From: Tetradesmus obliquus
Lineage: Eukaryota; Chlorophyta; Chlorophyceae; Sphaeropleales; Scenedesmaceae
Assembly (NCBI GenBank): GCA_030272155.1
Contig: CP126205.1
Location: forward strand, 124,001-188,000
DNA length: 64,000 nucleotides
Direction: 5' to 3'
The translations under genes were made by a program, and so were the position numbers. Below the pieces are notes generated by a model. That model had not been told where the DNA came from. It worked only from the letters and a program-made list of their open reading frames with translations, and made no database searches. Each line of letters starts with the position of its first letter. Position 1 is the first letter of the stretch. This document shows, piece after piece, positions 1 through 64,000 of the stretch.

Positions 1-2885
1 GTCGCTGTTGTTGTTGTTGTTGCAGCTGCTGCTGCTGCCTACGCTGCTCAACGAGCTGGTTATGCTGTTGCTGCGCAGCAGTGAGAGCTGCAGGCTGAAA
101 CACATCTGCAATAGGTACCTGCCATTGCGGCGGCGGCGCAGACGGCCGCGGCGCAGCAGGCGCGGGCGGCGGAATGTGCAGCGTGTTAGCCTGCCGTCGG
201 CCAACATCCACGGCATTCAGAGCAGCTATACAAATAACCCCCCAAACACCCTGGTGGAGCCGCTTAGGGCCGGGAGGCCGCTGCATCAACCAGACATGCC
301 GCATAGCAAGCGGCGGGCGGCCTGCAGCCCGCGTACACCATGTTGCAGGCAACGCAGACAGCAGGCTGTCAATCACCGCTACCGCAACTGGGCACTCCCA
401 AAAATGGTGCACCAGACCAGGGCACGCAGCGCCACACATGCAGGTATCATGCTGCTGGTGCATGCGCTGCGACGTAGGCAAGCCATCCATGATCAGCCGC
501 CAATACGTCTCCTTGTACGCATTACCCCAGCGCATCTTCCATAGTGCGCCCTGGGCGGCTGCCACACACTGCAAACCACGAGTCAACGCCGCGGGCGGGG
601 CACCCGCACCGATCGCAACACTGACAAACCTAGTGCGCCGCTCCTGGCGCTCAGCACGCAGGGGATCAAGCTGCAATGAGGTAGCTTCACGAACAGACAA
701 TTGCGCAACAGACACCGTCTTGCCGCGATGATTCCGCCAGCCTAGCCGCGCCACCAACATGGCCTCAACATGCTGCTCTGCTGCAGAAGGCATACATGGC
801 GGGTCTGGCACAGCTGCAGGCGGCCAGGGCCGGTCTGCTGCAGGATGCCGCACAACAGCCAAGGCAGCCCGATGCCACGGCATGGGCAGCAAGTTAACCA
901 AGTCTGTCAAATCTGCCGATTCGTTGTCTGCATTGCTGAAGTTGGAGCCGTACGGCAGCAATGGGTGTGGCAGCTGCTGCCGTGCAGCATGCTGGATCAC
1001 ATGCCAAGCGCGACAGAGATCGGCCACAGTGCGGATGCGCGGCCGACACTTGCCGCCAGAACATGCATGAGGCCCGCGCACAGAGGGCACGGGATGCATT
1101 TGCAGCCCACCGGGCACAAACCCAACCATTGCTTGCAAAAAAGGGTTAGCAAAGACAGGAGCCAAACTACACCAAGCCCCGGGCTGCAGCACCGGCGCAT
1201 CCTGCACAGCCTGTAGCTGTGCACGCAACTGCTGCACGTCTGACAGCTGTTGAGGATGTGGCGGCGGCAGTGCAGGGGCAGGCGCCGCAGGCGCCAACGC
1301 CTTGACATCACAAACTTTGCCTAGCGCTTGAAGACCAGCAATCATGCGGCGCAGCGGCGGGGGAGGGAGGGACTGCTGAGGGAACGCCTGCGACGGCTCA
1401 ATCGGCGTGTGCGTGTCTTCAAAGCTGTCAAACAAGGACAATGGGCCCCACCATTTATGCTTAGAACGCAATAGCTCCCGCTCAATGCGGATCCAAGGCA
1501 GCTCAGTGTCAGGTGGTGCAGTAGCAAACTGCGCGCCCCACCAAGCATGCCGTGCACGTATGTGTTCAAGCCATGGCAAAGCACCAAAGCCACCTTCAGC
1601 CGGCCTGCCCGCCAAAAAGCGAGCAGCCACACCAGTGAAACGCCGCACAGACGAAGCAGGTGCCAACCCTCTATCCACTAGCTTCCCAACCGCCGCAACA
1701 AGGTGCTGACGATCAACATCAGGCGGCAAATCAGAGAATTCAGCTGCATAAAGCAAGGTGCTCACACCATAAGCAGCGCTACCCATACCTCTGCCAAACA
1801 CCGAAAGCTGCGGAATGTGCGACAGCCGCGCGAGCGCAGCATCCACAGAAGCCAGCTTCTGACCCCAATCCACCGGAGAGTCAGAGCCCACGCACACACC
1901 CAACACATTGGCCTGCAGGACAGGGCTGAGCGGCAACACACCAGCAGCATGCTGTTGAGAGAGCGTCGCGTGCTGCTGCCGCGCAGTAGCACCCAGCAAA
2001 AGCAACTTGAATTTGTGCAGGTTGAGCTGCTGCCCAGATGCGGCTGCCATAACCTGCATATGTAAAAAGTAAAAACTGTGCAACCTGTGCAGGGGAGCGC
2101 AGGTAGACCTGCGTGTCATCGGCAAACTGAGTCGCTGACAACTGCACACCTTGCACGGTGACGTTGATGCCTTTACTCTGCAAAAACCTCAACAATGCCT
2201 CACCAACAAACAAGTAGAGCAGAGGAGACAGGGGACACCCCTGCCGCACGCCAGCAGCAAACCTGCGCATGCCAGAAACAGAAACAAAGCCATTCATGCA
2301 CGCGCACGCATGCGTGTTGGTGAGCAGCAACTTCACCCACTCACAGAATTCAGGCCCCACGCCCATAGCACTCATGACAGACAGCAGGAAGGGCCTGTCC
2401 AAGGTGTCGTACGCCTTGGCAAAATCCAGCAGCGCTGCCACCACTGTGCTGTCTTCCGGCAGCGCGTGCAGCAGGAGCTGCATGGTGATGATGTTGTGGC
2501 CGATCCTGCGGCGCTTGATGAAAGCTGTCTGCGTAGGAGAGATAGCCTGATCTAGCACTGCCTGCAGGCGGGAGGCCAAAATTCTGGCCAAGAGCCTGTA
2601 GTCGGTGTTGAGCAGGGTGATGGGGCGGTAATTGGCTGCCAGGGTAACATCGCCAGCCTTGAAGATGCCGATCACCACACCGTCCAGGAAACCGGCCGGT
2701 GTCTGCCCCAGCGTGCCTACTGCCGTAAACACACGTGCCAAGACCGGCGCGAGCAGCTCCTTGCAGTGCTTGTACACTGCAACAGGCAGGCCATCCAGGC
2801 CTGGGGACGTGTTCGGCTTGGAGTCTGACATAGCCTGGAGGTTCATGAGGGCAGCGGAGTCACCTGTCAGATAGGGTATATGAGG
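1..2885 (-). mobile_element. L1-like non-LTR retrotransposon (LINE), 3' part of ORF2
   Basis: Reading the minus strand from about 2846 gives a reverse transcriptase palm and fingers. It contains PGLDGLPVAVYKH, NYRPITLLNTDYRLLARI, LLDFAKAYDTLDR, GVRQGCPLSPLLYLF and the catalytic FADD box near 2110-2120. Past about 2060 the coding sense continues in another frame through a connection region (1000-1960). It ends in a zinc-binding zf-RVT-like segment near 380-530 with a C-x-C-G ... H-x-F-W-x-C-P pattern. This order, RT followed by a C-terminal zinc knuckle with no RNase H seen, fits the L1 group. The endonuclease is missing and homology stops near 2885, so the copy looks 5' truncated. Its 3' end lies outside the window. 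The frame change near 2060 suggests a decayed copy, although most of the rest is open. Confidence 0.85.
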
Positions 2886-2952
2886 GTGTCCTGCGCACCT
2901 GTATACCCATCAGTGACAGCAAGGTATTAGGAGCCTGTGAACATGCTTGCAT

Positions 2953-3035
2953 GCTACGGACGGTAAGGGATTGCACTTCTTTTGAACCTTGCTCTCATTC
3001 AAAATGAGGTGAGGGTTCGAATCCCGCTGGAGTGT
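2953..3035 (+). other. tRNA-like fragment with T-arm and long variable arm
   Basis: A B-box/T-arm (GGGTTCGAATCCCGC, T-loop 3016-3022, one stem mismatch) follows a six-base-pair hairpin at 2993-3008 (CTCATT/AATGAG). The hairpin looks like the long variable arm of a class II (Leu/Ser) tRNA. I could not find a pairing acceptor stem, a convincing D-arm or a clean anticodon stem. It is therefore more likely a tRNA relic or tRNA-derived short element than a working gene. It sits just outside the truncated end of the LINE. Confidence 0.35.
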
Positions 3036-3552
3036 GTTGCTCGATCGAGCAGCTCGCGAGCTGTCGACTGCTTCAAATGCCTGTTAGATTAAAGTCATTT
3101 TGCAAACTCCTTGATATCAGATGCAGCAAGATGCACGTCGTTCTTGCAGGCTGATAGATACACAGCGATTCTTCACGGCGCACGTCGTGTGCTGACTCTG
3201 TGCTTGCGGACCATTGCGCTCCTAGTGATCGACCTGCAGTAATGTACAGCCATCAGCGGGACCTTCGGACACAAAGTTTTAAAATTATGACGCGTGCATC
3301 AAATTCCAAAGTGCATCACAGCGATACAGCGGTAGGGTGCAGTGCAGCAGAACCAGTGTTGTCCTTGCTGCCACGGTGTTGTGCTGCTGTTTTGCTGCCC
3401 AGGTGTTTCGCTCTCTGCTTCAGACCAGAAGCGGCGGTGACGCTGCTGAGGATGCTACTGTAGCTCCTGACTTGTTACAGGGCACAACGCGCATGCCAGC
3501 AAGGATACAGCGCACGGGTGCCTGCTACCATTTGACCTTTTCACATGGGCAT
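3036..3552. other. Intergenic, no gene seen
   Basis: This stretch is less GC-rich than the genes around it. It starts with a short self-complementary patch near 3041-3065 (CGATCG, GAGCTCGCGAGCTG-like). The open frames are short and have no recognisable protein or splice-site logic. I see nothing I can support. Confidence 0.5.
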
Positions 3553-3873
3553 CTAATGAAGGCAGATAACAAGAAAAATTAAAATGTACCCTGCTGCTGC
3601 TAATGCTGCATTTGCTGCTGCTGGGTCTGCAGCCAGACCTGTTGCGCTCTTGAGATGGGGCTTCAAGAAGATGTCATACCACATATACACCAGCAGCGGG
3701 GCCACGGCGATGGCTCCGTCAGACCACCATGCTGCTGCTAGCGTTGCAGCTGCTAGCGCTGCTGCTGCTAGGCCTGCCGCAATGCCGCCTGGTGCGCCCG
3801 GCACCTGCGGAAGACAAGGGCAGGGGCCAGCGCAAGGCAGGGCAGCAGGTGGACACCCGTTGAGCAGATGCAC
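3553..3873 (-). CDS. Possible small membrane protein or terminal exon (uncertain)
   Basis: A 106-codon minus-strand frame has an Ala-rich stretch, then AAAWWSDGAIAVAPLLVYMW and YDIFLKPHLKS, and a very hydrophobic C-terminus (GYILIFLVICLH) that could be a membrane segment. A good acceptor (CTTCCGCAG) near 3809 would let the part below it be a last exon instead of a complete small gene. It lies downstream of the MYND gene on the same strand. I do not recognise the family. The opposite strand is also open here, as expected in Ala-rich DNA, so coding status is doubtful. Confidence 0.25.
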   Translation of the reverse strand: MHLLNGCPPAALPCAGPCPCLPQVPGAPGGIAAGLAAAALAAATLAAAWWSDGAIAVAPLLVYMWYDIFLKPHLKSATGLAADPAAANAALAAAGYILIFLVICLH

Positions 3874-3956
3874 CCACGTTTAGACAGGCAGTCTGTGAGC
3901 GCAGCATGAAGCTCGCAGTGCTGCATGATCAAGGCACTGCAACAAAACCCAGCCGA

Positions 3957-6900
3957 CTAGCTGCTGTAGCTTATGCCATGCGCTGTTGCAACAATAGCGG
4001 CAGCTGGCTGAGCCTGGTGCAGTTGGTCAAGCATGCCCATTGCAAGCAGTCCCATCGGTGCTGACCTCGAGCTCACAGCTGCTACTGCTGCTGCTCCTCT
4101 CACATATCTCATATATGCTGCCGTCACACAACCCACCTGCCCCGTGGTGCCTTGGCCCGCGTCAACAGCTGCAGCCACCCATGCTATCAGCGATGCTGCT
4201 GCTGGCGATGGCACTGGCGCGGCTGCTGCCAGCGCGCCGCACACTGGCCGGTGCTGCGCCTGGTGTGCCTGCTGGCAGGCGCTGGAGCAGTACCTGCAGC
4301 GAAAAGACAATGTTGGCGTCAATCATATGTTGTACACGGTGTGCTGATCATGGCTGATGCCGCAACCAGTGGCCTGATTCAGAACTATGTTCGGCTGTGC
4401 GTGAACATGATGTCCACTTGCGCCTGATGTCAGCTAGATACAATGCAGTGTGTCGTATCAACTAGCTGGGGTCTGCATGCGACACAGTTGTGCCCTTGCT
4501 ACACGTTACGCAGGCTGCAGCATACGACACAGGCCACCCACCTTGCAGTCCTGCAGCCAGCGCACACGCAGCTCTCGTCCGCCACCAGGGCCCGCTCACT
4601 GGGCCCATCGCTGTTGCTGCATCCAGGGTTGTTGCAGCACCAGTCAACAGGCAGCCCCGCCAGCAGCTGCTCAGACAGCTGCAGCGCTTCCTGCGGCAGC
4701 TGCTGCAGCGCCCCATAGCTGCACAGCACAGCCCACAGCTGCTCGCAGCTGGCCGCTGCGGCAAATTCCGCGCGGCAGCGCACATGCTCGCCATCGCCGC
4801 TGCTGCTGCTGCTGCTGCTGCTGGGGATGGCGGCTGCAGCAGGCGCACCGTCCCGCCGCAGCACTGCGCACAGACGCAATGCGTGCAGCAGCGTGCTGCT
4901 GATGACGCTGGCGTCATCTCGCAGGCCCTGCAGCCGCTGCCGCATCTGCTGCACGGCTTTGTAAGTTGCACGTGCATGGCTCCTGGCACCGCTTATAGCT
5001 GTTGCACTGCTGCTGCCGGGCACAAAGCACAATATAACGCATTCGCTGATGATGCTGACATGCTTGGCGGCATCGCCTGCTGCAGCAACAAGTGCCTCCA
5101 CTGCTCCTCGCAGGTCGCGGCCGCTTGCTTCGAAGCCTGCTGCAAACACCCGGTCAAACATGTCGCCAGGCTTGACGCCGCGCTGCGAGGCTGCTGCGCC
5201 TGTCACAAGCTGCACAGCCGCCAGATACTCGCGTGTAGCATGGCACGCATGCTGCAGCTGCAGTGCGCGCACGCGCATCCAACGCGCTTGCAGCTGCAGC
5301 GATGAGATGGCAGCTGTCAGTGCCATGCCCCTGCTGCTGCTGCTGTTGCTGGCTAGGTGCCCACGTAGCATGTGATTCAGCTGGCGGACCTTCTCTACAG
5401 CCTCGATGCATGCATTGCTGATGTCCCGGCCTGAGCTTGCCATGATCCATGCAATGGAATCGGTTTCAAACGCCTGTGAGCCCTCCTTCGCGCGCCCGAG
5501 TGACTGCACTGGCTGGCTCACCGGGAAAGCCTTAATGGCGCTGCACAGCAGCGACAACTGCGTCGGCTGCAGCAGCGCACGGCAGGCTTCACTGTCGTGG
5601 CTGCTGCTTGGCAGCAGAACCACCTCTAGACAGTTGGCGACTGCAGCGCCTGCATTAAGACGCTCTGCCAGCGCTGTAGTGGCAGCGTCACGCCCAGAGT
5701 TGCCCAGCTCCACCGCTGCCACAGCACGCATGCAGCTCTCGGCGGCTGCCGTAACCTTTTTAGCCAGGCGGAGGCCCTCGGCGCTGCTGCTGCTGCTGCT
5801 GCTGCGGGTGCCGCTGCGCGGCCACAGTGTGGCCACCATGGCGTCCAGCTTGCTCCAGTGATCAAGCAGCGGGTGAACGGAGTCACTGGCAGGCCTGCTG
5901 ATTGATGGCTGCAAAGCTGCTGGGGCTGAGGAAGAGGAAGATCCTGCACCAGCAGCTGCTTGCCTGCTGCCTGGTTGAGAGAGTTGCTGGAACAGCGTTT
6001 TGCCATTGCTGCTGCTGCTGTTGCCACCGGCCCCACTGCTGCTGCTGCTGCTGGTGGTGTTGCTGTGCCTGTCTTGCAGCAGCCGCGGCAGCTGCAGCAC
6101 CCACTGCCGCAGTGGCGCCTGCCACACCTCCTCAAGCTGACTGCACTGCTTCTGGCAGCATATCCTTGCTGTCACCTTGAGCATACGAACAATGATGGAC
6201 AGGCGCGTGATATCCTTGCGACAAAACCGCACGCGGACCTGCTCTGGGGTTGCCTTGAAAGCCTCTGTCCAGCTGCAGCAGCTTGTCTGGCAGATACTGC
6301 AGCAGGGCCAGATCTGAGGTGTCAGCAGCAGGCACGGCCGGCTGCTGCTGCCAGTACTGCAGCAGGTGCTTCAGCACACTCAGGGTGGCAATGATGGCGC
6401 TGGCGCTGCTGTGCTGCTGCCAGAAGTGCTGCTGCTGCCAGAGATGGTAAGCGCTGCTGTCCAGCCGTGCTGCAGCTTGCTGCTCCTGCTGCTGCAGCAG
6501 CGGCAACTGCTGTGGCAGCGGCAGCAGCTGCTGCAACTGTGCATCCAGCACCAGCAGCACCAGCAGCAGAAACTCGCTGCTCGCCTGCAGCTGCTGCAGG
6601 TTCGGCATTGGACAGCACGGCTGATCTAGCGGCCTGCTGTGCTCCAGCTGCTGAATCATCTGCAGTGCAAATGCCGCTGCCCCTGCCACTAATGGCTGCT
6701 GCTCAATGCTGCTGTTGGCTGCAGCAGATGACGCCCGCAGCAGTGCCACTGCCAGGCGCGCTGTGGGTGCTGCCAGAGCTCCTGCTGCTGATTTGAGGCT
6801 GCTCTTCGGCCACATCCTGGCCACTGCCAGCACCAGCTGCAGCAGCGCTGCAGCCCTGCTGAAGCTGTGTGGATCAAGGCCGGGTCCATCAGAGGGCAGC

Positions 6901-7389
6901 TGGTCTGCGGCGCTGCCTACTGCTGCTGCCAGCTGCGGCAGCAGGCCTGATCTGCTGACCTGTTGGGCTAGCTCCTCAGCATCGGCAACAGGTGAACTGC
7001 TAGATGGGCCCTACTCTGCTGCGTTGCTGCTGGGGACCCTGCTGCTAAGAGCCTGAGTTGTGCACAGGAACTGTGCTGTAGTTTGCAACACCAGCACAGT
7101 TGTTGCCGCAATCTTGCTGGTGCTGCCGTGGTTGCTGACGGAGCTCCTGCTGGTGCTTTCAGGATGCACTGCTGCCAACGTCTTGCCTGCTAGCGATGCC
7201 AAGTGCTGTACCAGCGGCAGCTTCGGCAACACTGGAAGGAGACGTGAGGAGAGAGTCGGGTTGCTGATGCACCTGCCCTAGGCTGGCTGGGCGCGACATT
7301 ACGTACTCCAGCCGGTCCGTATCTTCGTTTGTGCATGTTTGGGTATCAATCAGCCTCCGCAGCTCATCATCGACGTCCTTCAACACCAT
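3957..7389 (-). CDS. MYND zinc-finger protein, about 970 aa, 4 exons
   Basis: Exons 7389-7187, 6999-6358, 6272-4542 and 4293-3957 join in phase. The MYND finger is split by the last intron (4541-4294). CCNNPGCSN and CVCAGCRTAR lie before it, and YCSSACQQAHQAQHRPVC lies after it, giving the usual Cys pairs and the final H/C ligands. A C-terminal MYND module that starts W-C-C-N-N-P-G-C is common in volvocine and sphaeroplealean algal proteins, where its partners are mostly unknown. MYND fingers generally bind proline-rich peptides. The long N-terminal part is Gln/Ala/Leu-rich, probably helical, and I do not recognise it. The first intron appears to use a GC donor (AG|GCAAG at 7187/7186). The second intron (6357-6273) is only 85 bp and was chosen because it restores the frame into TEAFKATPEQVRVRFC. 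The start at 7389 is the first ATG before the conserved-looking frame. Confidence 0.75.
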
Positions 7390-7737
7390 CGGCCGGGAGT
7401 CTTGAGTAACAGGTGGCTCCCTAATGAAGTGTGCTGCGTAGGAAATACTGTTCGAGCAAGTCAGCATGTAAACAACGTAGCAGACGCAGCTGCGAACAGA
7501 TACAGCGTCATAACAGCAGAATCGAAACCCTGGACCCGAATGTGTGTTCACTGTGCGACCAGATTACCAATAGCAGTCACACGGGGTTCCCGTTAAATGC
7601 TGCAGAAGCTTAACACCAATGAGTTTCAGTGCCAACACGCAGCGAGCTGCTGCTCTTCCAGCTGCAAGTGCTACCATGCACTCCCACAACCAGCCATCTG
7701 CAAATTCAGACACAGCAGCCAGCCCGCAGCCAGCTCA
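7390..7737. other. Spacer between BLD10 3' end and MYND gene start
   Basis: This spacer of about 350 bp lies between two minus-strand genes. It should hold the BLD10 3' UTR and the MYND promoter. No further coding signal or clear motif was found. Confidence 0.5.
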
Positions 7738-8428
7738 TCATGCCTCCTCCATGGCTGCCATAAACTGCGCCAGGTCAGCCTCAGCACGCTGCCGCCTGCT
7801 GACCTCATCCTGTAAGCAAATGCACAGGGCAGATACGGCAGGAAACGGCAGTTGAATAAACATGGTACTCTGTTTAGTCACACACCACGAGAGGCTGCGA
7901 TATTTTGGAACAAGCTGTCAGCAACAAGTTGAAGCAGCAGAATACAAATCACAGCATAGCAAGCAGCGCGTTGAGAAAGCACAGCACGGTTTGCCAAGAA
8001 CTTTTCAAGAACCTGCGATCGCACAGGCACCATGCATGCTGCCTCTACTGTGCCCTGGCGTCCACCTCACCTGCAGTTGTGAGCGCAGCTGCTCGTCTGA
8101 CAGACTGCTGCTGCTGCTGCTACTGATGCCCCTGCTCAGCCTGCTGCTGCCACCTGCAGCAGCAGATGAGCGACGGCTAGATCCGGCAGCCGCTGCGGCA
8201 GGGAGGCCTTGCTGCTCATGTTGCTGCTGGTCTGATCGCCGCCTGAGGCCGCTGCTAGCGACTCCTGCAGCTGCTGCCAGGCTGCTGCCTGAGCTGCCGC
8301 TGCTGGGTGTGGCAGCAGCAGCAGCTGCTGCGCCTGCTGCGCGTGCTGCTGCCTCGCTGCCCGCCAGCATTTCCAGCAGGTGGCCCTTGTCACCCTCCAG
8401 CGCCTGCAGCTGCGAGTGGTACTCCTCT

Positions 8429-8460
<32 letters not shown>

Positions 8461-10362
8461 TTCAGCAGCAGCAAGCAGGCGGCAGGCGATGACAGTCTTG
8501 TATGCGGTGCAGCATAAGCAAACACAGCGGGAATAGCCAGTGCTGCTGATGTGCATGCACATCCCGCCAGCAGCCTGCCAGCCACTCACCCAGTTGCTGC
8601 TGCAGCCAGGTGTTGGCCTCCTGCAGCTGCGCCACCTGCTGCTGCAGCTGGTGCGCCTGCGCGTCGCTAGTTCCGCCTCTGCTGCCTGAGCTGCCGCTGC
8701 TGCGCTGCGCGCTGCCAGGCATGCCTGGCGAGCCTGTGGAGGCTGCTGCGGTGCGTGCTGCCAGTGCCAGCGTCTCTGCGCGCAGGCGTGCCAGCTCCTT
8801 GTCCTGCAGCTCGTGCGACTGCTGCAGCGCCACCACGCGCTGCTGCAGCGTGGACACCTGCAGGGCAAGAGTGTCGGAGCTGCGTCAGCAGCTTGGCTTG
8901 ATGTTCTTGCTTGCAGAACAGCAACGCCAGGGTTGATGACGTCGCTTGCAGGAAAGCAACTGCTGGGGTTGACGATCCCGCTTGCAGGAAAGCCACCGCT
9001 TGCGTCGACGTTCTCGCTTGCAGAAAAGCCGCCGCCTGGGTTGATACTCTAGCATGCAGGAATCCCAGGCGCAAGCGCAACTTCTGCATCATCAGTTCAC
9101 ACAGCCTCAGCAAACCAAGCAGGAACAGACCACGCGATGGAACTGCTTCAAAGCCCCAGCAAAGGCAAGCAACCACAGCACCACCACCCCAAGCCCCACC
9201 ATCCCCACCTGCTCCTCCAGCATTTTGTTGCGCTGCTGCACCATGCCCAGCTGCCCGCCAGCAGCCGCCACGTCCATGCCGCTGCGGTACTCGCGTGCAC
9301 GCTGCGCCGACAGCAGCCCCTCCAGCTCAGCCACCCTGCGGGATACACCGGAGCCAGCACGTCAGCTACAGTGCCATGCAGTGATATGCGCAGCACAGCG
9401 GCAGCACAGCGTTTGACCCATACGTGCTCACAGCAGCAGCCCCTCCAGCTCAGCAACCCTGCGGGTGGGCAGCAGCATGGTGTGTGGAGCAGAACACAGC
9501 TTGCAATGAATTCTTGCAGGCAGCGGCAGCATGACGATATAACCAGAACACGGCAGATTAAACCGCTTGTAGCGGGTGCAGCAGACGAGCGCCAGCTCCA
9601 TGTTACATGCTGGGGCATGTGACACCACCAGTCGTGTGCCAGGATCCAAGGCACATGTTGTACAGCTAGCACGCTGCTGGTTTGGCAGCAGCGTAGCTGG
9701 CCCTTGGCTGCATGAACACAAACGGTTTCCGTGCCCCTGCAGATGCACGCGCACCTGCTCTGCTCCAGCTGCAGGCGCGTGGTGAGCCCCTCAATTTCAG
9801 CCTGTGCATCCCCCAGCCGGCCTTGCATCAGCCCCAGCTGCGCATCTGCGCCAGCCAGCTGCCGCTGCAGCTCCTCACGCCCACGCTCAAGCATCAACCG
9901 CACCTGACAAAACACAGGCAGCAGCACACCAGCACACAGGCGTCAGGGGACAGTCTGTACAAGCATCCTCGAATGACATGTGCGCCACTCTACATTGATG
10001 CGCCCACGCTCAAGCATCAGCCGCACCTGACACAGCACAGGGGCAGCAGCACCGCAGCAACACACAGGTAGGAGCCAAACGGCAGTTGTGCTAGCAGCCG
10101 TACTTGACCAGCAAGCCGTTCTGCGTTGCTGCGCCCAGGGTGGTTGCAAATGCAGACAAGGAGCCAGTGAGCTACAACTGTTGTGCAATGCTGCCTGTGC
10201 CGCCTGGCCTCACCTGCAGCTGAGCTGCTGGGCTGCTGCCTGTGCCGCCTGGCCTCACCTGCTGTGCAGCTGCCAGCTCACCCAGCAGCCCCTCCCGCTG
10301 CGCCGCCACCTCCTCGCCATCAGCAGCACCACGCGAAAGCTGCCGGCTCAGGTGGTCAACCT

Positions 10363-10401
<39 letters not shown>

Positions 10402-10503
10402 GTTGAACCCCACAGGGTGCTCAGTGTTCCAGAATCCTGCCTCTTGCTGCTGCTTCTGCTGCTGCTGTCGCGGATTTTCTTCAGCACTACTACCTGATCT
10501 GCT

Positions 10504-10536
<33 letters not shown>

Positions 10537-13500
10537 CTGACATCAGAGGGCTGTCTGCACTGACACATCGAGCGGCTGCTATGAATCAAGCATCAAGCGT
10601 TGGCATTCAACGGGGCACCATTGTTTGTCAGCATAGCGCATCCTGCCAGGCCACACCTGACGCTCGTATGCTGCCAGCTCCAGCAGCTGCTGCTGCAGGG
10701 TTGCCGCCTGGCCGCGCAGCTCGTCCTTGAGTGCCACCACCTCATCATGTGCTGAGGCCAGCGCAGCCTCCCGCAGTGCCGACTCACGCTCCAGCTGCAC
10801 AGCAGGCAATGCGCAGCAGACATGCACAAGTTGTAGGATAGCAGGTAGGTGCAGGAACACGCAGGTAAGTTGCGGACTTGAAATCAGGCTCGTGAGCAAG
10901 GTGCAACTGGACGTGCAAACATATACATTTGCCAATAAACAAGCCTTCCGCCGACCACTTCACCCTCTGCTCAGCACTGCTTTTGCTGCATCCACTTCAG
11001 CACCGTTGGCATCCCCCCCCCCCCCCCCCCCCCCCCCGCGCACCTGCATCACGCTGCTCTGCAGCCGCCTGTGCTCTGTGGCCAGCCCTTCATATGCGAC
11101 CCGCACATCCTCACCCTCCACCTGGCGCAGCCGCGCCATCTGCTCCGCGCCCGCCAGCTGCTGGCGCAGCTGCGTGGCAGCCTCCTGCAGCGCCTGGTGA
11201 GAGGCGTGCAGCGAGGCCAGCTCACTGCTCACCACCTGCAGGCAGCAAAAGCAGCAGCAGCAGCAGCAGCAGCAGCATGGTTGCAGGCGTGCTACATGCT
11301 TGCAGGTTGCTAAAGAAGCAAACTGCAGGTCAGCCGCAATTAGGGTTTATCTAGGCAATCATGCGGTGCTCGTCAGTGACAGCCTCCGCAGATTGGCAAA
11401 GTTACTGTGCAGACACAACCTGCAAGCTACGGACCACACAGCTGCTATGCTCAACACCCTGTCCATGTAACTACCTCTCCAGCTACCCCCAACCCACCTG
11501 GTTCTCCCGCACCAGCGCCTGATGTCCTCCCCCAGCGCCCCCAGCTCGAGACACAGCAACAGACAATGTCAATCATACGCAACCACTGGCCATGCATCCG
11601 CCTTCTGGCTGCCGCGCACCCCCTGCTGTTTCTCTCGCAATAGCGCATGAATACTCATTGTCACGCTACACACTTCACAACAACTGCACTCTCTCACAAC
11701 CCTTTTATGCAAATCCTTGCCAGATAACCACCCACCCACCTGGTTCTCCCGCACCAGCGCCTGCATATCCTCCCCCAAGGCGCCCAGCTTGAGACACAGC
11801 AACCGACAATGTCAATCAAACGCAACCACTGCCCATGCATCCGCCTTCTGGCTGCCGTGCACCCACCTGGTTGCCCCGCGTTGGCGCCTGCATACCCTTC
11901 ATCAGGCTACGAGCTGCACAAAAGCTGCACTCCCTCAACTACCTCGCTAGTACATGCCACCCACCTGGTTGTCCCGCACCAGCGCCTGCATGTCCTCGCC
12001 CAGCGCGCCCAGCTCGTCACGCAGCGCGCCGCCCTCAGCCCGCGCCTCCTGCAGCGCCCCCAGCGCCCCTCCCAGCTGCTCCTGCAGCGCCGCCACCTCG
12101 CCGGCCAGCTCAGCGATGCGCTGCTCGCCAGACAGAACGCGGCCCTCGGCAGCAGCACAGTGCCTGCAGGCAGGCAGGAACATTGAGGCAGGCGGTTTTT
12201 AGGGGAGCAAGCACTTTGACAAGCATATTCAGATTAGAGATGCTGCTTGTGAGCAGCGGTTGGCACACATACTTCAGGGAGCAGCATGATCTGTAGTCAT
12301 ATGGCGGGCTGAGTGCATGTAACAGCACGCATGTACATGGACGGCAGCGCAGCTGCAAATCAGCAAGCATGCAGCAAGTATCAACACAGTAAGTGAGTTC
12401 CTGCTCACCTCGCAGTCTCGTCAGCTGCGCTGCGTGCTGCTGCGGCCTCCTCTGCCAGCTGCGCCGCCTCCTCGCGTGATGCATCCAGCTGGCAGGCCAG
12501 CTCGTCACGCGCACGGTCAAGCGCAGCCAGCGCCTGCGACAGCAGGGACGAGCAGCAGACATGGCCAGCCAGGTGAGGGGTTTAACAAGGAACATGCGGG
12601 CACAACATCTGCTGACAAATTCACATATCCGCAGTGCACCGGTGTTATCAGGTGCAGGCTGCATGTGTAGGCCTCTGCATCCCACACCCCCTCGGCCACA
12701 CCTTGTGCATGTTGGACGTCTCTTCGCCTGCTGCCGCCAGCGCATCGTCCTTGGCCTCCAGCTGTGAGCGGCAGTCGGCCAGCTCCAGCTGCAGGCTGCG
12801 CAGCTCAGCCGACAGAGACTGCAGGACAGCAGGGCAACAGGCGGGCAGTAGGCATTGTTGTTAACAACAGGCAAGGCAGGTCGGCCGTGCGGAAGCTGCG
12901 CTGGGTCAGTGAGCCGTGCGCTGCATGCATTGATCACCACAGATGGCTAGTCACTGATTGCATAACATCCACATGTGCAGCCAAAGCTCTGCACCTGTCG
13001 CTCAAGGCCGCAGCTGATGACGTGCAGCTCAACATCATCTGGGTGGTGCCAAGCTAAGCATCGCGCGCCCCTCACCTTGAGGCTGGCCATGTAGTCCTGC
13101 AGCGTGGCGTCGCCCCTCAGGCTGAGGCTGGTCAGCTGCTCCACCTCAGCGCCACGCGCAGCAAGCTCGCCAGCCAGGCGCGCAGCCTCAGCGCGCGCAT
13201 CAGCCGATGATTTGTGCGCAGCCTCCAGCTGCCGCCGCACCTGCGTGCAAGCAGAAGCGGGTCGCAGCAGTAGTGAAAATGGGGCAGGACAAACATGAGT
13301 GAAAAGGTAGTCTGCAGGCATTCACTGCAGCGGCTGTCCACGTGCGCCTGCATGTCATCGATGCAACAGCTCGCACCATCTCACGCATGCAATGCTGCAG
13401 TTATCGAGCTCCTGCTCACCTCTGCCAGCTCAGCGTCACCCTCCTCTAGCAGCGTCTCTGCCCTGCGTGCGCGTTCAACGTACTCGCGCCCAGCAGCACG

Positions 13501-14125
13501 AGCAGAGTCCTCGCGGCCCTTGGCAGCAGCGGCAGCTGCCTCCGCGGCAGCCAGCAGCCCTGACAGCCGCTCAGCATCTGCCTCTGCTCGGGAGAGTGCT
13601 GCCTGCAGCGACGCCACGCGTGCCTGCCAGGGTGGAGAGGTAAGCAGGGTGTTTGAGCAAGAAGGATAGAAGTGAAGAATGCAGATCCTCAAGCTGCAGA
13701 TAAAGGTTCAGCTGCCATTGCAACATGCAAAAAACCCACACACAGCAGCAACTGCAAAGCATTGCAACCAGGAACATTGAACAGCACTGGTGCAGCCGCC
13801 ACACACCTGCAGGCCAGCCACGCGTGCATCCGCAGCTGCAGCCTCAGCGCCGCCCTGCTCAGCAGCGCCCCGCACAGCATCCAGCGCAGCAGCTGCCTCC
13901 GCGCGTGCTGCCTCCGCGCGCTCAGCCTCTGCTGCTGCCCTGTCTCTGGCAGCAGCTGCTGTTGCGGCATCTGCCAGGGCATGCTGCAGCTCTGCAGCCA
14001 GCCTGTCCCTTTCGCCCGTGAGCTCGTCCACGAGCCGCTGCAGCTGTGCCACTGCTGAGCTGCTGCTGTTGGCTGCTGCACTGTGGGAGGCCATTGCCAT
14101 GCGCAGCTTTTGAGCCTGTCGACAC

Positions 14126-14161
<36 letters not shown>

Positions 14162-17100
14162 GCACATTCAGTGCACTTGCTGTGAGCATGCCTCAACAGA
14201 TGGCATGGTGACAGAGCACGGCGCAATGCATGCGGCAATCTGATGAACACGTAATCACCTGCTGTGGTTGTGCTTCAGCTGTGCCTTTGCTGCTGTCCTT
14301 CCAAAGAAGCACATACAGAAGTCCTGCGTTACGCGGCTGCTTGTTGGGGCAGCTGCAACTGCATGAACATGACCTGCATGTGCTGATCCTATCCTCCAGC
14401 TGCTCACCTCCTGCTCTGCTGCCTCAAGCTTTGCCTTGTAGGACCCCAGCTGAGCAGCAGCCTCTTCCAGCTGGCCCTGCAGGCCCTCAGCGCTGCCCAG
14501 CTGTGATGCGCGAGCCAGCAGCAGCTGCCGTGCTGCTGACAGCTGCTGCGCTGCATCTGCTGCTGCTCCTTGCGATGTGCTTAGCTCCACCTCCAGGCGG
14601 CCCACTGAGTTGCCCAATGACAGCTTGTCGGCCTGCAGCAGGCAGCAAAGGCATGCAAAGCCACGTGAGCATATACAGCATGCTGCAGCCCTGGCGGATG
14701 TGTACAGCTGATGTAGCAAGTCCACACGTCGGTAGAGCAGCAGTGCAAACGGTGAATTCAGACATGTCAATGTGGTGCCTAAAGCCACAGCAGCTCTCAA
14801 GCCTCACCTGCAGCTGGTCCACCTGCCTGCTGAGCTCCGCGCGCTCATCCTGCGCACGCGCAAACTGCTGCCGCAGCATCGCAGCAGCTACAGCTGCTGT
14901 CGCACTGTCGCTGCCTGCTTCATCTGCTGCCGCTGCTGCTGCGCTGCACTGCTGGTGTGCCTCGCGCAGCGCCTGGCTGGCTGCCTCAGCAGTGGCATCA
15001 GCAGCAGCCCGGGAGCTCTCCAGGCGGCGCACCTGCAGGACGCATCCACAGGCAGGAAGCCGCACTCTATATTTTTGGCACAGCTGCTACTGCAAACCAG
15101 CTTGCGCAACATCAGCAGCATATGAACAGCACGATCTGGCAGGGCAGCTGTTGCAGGGTGGAACGTGGTGAACACCACCGCATCTCTGTGAGCGTCGCAG
15201 CCTACAGTTAGACGCAGCTGTGCGCCCCCTGCCGCCTGAACCCCAGACAACTAGCTCACCTCTGCTTGCAGTTCAGCCACGCGTGACTCCAGCGCAGCAG
15301 CAGCAGCCTCTCTGGTGCCTGCAGCTGCCCGAAGTGCTTCCAGCTGCCGCTGCGTATCTGCCAGCTGCAGCGCTGCCTCATCTCTTGCCCTGGCTAGGGA
15401 TTCCATTGCAGCAGCCTGCGCATCAACCTGCTGCTGCAGCTGCGCATTGCGAGCTGCCAGGTTCTGGCTGCCATGCACTTCGCCAGCTGCTGCGTTGACA
15501 GCTGCAGCTGCCTGCCCTTGAGCGGCTGCTTCCTGCAAGCAGTTTGCAGCAGACATCGGCGCATTAGCAGCAAATCTGGTGCAGCACACACACGCCATGT
15601 TGAGGGTGGCGCACTGTGACCTGCTGCGTTTGAATATATGAGCGTTGACTGTCATAGCAATGTACTTTGCACTATCAAGTGCACATCCTGTACTTAACCA
15701 CCATGCACAATGCAGCTTGATTTCAGCCCGGCCTTCAAGTGCTTGACAACCCCAGGCGGCTGCATGATCCATCACCCACTCACCCTGCTGCTAGCTGCGT
15801 CCACGCGAGCATGCGCCTCATCCAGCAGGAACTGCAGCTGCTCGGCAGTGGCACGCTGCGCAGCCTCACGCTGCTGTGCAGCATCCCGTGCTGCTGCTGC
15901 TGATTGCAGCTCGATGCCCAGCCTCTCCTGCTGCGCCTTTGCCTCTGCCAGCTGGCTCTTCAGCTCTGACACCTGCAGCACGCAGGCCGGATCGCACAGC
16001 AGCGCAGCAGTCACGCTGTGTACCTTGCCCTGGGCGGTTTCAAGAATGTCCGGGTGTTTCAATTTGGATTATGCTGCATCAGTCGCAGGCCGTTGTGAAC
16101 AAACCTGCAACACTGGGCAATGATTGGCAAGAAGCCGCCTCAGCTCACCGTTGTCAGTGCGGTCTCCACCTCGCTGGCAGCTGCTGCGCCTGCGCGCGCC
16201 TGGCGCCCTTCCAGCTTGCGCAGCTGCTCCTGCAAGCCACAACACACCAGAACCACCCAGTCAGCAGCTGCCACGCAAGCAGCATCACTGTGCCTGCTGC
16301 TCAAACTGCACCGCACAGTGGTTTCCTCCACATCTCAACCAGCTATACCGCAGAACCGCACCTGCAGAGTGGCCAGGTCCCGTGCAGTTGCTGCGTTGTG
16401 CCTCAGCGCAGCAGCCAGCTTCTCCTCTGCCTCACGCCGCGCCCTGTCAGCAGACGCCAGGCTGCCCTCCAGGCGTCCTTTGTCGACTGCTGCCTGCTGT
16501 GCCTCACTCAGCTGCTGTGTCAGCGCATCCACCTGGACACAAGGAAGGACAAGGCACGCGCATGCACGTTTAAACAGGCAGAAGCAATTACCATAGGGGT
16601 GGCAACGAGCTATGCGCACAATGCGTCTGCTCGAGGGACACTCAAGATATGTACTATTGCTTGGTGTGGTGCCGACATCTGTGGTGGCCCACGCTGCCGG
16701 GCGCGCACCTGCTTGTTGAGGCTGAGGATGATGTCGTCTGACGCAGCAGCCAGCTGGTCGCGCGCCAGCCTGTCCACGTCAGGCCTGCCACCCAGCAGCC
16801 CAGCCAGCCTGCTGGCCTCACCCTCACGGCTGGCCACCTGCCGCTGCGCTGCTGCCAGCTGCGCCTGCATCTGCTCAAGCTGCGCAGAGCGGGCTGCCAG
16901 CTGGGACTGCAGCGCAGCGATGCGCGCGTCGTTGGCCTGCTGCAGGCTGACCATTGAGGCAGGCAAGGGCTGCGGGGCAGCACCTGGGCCGCCTGCGGCG
17001 TTTGAAGCGCAGAAGAAAAGCAGTGCAGGAGCATGATGTTTGGTACAGAATGGCGTGCAGGGTGTCGACGGCATGCTGCACGATGATTGAACATCAGGTG

Positions 17101-18566
17101 TGCTTGAACCTGCCGCTACCTGCTGCTACCTGATTCTGTCGCACGTATGCTGCTGCTAGTAAAGAACACCAGGCAGGATTGAGAAAGGGCATCAGTGCCG
17201 CTGCTATGTGTTTAAGACACTGCTGCTGTCAGCTGCTGCTGGAAAACACTGCTGCCGCTGTGAGGCGCTTGCTCACTCAATGGCTTGCTGAGTGCAATGT
17301 TGAATGCCTCATCAATTGGCTCAAAGTTGCCTGCAGGAGCAGCAAACAGCAACAGCAGACAGTGTGTATTGTTGTCAGGCAGGGAACAACAGCATAATAA
17401 ACATTCCAGCGAAGCAACCATAGGCTGCTTCAAGTGCATGTACTGCCTCATTCATGTGCCAAGGATGATGCCGCCGCCGCTGCTGCTGCTGCTTCAGTGC
17501 CTGTGTACGGAGAGACGGCTGCAAACTTCTTGCTCCAGCATAGCACACAAATCCCTCCTACAGAAGCTGAATAGCTCACCTGACTTGCTGCGCTTCTCCC
17601 CAAGGCGCAGCAGCTCCGCCACGCGCTTGCGCAGGCCCTGGTTGTCACGCTCCAACCCATCATACCGCGCCACCGCCTGCTGCTTCCAGTAGGACAACTC
17701 AGCAACCTGGGCAGAACAAACATGCACATGTGTACGCAGCATGGGACACGCGCTGGCTACAACATCAAGTACAGCCTGTTCAAGGTGTCTGGCCTCATCG
17801 TAGCAGCAAGCGCCGGCCACAGCACGGATTGCTGCTGCTGCTGCAAATGGGCGCGCGAGCTACTTTCAGCCGCTTGCGCCAAACAATTGCTGTTCTGTCA
17901 CCTGCAGGCTGCCAACAGCTGCTGGTACCACTGACAATGCTGCTGCTGCTGCTGACATACAGAATAAACAAGCCCTCTTGACTGGTAGCCTTGGCAAGCG
18001 CACCTGGTCCTCCAGGCGCTTTGTGCGTGTGTAGCTCTCCCGCTGCAGAGCCTCATAGCGTTCACCCTCACGAATCAGCTGCTCATGCAGCTGGTTGTTC
18101 TCCTTGTTGAGGCGTCCAGCATCCTGGCGCACCACCTCGAGCTGTGCAGCAGCCAACAAGCATAGCCCATGCAGAGTTGCTCAGGATGAATGGGTGGGGC
18201 TGATGCAGGTTTTACAGCTGTGCTTACACATGATGAGCTGAATCAGACAGTACAGAACATGCACCTGGACATGGTATGTTAACTTGTGTTTTGCTGCACA
18301 GCAAGTGCATATCATGGTGACATCACAGTTTGCACAGTGCCACTGCTGCTGCTGCGCACCTTGGTGTTGAACGTGGCTATCTCCTGAGCATACTTGCCGG
18401 CCTGCTGCTTCACACTCCGGTACGTATCTGTTGTCCTGATCAAGTCATTCACTATGTGCGAAACAAGGGGCGCACTAGTTGAGTCCAGAGCCTCTGTGTA
18501 GTTCAAGGCTTCCAGCTTCCGCCGCAACAGCACTAAAGCCCGTTCTTCCATGCTAAATTTGTTCAT
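7738..18566 (-). CDS. BLD10: BLD10/CEP135 cartwheel coiled-coil protein, about 1498 aa, 25 exons
   Basis: The protein is a centriole/basal-body cartwheel component (Chlamydomonas Bld10p, animal CEP135) that links SAS-6 spokes to the triplet microtubules. The N-terminus RRKLEALNYTEALD and HIVNDLIRTTDTYRSVKQQ matches the CEP135 start. Exon 5 has QQANDARIAALQSQL and the GGRPDVDRL block found in CEP135 after its N-terminal coiled coil. The rest is coiled coil. Exons: 18566-18360, 18141-18004, 17706-17580, 17330-17277, 16992-16709, 16532-16362, 16229-16149, 15972-15784, 15532-15260, 15032-14808, 14632-14408, 14115-13807, 13623-13420, 13240-13076, 12818-12702, 12533-12409, 12163-11965, 11235-11044, 10794-10657, 10360-10259, 9903-9755, 9335-9209, 8857-8590, 8426-8071, 7809-7738. 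All phases agree and the length is close to Chlamydomonas Bld10p. The tail is Ser/Ala-rich and ends FMAAMEEA. Confidence 0.93.
8910..9060. repeat. 36-bp minisatellite in a BLD10 intron, about 5 units
   Basis: The motif CTTGCAG recurs at 8910, 8945, 8981, 9017 and, in altered form, 9053, a spacing of 35-36 bp. Units differ by several bases. Read on the minus strand it would encode a 12-residue repeat (AFLQART-like), but it lies between well-placed splice sites of two BLD10 exons and is taken as intronic. Confidence 0.8.
9432..9458 (-). repeat. 27-nt exon echo with both splice sites (BLD10)
   Basis: This copies the first bases of the real exon starting at 9335. Both begin after CCCGCAG or CCGCAG and read VAELEGLL. 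The copy is followed at once by a GTGAGC donor. Its length of 27 nt keeps the phase 2 reading frame, so it could be skipped or included as a microexon. Confidence 0.6.
9878..10050 (-). repeat. Acceptor-side echo of BLD10 exon 9903-9755
   Basis: The acceptor and first codons (VRLMLERGR) of the exon starting at 9903 occur again about 120 bp upstream in the transcript, near 10000-10030. The copy diverges after nine codons. Confidence 0.7.
10195..10275 (-). repeat. Donor-side direct repeat, 45 bp spacing (BLD10)
   Basis: The block TGTGCCGCCTGGCCTCACCTG occurs twice, at about 10196 and 10241. The second carries the donor of the exon ending at 10259. The first is a downstream echo in the intron with the same donor bases. 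Confidence 0.7.
11013..11037. repeat. 25-bp homopolymer C run (G on the transcribed sense strand)
   Basis: An unbroken run of C on the plus strand, that is G in the BLD10 pre-mRNA. It starts only a few bases past the donor of the exon ending at 11044. It could fold as a G-quadruplex in RNA. Run length in the assembly may be inexact. Confidence 0.9.
11491..11913 (-). repeat. Three donor-side echoes of BLD10 exon 12163-11965
   Basis: The exon end encoding GALGEDMQALVRDNQ, with its GTGGGT donor, recurs at 11913-11866 (badly decayed), 11787-11740 (clean) and 11544-11498 (one base short). The last two also share about 80 bp of following sequence, so the unit is about 244 bp there. The clean copy has a possible CTCAAG acceptor and is 48 nt long, phase 0 to phase 0. 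Confidence 0.8.
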
Positions 18567-19282
18567 TCAAACTAAATTTCTGTTAACTGCAGACTTTCGT
18601 GTGGCCAGCAGCTGGCATCATGCCCTCCCGCTCTCTGCATAACAACGAGGATGCCAGGCCTGCAGGCGAAGCATCTGTTGCAGCACCCGACAGTGCCGTA
18701 ACGATAATGATTGATTGATGTCAGGCGCAAGTGTGACCTTGAGTTTGAACAACACACTTTGTTACATCAGCAAGAGCCGGAAGCAGCCCTTGATTCGGCC
18801 AGCAAAAGCCGATTCAACATACAAGAGGTCACATACAAGTGCCTCTCTCCGTGCGGTGGCTCAGCCGGGCTGCCCCTGCTGCAAGCCCTAGCACAGCACA
18901 GGGCAGTGCTGAGGGCACTGTGCACTGAAGCTGCTGATGCCCCGGCAGCACGTGCATGATCAACATTCGACTACAAATCAACTGGTAGCTGCATGAGTTG
19001 TGAACCTTGCGCAGCTTACTCTCAGATCCAGGCCACATGGCAATGGTGAAGAGTGACAATGAAGCAAGCGTGGGCACAGCAGCTGCAGCACATGTGCTAA
19101 AATACGCCACCGCATTGCATGTGGCTGCAGCCCAGCAAATTGGTTCGCAATCATACCATGCAGATGCCAAACGGACACGAACAGTGCACATTCAGTGAGC
19201 TGTGTGGATCTCGCGGCTTGCAGCAGCCTGCCGGAATAGTGTACAGTTGACAGGCATCCGAACAGCCACCAATGCCTCTGTG
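18567..19282. other. Spacer: ECHS1 3' side and BLD10 promoter
   Basis: About 700 bp between two minus-strand genes. It must hold the hydratase 3' UTR and the BLD10 upstream region. Short open frames on both strands show no family or splice logic. No clear promoter motif was recognised. Confidence 0.5.
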
Positions 19283-19659
19283 TCAAATGGGTTGCTTGTT
19301 CTTGGTAAACACTGGCTGGCGCTTCTCCAGGAATGCCCCCATGCCTTCACGCTGGTCTGCAGTGCCGAAGCAGCTGTAGAAGAGGCGCCTGCACGCAGCA
19401 GACCATGCAGAAGAGCCAGTTGCAACGTCAGTAAAGCACTAAAATGTTCAGCGTAGGGAAAAGCAGCAGCAGTAACAGAGTGCACAACATCCTTGTCAGT
19501 ACACCGCTATACAGAATATGTATGTTTATGCCAGCCTGGTCACGCTGCAGGTGCCTCCGCCTGGGCGCACCTCTCCTCCAGCAGCGCTGCATCCAGCAGC
19601 ATGTTGTCTGCCGCATGGGACGCCTGCAGCAGCCTGGCCACCGCGCCTGGAGAAAAACT

Positions 19660-19690
<31 letters not shown>

Positions 19691-21507
19691 CGCATCTATC
19701 TGCAAGCTGTCAATGGCAACGGGACACGATATCTGCTGCCTTGAGACACCTCAACTCAGCGTTGAGACCTGCCGGAGCCTGCTTGCATGCAACAGATGCA
19801 GTTTCTACGTCAAGATCACCAGCAGCAGCAGTTGCGGCGGCTACCAGCTGCAACGACAGCAGTGAGGCAACGACGCTGCCCTGCCAGCTGCATGCACAGT
19901 GCATGCACAGTGTCCTGCAGCAGCTCAAAGGCAGCCTCAGCAGCCGCTGCCGGGTGGCCCAAGGCACCCACCTGGCCAGCTTGTCTGCTATCGCCTGCGC
20001 CTCAGGCAGCAGCTGCTCCGGCTGCACCAGCCTGCTGACCAGGCCCCAGGACAGCGCCTCCTCAGCACTGATCCTGCAGCTCAGCAAACAGCATTGCACC
20101 ATCAGCTGTTGAAAGGGGCTCAAGCCGCTGTGTTGCTACTGCTGTATTCGCCAATGACCGATGTTGACAGTGTGCGCTGCTGCAGAACTTGCGCTCGACA
20201 GAGACCCCTGCGTGCAGTTTCTACATCTCAGTGCTGTGCATGAATTGCAAGCCATGCAACTGTTGCACTGCCAGCTGCTGCAGCCAGCCCTGGCCATACC
20301 ACCTGGCAGAGACCATGCCACTGCCTGACCATGCGTGCCTCCATATGCATATTCAATCTATCTTTGATCACAGCAGCAACATAGTGTGTATTGGTGGCGC
20401 AAGCAGTCGTCTGCTGGCACACAGCGCTGCCTGCTGCTGCAGCCAGGCCCTGGCCGCACCTCCTGGCTGTGAGCATGCCACTGCCTCACCATGCATGCCT
20501 CCACATGCATACACAAACAAGCTATATAGACAAGCAACACCTCAGCGTGAACCGTGTCGCCAGCAATAACTCATTGCGTGCTGCAGCCCCTGGCCGCACC
20601 TCCTGGCTGTGAGCATGGCGTCCATTGCACGTGCCCGCCCCACCAGGCGCGGCAGCCGCTGCGTGCCGCCAATGCCGGGGATGACCCCCAGCGTGACCTC
20701 AGGCTGTGGGGGGCAGGAGCAAAGGTGGGGACACAGGCATGACAGTGTGTCAAGTGAGGTCAAAGGGTGGTGTTTGCGGTAGAGAAACGGAGAGGAGAGC
20801 AGGCCGGCGCTGGAAGGGGTGGCCCATCAATGCTGTGCTGGCAGGGTGTGTGCAGGGGCGGGACTGCAGGGCTAAGGCAGGTTCACCACTGGTTATCGCA
20901 CATGCTGCTCCTGCATGCCATCAAACGGTATCACTTCACTCCCACGGTTGTACTCCAAAGGAGACTAAGCATCGGGCCTGCACTGCGTGTCAGCAGTCAC
21001 TGCTGACACGGCGTCATCGTCCAGCAGCCTGCCGCCCACCAGACCAAATGAGGCTGCTGTTGATGCAATGATGACGTCACACAGCATGGCCAGCTCAGCG
21101 CCGCCGCCCAGCGCGATGCCGTTGACGGCAGCGATAAGCGGCGTCCAGCCCTTGCGGCCCGTGCTCAGCTCCTGCCAGCGCGCAAACAGCTGCTGCTGCT
21201 CAGCCTGCGGGCAGCAGCATTCAAAAGGCAACCAGGCTGAGGTGGTATGTGATCCCCAGCTGTCTGAAATTAAATAAATAGACGAGCTACCCAGGATACA
21301 CAGGCTACATGCGAAGTCAATTGCAACTGCAACTGCTGGGTGAGAGTGCATTTGATTTCTGCAGGACGAGAACACAGGTGAAGTTCCCACTCTCCACTGC
21401 TGCAGTAAATTGCTGCAGGCCTGCGCATCAGCTCCTCGCAACTCGCGGCCTGTCTGCCGCTGTACTCGTGCGTGCACAGCAGCGCTGCATGTACAAGCGC
21501 TCCTGCA

Positions 21508-21555
<48 letters not shown>

Positions 21556-22352
21556 GCTGCCGCCGCTGCTACCGCCGCTGCTGCTGCTGCCGCGCCCCAC
21601 CTGTGCCTGGTCCAGCCCCGCCATCTCGCGTATGTCAGCACCTGCTGCGAAGGCCTTGCCCCTGCCTGTGATGATGATGGCGCGCACGCTGGGCTCAGCA
21701 TCCAGCTGCATCACTGCGTCAACCAGCTCGTGCATGACCTGTGCAAAATGGGTGTTATGAGGCGGATGTGAACATGTGTCAGTGCGTGACACAGCAAACA
21801 CAGACGTTGCAGCAGAAATACACACATGAGGTGCTGAACCTGTGCAAGGATACTGCAGGACTGTGAATAGCTGGGATGTTGGGTGGTTGCAATGAGTTGA
21901 TCGCACCCAATAGCACGTGCTGCAAATGTCACTCGCTTTTACAATATGCAATGTTTTTCTGATGCATGAGGTGCCTGGTGGCATGCCCATGCTGCAGCTC
22001 ATGCAGCTTGTGCAGTGAGGCAAGAATCTCTGCTTGTGCAGGGCAACCACCACAGCCTGTCATACGAACTTTAAATTGGCCTGGTTCGGGTGCGATCATG
22101 GCAACAAATGAACAGCAGGAGTGGCCTTGCCTGTGAAGACAGTGCGTTTAGGGCTTTTGGCCTGTTCAGCTCCACCAGAGCAGTTGGCCCCTGCTGCGTG
22201 ATCTCTATAGCAGCTTCCGGCACTGCTGCTCCGGCTGCTGCTGCTGAGTAGCTCGCTGCTGCTGCTGCTGCTGCGTGTTGCCATGGCCAGCTGTGCCCGA
22301 GGCATGAGCCAAGCCTCAAAGCTGAGCTGGACAGCAGCTGCAAGGAACGCAT
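19283..22352 (-). CDS. ECHS1: Mitochondrial short-chain enoyl-CoA hydratase, 307 aa, 7 exons
   Basis: Enoyl-CoA hydratase adds water to 2-enoyl-CoA in beta-oxidation and branched-chain amino acid breakdown. Exons 22352-22131, 21738-21601, 21204-21040, 20703-20600, 20073-19972, 19657-19571 and 19388-19283 join in phase. The N-terminal 50 or so residues ([16 protein letters not shown], then Ala-rich) look like a mitochondrial presequence. Crotonase marks are present: [29 protein letters not shown] (first catalytic Glu), [17 protein letters not shown] (second catalytic Glu) and [15 protein letters not shown]. Intron 1 has a GC donor (CACAG|GCAAGG at 22131/22130), since only this joins NALSSQ to VMHELVDAV. 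The acceptor at 19658 follows a CTG run. The gene is divergent from the cyclophilin fusion, 320 bp away. Confidence 0.93.
20270..20599 (-). repeat. Donor-side echoes of ECHS1 exon 4
   Basis: The end of exon 4 (MLTARR with donor GTGCGG, 20620-20590) recurs at about 20450-20480 with the same donor. A more decayed form lies near 20285-20320. Following intron sequence with CATGCGTGCCTCCA-like blocks is repeated too, giving units of about 140-170 bp. Confidence 0.7.
21511..21553. repeat. CTG/CAG microsatellite, about 14 units
   Basis: A nearly perfect triplet run in the second ECHS1 intron, just after the exon end at 21601 in transcript order. In the pre-mRNA it reads CAG. Confidence 0.9.
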
Positions 22353-22672
22353 GGTGCAAGGACAATACAAAGCTCGTGATACAATACAATGTCACAAAGT
22401 TGCTGGTCAAGGATGTGTAGAGAAGACACGGAGCAACAAAGGCGTGCGTTCTTTGAAAATGACGGTACTGCCTGTCCCGCCTGCATAGCTTGGATGGTCA
22501 AGAGCCAGTCGCAGATCACGAGACGTCTGTCAAACAACAGTGCTCTGAAGCCTCAACCTGCCATCTTGCTGTGCTTAGCAGACCAGGCTACACCAACGTT
22601 TGCATTGCTGACTCTGCTGAGACGTCTGTTCACTCTGATATCATCTGCAACAGTCTGAAGACTACTCTAGCA
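22353..22672. promoter_or_regulatory. Divergent promoter region, ECHS1 and CS-cyclophilin
   Basis: The two start codons face away from each other across 320 bp, so both promoters and 5' UTRs must lie here. I see no convincing TATA box or known element. The assignment rests only on gene layout. Confidence 0.5.
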
Positions 22673-24243
22673 ATGAACGTTTGCAGATCAAGGAGCAGCT
22701 CAACTGCATGCTTCAGTGGTCGCACCTACGCAGCACACACCAGCTCTGTTCACAGAGCTCCGCGCACGTGCAGGAGGCATACGCTGCGCATTAACGCACT
22801 ACTGAAAACGGTGGGAATGCAATGCGCAGCTGCAGCAGCGGTGAAGACCAGCATCCCGCAAACTGAACCTTCTGGAGCAGCAGCAGAAGCAGCAGCAGTG
22901 TCAGCCATTGCATGTGAGGCCAACACAGTTCCAGGAGAAGTGAACAGCATCATCTTGCCAATCAAACAAGTATCTTGGTTCTTTGGTGGTCAAGCTTGCA
23001 GCTCGCGCGCTGAACTGCCCTCAGGTACATGCCAGCATCTCCTGCACACCAACCGTATTCCATTGACATCTGCGTGCACACACAACCCATCATGGGCATG
23101 GCATGCCCTTACAGGCAGAGGGTGTATCAGCCAGCTGGGAGCGAGACCACCGACGAGGTGCAGCTGCGCGTGCCTGTGCTCACCGACTTTGCCGCCCCTG
23201 CATGCACACACGCCCACACATACATGCCCCCCCACAGGCAGAGGGCGTATCAGCCAGCTGGAGCCAGACCACCGACAAGGTGCAGCTGCGCGTGCCTCTG
23301 CTCACCAAGTTTGCCGCCCCTGCATGCACACTGTATGCCTCCGCAGGCGGAAGGTGTGTCAGCCAGCTGGAGCCAGACCACCGACAAGGTGCAGCTGTGC
23401 ATGCCTCTGCTCACCTACTATGCTGCCCCTGCATGCACATTTTGTGCACACACAGGCGGAGGGCGTGTCAGCCAGCTGGAGCCAGAACACCGACGAAGTG
23501 CAGCTGCGCGTGCCTGTTGATGCCAGCGTGCGTGGCCGGGCTGTGTCCCTTGAAGTGCACCCGCTGCGGCTGAAGCTGGCAGTTGAGGGCGCCACGCTGC
23601 TGGAGGGGCGGCTGGAGGATGTGGGCAGCATCAGAGCAGATGGTGAGCGGGCTGGCAAGTGATTGAGGCGCGGCAACGCTGCTGGGCGGCCCGTTGGGGT
23701 TGTAGGCAGCTGGTTAGAATCGGCAGGGCAGCAGCAAAGGGCTTGTAGCTTGCAGGGAGCCAGCGGGTGCGGTAGAGACGGGTGGGGTGCAGGAAGCGTG
23801 GGCGGTGGGCGGCAGCACGCTGCTGGAGGGGGGGCTGGAGGATGTGGGCAGCATCAGAGCTGATGGTGAACGGGCTGGCAGCTGGTGAGGTGTAACGGTT
23901 GCGCTGGGCAAGCAGCAGTGCTGAGCAGGCGGTCAGGCTGGGCAGCTGGTTGTGCTGGGCAGGCTGCTGGGCCGAATGAGCGCGGCAGCAGCGCAGGGCT
24001 TGTGGCTGGCCGGAGGCTAGCGGGTGCAGCAGGGAGTGGCAGGGTGTCAAGTCATCTATGTGTTAGCAGCAGCAGCAGCAGCAGCTGTCAGCTTGTGCTT
24101 CTGGCCACAATTTGTTTGATTCGTACCACACTATGAGTCGTCTTTGATTGGCATGCAGAGTAGGCAGCACTTTTGCGTGCAACCAGGGAGCTGTACGAGT
24201 GTCTTGCCACAGCAATATGCCCCGGCACCTGCGTCCCTGACGG

Positions 24244-24287
<44 letters not shown>

Positions 24288-24448
24288 CTGCTGTGGCCTC
24301 TGCGTGCTTCAGACTGCTTTTGGACGCTTGCGACGGATGACGCTGACGGCTTCAAGTACGTCTCCATCACCCTGGTGAAGGGCACCATGGGCTACCACCC
24401 ACCCTGTCTGTGCAATGCTTCTAAAAGCGCTGCTGCTGCCGCTGCCTG

Positions 24449-24490
<42 letters not shown>

Positions 24491-25693
24491 GACTTGCCGC
24501 CTGCCGCAGACTGCTTTTGGACGCTGGAGACTGACGATGCTGATGGCTCCAAGTTCGTCTCCATCACCCTGGTGAAGGGCACCATGGGCTACCAGTCATG
24601 GGATGCGCTTCTGGAGAGTGACCGGCCTGACGTCACAGTCACACACAGGGTGAGGGGCAGGGGGGTGACACAGCCGTGTGCCTGCAGCAACGTTTGTTGG
24701 TGCTGGTCAGCTGCTGGTGTTGTGCGCAGAATGGCTGCAGGCACCCGTACATGCTCTCTGTGCACGGCTGTCAGTGATATCTCAGCCAGGCAGTGCTGCT
24801 TTCTTGCACCACCACCGCTGTGTGTGCACCAACAGGTGGCGCTGGATGTGCCTGTGGGCGAGCGCATGGGGCGGCTGGTGCTGGGTTCAGCAGTGCTGTT
24901 TCACCGCACTTGACTGCACAACATGACCAGCATGGCATGCTTTTCTGTGCGCCTCCTCTCACTGCCTGGTGCCTCACAGGTGGCACTTGACGTGCGCGTG
25001 GGAGAGCGCATGGGCCGGCTGGTGCTGGGCCTCTTCGGCAACACAGTGCCAAAAACAGTGGAGAACTTCCGCGCCCTGGTCACTGGGGAGAAAGGCACCG
25101 GCAAGTCTGGTTCTGCGCTGGCCTTGAAGGGCAGCCCCTTCCACAGGGTTATCCCGGGGTTCATGGCTCAGGGTGGTGACATCACGCTGGGCAATGGCAT
25201 GGGAGGGGAGTCCATCTATGGCGAGTCCTTTGCGGTGAGTGAGCAGAAATGATGTGAAGAAAACCTATTTACATCGGTCTTTTGTGGGTTATAGGTTGGT
25301 GTAGGAGGGGAGGACAGCTTGAACAGGTGCGGAGAACTTGTGAGTTGGGATGCCACCCCAGCAGTGCATGCTGCAGGGTGGGATAACATATAACAAGTCT
25401 GTGCAGGGTGAGGAACATTGCTGTTGACACATGCGGTACAACACAGAGAAACCACTTCTGCTGCTAGCTAGCAGTGCATGTATGTTGGCACTTAACCGCC
25501 CTCAGCTGTTTTTCGGCACGCACAATGCTGCTGCCTTGCCGCTGCTGCTGCTGCTGTGTGCACTTTGCCTCCTGCCAGGATGAGAACGTCAAGCTGCGCC
25601 ATGACAACCAGGGTGCTGTGGCGATGCGTCGGGCCTCTGTTGCTGACTGGCATAGACACAGCAGCTCTTACTGCCTGTCTCACTGGCACTCAC

Positions 25694-25738
<45 letters not shown>

Positions 25739-27078
25739 GCAACTGTTGGCTAAACCTCTTTCCCTTCAGGATGAGAACTTCAAGCTGCGCCATGACAACC
25801 GCGGTGCCGTGGCCATGGCCAACGCTGGCCCCAACACCAACAGCAGCCAGTTCTACATCACCTTTGCACCCACACCCCACCTGGACGGCAAGCACGTGGT
25901 CTTCGGGCAGGTGCGGTTTGGGGCTTAACTTACCTGCATAATTCCTCACTTTGAACCCCGCGCATAAACTCTGAACGCGCCCAACCGTGACGGCTAGCCA
26001 GCTGTTGCGCGCAATTCACAGGTTCAGCAAGCCTTGCCGAGCACTTGCTTGCGTGTCGTTCACATTGGGACACGTCTCCACCTCCTGGCCCTACTGCATG
26101 CCTGATGTTTGTGTGAATTTGACAGATATTTTGAGCGTGACATTTAAGCGTGCGATTGAAGCGGGCGCTGAATGAGAAGCATGTCATGTTCGAATGCTAT
26201 TGGTATTATGATATACGTGAGCGAATCAGACGCGTGTAACAGGACACTGGTGGTTCCAACAACCCTGCGTGTATGCACAGACTGATGAACCATGAGAAGC
26301 AAAGTGCAGTTGCACACTTGGTGCACTTGATTGATGAACGTCACCAGGAATCGTTATGTGATCTTATGTGCGACGATTGTCAGGATGAGATTTGGTAGTG
26401 TCTTTCCTTTCAAAAAAGGACTGGTTGAGTTTGCCGTTTCTCCTCTGCCCAATGAGCCTGTCATTGGCTCCCCAACGGGCGAGGTTACTCTTGTAACTTC
26501 CAAAATGTGAATAGTGTATGTACCATGTATGCTGGCTGCTGCAGGTGGAGGCTGGCTGGAGCACGCTGATGATGATGGAGTCGGCAGGCAGCGACAGCGG
26601 CAGCCCCACCAGCCCAGTCACCCTGGTGGACTGCAGGATGATGGGCCTGGATGAAGACGTGGAGGCGGCAGTGCAGGAGATGGCGGCAGCGCAGCGCGAG
26701 CAGCAGCTGGCGGAGCAGTTCATGGCCGAGATGGATGCTGAAGCGGCAGCAGGGGAGCAGCAGACCACGGCAGATGGGAATGCTGAAGCGGCAGCAGGGG
26801 AGCAGCAGCAGACCACGGCAGAGGGGGGTATGGAGGCAGCGCAGTTCAAGCAGCAGTTTGCGGAGCTTTTAAAGGCAGACATGAATGATCCAGCAGCAGC
26901 AGCAGCGGCTGACAGCCTGCTGGCAGAAATACCAGATACGAAGGCGTTTTTGGATGCAGTCGTTGGTGCACAAGCTGATGCGTTTGCAGATGAGGCGTTG
27001 AAGGAGATGAAGAAGGAGATGAAGAAGGAGATGAAGAGGGAGCAGCGGCAGCAGCAGAAGAAGCAGCAGCAGCAGTAG
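22673..27078 (+). CDS. CS-domain plus cyclophilin fusion, 517 aa, likely organelle-targeted
   Basis: Exons 22673-22969, 23456-23642, 24510-24649, 24980-25234, 25770-25910 and 26545-27078 join in phase. Residues 1-75 are Arg/Ser/Ala-rich and look like a plastid or mitochondrial transit peptide. Residues about 100-208 form a CS (p23/NudC-like) domain: [42 protein letters not shown]. Residues about 209-370 are a cyclophilin-type prolyl isomerase with [13 protein letters not shown] (catalytic Arg, Phe, Met, Gln) and LDGKHVVFG. The site of the cyclosporin-contacting Trp is His (TPHLDG). The loop [10 protein letters not shown] is the divergent-loop type of plant enzymes. A charged coiled tail ([13 protein letters not shown]) ends the protein. 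The chaperone-like CS domain suggests a Hsp90 or folding role, which is inference. Most exons after the first have an echo nearby. Confidence 0.88.
23115..23455 (+). repeat. Three acceptor-side echoes of the CS-domain exon
   Basis: The real exon begins at 23456 after CACACAG. Copies of its first 65-70 bp with the acceptor begin at 23115, 23238 and 23347. All stop matching at the same codon (after RVP) and share the following block TTTGCCGCCCCTGCATGCACA. The first copy has an extra base; the second and third are in frame for the matched part. Spacing is 123, 109 and 109 bp. Confidence 0.88.
23690..24030 (+). repeat. Donor-side echo of the CS-domain exon, plus tandem flank
   Basis: The exon end (CTGGAGGATGTGGGCAGCAT, donor at 23643) recurs at about 23820-23880, 220 bp downstream, with the donor GT changed to context GATGGTGAAC. 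A flank with GGGCTTGT(A/G)GCT and AGCGGGTGC recurs at about 23738 and 23996. Confidence 0.75.
24309..24396 (+). repeat. Acceptor-side echo of exon 3 (CS domain)
   Basis: About 88 bp encoding [13 protein letters not shown] and [12 protein letters not shown] copy the start of the exon at 24510. It is preceded by an AG and a CTG run and has no donor after it. Spacing is about 200 bp. Confidence 0.85.
24836..24892 (+). repeat. Acceptor-side echo of the cyclophilin exon 4
   Basis: After CCAACAG the copy reads [17 protein letters not shown], then diverges. The real exon starts at 24980 with [17 protein letters not shown], 144 bp later. Confidence 0.88.
25579..25632 (+). repeat. Acceptor-side echo of cyclophilin exon 5
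   Basis: After CTGCCAG the copy reads [16 protein letters not shown]. The real exon at 25770 reads [16 protein letters not shown]. Spacing is 191 bp, with a CTG run of about 14 units between them. Confidence 0.88.
25695..25738. repeat. CTG microsatellite, about 14 units
   Basis: A triplet run on the sense strand of the cyclophilin intron, about 30 bp before the acceptor of exon 5. It may contribute to the pyrimidine-rich region. Confidence 0.85.
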
Positions 27079-27149
27079 CTGCCAGAAGAAGATGCGAGGC
27101 AGGCAGCAAGTAGTGTGGGACTGCCGACAGGGGTGCTTATGTTCCACGC

Positions 27150-27359
27150 AGCGGTGCTTCATCCATGGTAGCAGCAGAGACGCAGCAGCAGTCGATGGCA
27201 GAGGTGGATGTGAAGGCAGCGGCAGCAGCGCAGCGCGATCAGCAGCTGGCGGAGCAGTTCATGGCGGAGATGGATGCGAAGGCAGCAGCGGCGGCTGATG
27301 ACGCAGCGGAGGAGATGCAGCAGCAGGTGGCGGCTCAGCAGCAGCAGCAGGTGGCGGCT

Positions 27360-27398
<39 letters not shown>

Positions 27399-27422
27399 GA
27401 TGTACAGCAGGCAGCCAGCTAG
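27150..27422 (+). repeat. 3' echo of the cyclophilin last exon
   Basis: Downstream of the stop at 27078 an open stretch reads MAEVDVKAAAAAQRDQQLAE and [13 protein letters not shown], then Gln/Ala runs. This copies the [20 protein letters not shown] part of the last exon. It ends in a stop at 27420-27422. It may be 3' UTR or, by alternative splicing, an alternate tail. Confidence 0.7.
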
Positions 27423-28121
27423 TCTGGGACTGCCCGGGCCCGCTAGTGCTAGGGTATGTGTCGTGCTCTGTGCAGTAGCCTGACCTGAGGCGGCTTTGCC
27501 ACTTGTGTTGCTGGTTTGTGTTGTTTGTGTTCGGTCCGTCAACGGCAGCAGCTGCTAGGCTGGGTCCTGGCCTGTCACCCAGCTTTGAACACTTGAACAT
27601 CTGTCGCCCTCTGGTGTGGCGGGAAACTTCGAGTTCCAGAGTTTGCTACTGACTCAAACCTCGAAACTTGCAGTTCATTATCGTACCCTGAACACTATGA
27701 TCAAGCCAGGAGGCTCCGCCAAATACAACTCCACACATCAAACACGCAGAGTACTCACCCCAAGCGTTCCATGCATGCATTCGACGCCCCTTTCGGTCGA
27801 GTGATCAGGATGCTTACATGCAACATGCAAACGCTCTGTCAACATCAAACTCTTCAGACTGCTGTGGCACACGCGCCGGCCGCAGGGCCAGCAGTGAACC
27901 CCACGCTGCTTGGCAAACAGCATAACCAACAGGCCTGTGCATGCATGCGCATAAGGTGTAGCAGCTGCCATGCACATCACCTAGTCCACGATGGCGTTGA
28001 TGCTATGGCTTGATAAGTAACATGATGACGATCTAGTGCACCCGCAGCACCCTCTACTACTTGCTTGTAGCATGAAGGCATAGGCCGGTGCAGCATGTGT
28101 AGCAGCTGCCATCTTCTTCAC
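27423..28121. other. Spacer between convergent genes, with 3'-end echoes
   Basis: No gene seen. A block GTGTAGCAGCTGCCAT...CACCTAGT occurs at about 27956 and again at about 28096, next to the stop of the BTB gene; the 140-bp spacing makes it an echo of that 3' end. A 45-bp stretch at about 27987-28032 resembles the 3' end of the gene at 43752. Confidence 0.6.
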
Positions 28122-30114
28122 CTAGTACACTTTCAGCACCCTCAGCACCACAGCCAGCTCGCCAGCTGCTGGCAGGCCCGCAGCAGCCCATGCAGCAGCA
28201 TCCCAGCCGTCACGCATCACACCCACACCAAAGCTGTCAGGCCAGATGCCATCTTGCCCAAACCTCAAAGGCGGGGTGGTAACATCTATCCGCAGCTCAC
28301 GCGGCCTATCAGCCGCTGCTGCTTCGTCACTGCTGCTGCTGCCCCATGTCACGATCATTTCAAACCTGCACTTGTATAAGGCGCTGAGGCGCGGTGTGGC
28401 AACAACAGGCGATGCTGCAAGCTCAACAGTCACCCCTCCATCACCTTCCTCATCCAGCTTACACAGCAGCCCCACTCGCCATGCCAAGCCAGCCAGGGGC
28501 GGCGTGCTGCAGCTGCTGCAGTGCAGACTACTGCTCCAGCCAGTGAAGAACACTTCCTTGCTCCACTCCTGGATGCTGCTCACTGGCAGCTGCCAGCGCA
28601 CCTCCACACCATCTGCTGCTGCTGCTGCTGGCTGCAGCTGGCGAGGACCCAGCAGCCAAGATGCCGGCACTGCACCAAGCCTGCGGGCTGCAGCTGCCTC
28701 CTGCAGCAGTTGCGGCGGCTCGCCAGGCAGGCGCAGCAGCGACGCCAGGGTGGGCAGCAGCTGCCTGTAGCTGTACAGCACAGCAGTGGGGTGGCAGTCG
28801 GCTGCTGCTGTCGCCCAGGCGGCCAGCTGGAACTGCGACAGGTGCTGACACCTGATCAGCGGCGCAAGTGCTTGCGCGCAGTGCTCTGTGATGCTGCTGC
28901 GTGCATGGAAGGGACGGGCTGATAAGATCGGCACCTCTTCTACTTGTGCAATGTACATGGTAGCTGTGAACAGCACCGTATCTTCTGAGGCCACCTTGAG
29001 TCGGTCTGAGCTGAGCAGCAGCTGCATCGCCCCCAGCGGCAGGTGCAGCAGCGTGTCCCTCGCATGCTGGTCACGCCACACTGCCTCCAGGTCACCCAAA
29101 GCTGACAGCAGCACGGCCCTTACACTGGCCACGCTGCAGCTGCTGCTGCTGCTTCTACTGCTGCTGCTGCCGCTGCTGGCGCCTGCAGGAACAGGTGCCG
29201 TGTCAAACTCAGCAGCAAAGCAGATCGCTGGTATCACCGGCAGCAGGCAGCTGGGCCAGGCTTGCAAGTCAGCCAGCTCCTGCATTGTTGCTGGCATCAG
29301 GCCTGGTTTGGGGCCAAACTCATGGCAGGCTGCTGCCTGCAGCAGCCGCACTGCATCTGCTGCTGCCCTGGGCACTTGCAGGAGGTCTGCATAGCGCACT
29401 GCTTGTACTAGGTCTGCCTGATGCAGCTGCAGTTGGGGGCTGTTGAGTGGGATGCCATACAGCCAGCCGACAACTGCCACTGCAGCTGCTTCATGTGATG
29501 CATCGTCAAGCGTGAGTGTCAGCTGCACGCGGCTGCCGCTGCCATGGCTGCTGCTGTCTTGCCACCGCTGTGCCTGCAGCAGGCAGAGGATAAGCACAAA
29601 TAGGATGAGCACAAATAATCAGCACGATGTTGTCCTCTGCAACAGCAAGTGCAGGTGGTGGTAGCATGCTTAGTGTGCATCTAGTGTGGCTGCAGTCAGA
29701 AGCCATTGCGCCTGACATTGGCATTCAAGGCTACCTGTCAGCCCTTGATTATGCTGAGGAGCTTCCTTGCATGCTGTTGTTTCACTAGGCATCTGCTGCT
29801 GATGTGGTAAGCAACATACAATCTGCCGCAGAACACAAGTACAGCATTGCTGGCACGCTGCTCACCTGAGAGTCAAAGAATGGGCACTTGCGAAGCAGCA
29901 CCAGGTGCACTGGAAACTTGTTCGCTGCACATTGAGATAGCCGCTGCTTTTTGGCTGTCGTTTCACCAGCAATGGCTGCGATGCTGTCGGTCTTGCTGCT
30001 GATGCATATGCACAGGTCTGCATCTGCCAAGCGCTCCTCCTTGAAGATGTCCGCATGACCTGAAGCGTCCTCATTCACTGCAGGTGCGTTTAAGTTGAAA
30101 AGCTCGTAACTCAT
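28122..30114 (-). CDS. BTB/POZ-BACK domain protein, 566 aa, 2 exons
   Basis: Exons 30114-29866 and 29573-28122 join in phase. The start is the ATG of MSYELFNLNAPAV. A BTB fold is indicated by ADLCICISS, NKFPVHLVLLRKCPFFDSQ across the intron, VVGWLYGIPLNS and LVQAVRYADLLQVPRAA. A BACK-like helical part follows (HLPLGAMQLLLSSDRLKVA, then SEDTVLFTATMYIA). The C-terminal third (WRVGLLCKLDEEGDGGVTV and on) resembles the same region of the BTB protein at 50.8-56.3 kb, so the two are distant paralogues. BTB-BACK proteins often serve as Cullin-3 substrate adaptors, and this is the likely but unproven role. Poly-Ser occurs near codon 235. Confidence 0.82.
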
Positions 30115-31011
30115 TGGGCGGTGCAAGGGCCACAGTCAGCGTGCTACTGTACTTTCACGTCGGGCACATCTGCGTCAGCTGCAACGTTCTGATGCTGCTA
30201 GAACAGCAAGAATCGAGCAAAATTACAATGTTTGTCAGTAATGAGAGCTGCTTGCGGCTGCAAGACGGGGAAGGTGACCGCAATTTGATGCAACCGTGAT
30301 GAAGTGCGCCAGCTTGTCATGGTGTGCCAAGGTGTGCTGGTGTTTTTACACAATCGTTTTGGGGTGTGGGCTGGCAGGAACCTGAAAGAGGTGCTCAAAT
30401 CGGAATTTTTAAGATGATCAGCGAAGTTGCTCAGGCTACAGCAAGCAGTACTGCCAACACGGAGTATGCAGTACGCACCATCCACGTGTACAGCGCAGGT
30501 CACCTGGCAAGACCAGCATGCTGTGGTGCTTAATATAAAGAAAATTGCCGAATTGCATTCATTACAAGCATAAGCATCATGCAACATAATGCGCACTCAC
30601 ATGGCAAGAAGTGGTCCCCCGAAAGGCCACCATGGCTGCTGAACCTCAGATTAGCATGTGCAGCTCCTGCTTAATGCTGCCGCCGTCTACAGTATACTCA
30701 GCCAGTAAATTTGGTTCTGTTTCAAACATCTTGTCATTCTTAGGACACAAGGGTGCAGCAGCAGCCTGTCACAGTGTGTTGTAGCGCCTTTGCGCCCAGC
30801 ATCCCTGTTGACACTGTGCACCTGCCGCCCTGCCGCTACTTTCAGGCCAAACGCTGATACCAACGTACCAAACACTTGAATTACTATCATGAGCACAGGG
30901 TCGCATACAGCCGGACGCAGCTTGTTGCACAAACCAGGCATGCCTGATTCCGGCTCAGAGCCATGTACAGCCAGCCTAGCAAATGGGCATGACATGTTAA
31001 TTCATACCAGC
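30115..31011. other. Spacer, BTB promoter and release-factor 3' side
   Basis: About 900 bp with lower GC than the genes. Open frames up to about 130 codons occur on the minus strand but have mixed composition, no domain and no splice context, so none is called. Confidence 0.5.
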
Positions 31012-32747
31012 TCAGCCCTCAGCCAGCATCTCCTGCAACAGCTGCTGCTGGTGTGCCAGCTTCACAGCAGCAATCACCTCCCCCAGCCTGCCGCCCTCCA
31101 TGAAGCGAGGCACATCGATGTTTATATTGAGCCCCACGCGGTGGTCCACCACGCGACCGTCCTGGTAGTTGTAGCTGCGGATGCGCTCGTTGGTGTTGGC
31201 GTTGCCTGCGGCCGCCTTGCGTTGCGCGGACTGCTCCCTTGCATGCTTCTGCAGCTCCATCTCATAGAGCTTGGCCCTGCAAGAAACGGCAAGCGGGTCA
31301 GAGATTAGCGTGCGCCCGGCACAAGATGCAGGGCAGCACATTCTGAATGGGTAGAGGTTGCAGATTGACAGAGTGCAGCAACCTGCAAACCACAAGCACG
31401 CAACACCTGCGCATTCAATGAACTTGCTTAGTAGGCGTAGTAGTCAAGCTGAACATGCCCGGCAGCCCGCCTCATTCTGCTGGGCAGCCCCGTGCTCACC
31501 ACAGCACCCGCAGCGCCTGCTGAACTGCAGTGAGGGCAAATGAATGCTACTGCAGACTATCCAAGGTTGCAGGACATGTGGAATACGCACAGGCAAAGTA
31601 CTGTTCAACTATGCTGTGTGTTCCTGCAAGCTGCAGATGCTAGGCAGGTGTGCAGCCCCAGTGCTCACCGCAGCACCCGCAGCGCCTGGCTCCTGTTCTG
31701 GCCCTGGCTGCGCTCAGAGTGCACCCAAGCTGCAAATTTCAAGCACGTGGCACACACATGTACGTGATGATGAGCCCGCTCACCGCAGCACGCGCAGCGC
31801 CTGGCTCCTGTTCTGTCCCTGGCTGCGCTCGTTCTGGCACGACACCGCAATGCCCGTAGGCAGGTGCACCACGCGCACCGCGGAGTCTGTGGTGTTGACG
31901 TGCTGCCCGCCTTTGCCGCTGGCCCTGCACGTCTCTATGCGCAGGTCTGTGTCGGCTATACTGACCTCAACCTGCGCAGCACAGCAGCGGCGGCAGCACA
32001 CCAGCGCTTGGTTTGCTGTCACATAGGCAGAGCGGCACAGGGGCTCGGCCTTGATGCAATCAGCTCACCCAGAGCAGCAGCTGCTGCAGCAGCATCCTGG
32101 GGATTTGGGTGCCCTGTGTGTGTAGTTTGCCACTGCACATGTGCGGTGCAGGCAGGCAGGCAATTGTGACTTGCAGCACACAGCATACGCCGCCACCACG
32201 CAGCCAAACGCAGAGCTGACAACCTGAGCACCCCACTGCGCCAGCTACGTCCTGCTGCCAGGGCTAGCTAAACCTCTCGCACCTCAGAGGCCTCAGGCAG
32301 TGCAATGACCACCGTCGTGCCCGTCTGCATCTTGCCCTGGCTGTTGCTGGGCACCATGGTCACTCGCTTTGCCATGAACACTTCCTGCCAGGCTATGCAT
32401 CTTGATAACCCAGGCTCCTGCTTGGCCCTGCCACACTACTACGCACCTCTGAGGCCTCCGGCAATGCAATGACCACGGTCGTGCCGGTCTGCATCTTGCC
32501 CTGGCTGTTGCTGGGCACCATGGTCACGCGGTGCACGCCGCTCTCCCAACGCAGCTGGCCGAACGCCCCTGGCCCGCTGATCAGCGCAGTGGCGGACTTG
32601 ATGCCACCAGAATCGCCCGATTTTGACTCCAGCACCTGGCAGCAGCAGCAGCAGCAATCGCAGCAGCAGTACGTAAATCAACACGCCTGCTGACCAGCGC
32701 AGTGGCAGCCTTGATGCCGCCATACTCGGCTAACTTCAACTCCAGCA

Positions 32748-32778
<31 letters not shown>

Positions 32779-34114
32779 ATAGCAGCACCTGGCAACAGCA
32801 GCAGCAGCAGCAGCAGCGAGAACAGCGGGAGGTCAATCAGCAGCACATCCCAGCCGAGGCAGATGGCCAAAGGAGCATGGCACCACGGCTGCACTGCGGG
32901 TCAACCTGTGCTACCTGCAGGCTGCAGCTGTCATTCCATAATACAGAGCAGCATGGACTGTGCACACCTGTACTCCTATTTTTTACGCCATGCAGTGCTC
33001 TGTAAGCAGATAACACACCTGTGCCATTGCAGGGCCGGGTTGCCATGCCCTGCATCCTCACCTCAAAGCACCAACCCCGCTCCCCTGTGAACCGCCGGCA
33101 CGAATCTAGCAGGTCCTCAGCAAAACTGCCACCCGTGCACATGCAACTGCAGACAGGAATACATGCAGCAGCTGCAGCACCTGCCAATGGCCCTGCTGCA
33201 GGCATTCATTACAGCAGCTGCTGCAAGATTCAAATACACCTACCTCGAAGCGCCAGCCCTGCTCTCCTGCAAAACTCCTGTACATGTCCAGCAGGTCTTC
33301 AGCAAAGCCCACCACCCATTCTCCCCCCACGCTGGCCCTCAGCTCCAGCACCACGTTGGCATCTTCTGAACTATCGGGCGGCAGCAGCGCCAGCAGCAGC
33401 GACTCGCGCAGCTCGGCCACCTGTTTTGGCAGATCACAGCCAATGCCGCAACATAAGAGCACGTCAGCAAATGGAGAAGCTGCAGTGTTGCGGGTCAGCC
33501 TGTTCGCAGCTCGCCCACCTGCGGCAGTGGGTGCAGCAGGTGCAGCGGCAGTGAACACAAACGACAGTGGCAGAGGACTGCATGTAGGCAGCTGTAGCAG
33601 CAGCAGCGACTCGTGCAGCTCGGTCACCTGCAGCAGTGCATGAAGGCAGGCGCAGCAGCGTACAGCCAGGGCAGTGCAGATGACCACATGTGAGGAGATG
33701 CCTACCCCTCGGACACAGTTGCAGGCTTCAGTGCTGGGGGGCCGCTTGCCCTCACAGCACACGCTAAGTGCGCGCAGCAGCTGCAGGCGACTGCAGGGAG
33801 TGCCATGAATCCTGCTGCTGCTGCTGCTGCCGCAGCTGTCGCATGACGTGCTGCCAGCTCAACAAGCACAGCTGAATAGGCCCGCTGCGACTTTTCTGCT
33901 GCGACCACTGCTGCTGCTGTACCGCATGTGCTGCCAGCAAGCCCTTCATGCTTGCAAGCCTTTTTATGCTCTGCGCACACTTCAACAAGCACAGCTTTGA
34001 ACAGCCAACACTCTCCTGCTGCCACCACTGCTGCTGCCTGCACCACCTGCTGCTGCACGGCCACCGGCTCCGTGGGCCTGCCAGCTCCTCCTACACCAGT
34101 GCTGCTGCCGTCAC

Positions 34115-34150
<36 letters not shown>

Positions 34151-34320
34151 CCCTCGCCTGCTGCTGCCACCCTCCTGCCGCTGCTGCTGCCGCCGCAGCC
34201 CTCACCTGCTGCTGTAGGCCCGCCAGCTCCTCCTCTGCCAGTGCTGCCAGCTCGCTGTCCCCAGCTGCAGTGTTGGTGCGTGTATTGCTTGCTGCTGCAC
34301 ATGCTCGCAATGCAGTGCAC

Positions 34321-34354
<34 letters not shown>

Positions 34355-35452
34355 ATGCAGCTGTCACATGTGCGCACACCTCACCGAACCTCAACACACC
34401 TGTGCCTGCCGCCGCAGCCCTCACCTGCTGCTGTAGGCCTGCCAGCTCCTCCTCAGCCAGTGCTGCCAGCTCGCTGTCGCCCTCCCCTGACGCCAGCTCA
34501 GCCAGACCTTGAGCCTGCAGCAGCCATGGCAGTCACACAGCAGTACTTTGTGAGCAGCAGGCATGCACGCAGGAAAGCAGTTTCTCTGGTGCCGCCAGCC
34601 AGCTCGCTGTCGCCCTCCCCTGACGCCAGCTCAGCTAGACCTTGAGCGTGCAGCAGACAGACACATAGCACTCATCAGTAGCAGACAGGCTTGGTGAGTG
34701 GCGCAGTGCAACTTTGCGCTTGAGTTGAGCAGCAGGCAGGCCTGGCGCAGGCTCAGCCAGGCCAGACGCCTGCAGCAGCCAGCCCAGCTGCACGACAAAG
34801 CATACAATCAGCAGAAAGGGTACGGTTACATAAATAGTAGCTGCCCCGCACCTCTTTCTGCAGCCGCTGCAGCTGCTGGTAGCCCTCCGACAGCGGCAGC
34901 AGTGCAGCCGACTCCTTCATCAGCCGCTGGTACGCCTCGCTGGCTGGGCTGGTGTCTGCAGGAGAAGAAACAAAGGCACTGATGACTGAGAAAAGAATGC
35001 AACAGAAGAGACAATAAAGGCCTCTGCTGCACTGGTATTGCGCATGCTGTGAAATTTGTCAGATGCGTTGCTGCTGCCACTGCTGGTGCTGCTACCCCTG
35101 GTGCAAGGTGCTGTAGCTGATCGTGATGCGGCTTGATCGAAGGGATGCTTCACACACCTGCTATGGTGTCTTGTAGCGCCTGATAGCGGCTGTGCGCCTC
35201 TGCTAGCTTGCGTTCTGCTACCTCCTGCATGCTGTCTTGTAGTTCGCGGGCGGGAGCTGCGTAGAAGCGCCATGCCTGCTGCTGCCTCGCCCACAACGCA
35301 TAGTCTATGCCGGGCTGTACTGCTTGTATGCTTGGCGATGCATGCTGCACATTGGCTGCGCATATGGCGGCAGTTGTATGCTGCCCCAAGCATTGGTCAC
35401 TCGCAACGCTGGTTGCACGCAGCAGCCGAGCCAGTTGGCGCGTAAATCTCAT
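31012..35452 (-). CDS. MTRF1: Mitochondrial peptide chain release factor 1, 435 aa, 7 exons
   Basis: Class I release factor that reads stop codons and triggers peptidyl-tRNA hydrolysis. Exons 35452-35158, 34955-34852, 34514-34425, 33420-33244, 32635-32447, 31971-31784 and 31276-31012 join in phase. The first 40 residues ([17 protein letters not shown]) look mitochondrial. The catalytic loop [15 protein letters not shown] is intact. The decoding domain is unusual: bacterial HRVQRVP-x-T is HRVTMVPSN here and the loop is one residue shorter, HTS is QTG, and GG(D/E)EAALF is GGEWVVGF. In bacterial RF1 these positions contact the stop codon. Sphaeropleales are known for changed mitochondrial stop codons, so a matching change in decoding is plausible. 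Exons 3-6 each have echoes in the flanking introns. Confidence 0.92.
31480..31715 (-). repeat. Donor-side echoes of release-factor exon 6
   Basis: The exon end encoding SQALRVLR with donor (31783) recurs with the donor near 31671 (about 55 bp of match) and near 31499 (about 35 bp of match). Match length shrinks with distance. Confidence 0.85.
32282..32392 (-). repeat. Donor-side echo of release-factor exon 5
   Basis: About 95 bp repeat the exon end ([20 protein letters not shown]) with the same donor-side bases, about 165 bp downstream of the real donor at 32447. It also preserves the PSN variant. Confidence 0.88.
32694..32756 (-). repeat. Acceptor-side echo of release-factor exon 5
   Basis: The copy reads [18 protein letters not shown] after a CTGCCAG acceptor, against [18 protein letters not shown] in the exon at 32635. 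Spacing is 119 bp. CAG runs lie between and beyond. Confidence 0.85.
33060..33140 (-). repeat. Donor-side echo of release-factor exon 4
   Basis: Reads [22 protein letters not shown], a diverged copy of the exon end [21 protein letters not shown] at 33310-33244. Distance is about 185 bp. Confidence 0.85.
33575..33632 (-). repeat. Acceptor-side echo of release-factor exon 4
   Basis: Reads [15 protein letters not shown] after a CAG acceptor. The exon at 33420 reads [15 protein letters not shown]. Spacing is about 210 bp. Confidence 0.85.
34195..34790 (-). repeat. Echoes on both sides of release-factor exon 3
   Basis: The exon is 34514-34425. Acceptor-side copies lie upstream at about 34590-34645 (near-perfect) and about 34735-34785 (decayed). 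A donor-side copy encoding [19 protein letters not shown] lies at 34206-34262 with its donor. This is the clearest case of one exon echoed in both directions. Confidence 0.85.
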
Positions 35453-35658
35453 GTTGAGCACGTAAACGTATTACAATTGGATCCAGGCACGTATCGAGCG
35501 AGCACTGAAACTTGCAACGTTGCCACAGCACCGTGCCAGGCTGTTGCACCGAGAACAGCAACAAGGCGAACTACAACTGAACCATCAACCTATACACACC
35601 ACAGCTCACGACCAACCCCTACTTCGCCCAGCCTGACAGCCAGCAAGGCCGCATAACA

Positions 35659-35883
35659 CCTAAAGCATATGCAGAACCCTGCAGGCAGTACAACCCACCC
35701 TCGCTCCTCAACTCCTCAATCAACAACCCCTGCTGCTTAGCAACCCAAAGCCGGAGTCATCCATGTCACTGCCTAAAGCATATGCAGGACCCTGCAGGCA
35801 GTACAACCCACCCTCACTCCTCAACTCCTCAATCAACAACCCCTGCTGCTCAGTCAAACCCCGAGTCATCCATGCCACTGCCA
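35659..35883. repeat. Two tandem 112-114 bp units at the FHA gene 3' end
   Basis: A block from CCTAAAGCATATGCAG to TCATCCATGTCACTG is repeated head to tail. It contains diverged copies of the last codons of the FHA gene (MDDSGF), so it is a 3'-end echo overlapping the stop at 35850. Confidence 0.85.
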
Positions 35884-36111
35884 CCCACATGGTGCTCAAA
35901 CACAAAGCCATTGGGGCCGGCACCAAAGCTGCCCCCGCCAGCGCCGGCCTTGCCACCCCCTGCTGATCCACCCAGATGCTGCTGCTGCTGCTGGTTCAGG
36001 ATGTCTGCCAGAGCCCGTGGCTGCGAGTGTGGATCAGCTGGAGAGTCAAACCCTAGCCGCTGCCGCTTCACGCCGCCGCAGCTGCCGCTGTGCAAGCTTT
36101 GCTGATGACCG

Positions 36112-36144
<33 letters not shown>

Positions 36145-39100
36145 TGGCCTGGCGAGTAGTTCACCAGGCCCTCTTCTTCCTCCTCATCCTCTGTTACATC
36201 CTCCTCCTCTCCTGGCTGCTGCTGCTGCTGGTGGTGGTCAGGCACATGCTGCTGGTCAGGTGCAGCCTCCTAGCTGGCAGGCGCAGCTGCTGCCAGGCCA
36301 TGCTGCTGCTGCTGCTGCTCACTGCGGCCCTCCTGCAAGTTGAAAGAGCACAGCGGGGCACACGATCAATCGGCAGCAAAGGATGCAAGCAGTTGGCTGT
36401 ATCCCTAGGGTAAGCAAGAGGTCCGTGCTGCTGCACGCAGTCTGGGTGAATATACAGGAGATAAGCCGCCCGCCCTTGCACCTACTAGATGCCCACAGCA
36501 TCTGCACACGCCACATTCACTGTGCACGCTTCAAGGCGAAAGTCGTTCACTCACTCAGGCACTGTGCCATTGAACCACATCCACAGAGCCCAGCAGCCCA
36601 GCTTGTCACCAATCTGATGTCGCAACTGTTGTCGCAACCCTATCCAAAGTCACTGTTAGGCTCACCTCGCTGGTTGGCAGGCTACTGCCTGCTGCTGCCG
36701 CCTCCCCGCCAACCTCGCCATCCTCAAAACCGCCCTGCTGCTGCTGCTGCTCCTCCCCGTCCTCATGCTGCTGCTGCTGGGGTGCGCTGCCTGCCTCTGG
36801 TGCTGCTGCTGCAGCAGCCTCGTCAGGCAGCAGGTGCAGCAAGCCCTCCCCACCCTCCTCATCACCCTCCTCATCTGCCTGGCCCTCCGCCTCCCCTGCT
36901 GCTGCTGCTGCCGCTTCGTGCTGCGCCTCAGGGATGGTGCTCAGCCTGCCGCCAACCATCAAGTGCTGCGGCTGGGGGCTGGTCAGGCTGGCCAGGCCAG
37001 CTGCAAGGGTGAGCTCAGCAGCAGCAGTGCCTGGCGCGGCATCTGAGGCAGCAGGAACATCTGGGGCATCCTCAGTCTCCTGCAAGCAGCAGTAGCAGCA
37101 GCAGCAGCAGCACAAATGCACGGCAGCATTCAACATGCCACAGGCTGACGATGGCAGACGTGCTCTGTGCTTTTGGTGTCCCCTGCCTACTGCCTACTAC
37201 GTACTGCGCAGTAAGCAGCTAGCGACAGGTGCAACGATACGGCCTGTGCTCGCCGAGCAGGCAAAGAACAGCGCGCAACAGGAAAACCCAGGATGCCATG
37301 CACGCCCTGTTGCGGCTGCCCATGGCTGGCTGCGTGCAGCATTGCCAATACATGTACAGCCCACCGCCTGCAACAGCAGACACACAGCATGCACTGCTGA
37401 GCAAATCAGTGCACATACAATACTACGTCACAATATCAGTTGCACGCTGCAGCAAGCCCCACCTGCGCTGCTGCATCACCATCAGCATCAGCCATCTCCT
37501 CGTCACCACTGGCAGCACCCTTCTCCTCCTCCCCTGCTGCCTCTTGCTCCTCCTGCCCCTCAACGCCCTCAACCTCTTCACCCGCCTCACGCTGCTGCTG
37601 CTCATGCTGAACAGCATCCTCCTGCATCACCTCACCAGCACTGCGGCCTGCACTACCAGGCGTGCCAGCCACCACATGCTGCTCATCATCATGCTCATCA
37701 TCATCATCAGCAGCAGGTGCCTCAGCGCCTGCTGCCGCGCCAGCAGCTGGCTGCAGCTGCAGCGTTGCTGTCTCAGTCATGTCTGCGTCATCATCACCAT
37801 CGCCGTTATCACCCCTCGAGCCATTTGCTGCAGCTGCAGTGCCTGGGAAGACTGCTGTGGCAGGGAATGCTGCTGTTGCAGGGAACATGAGGGAGCCAAA
37901 GTCCTGAGTTGGCTCACCACCCACTGCTGCTGCTGCTGCTGCTGCTGCTGCCGGCGGCTGCAGTGACACTGGCGCTGGGGGCGGCATGCCACCTGCAGCA
38001 TCTGCCTCCTCATTGCTGCCTGCTGGGGCTGCTGCTGCTGCTGGCTGTGTCATGGCCACGTCCTGCCCCTCCTGCTCAGAGCCGCCCTCAGCAGCCTGCA
38101 CATGCAGCAGCAGGCAGCAGCAGGGGAACAGCAGACGCAGCGTCAGCGCAGGCGCGCTGCAGGAAACTCGTTCTGCAAACGGATACAGGAGCACAACAAA
38201 GTTCATACTGCAACCACCGACATGTGCTGCGCTCTGCGCCTTGGCATGGTCCTTGAATGAAACGCCAGGCTGTACGTTGCTGCCTTGGCGCCTGCTGAAT
38301 TGCGCCAGCGGCAGCCTCAATCAAGTAGCTGCTGTGAGGACCAATCCCTGCACCCACCTGCGTGCCTGCCACAAACCCCTGCTGCTCCTCGTGACCCTCA
38401 TCCTGCTGCTCGCCCTCTGCCTCTCCCTGCTGCTGTTGCTGCTGCTGCTGCGATGCAACTGCTGCCGCATCCTCCTCTGCACCCTGCTGCTGCTGGGTGC
38501 CTGCTGTAATTGGTGCCAGCTGTGCCACCTGCTGCCCCAGGTCCCCAAAGAAGGCAGCCAGGGATCCGGAATTGGCTGCCTGCTGCTGCCCCAGGCTGCC
38601 CAGCTGCTGCTGCAGTGCTGTCAGCAGTCCCTGGAAGCTGGCGGTCTGTGCACACAGCTGCTGCTGCTGCGCCTCAATGCTGCGGTGGATCTGCAGGGTA
38701 AATTAGGCACGAAATGAAGGGCAGGCGCAGCATGGCACACACAACAGCACAGGTCAGAGGGAATCACAGACACGAGCAAGCAGCAGCGGCAGCTGTGGTG
38801 CCGACTCCAGCCGCTTTGCATAAGAATGACGGGACAAGCAGCAAGATCAGCTCTGCACCAGTCAACCGCTGGAGAGCGCGTCCTCAACAGTAAAACAGGT
38901 TCCCAACTTTCTTTGTGACTTTCTATGGGACTGCAGCTCACGCTTGCCATGAGCGAGGCGACACACCTAAAGCAACAACCACAGCAACATGGCAGCATTG
39001 CAAGGAACAAGAAAGAAAAGGCTTCAAACCACAACCTCTTCTACAACTCACATTCGCCATGCCTGATGCCACCACCATCTGCTGCTCCCGCTTCATCTCC

Positions 39101-42100
39101 AGCCTGTCCCCAACATCAGCCAGCATGCGCTCAGCAGCAGCCAGCCTCCTCCTCACATCCTTTGCAGCAGCCTCCGCAGCAGCACGCCCAGCAGCTTCGC
39201 CAGCTAGTGCGGCCTGCGCTGCTGCTGCTGCCGCCTGCGCAGCCGCCAGCTGCTCCATACCATTGGTGCTGAATTCGGTTGCGCGGTCGAGCTCAGCTTG
39301 CAAGGATGCCGCGCGCTGCTCTGCGGCATCACCTGCGGCCTGCGCCTGCTGCAGCTGCTCCTGCAGCGCGACAGCGTGTTGGCGCGCAGCTTGTAGCAGC
39401 TGCTGCGTGCTGGCAAGCTGCTGCTGCAGCCCGGCTGCCAGCTGCTGCTGCTGCTCCAGCTCAGCCTGCAGGCACACATGTGGGAGCAAGTCATAGGCCA
39501 TATAAAGGGCCGCAGCATGTATTGACCTGGCTGTTCTGCCCCCAACTACCCCCATTTAAATCACCAACAGCCAGTTGCAACAGGGAGACTGCAGCATGCA
39601 GGATGTACCACCTGAACTGCAGCTGCTGCAGCACTCTGTTTCAACATACAATGCTCTGGTGATCTTTGCGGCGACCTCCCTCTGCTGCATTTCCTGCAGG
39701 CCTGCCTATACCGCGCCTGTGCCGCTCACCTGCTTATCAGCCAGCTGCTGCAGCAGCTGCGCCTCGCGCTCTGCTGCTGCAGCTCGCTCCTGCTCCAGCT
39801 GGGCAGCCAGCTGCTGCTGCTGCTCCCTCTCAGCCGCCAATGCAGCCGCTGCCTCCTCTGCTGCCTTGGCAGCCTCTTCACGCGCCTGCAGGCATCGTCA
39901 CAGCAGCAACAGCAACAGCAGTGGTGACGCAGCAAGCACGCACTTCCAAGCATGCACCCCATGCTATACAGAAAGACGTCAGCCTGCTCAACAGCAGCCC
40001 GTTCAGCACCTTGCTTCTCCCACACACACCTGCTGCTGCTGCTGCTGCTGCGCCTCTAGCTGCTGCCACTGGTGCTGGGCACGGCCTCAAAGCAGCAAAA
40101 CCAGCACCACAAGCTCACAGCAAGCATACTCTGTGCCACTTTGCTTGCAGCTCTTCTGGCACCCCCCCACCGCACACACACCTGCTGCTGCTGCGCCTCC
40201 AGCTGCTGCCTGTGCTGCGCCCGCTCCTCCTCCCAGGCCTCGCGCTGCTGCTGCGCCTGTTGCTGCGCCTGCCGGGCTGCCTCGTCTGCTGCATCCTCCA
40301 GCGAAGTGATGCGGCCGTCTTTCTCGTCCAGCTGCCTGCGCAGTGCCTCGTTGGCCTCACGCAGCTCCTGCGGGCACAAACAGATGCACCACAGTCATTG
40401 GTGCGCAGTGTCAAGCATGTAATATCGTTCAGCTGCCTGCGCAGCGCCTCGTTGGCCTCACGCAGCTCCTGCAAGGCATGAAAAAGAAGATGTGGTGCGC
40501 AAGTGACGTCACATTGTCAATTTGCTGGTTGTGATGCGGGCGTCCTTCTCGTCCAGCTGCCGCCGCAGCGCCTCGTTGGCCTCACGCAGCTCCTGCGGGT
40601 TGTAAACAGATGCACATTGGTCGCAGTAACACAAGGGGGCTGCAACACAACCAAAGGTGCGCAGTGTTGAACAGGCAGCATCGGCCGACTGCCTCCGCAA
40701 CGCCTCGCTGGCCACGCAGCTCCTGTTACACTTACAAACAACAGCACACTGACTGTGGTTGATGGGGAGCAGATCACACAATATCCTTCCTGGCTGGTGT
40801 GGACACGTCACCATGCCTTGCTGGCCTCACGCAGCTCTGGGGGGCGGCTGCAACACAACCACAGGTGCGCGTTTAACAGCATCCAGTATCATTCCGTGCC
40901 CACCTTGTTGTTGTCCAGCAGCCGCCGCATCTGCTCGGTGTCATGCTCCACGCTCTCACTGCGCACGCGCTGCAGGCACGGGCAGCAGCAACACCAGAAG
41001 CAGCAGGCAGACAGCAAGCCGTTTCAGCAAGAGTCTGAGGCATGCCAATTTGTGATTGGCAGCACTATAGCACAGCGCAAGCACAACTGCATGCTGCGTA
41101 CTTGGCAAAGGCAGGTCAGCATGGCTTGACAACACCAAGCAGCATGCTGCCAACCCCTGCCCTTCCCCTGCTTTCGGCCCTGCTGCTCACCTTCTTGGCC
41201 CTGCCCGCACTTGCTGGTGCCGCTTGCTCCTGCTGCTGCTGCTCATCAGCCTCCTCAGCCACCAGCTCATACCTGCAGCAGCAGCAGCAGCAGCAGCGGC
41301 AGCGCCGGATCACCAGCAAGAAGGGCAGCGAGGCGGCTGATCGCACACAGCATCAGAACTACCAATCTGGGCCTGTGGAGGTGGCCCAGGCAGGGCGCAG
41401 TTGCATCTGCTGCTGGTGGTGTTAAAACTGCAGATGCCCTTGGACACAAGGGCAGACGCCGTATCATTCACCATACCCGCAACCACCATTACCAGCGCAT
41501 CACTGTCCAGAAGACGCCTGCCACATTGCTGAGGCCAGCTGTGGCTGCTACAGCTGCTGCCGCCGCTACTGCATATACAACTGCTGTGTTGCTTTGCTAC
41601 ATGAACAGCCGCTGTGTTGCTGCTATGCCGATGTGCTGCTGCAGACAGTGCTGCCACTCCCTCCACTGTCTCGACGAAGCCGCTGCTGGCTACTGCTAAT
41701 GATGACGATGACAACACGATACTGCACAGCTGCTGGCTGTAATTGAATTGAAGTCTCAGCTGCACTCACTCCACTGTGTTGACGAAGCCACTGTTAGCGG
41801 GCGCTGCTGCTGGTGCCGCTGGCGCCACCAGGCTCAGCCCCAGGCGCTGCCCAGGGAGCAGCGTGCCGCTGTTGCCCTTGCCGAGCTTGGCTCCATCAAT
41901 GAAGGTGCCGTTGGTGCTGGTGTCCTTCACGTGCCAGCTGCCCTGCAGAATGAAGTGTGATGGTGTGCAGCAGGGATGTATGCACAGCAGCAGCAGCAGA
42001 CAGCAGAGTGAAGGGCGATCTGCCACGAGCAGCCCCGCACTTGCGAACAAAAGAATGCAGCCGCATCCTGCAAGCATACCAATGAATGCACGATTGCATC

Positions 42101-42558
42101 ATGCAGCAGGATGGTATAGGCTGCTGCATCAGAGGCTGCGGCGCACAGCATGCAGAGCATACAGCAGTCCAACACTGCATGGCCCCTCTCTCTCACCTCC
42201 TCATACCACAGGCTGCAGTGCTTGCTGCTCAGGCTGTTCCAGTTGTTGGGGAACTTGAAGCCTTCTCCATCTTTGACCGCCCTGCCCAGCTGGATAGGGG
42301 CCCCCTCAGTCCACTGCATGCAGCTCAGCACCGTGCAGCAGCATCAGGCACAACAGCCATACATCGCAGCCTGGCACCATGCACGCGCGCATGCAAGCGA
42401 AGGACTGAAGCGTAATTATATGATGTTGTGGTCAGCTGCTGGAAAATGGTAAAGACACAGCAGGGCTCGCGCACCAGCTCCAAGTCACTGCTGCCATTTT
42501 TGAACTTCAACTCCTTGGCGTGGTCGCCCACGGCCTTGAGCACATACTTAAGAGTCAT
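35850..42558 (-). CDS. FHA-domain, coiled-coil protein, 1046 aa, 12 exons
   Basis: Exons 42558-42475, 42313-42197, 41942-41770, 41272-41191, 40969-40904, 40367-40182, 39885-39730, 39465-39052, 38690-38358, 38095-37463, 37079-36666 and 36332-35850 join in phase. The N-terminal 120 residues form a phosphothreonine-binding FHA domain: IQLGRA, SLSSKHCSLWYEE, WHVKDTSTNGTFIDGAKLG. A long Glu/Gln/Ala coiled coil follows (about residues 150-430). The second half is low-complexity, acidic and Gln-rich with DVTEDEEEEEGLVNYSPG and a basic motif VKRQRLGFDSPAD that could be a nuclear signal. FHA plus coiled coil suggests a phosphorylation-dependent scaffold, perhaps nuclear. I do not recognise a named orthologue. 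Exon 6 has four upstream echoes. Confidence 0.85.
40023..40066 (-). repeat. Donor-side echo of FHA exon 6
   Basis: The exon end encoding QLEAQQQQ with GTGTGTG donor (40182) recurs about 152 bp downstream with a longer Gln-codon run. Confidence 0.75.
40426..40845 (-). repeat. Four acceptor-side echoes of FHA exon 6
   Basis: The exon starts at 40367 with ELREANEALRRQL. Copies start at 40468, 40592, 40722 and about 40838, spacing about 101, 124, 130 and 116 bp. The two nearest keep 45-65 bp of exon; the next has a short deletion; the farthest keeps about 25 bp. Flanking intron blocks (AAACAGATGCAC, GCTGCAACACAACCA) are shared, so intron and exon were duplicated together. Confidence 0.88.
41640..41692 (-). 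repeat. Donor-side echo of FHA exon 3
   Basis: Reads SSGFVETVEG against NSGFVNTVE at the exon end (41770). The donor GTGAGT has become GGGAGT, so this copy could not splice. Distance is about 113 bp. Confidence 0.75.
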
Positions 42559-43751
42559 GTTGAAATCAGCCTGAAAGATCGTGTAATGTGTTGGTGATAC
42601 GAGACTCAAATCAAAAGCTCATCGAGGACATCATGCTCACAACGTGTCAGCGAACTGTACTAGCAGCGTGCTTGAACAATAAGTACTGGTGCCTAACTTA
42701 AGTGCGCTCCGCTGCAAGGGGCAGCAAGGCAGGAAAGGGCATTCGTGCTGGTGTGCTGGGCGTGCTGTGACATGTGTGACACCCGTCACACAGCAAGACC
42801 TGATCGCCGGCCTGGCCAGCGTGGTGATCAGGCGACCAGAATAATCTTGCTTCGCGTCAGTAGCTGATCCAGAGCCTTGACACGTTTCGGGCGGCGGGCT
42901 GTTTTCATGGCAGTGGCAGGCCAAGCAACCATCTGCAATCAAAGCCAGGCCGCCTGGCAGTACCTGGCTCTGTGCTGCAGCATTGCATTGATGGGCCAAC
43001 ATTTGCAGACGGAACCTTTCTTAGCAGATGTTAAAGAAACCATGTTTAAAAGTACAGCAACCAGCAAATCTCACATTCAACTGGTTACAATGCACACAGA
43101 ATGTAATCCTCCACACCATGTGCATCCACATAGCAGATATCATCCCTTCAGACTGCTTCGCTGCACTCCTGCTGCCTGTACGAGGGGCTGCTGCACGCCA
43201 AATCCAGCAAACCAAGTTAGCAACGCTTGCTGCCACCACCCACAACAGTGATAGATGCAGCTCAAACTTTGAAAGCGAAACGCGCACAGTTGAGCTGCTG
43301 CAGCACATGTGTTGAGCTGCTGCAGCAGCCCCGCTGCTGCTGCCGACCATCCATTGAAATAGCATAGGATTTTGAGCATGATGGCGATGTTGACAACGTG
43401 CAGATGGCAAACGCCCTGCAGCCCTTCCCGCTGCAGGGTGTAGCACCAGCCCGTCTTCAAGACCTCAAAAATTGACAGCCGCGAGGGGCCTCAAGGCAAA
43501 GCTTCCTCCTACATATTGCTTATCTCTCGGCTATTCACACAAAACCCTCATTATGAATTGCTGCACGCTGTGCATTTCCATCCATTGGCAAGATTAGTGT
43601 AAGGCCATGATGCTGACAAGGGACAACAATGACAGCAGCAAAACCCAACGGCCCTGCGGCCCAATTGTGCTGAACTTTCCTTGTTCAGCGGGCACTGTAG
43701 CTGCTAGCGGCCTGACTCCTCACGACTGTGAACACAAGCATGGTGTTGATG
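42559..43751. other. Spacer of about 1.2 kb, no gene seen
   Basis: Between the FHA gene start and the stop of the next minus-strand gene. GC is lower and there are few triplet runs. Open frames up to 140 codons on both strands have no domain, no compositional bias and no splice logic. It probably holds the FHA promoter and the neighbour's 3' UTR. Confidence 0.5.
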
Positions 43752-46700
43752 CTATGGCTTGACGGGGAACATGATGATGGCTATCAAGACAAGCATCAGC
43801 ACTGTCACTAAATTTTCAACCCAGGCTGGAGCTGCTGCAGGCTCTGCTCTGTTGCAGACCGCAAGCTGCTTTAGAGAGGCAGCAGGCAGCAACTTGCCGT
43901 GCTGCCCTGCTGCACGTGGCTGGGTCTGACTGTTCTGCAGGCTGAGGTTGAGCCCGCTGTGCTGCAGGCCACACGCTGCTCTGCGCCTGGGCCAGATGAA
44001 GCAGGCAGCGGCATCTGGCTGCGCTGCCCTGCTGCACGAGGCCAAGTGCGGTCGCTGCGCAGGCCTGAAGGCGCTGTGCTGCAGGCTGCTTGCTGCTGTA
44101 CGCCTGGGCTGGAAGAAGCAGGCGGCAGCTGGCTGCGCTGCCCTGCTGCATGTGGCTTACTCTGACTGATGTGCAGGCCTGAAGACGAGCCTGCTGTGCT
44201 GCAGGCTGCACGCTGCTCCGCGCCTGGGAAGGAAGAAGCAGGCAGCGGCAGCTGGCTCTGCTGCCCTGCTGCGTGGGACTCACTCTGACTGCTGTGCGGC
44301 CCTGAAGACGACCCCAATGTGCTGCAGGCTGCATGATGCTCTGAGCCTGGGCCAAAGGAAGCAGGCAGCGGCATCTGGCTGTGCTGCCCTGCTGCCCAGC
44401 GCAGCAGAGGCTGAGTGCGGTCGCTGCGCAGGCCTGCAGGAAGCCTGCTGTGCTGCCGTCCACATGCTGCCTCACGCCTGGGCCAGAAGAAGAAGGCAGC
44501 AGCAAGTTGATGCGCTGCACGAACTTAGTGTGACTGCTGCGCAGGCCTGAATACGAGCCTGCTGTGCTGCAGGCTGCATGTTGCTCTGCGCCTGGGCCAG
44601 AAGAAGCAGGCAGCGGCAGCTGGCTCTGCTGCCCTGCTGCACGTGGCTTACCCTGACTGCTGCACAGGCCTGAAGATGAGCTTGATGTGCTGAGGGAGGC
44701 ATGCTGCTCTGCGCCTGGGCCAAAAGAAGCAGGCAGCTGCAGCTGACTGTGCTGCCCTGCTGCATGGGACTGAGTCTGACTGCTGCGCAGGTCTAAAGAT
44801 GAGCTTGATGTGCTGAGGGAGGCATGCTGCTCTGCACCTGGGCCAGAAGAAGCAGGCAGCGGCAGCTGACTGTGTTGCCCTGCTGCATGGGACTGAGTCT
44901 GGCTGCTGCGCAGGCCTGCAGGCGAGCCCGGTGTGCTGCGGGAGGCATGCTGCCTTGCGCTTGGGATGGAAATAGCAGGCGGCAGCTGGGTGCGTTGCTC
45001 AACTGCTTGAGGCGGAATGCGGTCGCTGCGCATGCCAGCTGTGCTGCAGGCTGCATGCTGTTTTGCGCCTGGGCCAGAAGAAGAAGGTGGCAGCTGGCTG
45101 TGCTGCCCTGCTGCACGGGGCTGACTGATGTGCAGGCCTGAAGATGAGCCCGCTGCGCTGTAGGCTGCATGCCGCTCTGCGCCTGGGCCAGAAGAAGCAG
45201 GCAGCGGCCGCTGGCTCTGCTGCCCTGCTGCGTGGGAATCACTCTGACTGCTGTGCAGCCCTGAAGACGAGCCGGCTGTGCTGCAGGCTGCGGGCTGCTG
45301 TACACTTGGGATGAAAGGAGTAGGCAGCAGCAACTGGCTGAGCCGCACTGCTGCACAAATTTCAGACTCTGACCATGGACAGCGCCTCACTTGGCGCCCT
45401 GCCTGCAGCTTCTTCAAACAGCTGCAGCCTGGCCAGCTGCTCGCCCACAGTTGAGTGGCAGCCTCCGCTAGGTCTGCTGCTTCCTCAGCTGTCAGGCTGG
45501 CCACCTGCAGGCGCTGCTTGCACTCGTCTGACCCAAGCCATGGCAGCAAGATTGGCAGGAGTACAGCCAGCTTGTCCAATGCGATAATGCTGCGCCAGCC
45601 TTTGGTGTCGATCAGTTTGTACCTCACATAATGCTCAAGTTTTGGGCTGCTGCAGCGCAGCAGCTGCAGCACCTGCTCTGCGTCAAGGCTGTCCTCAGGA
45701 TAAGCTGGATCAAGCTTCAGTGCTGCAAAGACACTGCTCCAGTCACATTCCACTGCAGCGCCATCTGCAGCAACTTGAACACTTTGTCTATGCTGCAAGG
45801 CTGCCGTGCCACACTGATGTTAGTGCTGAAAAATATATCTTCTCGACACACCAGCTGCTCCGCCACTTCACGCATGCCTGCTTGGAGGGCCACTGTCACC
45901 GATGGCAGCAGCCACTGCATGATTGCATCACCATCCCTTGCTGCAGCCACATCTGGTTTGCGCATGCTGTAGCACAGACGTTTGATGGTGATTGTGAGCC
46001 ACTTGGTGTCTGCTGTTGCTGCTGCTGCCACTGCTGTGATTGTGCCGGTGAGGATTGAAGTCACTGCTTGTGGGTTCAGCTGCCGGAAAGCTTCAGCGTG
46101 ACTGAGCGTAGAGAGCACATCAACACCACTGTCAGAAGCCATGAGTGCGGCCTGTACAAGGTCAATCAGCTGCGATCTGCCTATGTCTGGAAAAGTTGGG
46201 AGGCCACTCAGCCAATCAAAGCAGTGGATGTCACTGCCAACCTCCAAGGCCGTGTGCAGCAGGCCAGCCACGCTGTCTGCTGAAATGCTGCTGACTGGCA
46301 GTGCCCTGTTCAAGTCACCCAAGTAGCGGAACACGGGTTGTGCATATTTTGACGGTTGCGTGTGTACTGCCACTGCATGCTGCAGCACTGGAAGCAGCTG
46401 GTCTCCTGACAGCTGCCAAGGCTGCTGAACATGATGCATTGCTGCAGACATGTGCTTCAGCGCATTGTTGCCTGCATGTCGCTGTATTGCCGTGTAGAGC
46501 AGCTCCACCACCTCAGCAGCAGGAAGCCTCGGCAGCTGCAGCAGCATGCTTGCTGCTGCTGCTGCTACTGTTGCTGTGTTGCTGCTGTTCAGCCCAAGCA
46601 TGGCGAGTTTGAACATAGCACCGTCCTGCAAAAGGCAGAGATGGCAGCAGCATAACTCACAGCATCGGCCAAAGCATTGGCTACTGCCAGCACATAGCAC

Positions 46701-47940
46701 CAACACATTTGTGAATGGCCGCAGCGAAATGCTTGGTGCTTTAAGCCAAAAAAAGTGGCAGTGGATGACAGCGCATGCTGCAGAATGCCACACGCGCGCT
46801 GGTTTATGCAGCTGCACATCCACAGATCTGCAAATGATGGCACACCATGTGCACATTCACTGCTACTTACTTCAGACACAATCGTACTTCTAGTAGTTGC
46901 TCACCGGCAGCGTGTCTGGGCCTGGTGCGATGCTCTGACATATCAGCTTCCGTGCTGCTGCTGCTTCATTTTCTGTGATGCCCAGCTCGCCCACCTGGGC
47001 CTGTACCCAAACCTCCACACCTGTAGATGTGTGCATGGCATAGCGGCAGCCATGTCAGTGAGAAACCACACCATGATCGCAAGAGCAACAGTAAGGGTGA
47101 GCGTGGTGCTTTGAAGACAAAGCTGCACACAAGCTCAGGCTGACAGCAGAGGCTGGATGGTTGCATGCTGCAGAGTGGCGAAGTTCAGCACCAGCATCCT
47201 GCAAGTTGCCAAACTGCACTGGGTCCGTGTCAGCAACCCATGCACCAAGCTTGACCTCAGCAGGTGTTACTGGAGGATTTTGGTGCGCTGAAGCTTCCAG
47301 GCTGTGCGTTACCTTCTACGCGGCCCGCTCCCCGTGCAGCTGCTAGTATGTCATGGTAGCGAACACCCAAGCCGCGCTTGCAGAGGCCTTCTGCTAGCTG
47401 GAGAGGAAAGTTGGGAATCCTCACCAGCGAGCTGATGATGCTAGGGCACAGCAGCAGCTGGTCTGCAACATCCTTGGGAAGCACTTTGTCTAGAAATCAC
47501 CATATTGACTGGCTGGACCTCTCCTGCAATGATGCCGTGGCAGCGCGCATAGCTTCCTTCACCCCTGCCAGCAGTACTGCTGCTTGCTTGAGGGGCTGTT
47601 TCTGCAGCAGCTTCAGGAGGTCGAGGCGCAGCTCTTTGTCGCTGCTGCATATGGCTGCTATAGCAAGCGGGTCGCATGCGTCATTTGCAGTGGAGAAAGA
47701 ACACACGTGTGTATTTCTGAAAGAGGAAGAAGATGGGTACTGCAGTTAGACAGTTCCCGCCAACTTTTTCACCTGCGAAGATTGTCTGAGCAACCTCATG
47801 CCCTTCCTCGCCGGTATACATTGTTAATATACCCACTCTCCTCGACCAAAGGTCCTTGAGGAAGCCGTCATAAGACATCAGCTCGAGAAGCTCGTTGACC
47901 GTTGGGCTGCAGGTCTGACGCTGTACCGCATGCAGAGCAC
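43752..47940 (-). CDS. Unrecognised repeat protein with possible C-terminal membrane anchor
   Basis: Several minus-strand blocks look coding. Near 47900-47770 is NELLELMSYDGFLKDLWSRR; near 47700-47500 is KELRLDLLKLLQKQPLKQAA; near 47480-47290 is LPKDVADQLLLCPSIISSLV. From 46640 to about 45760 a long helical frame runs (MLGLNSSNTATVAAAAASM and AEVVELLYTAIQRH). From about 45760 to 45390 is LKLDPAYPEDSLDAEQVLQL. Then comes a Ser/Gln/Ala-rich array of repeats of about 40 residues. The last frame ends WVENLVTVLMLVLIAIIMF-PVKP, a possible tail anchor, at 43752. I could not fix all junctions: the frame changes near 45760 and inside the repeats, and no start codon is certain. Function unknown. Confidence 0.5.
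43850..45350 (-). repeat. Coding tandem repeat, about 12 units of 110-130 bp
   Basis: A unit with GCCTGGGCCAGAAGAAGCAG and GCAGCTGGCTCTGCTGCCCT recurs at about 43988, 44110, 44223, 44346, 44477, 44588, 44716, 44836, 44957, 45067, 45182 and 45300. On the minus strand it encodes ASSGPGAEQHAACSTAGSS then SGLHSSQS and AAGQQSQLPLP. Unit lengths are not all multiples of three, so the best frame shifts near 44430 and again near 44050. Confidence 0.9.
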
Positions 47941-48079
47941 AAAACCAGGGAGACTGTTTCAAAACCTTGCTATAGCCGGAAAAAGAATTGAAGAATACCG
48001 CGTGGAACAGGCGTATCGGTCCCGCACGTGGTGCATAACGTTTAACGTTGCTAATAGCAGTAGCCTACTGCTGGTTGGT

Positions 48080-49560
48080 AACTGGCCTGTAGCATCACTT
48101 GCCTTGACCGGACATCACTCACTGTGCGCAGCATACAACATATGTCAGCCATTACCCACGGGCTCCCTGCACAGTCATGGGCTAGCCGCCTAGCAACTGC
48201 GCATATCAGCACTTGCCTTGAGTCAGCAACACTCACTGTGCGCAGCATACAGCGAATGTCAGCCGCTACCTGCGGACACTTCTGCAAAGCTATCCAGTAG
48301 CTGGTGACCTGTTCATGACCAGGCTGGTCGCACGGCAACTGGCCCATAAAAGCACTTGCCTTGACCAGGCAGCACTGACGAAAGGCAGCACTCACTGCTT
48401 GGACGAGGCAGCATTCACTGTGCGCAACGTAAAGCGTATGCCAACCACCACTCGGGGCCTCCCTGCGCACTGACCAGGCTAACCGCCTTGCCACTGGCGC
48501 ATAGCAGCACTTGCCTTGATTAGGCAGCACTCACTATGCGCATGACGCAGCATACAGCGTATGTCAGCCGCGACCCGCAGGCTCTCTGCACAGTTACCAC
48601 GCTAGCCGCCCGGCAACTGGCCCATACCAGCAGTCGCCTTGACCAGGCAGCACTCACTGTGCGCAGCATACTATGCAGTACAGCGGATGTTAGCCGCTAG
48701 CCATGGGCTCTCAACACACTCATCAGGCTAGCCGCCCGGCAACTGGCCCATAACAGTAGTCGCCTTGACCAGGCAGCACTCACTGTGCGAGCATACTATG
48801 TAGTACAGCGTATGTCAGCTGCTACCCGCCGGCTCTCTGCACAGTTGCCAGGCTAGCCGCCCGGCAACTGGCGCATAACAGCAGTCGCCTTGACCAGGCA
48901 GCACTCACTGTGCGCAGCATACTATGTAGTACAGCGTATGTCAGCCGCTACCCGCAGGCTCTCTGCACAGTTGCCAGGCTAGCCGCCCGGCAACTGGCCC
49001 AAACCAGTAGTCGCCTTACCCAGGCAGCACTCACTGTATGCAGCATACAGCATATGTCGGCCTACACGCAGGCTCTCTGCACTGCTACCAGGCTAGCCGC
49101 CTGACAACTGGCCAGTGAACAGCACTTGCGTGGACCACGCAGGACTTACTATGCGGGACATGTAGTGCCTGCAACCGCTATCCGCAGGCTCTCTGCACAG
49201 CTACCAGGCTAGCCGCCTGGCAACTGGCCAATAACAGCACGTGCCTTGACCAGGCAGAACTTACTGTGTGGGGCATGTAGTGCGTAGCAACCGCTACCCG
49301 CGGGCTCCCTGCACAGCTACCAGGCTAACCGCCTGGCAACTGGCCAACACATAACACTTGCCTTGACCAGGCAGAGCTTACTGCGCGCAGCATGCAGCGT
49401 CTGGCAGTCAACCACTACCCGTGGGCTGCCTGAACAGCCATCAGGCTAGCCGCCCAGCAACTATTCAATAAGCAGCACTTGCCTTGACCGGGCAACAGTT
49501 GCTGTGCTTTGCATGTAGTACACTATGAGACAGTCCACTGTGCGCAGCATGTCCTGCCTG
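48080..49560. repeat. Satellite array, 12 or more units of 113-126 bp with a hairpin each
   Basis: The motif CTAGCCGCCCGGCAACTGG and variants recur at about 48182, 48328, 48478, 48602, 48728, 48853, 48979, 49092, 49208, 49325 and 49446. The most regular part (48602-48979) has a period of 125-126 bp. The best units contain CAGTTGCC-A-GGC, loop TAGCC, GCC-C-GGCAACTG: an 11-bp stem with one mismatch and a five-base loop. Other shared blocks are CAGGCAGCACTCACTGTGCG and GCGTATGTCAGCCGCTACC. No unit has long open frames. Units diverge toward both ends. Confidence 0.92.
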
Positions 49561-50350
49561 CAGCTACTGCTGGCTCCCAGCAGCTTCTGAAGTGGCCGCT
49601 CAGCAGCAGGACCGGCACTGTGTGGCAGTCAGGTACGATTTTAAATTGCTACGCTGCGTTCTAGAGTCTGCTCAAGAGCTGCTTGCACAGTCAAATGGCT
49701 GCAACGGTCTCGTTGTTGACCGACCCCAACGCCTGCCTGCTCTCGCAACGGCTGAATTTTCAAAGATAAGAAGAATCAAAAATAACTCTGAACTATTCGC
49801 GTCGATGCTAGACGGCAGGCGTGGAAGCTGCTGACCACTGCTGCTGCGGTTGAGCTGTTCGGCTGCTCACTCACCGCCTTCTGGTAAAACCTTCTTCGCT
49901 TGAAGGAAGGTAGTCGAAAGTCTTTTAGCGCCTGTAGTCGTGGATCGTCCTCAGCTACTCTCGGGCTACTGACCAACTATTGACCGATGACTGTTTGAAG
50001 CGAGTTCAAGCGCAGGGCTTGAGAAACGCTGAATCAATAGCAGAAGCAACAGTGACTAGACAAAGGCGTGTCTGACAGTAAGTAGCCGAGCGACAACTGT
50101 GTTTTCACTACAGCCCTGGGTTCAGGGCTTATGTGAAAACATGCTGCTTAGCGTTTGGCAAGCCTTGCCTTGAGGGTGTAAGGAGTAGCAGTAATCACAC
50201 GTTGCGTAAAGTTTGGCTTGTCTACAAATCTTATGCATTGCAAGGTTTGAAAAGATACAGAAGTCCTAGTGCTCTACTCCGCCACTACACAGCATTCTTC
50301 TGCGCCGTATGAATGGTGAGTGGGTTGCACACTCTGCTGCAGCTGCCTGC
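49560..50350. other. AT-richer spacer next to the satellite
   Basis: About 800 bp with markedly lower GC and no triplet runs, unlike most of the window. An 80-codon frame at 49592-49834 (+) has no support. Nothing else recognised. Confidence 0.5.
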
Positions 50351-50833
50351 ACCTGCTACTCCAGCAGGCAGGCAAACGTTGGCCTGCCAGGTTGATCTAG
50401 CCATCAATGCAATAGACGATCAAATCTTAAGGGTGTAAGCATAAGAATGCTTGTTACAGTTGGTGTCAAGCAAAGGCATATGCAAAGTGCAATGCAAGGC
50501 CACCACCAGAAGAAGAGGATGCCTAGCGATTTGAACCGTCAAAGCGCACAGCTTGCCAGTTACACGATGGTAACAGCAACCGCACAGCGCACACAAAGCC
50601 CTAAAGTTGACCAGCCCAGCAGGCGCACGTTGGCCTGCCAGGTGCACCTGAGCGTCAATAGAAGGCTACCCGCATTAAAGACAGCCACCCAGCACTCGAA
50701 GCCCCGTATGATAGAACCCGTATCAGCCCAGCAGCCGCACATTGGCCTGCAGGTGCATCTGGCCGTTGATAGAATGTCATCCACAGTAACAACAGCCAAC
50801 CAGCACTCAACACCCCGTATGGTTCAGCCCGTA
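50350..50833 (-). repeat. Three 3' echoes of the last exon of the BTB gene
   Basis: The end of the last exon (IDGQMHLQANVRLLG, stop at 50834) recurs downstream at about 50725-50765, 50610-50660 and, much decayed, 50360-50400. Between copies a block CAGCCA(A/C)CCAGCACTC and CCCCGTATG is repeated. The nearest copy is almost intact, the farthest barely visible. Confidence 0.8.
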
Positions 50834-51622
50834 TCACCCCAGCAGCCGCACATTGGCCTGCAGGTGCATCTGGCCGTCAATCACCCAGCGCTCGAAGGCC
50901 GCCTCGTCCCACCCAGTGGCCTGCACGTCAAGGTAGTTGGGCCAGCCCCAGCTGGCGCGGTAGCGCACCTACAGCAGCAGCAGCAAGCAATACAGTGACT
51001 GTAATGAAAAGAGAGCAGACGAACACAGCCGAGCACACATGCACTGAAGTAGCAGTTGTAAAAGGCAAAGCAGTTTTGATGCCATGCGCCATATCCGCAA
51101 CAAGCGCTGCGCTGTTCGTAAAAGCAAGACATGACGTGAGCTTGCTGTGAAAGTGGCGACCTCAACACAGCACAGGCAGCGATCAACTCAGGGCTGCATG
51201 CCTTTGCACAGCGCACCGCATGCGTCACCCCATCAACAATGCACACAGCTGCCCCACCAACCACGCGGCGCTGCCAGCTTTTCTCGCAAAATGTGGCTGC
51301 CGCGCAGTTCACAAACACCACACATGCACGCATCTCGCACACGTAGAGCATTCCGGGGTCCAGCCCTGACCATAGCGTAACCAAAGCTCTTCTCGCAGCG
51401 CGCGGCACCCTTGCCAAGGGTGCCCTCCCCCGCGCCTGACTATGCCTTTCTTCAACATTCTTTCTACAATGATAACAGCCGTCCTCACCGTGGCGTGCTC
51501 CCAGCTCTTCTCGCAGCGCTTGTCCTTGCCGCCCACGCTGATGGTGGCGGCGGTGCTCACAAAGCCAAAGTCCACCAGCTGCATCAGCAGCGGCGAGCCA
51601 GGCTGCGCCACCTGCGCCGAAG

Positions 51623-51669
<47 letters not shown>

Positions 51670-54600
51670 ACTACTGCTGCCTTGCTGCCGACGCAGCCGC
51701 TGCCGGAGCCTTCGCCAGCAGCGCTGCCGCCGGCAGCTGCTGCAGCTGCACCTGCTGCAGCTGCACCTGCTGCAGCTGCACCTGCTGCAGCTGCACCTGC
51801 TGCTGCTGCCTCTGGTGCCGGCTGCCGTGCAGGCACCTCTACACGCACCTGCAGGTTGGCAAGGACGAGTTTCACAGTACAGTGAGAAAGGCCACCCAGT
51901 GTCAACAACAGCAACTCCATGGCACATGGCAGGTCAAGACGCGCCCAGCGCCCAAGGCTTGCCACCATCAAAGCCCCTGGCCCCTGCCGTTACAAGAAAA
52001 GGATTTGTGTTCTGATATAAGAAGTGCAACGCTGACACCTTGATCCGCACCTGGCAGGTCAAAAACACGCCCAGCGCCAAGGGTTTGCCGCCGTCAAAGC
52101 CCGTCGTGCCCTTTCCTATATCATGCATTGATCCACTATGTTATACATTGATCCACTAAACAAAGTCATGCCCAAAACTACACCTTGAAACACACCTGGC
52201 AGGTCAAAAACACGCCCAGCGCCCAGGGCTTGCCCCCATCAAACCCTGTGGCCCCCTTTGTCTGCGTGATCTCCAGCTGCAGCGCCCACTCATAGCCGGC
52301 ATGGCTGTGCGCAGGGCTCCTCAAAATGCGGCTGTCCCTGCTGCCAGCAGCAGCCACCTCTTCATACAGCTGCCGAATTGCTGCCATATCTACATGCCAC
52401 TGGAAGAAGCAGGAGCGCTTGCAGGAAGCTGCCCTGGGGCGTTGTGCTGCATGCGCCAGCTGCAGCAGCTGCAGCTGCTGGTCAGCGCTGCAGGACTGCT
52501 GCTGCTGGCACCAGCTGCAGAAGCGGCCGCTGCTGCTGCTGAGCCCCCAGGGGCCTGCGGGCGCCCCTGGCGCAATCGCACTGCTGCTGCTGCTGCTGCT
52601 GCTGCCGGCTGCACCTGCTGCAGTGAATGTCAATGATTCGCCGCTGCAGGTGCAGCAGGAAGAAGACGCCCGCCCGCCAGCCTGACCGCTGCTGCTGCTG
52701 CCGCTACCTGCTGCGCCGCCGCCATCGCCAGCATGGCCTGCTGCTGCTGCTACTGCTGCCGCCTTTTCTGCTGCATTGACCGAGTCCCGTGTGTGCTTAA
52801 GGAAGTCAGCGCGCACCTCCGCTGCTGCTGCTGAAAAGGCTGCTGCCCTTGCTAGCGCTGCCACATCGAGTGACAGCCTAAACCAGTCGTGCTGCAGTGC
52901 TACATATGACAAATAACAGGGCCCCATGCCTGGCAGGCGCACTGAGGCAGCCAGCTGCTGCAGGTCGCGGGGTGACAGTGCCCGGCCATACACGCCGGCT
53001 GCATTGGCCACCCATGAGGACAGCGCTGCAGCACAGAGTAACAGCAAAGAGATGGCAGCAATTGAGCAAGCGAGTGAGAAAGATGGGAGCAACAAGAAAG
53101 AGCGAGAGGCGGGCAACGAGAAGCAGTGCATCAGCCACACTGAGGCAGCCAGCTGCTGCAGGTCGTGGGGTGACAGCTGCCGGCCATACATGCCAGCAGC
53201 ATGGGCCACCCAGGACGACAGCGCTGCAGCGAGGGGAGGCAGCACAGAGATGACAGCAACTGAGCGAGTGAGTGAGGAAGATGGCAGCACTGAGCAAGTG
53301 AGAAAGATGGCAGCAACAAGCCACAGGGAGAGGCGGAGGTGGCAACGGGAAGCAGTCCATAAGCCGCACTGAGGCAGCCAACTGCTGCAAGTCGCGGGGT
53401 GACAGCGCCCGACCATATATGCCGGCAGCGTGCGCCACCCAGGAGGACAGCGCTGCAGCAAGGGGAGTCAGCACAGAGGTGGCAGCAACTGAGCGAGTGA
53501 GCGAGGAAAACAGCAGCACCGAGCGAGTGACAAAGATGGCAGCAACAAGCCAATGGGATGGGGGTGGGTGGCAGCGGCAAGCAATGCACAAGCCGCGCTG
53601 AGGCAGCCAGCTGCTGCAGGTCGCGGGGTGACAGTGCCCTTCCATACACGCCAGCAGCGTGCGCTACCCATGAGGACAGCGCTGCAGCAAAGGCGATGCA
53701 GCACAGAGATGGCAGCAACAAGCGAATGACAAAAGGGGCATAAGCGAGTGAAAAAGATAGCAGCAACAAGCCAGAGGGAGAGGCGGAGGTGGCAACGGCA
53801 AGCAGTGCACAAGCCGCGCTGAGGCAGCCAGCCGCTGCAGGTCGCGCCGCTGCCACAATCACACCAATAAACAGCGCATCAAGCTGCCAGCACAGCTGCA
53901 TGTCTCCCGCCCTCAGGCACTACCAAGCATGCCTGCAGCCGCTCCACAAGTCCTCTGACTCACCCGCATACACAGTGTGTCTTGCTGGCCACTGCCAGCG
54001 AATCACTCTTTGCCAGTGCCGCCACCGCCCTCAGTGGCAGCTGCTGCCATCAGCACTGGCCCCACCGCCTCACCCACCTCCTCGTCTCAGCACACGCCAC
54101 TGGCCACAAACTTCCAAACAGCAAACCAGCTGTCAGCACAGCTGCACTTCCCCCCCTCCCATGCACAGCTCACACTACAATCACTTGACGTTATAACTGA
54201 ATTGACCAAACCCCCTCACCTGCAAACACGGTGTTCTCACTGGCCACTGCCAGCGAGTCACTCTTTGCCAGTGCAGCCACTGCCCTCAGCGGCAGCTGCT
54301 GGAACAGCGCCCGTCCATCCGCAGAGGCCCAGCTGTCTTCTAAGTCACCAAACAGCTGCAGCAGCCTGTCCCAGGCCACCTGCCGCAGAGGGGCCTGCTC
54401 GTCGGCCTCGTACAAATGTTCCTGCAGGCAGTGCAAAGCAGTGCAAGTAGAGTTGCTAGATGAGCACAAGTGGTAGTGTTTTGTATGGCAGATGATGACG
54501 ACCAAGCTGAGGCAGCTGCCGCAGGGGGAGGGGGCTGCTCGTCTGCCTCGTACAGGTGCTCCTGCAGGCAGGGTGAAGAGTGAAGTTGTTTGTTCCGCAC

Positions 54601-56252
54601 GGCAAGTACGGACGAAGAGGCCAAGGCATTGTGCAAGTGTGTTGTTTACAGGCCTCCCACACAAGCTGTAACCCTTTCCTGCAAGCATCAATGCCTTCGA
54701 GCTCCAACGCAACGGTGATTCTCCACATGATTCCTAGACAGAAATGTTGCCAGCTTGCTTGCATGCCCCCAATGCAGTGCATATGTCAACACACATCATT
54801 GGCACTCCACCTGCAGGCAGTACCCTGCTTGCATGCGTTTGAAAGCAGACTCTCACAACTAATGGTTACGTTGCTAGCCTGCTTGCATGCCCCCAAACGC
54901 AATCTCTGTACAGATGTCAACGATTCTCACCACGCAGACTATCAGTGACCAGCCTCACCTGCAGGCAGTACACGCCGGACAGCGTGCCCCACTCCAGTGC
55001 AGCAGGGCTCAGGCAGCCTAACACACGGCTGGCTGCTGCTGCTGCGCGCCGCACATCAAAGCGGTCCGCCAGCAGCAGCAGCTGCAGCAGGTCATGCTGG
55101 CTAATGCCTGGTGGAATGCTGCCTGTATACATAAAGCCCAGCAGCAGCTGCGCAGCAGACACCTGCTCTTCTGCCACAACCATGTGCAGGGTGCTGCCGC
55201 CGACCCCATTTGTGCTACTGCTGCTGCTGCCGCTGCTGCTCTTCCAGTCGCGCAGCAGGGTTTCGAAGTAAGGTGAGGCAGCAGCCAGCACGACGCCATG
55301 TACCGGCAGCACAATGCAGCCGCCACTGCTGCTGCTGCTGCTGCTGCTGCTGTGGCGCTGGGCATCACTGCTGCTGCTGCCGCCGCTGTCGCTGACGTAA
55401 GTGCTGCTGCCGCCGGCGCTGCTGGCGGCGCGGGCAGTGCCGGCTGTTGCTGCTGCGTAGCTTTGCAGCTTATTGGTACTGCTGCTGCGGATGCTGTGCA
55501 GAGTGGCAGCGGTGGCGCTGCTGCTGCTGCTGCCAGCTGCCTGCTGCGCGAGGCTGTTAGCACTGTCCCGCTTTACCAATGCATCCACAGCTGCCTCCTG
55601 CTGCTGCTGCTGCTGAGGGGTGCTGCTGCATGGCTCCTCCCCTGAATCACATCCATCTTGGTGTTGCCCGCTGCATGGTGCTGCCTGGTTTAGTGCTGCT
55701 GCTGTGTCTGCTGCTGGGGGTGTTGGGGGCCCGCTGCAGGCTGCTGCAGGCAGCAGCTCATGTTCCACATGATGCTGCAGCCCTTGCTCTCCCTGGCTGT
55801 GGGTGCTGCTGCTACTGCTGCTGCTGCTATTGCAGGCTACATCTACTGCTGCTGCTGTGAGTGCGGCATCTGGCTCTGCAGGCGCTGCTGGTTCCGAAGC
55901 AGTTGGCTCGCAGCTGATGATAAGGGTGAAGTCTGCAGGACAGAAGCAGGCATAACTCAGCTTACATGGTTGCCTGCATGCAGTGCCTGCATGCAGTGCC
56001 TGCATGCAGTGCCTGCATAGAATACCATCGTCTCGACAGTTTAGAAGTAAGCAGGTGCTATGTCCGGTTCTGGTGCACTGGATGCTGCACCAGCCAGGCT
56101 GGTTTTTGGCTGGGCCAAACAGCAGCTGTCAGCAGCAGCACTGGCAGGTGCTGCCAGCCATGCAAGACCCCCGAACAGCTCTGTCGGGTTGTACCTGACA
56201 AGAAATTGGAACCAAAGAACTTCTTGAAACTACCAGGCTCCAGAGGCCTCAT
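50834..56252 (-). CDS. BTB/POZ-BACK domain protein, about 852 aa, 6 exons
   Basis: Exons 56252-56195, 55932-54959, 54421-54220, 53025-52196, 51848-51489 and 50968-50834 join in phase. A BTB domain is split by a long Ser/Ala/Gln insert: NFLSDFTLIISCEP, later LPVHGVVLAAASPYFETLL, LLLGFMYTGSIPPG and LLLLADRFDVRRAAA. A BACK-like part follows (WDRLLQLFGDLEDSWASADG, ALSPRDLQQLAASVR). The C-terminal domain has YEWALQLEITQTKGATG, LMQLVDFGFVSTA and WVIDGQMHLQANVRLLG. A (CTG)15 run encodes poly-Gln in exon 5. The frame stays open above the ATG at 56252 to about 56435 with helical-looking sequence (LTAPVALLRKSFNDLYTVVE) but no in-frame ATG, so an upstream exon may hold the real start. It may be a Cullin-3 adaptor. 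Divergent from PI synthase. Confidence 0.83.
51250..51410 (-). repeat. Donor-side echoes of BTB exon 5
   Basis: The exon end encoding KRCEKSWEHAT (donor at 51489) recurs near 51380 and 51265 in shorter, diverged form (GCGAGAAGAGCTTTGG and GCGAGAAAAGCTGGCAG on the minus strand). Spacing is about 110-120 bp. Confidence 0.7.
51624..51669. repeat. CTG microsatellite, 15 units, coding poly-Gln on minus strand
   Basis: A perfect triplet run inside exon 5 of the BTB gene. It encodes about 15 Gln. Just beyond it, at 51745-51805, is a 15-bp repeat (CTGCAGCTGCACCTG) encoding an Ala/Gly run. Confidence 0.9.
51925..52115 (-). repeat. Two donor-side echoes of BTB exon 4
   Basis: The exon end encoding FDGGKPWALGVFLTCQ with donor at 52196 recurs near 52055-52115 and 51928-51985. 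Both keep about 60 bp of exon. Spacing is about 137 and 130 bp. Confidence 0.88.
53140..53860 (-). repeat. Four acceptor-side echoes of BTB exon 4
   Basis: The real exon starts at 53025 (LSSWVANAAGVYGRALSPRD). Copies of its first 90-100 bp with the CTGCAG acceptor end near 53222, 53452 and 53682. A fourth near 53820-53850 lacks the acceptor part. Units of about 197-230 bp include a shared intron block (GAGCGAGTGA, AAGATGGCAGCAACAAG). Confidence 0.9.
53960..54060 (-). repeat. Donor-side echo of BTB exon 3
   Basis: About 80 bp repeat the exon end (AALAKSDSLAVASE) that finishes at 54220. Distance is about 256 bp. An acceptor-side echo of the same exon (HLYEADEQ) lies at about 54535-54560. Confidence 0.8.
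54785..54830 (-). repeat. Donor-side echo of BTB exon 2
   Basis: A short copy of the exon 2 end and donor (CACCTGCAGGCAGTAC on the plus strand at about 54808) lies about 150 bp past the real donor at 54959. Only about 20 bp match. Confidence 0.5.
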
Positions 56253-56428
56253 GCTGCAGACAGAATTGTGGGCTGAGCTGGACGATGGTGTGCTACCTTC
56301 AAGCTCGCTACCTGCTTGCTGTAGCCGGGCAGTCTGTGTTTCGACCACAGTGTATAGATCGTTGAAGCTCTTGCGCAGTAAGGCTACCGGTGCGGTGAGG
56401 TGACCCAACACCGACAGGAGGTCAACAT

Positions 56429-56683
56429 CGCTCAACCCACATCAACTAGGTGCAACACTTGTTTCACTTCAAAAACGCTAATCATTCGGATCGGCCCAAA
56501 ACCAGACAGCATCGAAAAGGCATCGTTACGAAAGAACCCTGCACTTGACAGCGCAATACGGTCTCTTGCCGGCAACCACAACTCTCACAAGCCGTTCATG
56601 CGGTTGGGTTGAATCGTTTACGTCTTATTGTGCTGTGGTGAAGGTAGCAGCGGGCGCCATCCCTGAGCAGCAGCTGCAGCACC
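56429..56683. promoter_or_regulatory. Divergent promoter region, BTB gene and PI synthase
   Basis: The two genes point away from each other and share this region of about 250 bp or slightly more. No TATA box or known element was recognised. The call rests on layout. Confidence 0.45.
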
Positions 56684-58233
56684 ATGGCGGACCCAGGCTT
56701 CTTTTCCAGACACAAGAATATATACATGTACTTGCCTAACTTGATAGGTATGGCCTATTGCTCCTGATTACGGGCAGCAGCAACATGCCTGTACATGCAC
56801 TGCCACCAGCAACTGTCCCCTGCCGCTGCTGTACTGCAGGATACGCCAGGATCCTGCTGACCCTGGGAGCGCTAGCATTCGCGTTCAGCTATCCCGAGCT
56901 ATGTGTAGGGGCATACTTCCTAGCGTAAGTACCAGCTACTGACACACTTGACGTCCAGCGTGCGCTGCAGCCCCTAGCCATTCGGCCAGCTGGCAGCAGC
57001 AGCACATGTGCAGCCCTGCTGCTGTGCCATGACCCACATTTCCACACGCACCGCAGAAGCAAGCTGCAGCACGTTGCAGATACATTACAGTCATAATGCC
57101 ATCTCATGTAACTGTTGTTTCAATATGCCTTGCAGGTTTGTGTGTGACGAGCTGGATGGGCGTGCCGCGCGCAGCTTCAACCAGACCTCAACGCTGGGCG
57201 CAGTGCTGGACATGGTCACAGACAGGCACGCAGCAGCAGCAGCAGCAGCAGCACTAGAACATAAACTTTAGCTTGCAGAAGCAGCAGTAGCAGCAGCAGA
57301 AGCAACATCAGAAGTAGCAGAACTTGCAGCTGTGGACATGTGTCACATCAGATGTGTGTTGTCACGAGGCACCTTCAGCGCCAGCAGCAGCAGAGCTTGC
57401 AGCTGTGGTCATGTGATGTATGTTGTCGCGTGTTGTCAGATGTCTGTGTGCAGCAGTGTCGGCCGTGCCAGTGCGTCATTATGAGAGCCTGCCGTGCGTT
57501 GCATGGCACAGCAGCCAGCCAGGGCCAGCAGCGCTCACGCAGCTGTGCAGACGCTGGCAATCTCTGGCTGACAAGGCATGGCATGCCGTATGTCTAGGCA
57601 GCAGGTGGGGCAGCAGCACCTGTCACATCATACCGGCAACGGCTTTCCCCCGAGCAAACCCCCTGTTGGTGCCGCTGTTGTGCCTGATTTGCGCTGCTGC
57701 GCCCGCCTGCCGCTGCTGCACCCCCACCCATACAGGGTGGCCACCACTGGCCTGCTGGCGCTGCTGTGCTTCACTGTGCTGTGCCTCACCCCACTGCTTT
57801 CCCACTTGCTTGCTGTACCCACAGGGTGGCTACCACGGGCCTGCTGGCGCTGCTGTGTGCCACCTACCCTTCGCTGCACCTGCTGTTCATCAGCTTGATC
57901 GCGCTGGACATCTTCAGCCACTGGTTCCAGATGTACGCCAGCCTGCTGGCAGGCGCAGCATCGCACAAGGTGGGGTGGGGTTGAGGGTTTTGGCTGTTAG
58001 ACATTAGGGTTTAGGTACAAACCTGCCGTTCATCAGCCTGATCGCGCTGGACATCTTCAGCCATTGGTTCCAGATGTACGCCAGCCTGCTGGCAGGCGCA
58101 GCATTTCACAAGGTGGGGTGGAGTTGAGGGTTTTGACTGTTACATGTTAGGGGTTAGGTACAAACCTGCTGTTCATCAGCCGGATTGTGGGCGCAGCCAC
58201 ACACAAGTTGACTGCGGCGACGCGGGAGAGCCC

Positions 58234-58267
<34 letters not shown>

Positions 58268-58924
58268 CTTGGGGCTGGATGGGGCAAGCACCGCAGCAGC
58301 AGGTGGCCCCATAGCAGCAGCAGCAGCGGACGCAGCACGCTCAGGGTATTGCGATGCCAGCAGTCAGGCGCAGCAAGGCAGGAAGGCGCGGGCAGGTTTC
58401 TTGCAATGTAACGTTGTTACAATGTTATGCGCTCCTCAGCAGCCTGCGGCATGCAGCTGCAGCGGTCTGCTGTACCTTCCTCACGTGTGTTCATCCACCC
58501 CTGTGTTGTGCTTGGATCCCGTTGTCGCCGTCACTATCATTAAACCAACTGCTGCTGCCGCTGCTGCCGCCTGCAGGACGTGGCCAGCCGCAGCTGGCTG
58601 GTGCGCACCTACTACCGCAACCGGCTGTTCATGGGCTTCTGCTGCGTGTGCTGCGAGGTGCAGTACCTAGCGCTGTTCCTGCTGCACCTGCCGGCGTACC
58701 AAACCCTAGGCCTGCTGCCGCTGCGGCTGCCGCAGCCGCTGCTAGATGCAGCAGCAGGGAGTGTGTTAGAAAGTTATGTGAATAGCTGGCAGGGGCTGCC
58801 TGCTGTGGGTGTGGTGGCGCTGCTGGCACTGCCGGGGGTGCTTGTGAAGCAGGCGTGTAATTGGGTGCAGCTGCGCACGGCAATGCAGGGGCTTGTGGAT
58901 TATGACGTGAAGAAGATGACATAG
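56684..58924 (+). CDS. PIS1: Phosphatidylinositol synthase, 243 aa, 5 exons
   Basis: Makes phosphatidylinositol from CDP-diacylglycerol and myo-inositol in ER/Golgi membranes. Exons 56684-56747, 56840-56924, 57136-57225, 57825-57969 and 58577-58924 join in phase. The N-terminus KNIYMYLPNLIGYARILL is typical of plant PIS. The CDP-alcohol phosphotransferase motif is complete: DGRAAR, then G at +9, AVLD and MVTD. Later blocks SHWFQMYASLLAGAASHK and WLVRTYYRNRLFMGFCC match the family. Several hydrophobic helices give a multipass membrane protein. Length is close to plant PIS (about 227 aa). Intron 3 has a GC donor (GACAG|GCACGC at 57225/57226), needed to join MVTDR to VATTG. Exon 4 has echoes on both sides. 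Confidence 0.93.
57733..57790 (+). repeat. Acceptor-side echo of PIS exon 4
   Basis: After CATACAG the copy reads VATTGLLALLCF, then diverges. The real exon starts at 57825 and reads VATTGLLALLCA. Spacing is 88 bp. Confidence 0.85.
58018..58206 (+). repeat. Two donor-side echoes of PIS exon 4
   Basis: The first copy (about 58028-58111) is over 90% like the exon end FISLIALDIFSHWFQMYASL and keeps the AAG|GTGGGG donor. The second (about 58167-58206) is internally deleted. Shared flank (GTTGAGGGTTTTG, GGTTAGGTACAAACCTG) shows that intron was duplicated too. Confidence 0.9.
58236..58267. repeat. 32-bp homopolymer G run on the sense strand
   Basis: An unbroken G run in the last PIS intron, right after the last echo, preceded by five C. 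It may form a G-quadruplex in DNA or pre-mRNA. Exact length in the assembly is uncertain. Confidence 0.9.
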
Positions 58925-60400
58925 CTACCAGTATGTATGGGTGCATGAGCCCGGTGGGGGCTCTGCATGGCGTCATGTGCATTTGCACTGCATCAGTTGT
59001 AGTCAGTTTTTGCTGATGGCCATGCTCAGCAGGCTGGTGGGCTATGATGTGAACATGATTTGCTCCAAATGGCACGAGCACCAGAACATGATGCATCAGG
59101 AGGCTCATCATTATCAGGTCACCATTTCAGGCGCAGCAGCACAGCATGGAGCATACGCATAACGGTGGCGAGGCATGAGGTCGGTGGGGGGCTGCATGAT
59201 GTTGCCACTGTCACTTGCATCTGGTAACGGTTTTGCTGCTATGACCAGGCATCCGGCCGTCTTGAAATGAAACTAACCAACAGGAAACTTGGGCATGAGC
59301 CATGAGGAGTTTGGTGCCTAACAGTTAGGCAAGGTATCGTGTGTGATGCCTTGCCGCCACTGGCCGGCGTGTTCTGTACGTTTTAACCAGAAAGCTGCAG
59401 CACACTGCATTGCCAATGCCCCAGTGGGGCCATTCTTTTTCTGACTGGGCGTGAAGTTGAGGGTGCAAGTGGCCAGGGCTGCTGTACGCTATTGCATCCA
59501 TGCCTCCGGCGCACCCCCTCCCCCTCCTCACAACCATGGTTCGGCCAACTGCTGCCCTCAGGCGGTCCTGAGGCTCAGTAGCCGACCTCATGAGCAGCAG
59601 TGTGAAAATGCCTGTGCACGGCTTCGTGACGTCCATTACAGCGGCTATCAACTTCCTGAAATTGGCGTGGAGCCTCAGCCTATACCCCACGCATCACAGC
59701 CTCAGCCTTCTCACCAAACACCAAGATTGGCGTGCACAAAGAACGACAGGGCTTACTTGCCTGCCCTGAACAGCACAAAGTTCCTCACAGACTCCAAGTC
59801 TAGGAGACAGAGGGCAACCTCCTGGCCTACCCACTATCAGCAGGAGTCAACTAGAGAGCGTTACTTTGATGTGTTATCCCGTAGTGAGCCAGCCAGCGGC
59901 TGTTGTGTATGGCTTGCTTCTCTAAAATGCAGATGAAGCATGCAGAAGATATTCTAGTCTGCAACATGATCCTGGGCACACCTCAAATGCTGCATCATCA
60001 CCGTCATCATCATTGTCATCATCGTCACTGATCAAGAGTAGCACCATCGCCATGCACAACAGAAACCTAGACTAGACACCTGTCCTTGCAACCCCCCATG
60101 GCAACAAATCAATCAACAGGCAGCATCGCCCATCCAGCAGCAACCCAGCAGCCCTGCTTCTGCAGCAGGCGAGCACGTTGCTGCGCCATGAAATGCAAGT
60201 GCACAACAGTTCACCACACCCGGTTCTGATGCACCCACACCCCCCTACAACGGGCAATTACACAGCATGTTTTACACGCTAACAACCCTACGGCACACAA
60301 ACCAACAGACAGCAAGTTCACAACGGTTGCTGAGACAGACCCACGGTGTGTCAGAGGAGTCCAACACCTTCTCAACTAGCGCTCTGGTCTAGTTTGCAGC
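58925..60400. other. Spacer downstream of PIS, weak repeats, no gene called
   Basis: A block GCATGAGCCCGGTGGGGGCT near 58944 recurs as GCATGAGGTCGGTGGGGGGC near 59173. GGGCTATGATGTGAACATGA near 59039 resembles the last codons of PIS (VDYDVKKMT), so this is probably a decayed 3' echo. A 161-codon plus-strand frame at 59451-59936 has no domain and irregular composition; not called. 59997-60035 is a CATCATCGTC-rich patch. Confidence 0.5.
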
Positions 60401-60438
60401 GTGCTTGATGAAGCTGGCAGCAGCCACAGCCAATGGCG

Positions 60439-60510
60439 TGCTGCTACAGACCAGCCCCACTGTCATGGCAACTGCTGCTGCTGCTGCAGACCAGCCCCAC
60501 TGTCATGGCA

Positions 60511-60551
<41 letters not shown>

Positions 60552-60740
60552 AGACCAGCCCCACTGTCATGGCAGCAGCCACAGCCAATGTCGTGCTGCT
60601 GCAGACCAGCCCCACTGTCATGGCAACTGCTGCTGCTGCTGCTGCAGATCAGCCCCACTGTCATGGCAGCAGCCACAGCCAATGTCGTGCTGCTGCAGAC
60701 CAGCCCCACTGTCATGGCAACTGCTGCTGCTGCAGCCTAC
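60439..60740. repeat. Tandem repeat around CAGACCAGCCCCACTGTCAT, 5 core copies
   Basis: The core occurs at about 60448, 60487, 60551, 60602 and 60697, with a related form (CAGATCAGCCCC) at about 60645. Copies are separated by CTG runs of variable length or by a block GGCAGCAGCCACAGCCAAT. It lies just past the stop of the minus-strand gene at 60839, probably in its 3' UTR. All plus frames are open here only because of the repeat. Confidence 0.85.
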
Positions 60741-60838
60741 TGCTGCTTCTTGCCGACCAAAGCGCCGCTGCTGGCCTTTCTGCTGCTAGCAACGCGCTGG
60801 TTGGGGCCAGCAGCAACAGGCACAGCCGCAGCAGCAGC

Positions 60839-61938
60839 CTACTGCTGCCTCTTGCCACCCCAGGTGCTGCCATGGCTGGCCTTGCTGCTGCCAGCAACAC
60901 GCTGGTTGGGGCCAGCAGCAACAGGCACAGGCGCAGCAGCAGCAGCCACAGGCACAGGAGCTGCAACATCAACAGGCACAGGCGTGGCCACTGTCACCTC
61001 AGTTTCTGTGATCACCTCGCCAGCGCTGCCAACAGAGGGAGCCACGGTTGTTGTTGTAACTGCTGCTGCCGGGGCAGGTGCGTCAGCTGCTGGTGCTGCT
61101 GCTGCTGGGGTGAATGCAGCAGCTGTGGCAGCTGTTGCTGTATCTGCGCTTGGTGCAGCAACATCTGCTGCTGCTGCTGCAGCAGGTGTGTCGGACACTG
61201 TGGTCACTGTGGTGGAGCTGCTCGTGGTGCTGCTGCTGCTGCCAACCTTGGGCGTAATCGCAACATTCACACCATCGATCGTCACACTCTTGGTGCCAAC
61301 AGCAGCAGCATCGCCATCAGCTGGGATCAGCTTCTCAATGCTGACCTCCTCGATCTGCGGCAGCCGCCCACGCAAGCCCGCCTTAATGGCAGCGGCGATC
61401 TCCTGGATGCCTGAGAAGTCAAACTGGAAGTTTGGCGTCGGCATAGCAGCCTCCTCTGGGGCTTCAACTTGAAGTGAGCTGAGCGCATCTGGCAGCTGCA
61501 TGCCTGTCACATTGTTGTTATTGTTGTTGCCTGGCAGCTTGCTCCTGATGAGTGCCTCCAGATCTGGCAGCGTCAGGCTGAGGCCCAAGCCCTGTGCCAT
61601 TGAATCATTGCTGCTGCTGCTGCTGCCGGGTAGTGCCAGCGGCAGCTTGGGCCATTTGGTGAGGGTGGCGCCAAGGCTGGAGATGACATCGGCAACATTG
61701 GGAACAGTGATCTGTAGCAGCAGCAGCAAGAGCAGCAGCTGGCGTGAGACATTGCAACAGGGATAGCCATCGCAGCAGGCTGTGTGGTATGTGCAGCTTG
61801 ATATGCAGGTGGGAGCAACAGAAGCAGCAGCAGCAGCAGCAGCAGCAGGAGGTTTGAATAATTAGGGCAGCTTGGGCCACTTGGTGAGGGTGGCACCCAG
61901 GCTGGAGATGACATCGGCAATGTTGGGGACGGTGATCT

Positions 61939-61981
<43 letters not shown>

Positions 61982-63947
61982 CTGGATTGAGATGTGCTTG
62001 AGGAGTAGCAATTGCAGCAGCAATTGGTGTACGCAGTGACACTTGTAACACTATCCAGCAAACTCCTGCTTGAAAGCTAGTGCTGACAATCACCAAGCTC
62101 ACCGTGGGCAGGTCGATCTTGGGCAGCCTGAAGTTCAGCTTCTGTGGCGCTACAATCGTGGGCAGCGCCGTCAGCCGCGGCAGCACCTGGCTCAGCGCGC
62201 TGCTCTGGTTGTGGTTTAGCACGATGATGGGCAGGTTTAAACCCTTAGGCGGCTGGAACAGCGGCAGGCTGATGTTGGACACCAGCAGGGCAGGCGCGAT
62301 GAAGCCGTCGACCAGGCTCTGCAGGCCGCGGATGACCTGCTCGTGCAGGCGCAGCTCAGGGACCTGCAGGCATCAAAGAGATGACAGTGCAGGGGACACA
62401 GCATCAGAAGCAGCAGTGGTGGCAGCACGGTGATAGTATGCGGCACTGGCAGGAGTGCACAGTGGATGCATGACCTGCTCGTGCAGGCGCAGCTCAGGGA
62501 CCTGCAGGCATGCAGCAGCAGCAGCAGCAGGACACACTGCTTCATCGTTACACTATGCGGCACTGGAAGGTGTACACAAACTCGTGTAGTGACATGCTGC
62601 CAGCGCAGAGCGGCAGGCCTCCCTTTGGAGCAAGCCGCTGTGTGAAAACAGATTGCTGAGCGTCAAAGGTGCACTGCTGCTGCTGCCGCCTCACCTGCAG
62701 GTTCATGGCCTTGGCCGCCATCCACTGCATGACCGCGTCCTGGAAGCTCATGTTGAACACAGGGGGCAGCCGCGGCAGCGTGGGCACGCCAAAGGCGGGG
62801 GCCACGTCAAACAGGCTGGGGATGGTCACCTGCGGCACGGAAAAAACATGTCTGGTTGAGCGCACAAGGTAATGGCTGTACATATGTATGTGGCGGGCGC
62901 CACGTCAAACAGGCTGGGGATGGTCACCTGCGGCACGGCAGGGCGCGATATAAATTTCAAATACGTTGGCGGCGGATGTCTTGATGAATAAACCGATGCT
63001 GTGGAGTGAAAAGTACAGAAGGGATGTTTGTGTCGGAGGGGCACATGTGACATGTGAATAGCCTCAAGACATAGCAGGCTGGCAGCACATCAAACAGGCT
63101 GGGGATGGAAACCTGAGGGACAGCAGAGGCATGTTCATCATCAAGACCCGGTGATACATTGGCCTTTCACACAACAGCAGCAGCAAGTCAGAGTCGGCTA
63201 TGTGACCTGGCAGTAGGGTTCATGGTGAAAAAACATGATGCCTAGGACCTGGCCTCACCTCGGGCAGTGTGACTGTCACAGTGAGCATCACAGCACATGT
63301 TTGCAACGGAACTGCCACTGCGCCTTGGCCTCACTTCCGGCAGTGTTACTGTGGGCATCAAACAGCATGCGTGTATGTAACAGCAGTGAAGCGTAATCGC
63401 TGCCTAACCTGGCCTCACCTCGGGCAGTGTGACTGTCACTGTGGGCATCACAGGCTTGTGCAGGCGCGGCACCACCAGGGCAACATAAAGGTTGTAACAA
63501 AAAAATTGACACTGGCAGGACCAAACCTCACCTCAGGCAGTGTGACCGTGACACTTGGCATCACAGCACATGCTAACTTGTGATTCCGTTTTGCTGAACG
63601 AATGACCTGCTGGGCCTGGCCTCACCTCAGGCAGTGTGACCGTCACTGTGGGCAACACGGGCCTGTGCAGGTGCGGCACCAGGGCAACATAATGTTTGTG
63701 GCAGAAAACACCACACTGGCAGGCCCCAAACTCACCTCAGGCAGCGTGACTGTCACTGTGGGCTTTGCAAAACAAGTAAATAACACAATAACAGCCTGGC
63801 ATGCCCTCACCTCGGGCAGTGTGACAGCCACTGTGGGCAACACGGGCTTGTGCAGGCGCGGCACCACCAGGGTAGGCAGGCTGGTCAGGTCGGGGATGGC
63901 TGCAGCCAGCCGCCTCAGTGTGTTGTTGCCAGAGGGAGGCGTGAACA
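60839..63947 (-). CDS. Unrecognised Leu/Pro-rich protein, 5' part outside window
   Basis: Exons 63947-63811, 62829-62695, 62363-62103 and 61711-60839 join in phase and give 467 residues; the first begins in mid-codon, so more exons lie beyond the window. The first half repeats short Leu/Pro/Val motifs: LPTLVVPRLHKPVLPTVAV, VTIPSLFDVAPAFGVPTLPR, VLPRLTALPTIVAP, KLNFRLPKIDLPT. The last exon has ITVPNVADVISSLGATLTKW, a poly-Asn run, PQIEEVSIEKLIPADGD, and a tail rich in Ala, Val, Thr and Pro. I know no family for it. The alternating hydrophobic/Pro pattern suggests an extended, perhaps secreted or wall-associated protein, but that is a guess. Exon edges are heavily echoed. Confidence 0.7.
61869..61939 (-). 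repeat. Acceptor-side echo of the last exon (61711)
   Basis: Reads ITVPNIADVISSLGATLTKW-PKLP then a stop; nearly identical to the real exon start 228 bp later in the transcript. Its acceptor follows a CTG run of about 14 units (minus strand). Confidence 0.9.
61939..61980. repeat. CAG microsatellite (CTG on sense strand), about 14 units
   Basis: Directly precedes the acceptor of the echo at 61939 on the minus strand, so it occupies the place of a pyrimidine tract. Confidence 0.88.
62470..62505 (-). repeat. Acceptor-side echo of exon 62363
   Basis: VPELRLHEQV after CCTGCAG is repeated 139 bp upstream in the transcript; the copy then diverges. Confidence 0.85.
62898..63120 (-). repeat. Two acceptor-side echoes of exon 62829
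   Basis: VTIPSLFDVAPA with its GCCGCAG acceptor recurs near 62930; a weaker copy (VSIPSLFDV, acceptor CCCTCAG) lies near 63112. Spacing is about 100 and 180 bp. Confidence 0.85.
63245..63785 (-). repeat. Six donor-side echoes of exon 63947-63811
   Basis: The exon end encoding KPVLPTVAVTLPE with GTGAGG donor (63811) recurs with donors near 63737, 63626, 63527, 63417, 63327 and 63257. The copy near 63417 keeps about 60 bp, including the upstream LVVPRLHKPV codons. Others keep 25-40 bp. The one near 63327 has lost the splice context. Spacing is 70-110 bp. Confidence 0.88.
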
Positions 63948-64000
63948 CTGCAGAGCAGGAAAGCGGATGATGTCAGAAGAGGGTGCAGGCTAGGTGCCAG

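Follow-up and report, generated by a model that had tools for sequence, protein, structure and literature searches.

Genes and exon-edge copies at the locus

The window, i.e., the whole 64-kb stretch of Tetradesmus obliquus DNA analysed here, was taken from an assembly of 17 contigs and 104.66 Mb. Among the gene names given in a preliminary description of this DNA, release factor 1 (RF1), cyclophilin, CDP-alcohol transferase (PI-synthase type), enoyl-CoA hydratase and FHA were supported, but the BTB gene (no Pfam match for a 351-residue piece of its protein) and the gene at 60.8 kb (sole Pfam match of its protein below the curated cut-off) had no firm match. An Rfam scan of the window gave zero matches at gathering scores.

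Introns in the window hold copies of the neighbouring exon edge, mostly together with its acceptor or donor (Table 1). The RF1 and cyclophilin copies fall in alignment gaps against the sequences of solved structures. Self-trained gene models, which are still partly merged or split in the window, wrongly spliced several copies in; junction copies mislead gene finders.

Table 1. Copies of exon edges in the window, with the positions of the real edges
Feature	Gene	Copy (strand)	Real edge	Match, offset or unit	Remarks
Acceptor + exon start	putative BLD10	9434..9465 (-)	9311-9342	97% over 32 bp, offset 123	
Three tandem copies, acceptor + exon start	CS-cyclophilin	23111..23455 (+)	exon from 23456	unit ~109 bp	
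Exon end + donor		23816..23880 (+)	23593-23657	95% over 65 bp, offset 223	
Acceptor + exon start		24245..24397 (+)	24441-24594		
Acceptor + exon start		24832..24885 (+)	24976-25029		
Acceptor + exon start		25515..25626 (+)	25685-25817		gap in alignment to solved cyclophilin
Two copies, exon end + donor	RF1	31481..31715 (-): 31481-31519, 31663-31715	31778-31830		gap in alignment to PDB RF1
Exon end + donor, preceding exon	RF1	32278..32366 (-)	32442-32530	93% over 89 bp	gap in alignment to PDB RF1
Acceptor + exon start		34598..34659 (-)	34465-34526	95% over 62 bp	
Two copies, exon start ELREANE	FHA	40425..40615 (-)	40306-40389		
Two copies, exon end + donor		51922..52114 (-)	52180-52259		
Exon end + donor		53959..54046 (-)	54215-54301	89% over 88 bp	
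Exon start		54513..54586 (-)	54377-54448	80% over 76 bp	
Acceptor + exon start (VATTGLLALLC)	PI-synthase	57732..57768 (+)	57821-57857	95% over 37 bp, offset 89	
Full-unit tandem copy, exon end + donor + intron start	PI-synthase	58021..58185 (+)	57878-57974	143 bp	array of 2.2 copies, 92% matches
Acceptor + exon start		61866..61964 (-)	61641-61739	90% over 99 bp	
TGCCTGCAG + ~33 bp exon start		62470..62511 (-)	62332-62373	100% over 42 bp, offset 138	
Two copies, acceptor + exon start		62892..63134 (-): 62892-62938, 63086-63134	62794-62840		
Exon-end array (...TVTVTLPE, then GTGAG)		63239..63776 (-)	~63811 (match 63802-63843)		BLAST matches start 63239, 63401, 63517, 63612, 63731; one further degenerate copy by eye

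It was proposed in the preliminary description that copies of an exon start strictly lie upstream with the acceptor and those of an exon end downstream with the donor. This arrangement is mostly followed, by 147 of 169 hits and by 112 of 147 in an earlier test, but not strictly; 14 hits only break it, and in 8 both copies are called an exon edge. In the contiguous 264 kb around the window, 163 copies restricted to the expected arrangement (29 in the opposite one were left out) were found at 114 junctions predicted by the self-trained models, a set that does not require the copy's own splice site, omits offsets above 700 bp and dense arrays (hence that at 63239..63776), and in which a copy within an array may itself count as a junction (e.g., at 52050). 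About 10% of predicted junctions have a copy nearby. As 40 copies of 29 junctions lie in the window, the earlier figure of over 35 copies in 64 kb holds.

The offsets of junction copies have a main mode at 100-140 bp and a second at 200-260 bp. The supposed shortening of matches with distance is not supported: the exon part measures 57.2 bp at identity 0.912 in nearest copies (n=34) and 57.9 bp at 0.892 in further ones (n=47).

Direct repeats in the surrounding 264 kb

Self-BLAST of the window yielded 88 direct pairs at most 3 kb apart and no inverted pair, and in the 264 kb, local pairs at most 1.5 kb apart numbered 349 direct vs 11 inverted. A fifth-order Markov copy of the 264 kb, in which only direct pairs were tallied, gave 0. 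The exon-edge copies are genuine. That they reflect an assembly artefact or chance similarity is scarcely credible, since they differ by numerous substitutions and indels, are found at many sites, are almost only direct and are absent from the Markov control.

With dense-array pairs excluded, 212 of the 349 direct pairs formed a simple set. The junction-containing classes (J/I, I/J and J/J) account for 95 of these vs 43.8 expected from random shifting of the pairs, and the intron-intron class for 23 vs 30.0. When the 59 high-identity pairs displayed were read by eye, the majority were exon edges. Random templated insertion, under which intron and exon would be copied equally often, was rejected on the intron-intron count and on the predominance of exon edges at high identity. 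An early control for splice-site content was overly permissive (0.512 of control windows vs 0.703 of pairs) and hence unusable. Offsets of the repeat pairs peak at 110-130 and 230-250 bp, and one-sided flank homology was found in 35 of 95 spaced pairs vs 6.8 expected.

A mobile element with a long target-site duplication was rejected, as the spacers rarely recur within the 264 kb and are in many cases similar to what follows the copy. Introners are dispersed intron-generating elements whose inserts are similar between unrelated loci; they were set aside, only 4 of 101 spacers matching elsewhere within the 264 kb. Judged by eye, spacer-to-spacer matches in the 264 kb consist of CTG/CAG tracts or of neighbours that overlap.

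On other chromosomes, four stretches of 10 kb each were also inspected by eye, and exon-edge pairs were seen in two (L030 and L032), possibly in a third (L029) and not in the fourth (L031). The suggested genome-wide spread is backed by this small sample.

Fate of the copies

The copies look like decaying decoys. Among 51 copies, the exon-side end showed no enrichment of a partner splice site: the rates were 0.03 for donor-type (n=30) and 0.10 for acceptor-type copies (n=21), vs 0.08 and 0.15 at randomly chosen positions in the spacers. The creation of cassette exons, which had been suggested earlier, and the gain of a functional intron with its own donor and acceptor are both unsupported by these 51 copies. 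Codon counts were made on 151 of the 163 copies, leaving aside exon parts of low complexity and copies for which the models gave no frame. In these 151, 80 indels shift the frame and 11 are in-frame, which, with the lack of partner-site enrichment, led to the rejection of cassette or mutually exclusive exon duplication.

Private changes at codon positions 1-3 number 31, 17 and 37 in the nearest copy vs 7, 4 and 37 in the real exon. By our own estimate, neutral copies should show a position-3 excess of roughly 2-3; in spaced copies with exon identity of at least 0.9 it is 4.10 (mismatches 27, 33 and 122; 53 copies). Coding constraint on the copies was rejected, as the codon pattern of spaced copies hardly differs between those with frameshifts (3.27) and those without (3.55).

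Probable origin by tandem duplication across junctions

Repeated tandem duplication across splice junctions, as put forward in the preliminary description, is the best account of the copies' origin, given the direct pairs, the near-fixed spacing, the full-unit copies (e.g., the PI-synthase array) and the weak, though collinear, similarity of the intron halves in about half of the pairs scored. The spacer and the post-copy sequence are collinear with a median z of 2.0, and z exceeds 2 in 51% of 57 pairs of at least 85% identity, full-unit ones included.

Introns probably lengthen by recurrent local tandem duplication, the junction-spanning copies being nearly harmless non-coding decoys that form arrays by further rounds. 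Local segments of roughly 100-140 bp would duplicate in tandem repeatedly, and introns would grow. A segment spanning a splice junction would leave two borders in tandem, of which the one contiguous with the remaining exon would stay in use and the surplus one would end up inside the intron. The side rule would need no special mechanism, because a border can remain in use only if it is contiguous with the rest of the exon. The surplus border, nearly harmless because it is spliced out, would drift as a non-coding decoy, and its repeated duplication would give arrays. A single duplication process may lie behind all copies; candidate molecular causes are slippage or the repair of staggered breaks by fill-in and end joining.

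Retention of the exon half

The main puzzle, missed by the preliminary description, is that the exon halves of the copies outlast the intron halves. In a metaprofile of copies selected for splice sites in both members, the exon part and splice consensus are kept, with a cliff just past the consensus, and the intron half is mostly unrecognisable. Intron-half similarity, scored for 136 of the 163 copies, was clear in 22, intermediate in 25 and near background in 89, forming a continuum and not two classes; the claim that flanking intron is copied too is clearly borne out for a minority. Among copies with matches of at least 90% identity, 5 of 38 are full-unit and 33 spaced; when picked by exon-part identity of at least 0.9 instead, the 92 copies include 32 full-unit and 55 spaced ones.

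A kept exon half and consensus beside a mostly lost intron half is not accounted for by plain decay. In an equal-rate simulation, 91% of junction pairs of at least 90% identity were full units and 9% spaced (75 detected), and a second gave 2% spaced (273 detected). Neutral drift at one rate was therefore rejected, as it leaves whole units and the observed copies are mostly spaced (33/38). The ratio of junction to intron-only pairs was 95:23 in the data (simple pairs, any identity) and, in simulation, 877:441 when rates were equal, 793:234 when introns evolved twice as fast and 730:118 at four times; at eight times, only 55% were spaced. Intron DNA may turn over several-fold faster than the exon-derived part, which would let the exon half outlast the intron half. 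Such turnover moves the simulation nearer the data. We estimate that the intron/exon divergence ratio of full-unit copies, whose ascertainment differs, is near neutral, a several-fold faster intron not being seen there. The position-3 excess of 4.10, the mild clustering of mismatches and the acceptor retention at exon identity 0.8-0.9 likewise count against the duplication-and-drift account.

It is possible, if not favoured, that homologue exchange, decoy selection or exon-limited copying keeps or renews exon edges and splice consensus in preference to adjoining intron DNA, and that a process centred on splice junctions, instead of ordinary random duplication, lengthens the introns. Unequal exchange between diverged homologues, joining one haplotype's exon edge to the other's intron, would explain at once why exon and splice consensus are conserved, why the differences are biased towards silent ones and why the introns are unlike, both alleles having formerly been functional. 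The metaprofile, with its cliff, resembles a comparison of two functional junctions, and the position-3 excess is higher in spaced (3.43) than in tandem copies (2.56), a descriptive comparison. Intron-only pairs would be hard to detect under such exchange, and the observed ones are not in excess; moreover, the two 17-contig T. obliquus assemblies listed (104.7 and 100.3 Mb) could be two haplotypes. We nonetheless hold homologue exchange to be unlikely: by our estimate it requires an intron divergence of about 30-40% between homologues, the assembly contains no second locus for the RF1 region save an adjacent 79-bp stretch, and the copies' intron similarity is continuous.

Selection could keep the copies as splice-site decoys or as regulatory elements, for which exon edge and consensus would be required. 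The loss of the intron part alone in the metaprofile set agrees with this, as does dinucleotide retention at exon identity of at least 0.9 (donor in 0.93 of 43 copies, acceptor in 0.90 of 49) and, for the acceptor, at 0.8-0.9 (0.88 of 26, above the prediction from identity). In 18 arrays, copies also resemble each other (0.910, 22 pairs) about as much as the real edge (0.916, 38 pairs). Donor retention at 0.8-0.9, however, drops to 0.68 of 38 copies, near the prediction, frameshifts are abundant and hardly alter the codon pattern, partner sites are not enriched, and offsets show no preference for multiples of three (59/54/50 by remainder, 163 copies). Selection is thus considered rather improbable.

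Gene conversion between copy and real edge might maintain the likeness of the exon halves, and the mismatches in a copy tend mildly to cluster (P=0.0025, 130 copies). When symmetric conversion with a protected real exon was simulated, however, the junction:intron ratio was not raised among pairs of at least 90% identity (44:30 without conversion; 59:41, 133:138, 493:523 and 540:540 at four rates), and at most 20% of pairs were spaced. Conversion would need a one-way, exon-only template such as cDNA, which would not renew the splice consensus, and there is little to recommend it.

With about 1 in 10 predicted junctions of this region having a nearby self-copy, the part in intron growth long proposed for tandem duplication could be studied in bulk rather than case by case. 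The retention of exon halves is a quantitative anomaly, and sequence from a further haplotype or strain could resolve it.

Comparison with known systems

Junction-spanning duplication is known from single cases; the density, spacing and exon-half retention seen here are not described in the literature searched. In the cited passages on a potato RdRp gene, an intron was gained by tandem duplication across an intron-exon boundary, splice signals included, and an 83-bp duplication within an intron is also mentioned (PMC4974935). The algal copies share the tandem duplication spanning such a boundary, but the potato case is one event that gave rise to an additional intron plus an inserted piece of exon, whereas the alga has numerous copies inside existing introns and no new exon was detected.

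In the Rogers model, as described in the same paper, AGGT-containing exon segments are duplicated in tandem (PMC4974935), and near-intron pairs are described in Drosophila (PMC2891723). In both, local tandem duplication feeds intron sequence, as in the alga; in the Rogers model, however, both splice sites are exon-derived, whereas the algal copy has one existing junction and no enriched partner sites.

Small tandem duplications are produced by fill-in of staggered breaks, as described for CRISPR-made breaks in cultured cells (PMC8355091). Being direct, short and local, they offer a candidate mechanism for the algal copies, although the setting differs and the cited passages make no link to splice junctions.

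In Chlamydomonas and Volvox, tandem repeats are enriched near intron ends (PMC3887541). The likeness lies in green-algal introns with many tandem repeats, denser near junctions; that work, in the passages cited, concerns motif statistics without exon-edge copies, whereas exon-edge copies are what is found here. The 163 copies of the present set are direct, lie in the same gene as their source, mostly at 100-260 bp, and include the junction and exon edge, as in junction-spanning tandem duplication.

Sequence material and gene models

The genome assembly comprises 17 contigs with 104,662,953 bases, in which the window corresponds to C15:124001-188000 and has a G+C content of 58.8%. The analysis covered 264 kb of contiguous sequence (the window with L009-L028) and, on four other chromosomes, 40 kb in all; homology was checked for a few genes only, and nearly all counts come from one chromosome region. 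Gene models were predicted ab initio by self-training on the 264 kb, with a trained donor consensus of CAG/GTG and an acceptor consensus of GCAG/ (slash, splice point). As these models spliced in some copies of exon edges as exons, the real junction was redefined as that of the exon running >25 bp past the copy. A 28-mer of the TTTAGGG repeat had 872 matches; among the contig ends listed, such repeats were found at both ends of C1, at one end of C2 and at one of C3.

Local direct repeats

Self-BLAST of the window gave 88 direct pairs and 0 inverted pairs within 3 kb. In the 264 kb, direct pairs within 1.5 kb numbered 349 and inverted ones 11, while a copy of this sequence generated by a fifth-order Markov model contained 0 direct pairs; the repeats are real. 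The offsets of 212 simple pairs peaked at 110-130 bp, then at 230-250 bp and weakly at ~360 bp. The 264 kb held 13.2 pairs per 10 kb, whereas the counts for the 10-kb samples from the other chromosomes (L029-L032) were 2, 9, 0 and 4. Pairs readable as exon edges were present in L030 and L032, possibly in L029, and none were found in the 10 kb of L031. The duplication process thus reaches other chromosomes, as judged from four 10-kb samples.

Other repeats encountered are collected in the table below. CAG/CTG tracts are frequent across the window and some directly border a copied segment; they could promote duplication or misalignment.

Repeat features observed beside the exon-edge copies
Position	Feature	Remarks
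Window 30533-30673	Dispersed ~140-bp repeat	At least 39 further copies, 92-99% identity (40 of 447 candidates scored); one end common to seven aligned copies (CTTTCTTTATAT, minus strand), other end variable, as would be expected of truncated retrotransposon or SINE-like copies
Window 43899-45355	Long array, period ~123 bp	Period near preferred offset of exon-edge copies; largely coding according to trained gene models
Window 48459-49494	Long array, period 116-126 bp	Period near preferred offset of exon-edge copies
Window 52934-53846	Array of ~229-bp units	Both kinds of exon-edge copy lie inside; possible repetition of an entire small exon
Window 58236-58267	Run of 32 G	PI-synthase intron, directly after tandem copies
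C1 1170-4753	Single TTTAGGG-type blocks, 889-bp recurrence	Inside first 5 kb; perhaps a subtelomeric satellite

Position and direction of the copies

The pairs are centred on splice junctions: 95 of the 212 simple pairs contained a junction, vs 43.8 under random shifting, and intron-intron (23 vs 30.0), exon-exon (17 vs 26.9) and intergenic pairs (36 vs 68.4) all fell below expectation. A junction-copy set, for which only the rule-consistent direction was admitted, a splice site in the copy itself was not required and, in arrays, a copy may itself count as a junction, held 163 copies at 114 junctions (83 donor, 80 acceptor) in the 264 kb and 40 copies at 29 junctions in the window alone. In the two model sets, 77 of 726 and 109 of 1022 junctions were accompanied by one copy or more. 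In the cases tested, the choice of the real exon was supported by solved structures, since the copies in release factor 1 (RF1), one of which reads SQALRVL, and a copy in the cyclophilin gene fall in gaps of the respective alignments. Support from Pfam was obtained for the CDP-alcohol transferase, enoyl-CoA hydratase and FHA genes; the 60.8-kb protein matched only below the curated cut-off, and the BTB protein, searched as a piece of 351 residues, had no Pfam match.

It was proposed in the preliminary description that copies of exon starts always lie upstream with the acceptor, and those of exon ends downstream with the donor. This direction holds for the majority (147 hits obey it only) but not as a strict rule, as 14 hits show the reverse only and 8 show both; an earlier coding-flank test had given 112 of 147, or 105 of 127 where the difference was clear. 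After a tandem duplication across a donor, the first donor alone keeps the exon intact, and after one across an acceptor, the second acceptor alone; the side rule follows because splicing preserves the exon through these sites only.

Evolution of the copies

The partner splice site that would complete an exon is not in excess at the exon-side end of the copies: it was seen at a frequency of 0.03 in 30 donor-type copies vs 0.08 at random spacer places, and of 0.10 in 21 acceptor-type copies vs 0.15. Offsets were not confined to multiples of three (59/54/50), and in 151 copies 80 indels shifted the frame vs 11 that kept it, with 3 stop codons in addition. At 34 junctions with two copies comparable to the real exon, private changes at codon positions 1, 2 and 3 numbered 7, 4 and 37 in the real exon, 31, 17 and 37 in the nearer copy and 24, 39 and 71 in the further one. 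This pattern indicates that the real exon is under constraint and that the copies evolve nearly freely.

Retention of the exon half

In 28 copies with identity >=90%, selected by demanding a splice site in both copies, exon identity close to the junction was at least ~0.9, with a steep drop directly beyond the splice consensus, every identity figure here being shaped by BLAST ascertainment. When the site was not demanded (43 donor copies), the drop was milder but clear, from 0.93 at the GT to 0.67 at +6 and 0.44-0.60 at +10 to +14. The intron half was scored in 136 copies: it was clearly copied in 22, whereas 25 gave intermediate scores and 89 lay near background, forming a continuum. In 57 pairs of >=85% identity, among them full units (duplicated together with the intron part), the spacer aligned above expectation with what follows the copy (median z 2.0), so that many spaced copies are likely to have arisen in tandem.

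Simulations were run in which ~120-bp units were duplicated and left to drift with constraint on the real exon only, pairs of >=90% identity being scored. Drift at one equal rate gave 91% full and 9% spaced units in a first implementation (75 junction pairs) and 2% spaced in a second (273 junction pairs), vs 5 full and 33 spaced observed among 38; neutral drift at one rate was therefore rejected. When the observed copies were instead chosen on exon identity >=0.9, 32 of 92 were full and 55 spaced, a departure that is weaker but still large. Simulated ratios of junction to intron-only pairs were 877:441 at equal rates (299:359 in the first implementation), 793:234 with introns evolving 2x faster and 730:118 at 4x, and the observed 95:23 lies between the last two. 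Spaced pairs simulated with faster introns had exon/intron parts of 40-46/5-6 bp and made up 23, 42 and 55% at 2x, 4x and 8x; introns evolving faster than the copied exon part thus help the fit, though the spaced share still falls short. When the copied exon part evolved at 0.15-0.3 of the neutral rate, the spaced share was 21-33%. Symmetric gene conversion, simulated with protection of the real exon, was rejected, as junction pairs did not gain on intron pairs and the spaced share never exceeded 20%.

Faster intron turnover together with detection bias is taken as the default account of the retained exon half. Two other possible ways of keeping it were considered, namely selection acting on decoy junctions and renewal limited to the exon part. 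A further reading is that the spaced copies were made by exchange between diverged homologues: their excess of changes at codon position 3 (3.43, or 4.10 at identity >=0.9, vs 2.56 in tandem copies, differences without a formal test) leans towards a past time as functional exon sequence, but this assembly has no second RF1 locus and intron similarity is a continuum, both of which speak against exchange. Two 17-contig T. obliquus assemblies exist, so that such exchange is testable.

Relation to earlier reports

Among the titles and abstract openings listed, with subscription literature mostly outside the scope, no earlier description of repeated exon-edge copies was found. In a potato gene, tandem duplication over an intron-exon boundary gave a new intron (PMC4974935). 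An old model, for which there are candidates in Drosophila, derives new introns from duplicated exon segments that contain AGGT (PMC2891723). It has been reported that staggered-break fill-in can yield short tandem duplications (PMC8355091), and that the introns of Chlamydomonas and Volvox are dense in tandem repeats, more so near junctions (PMC3887541).
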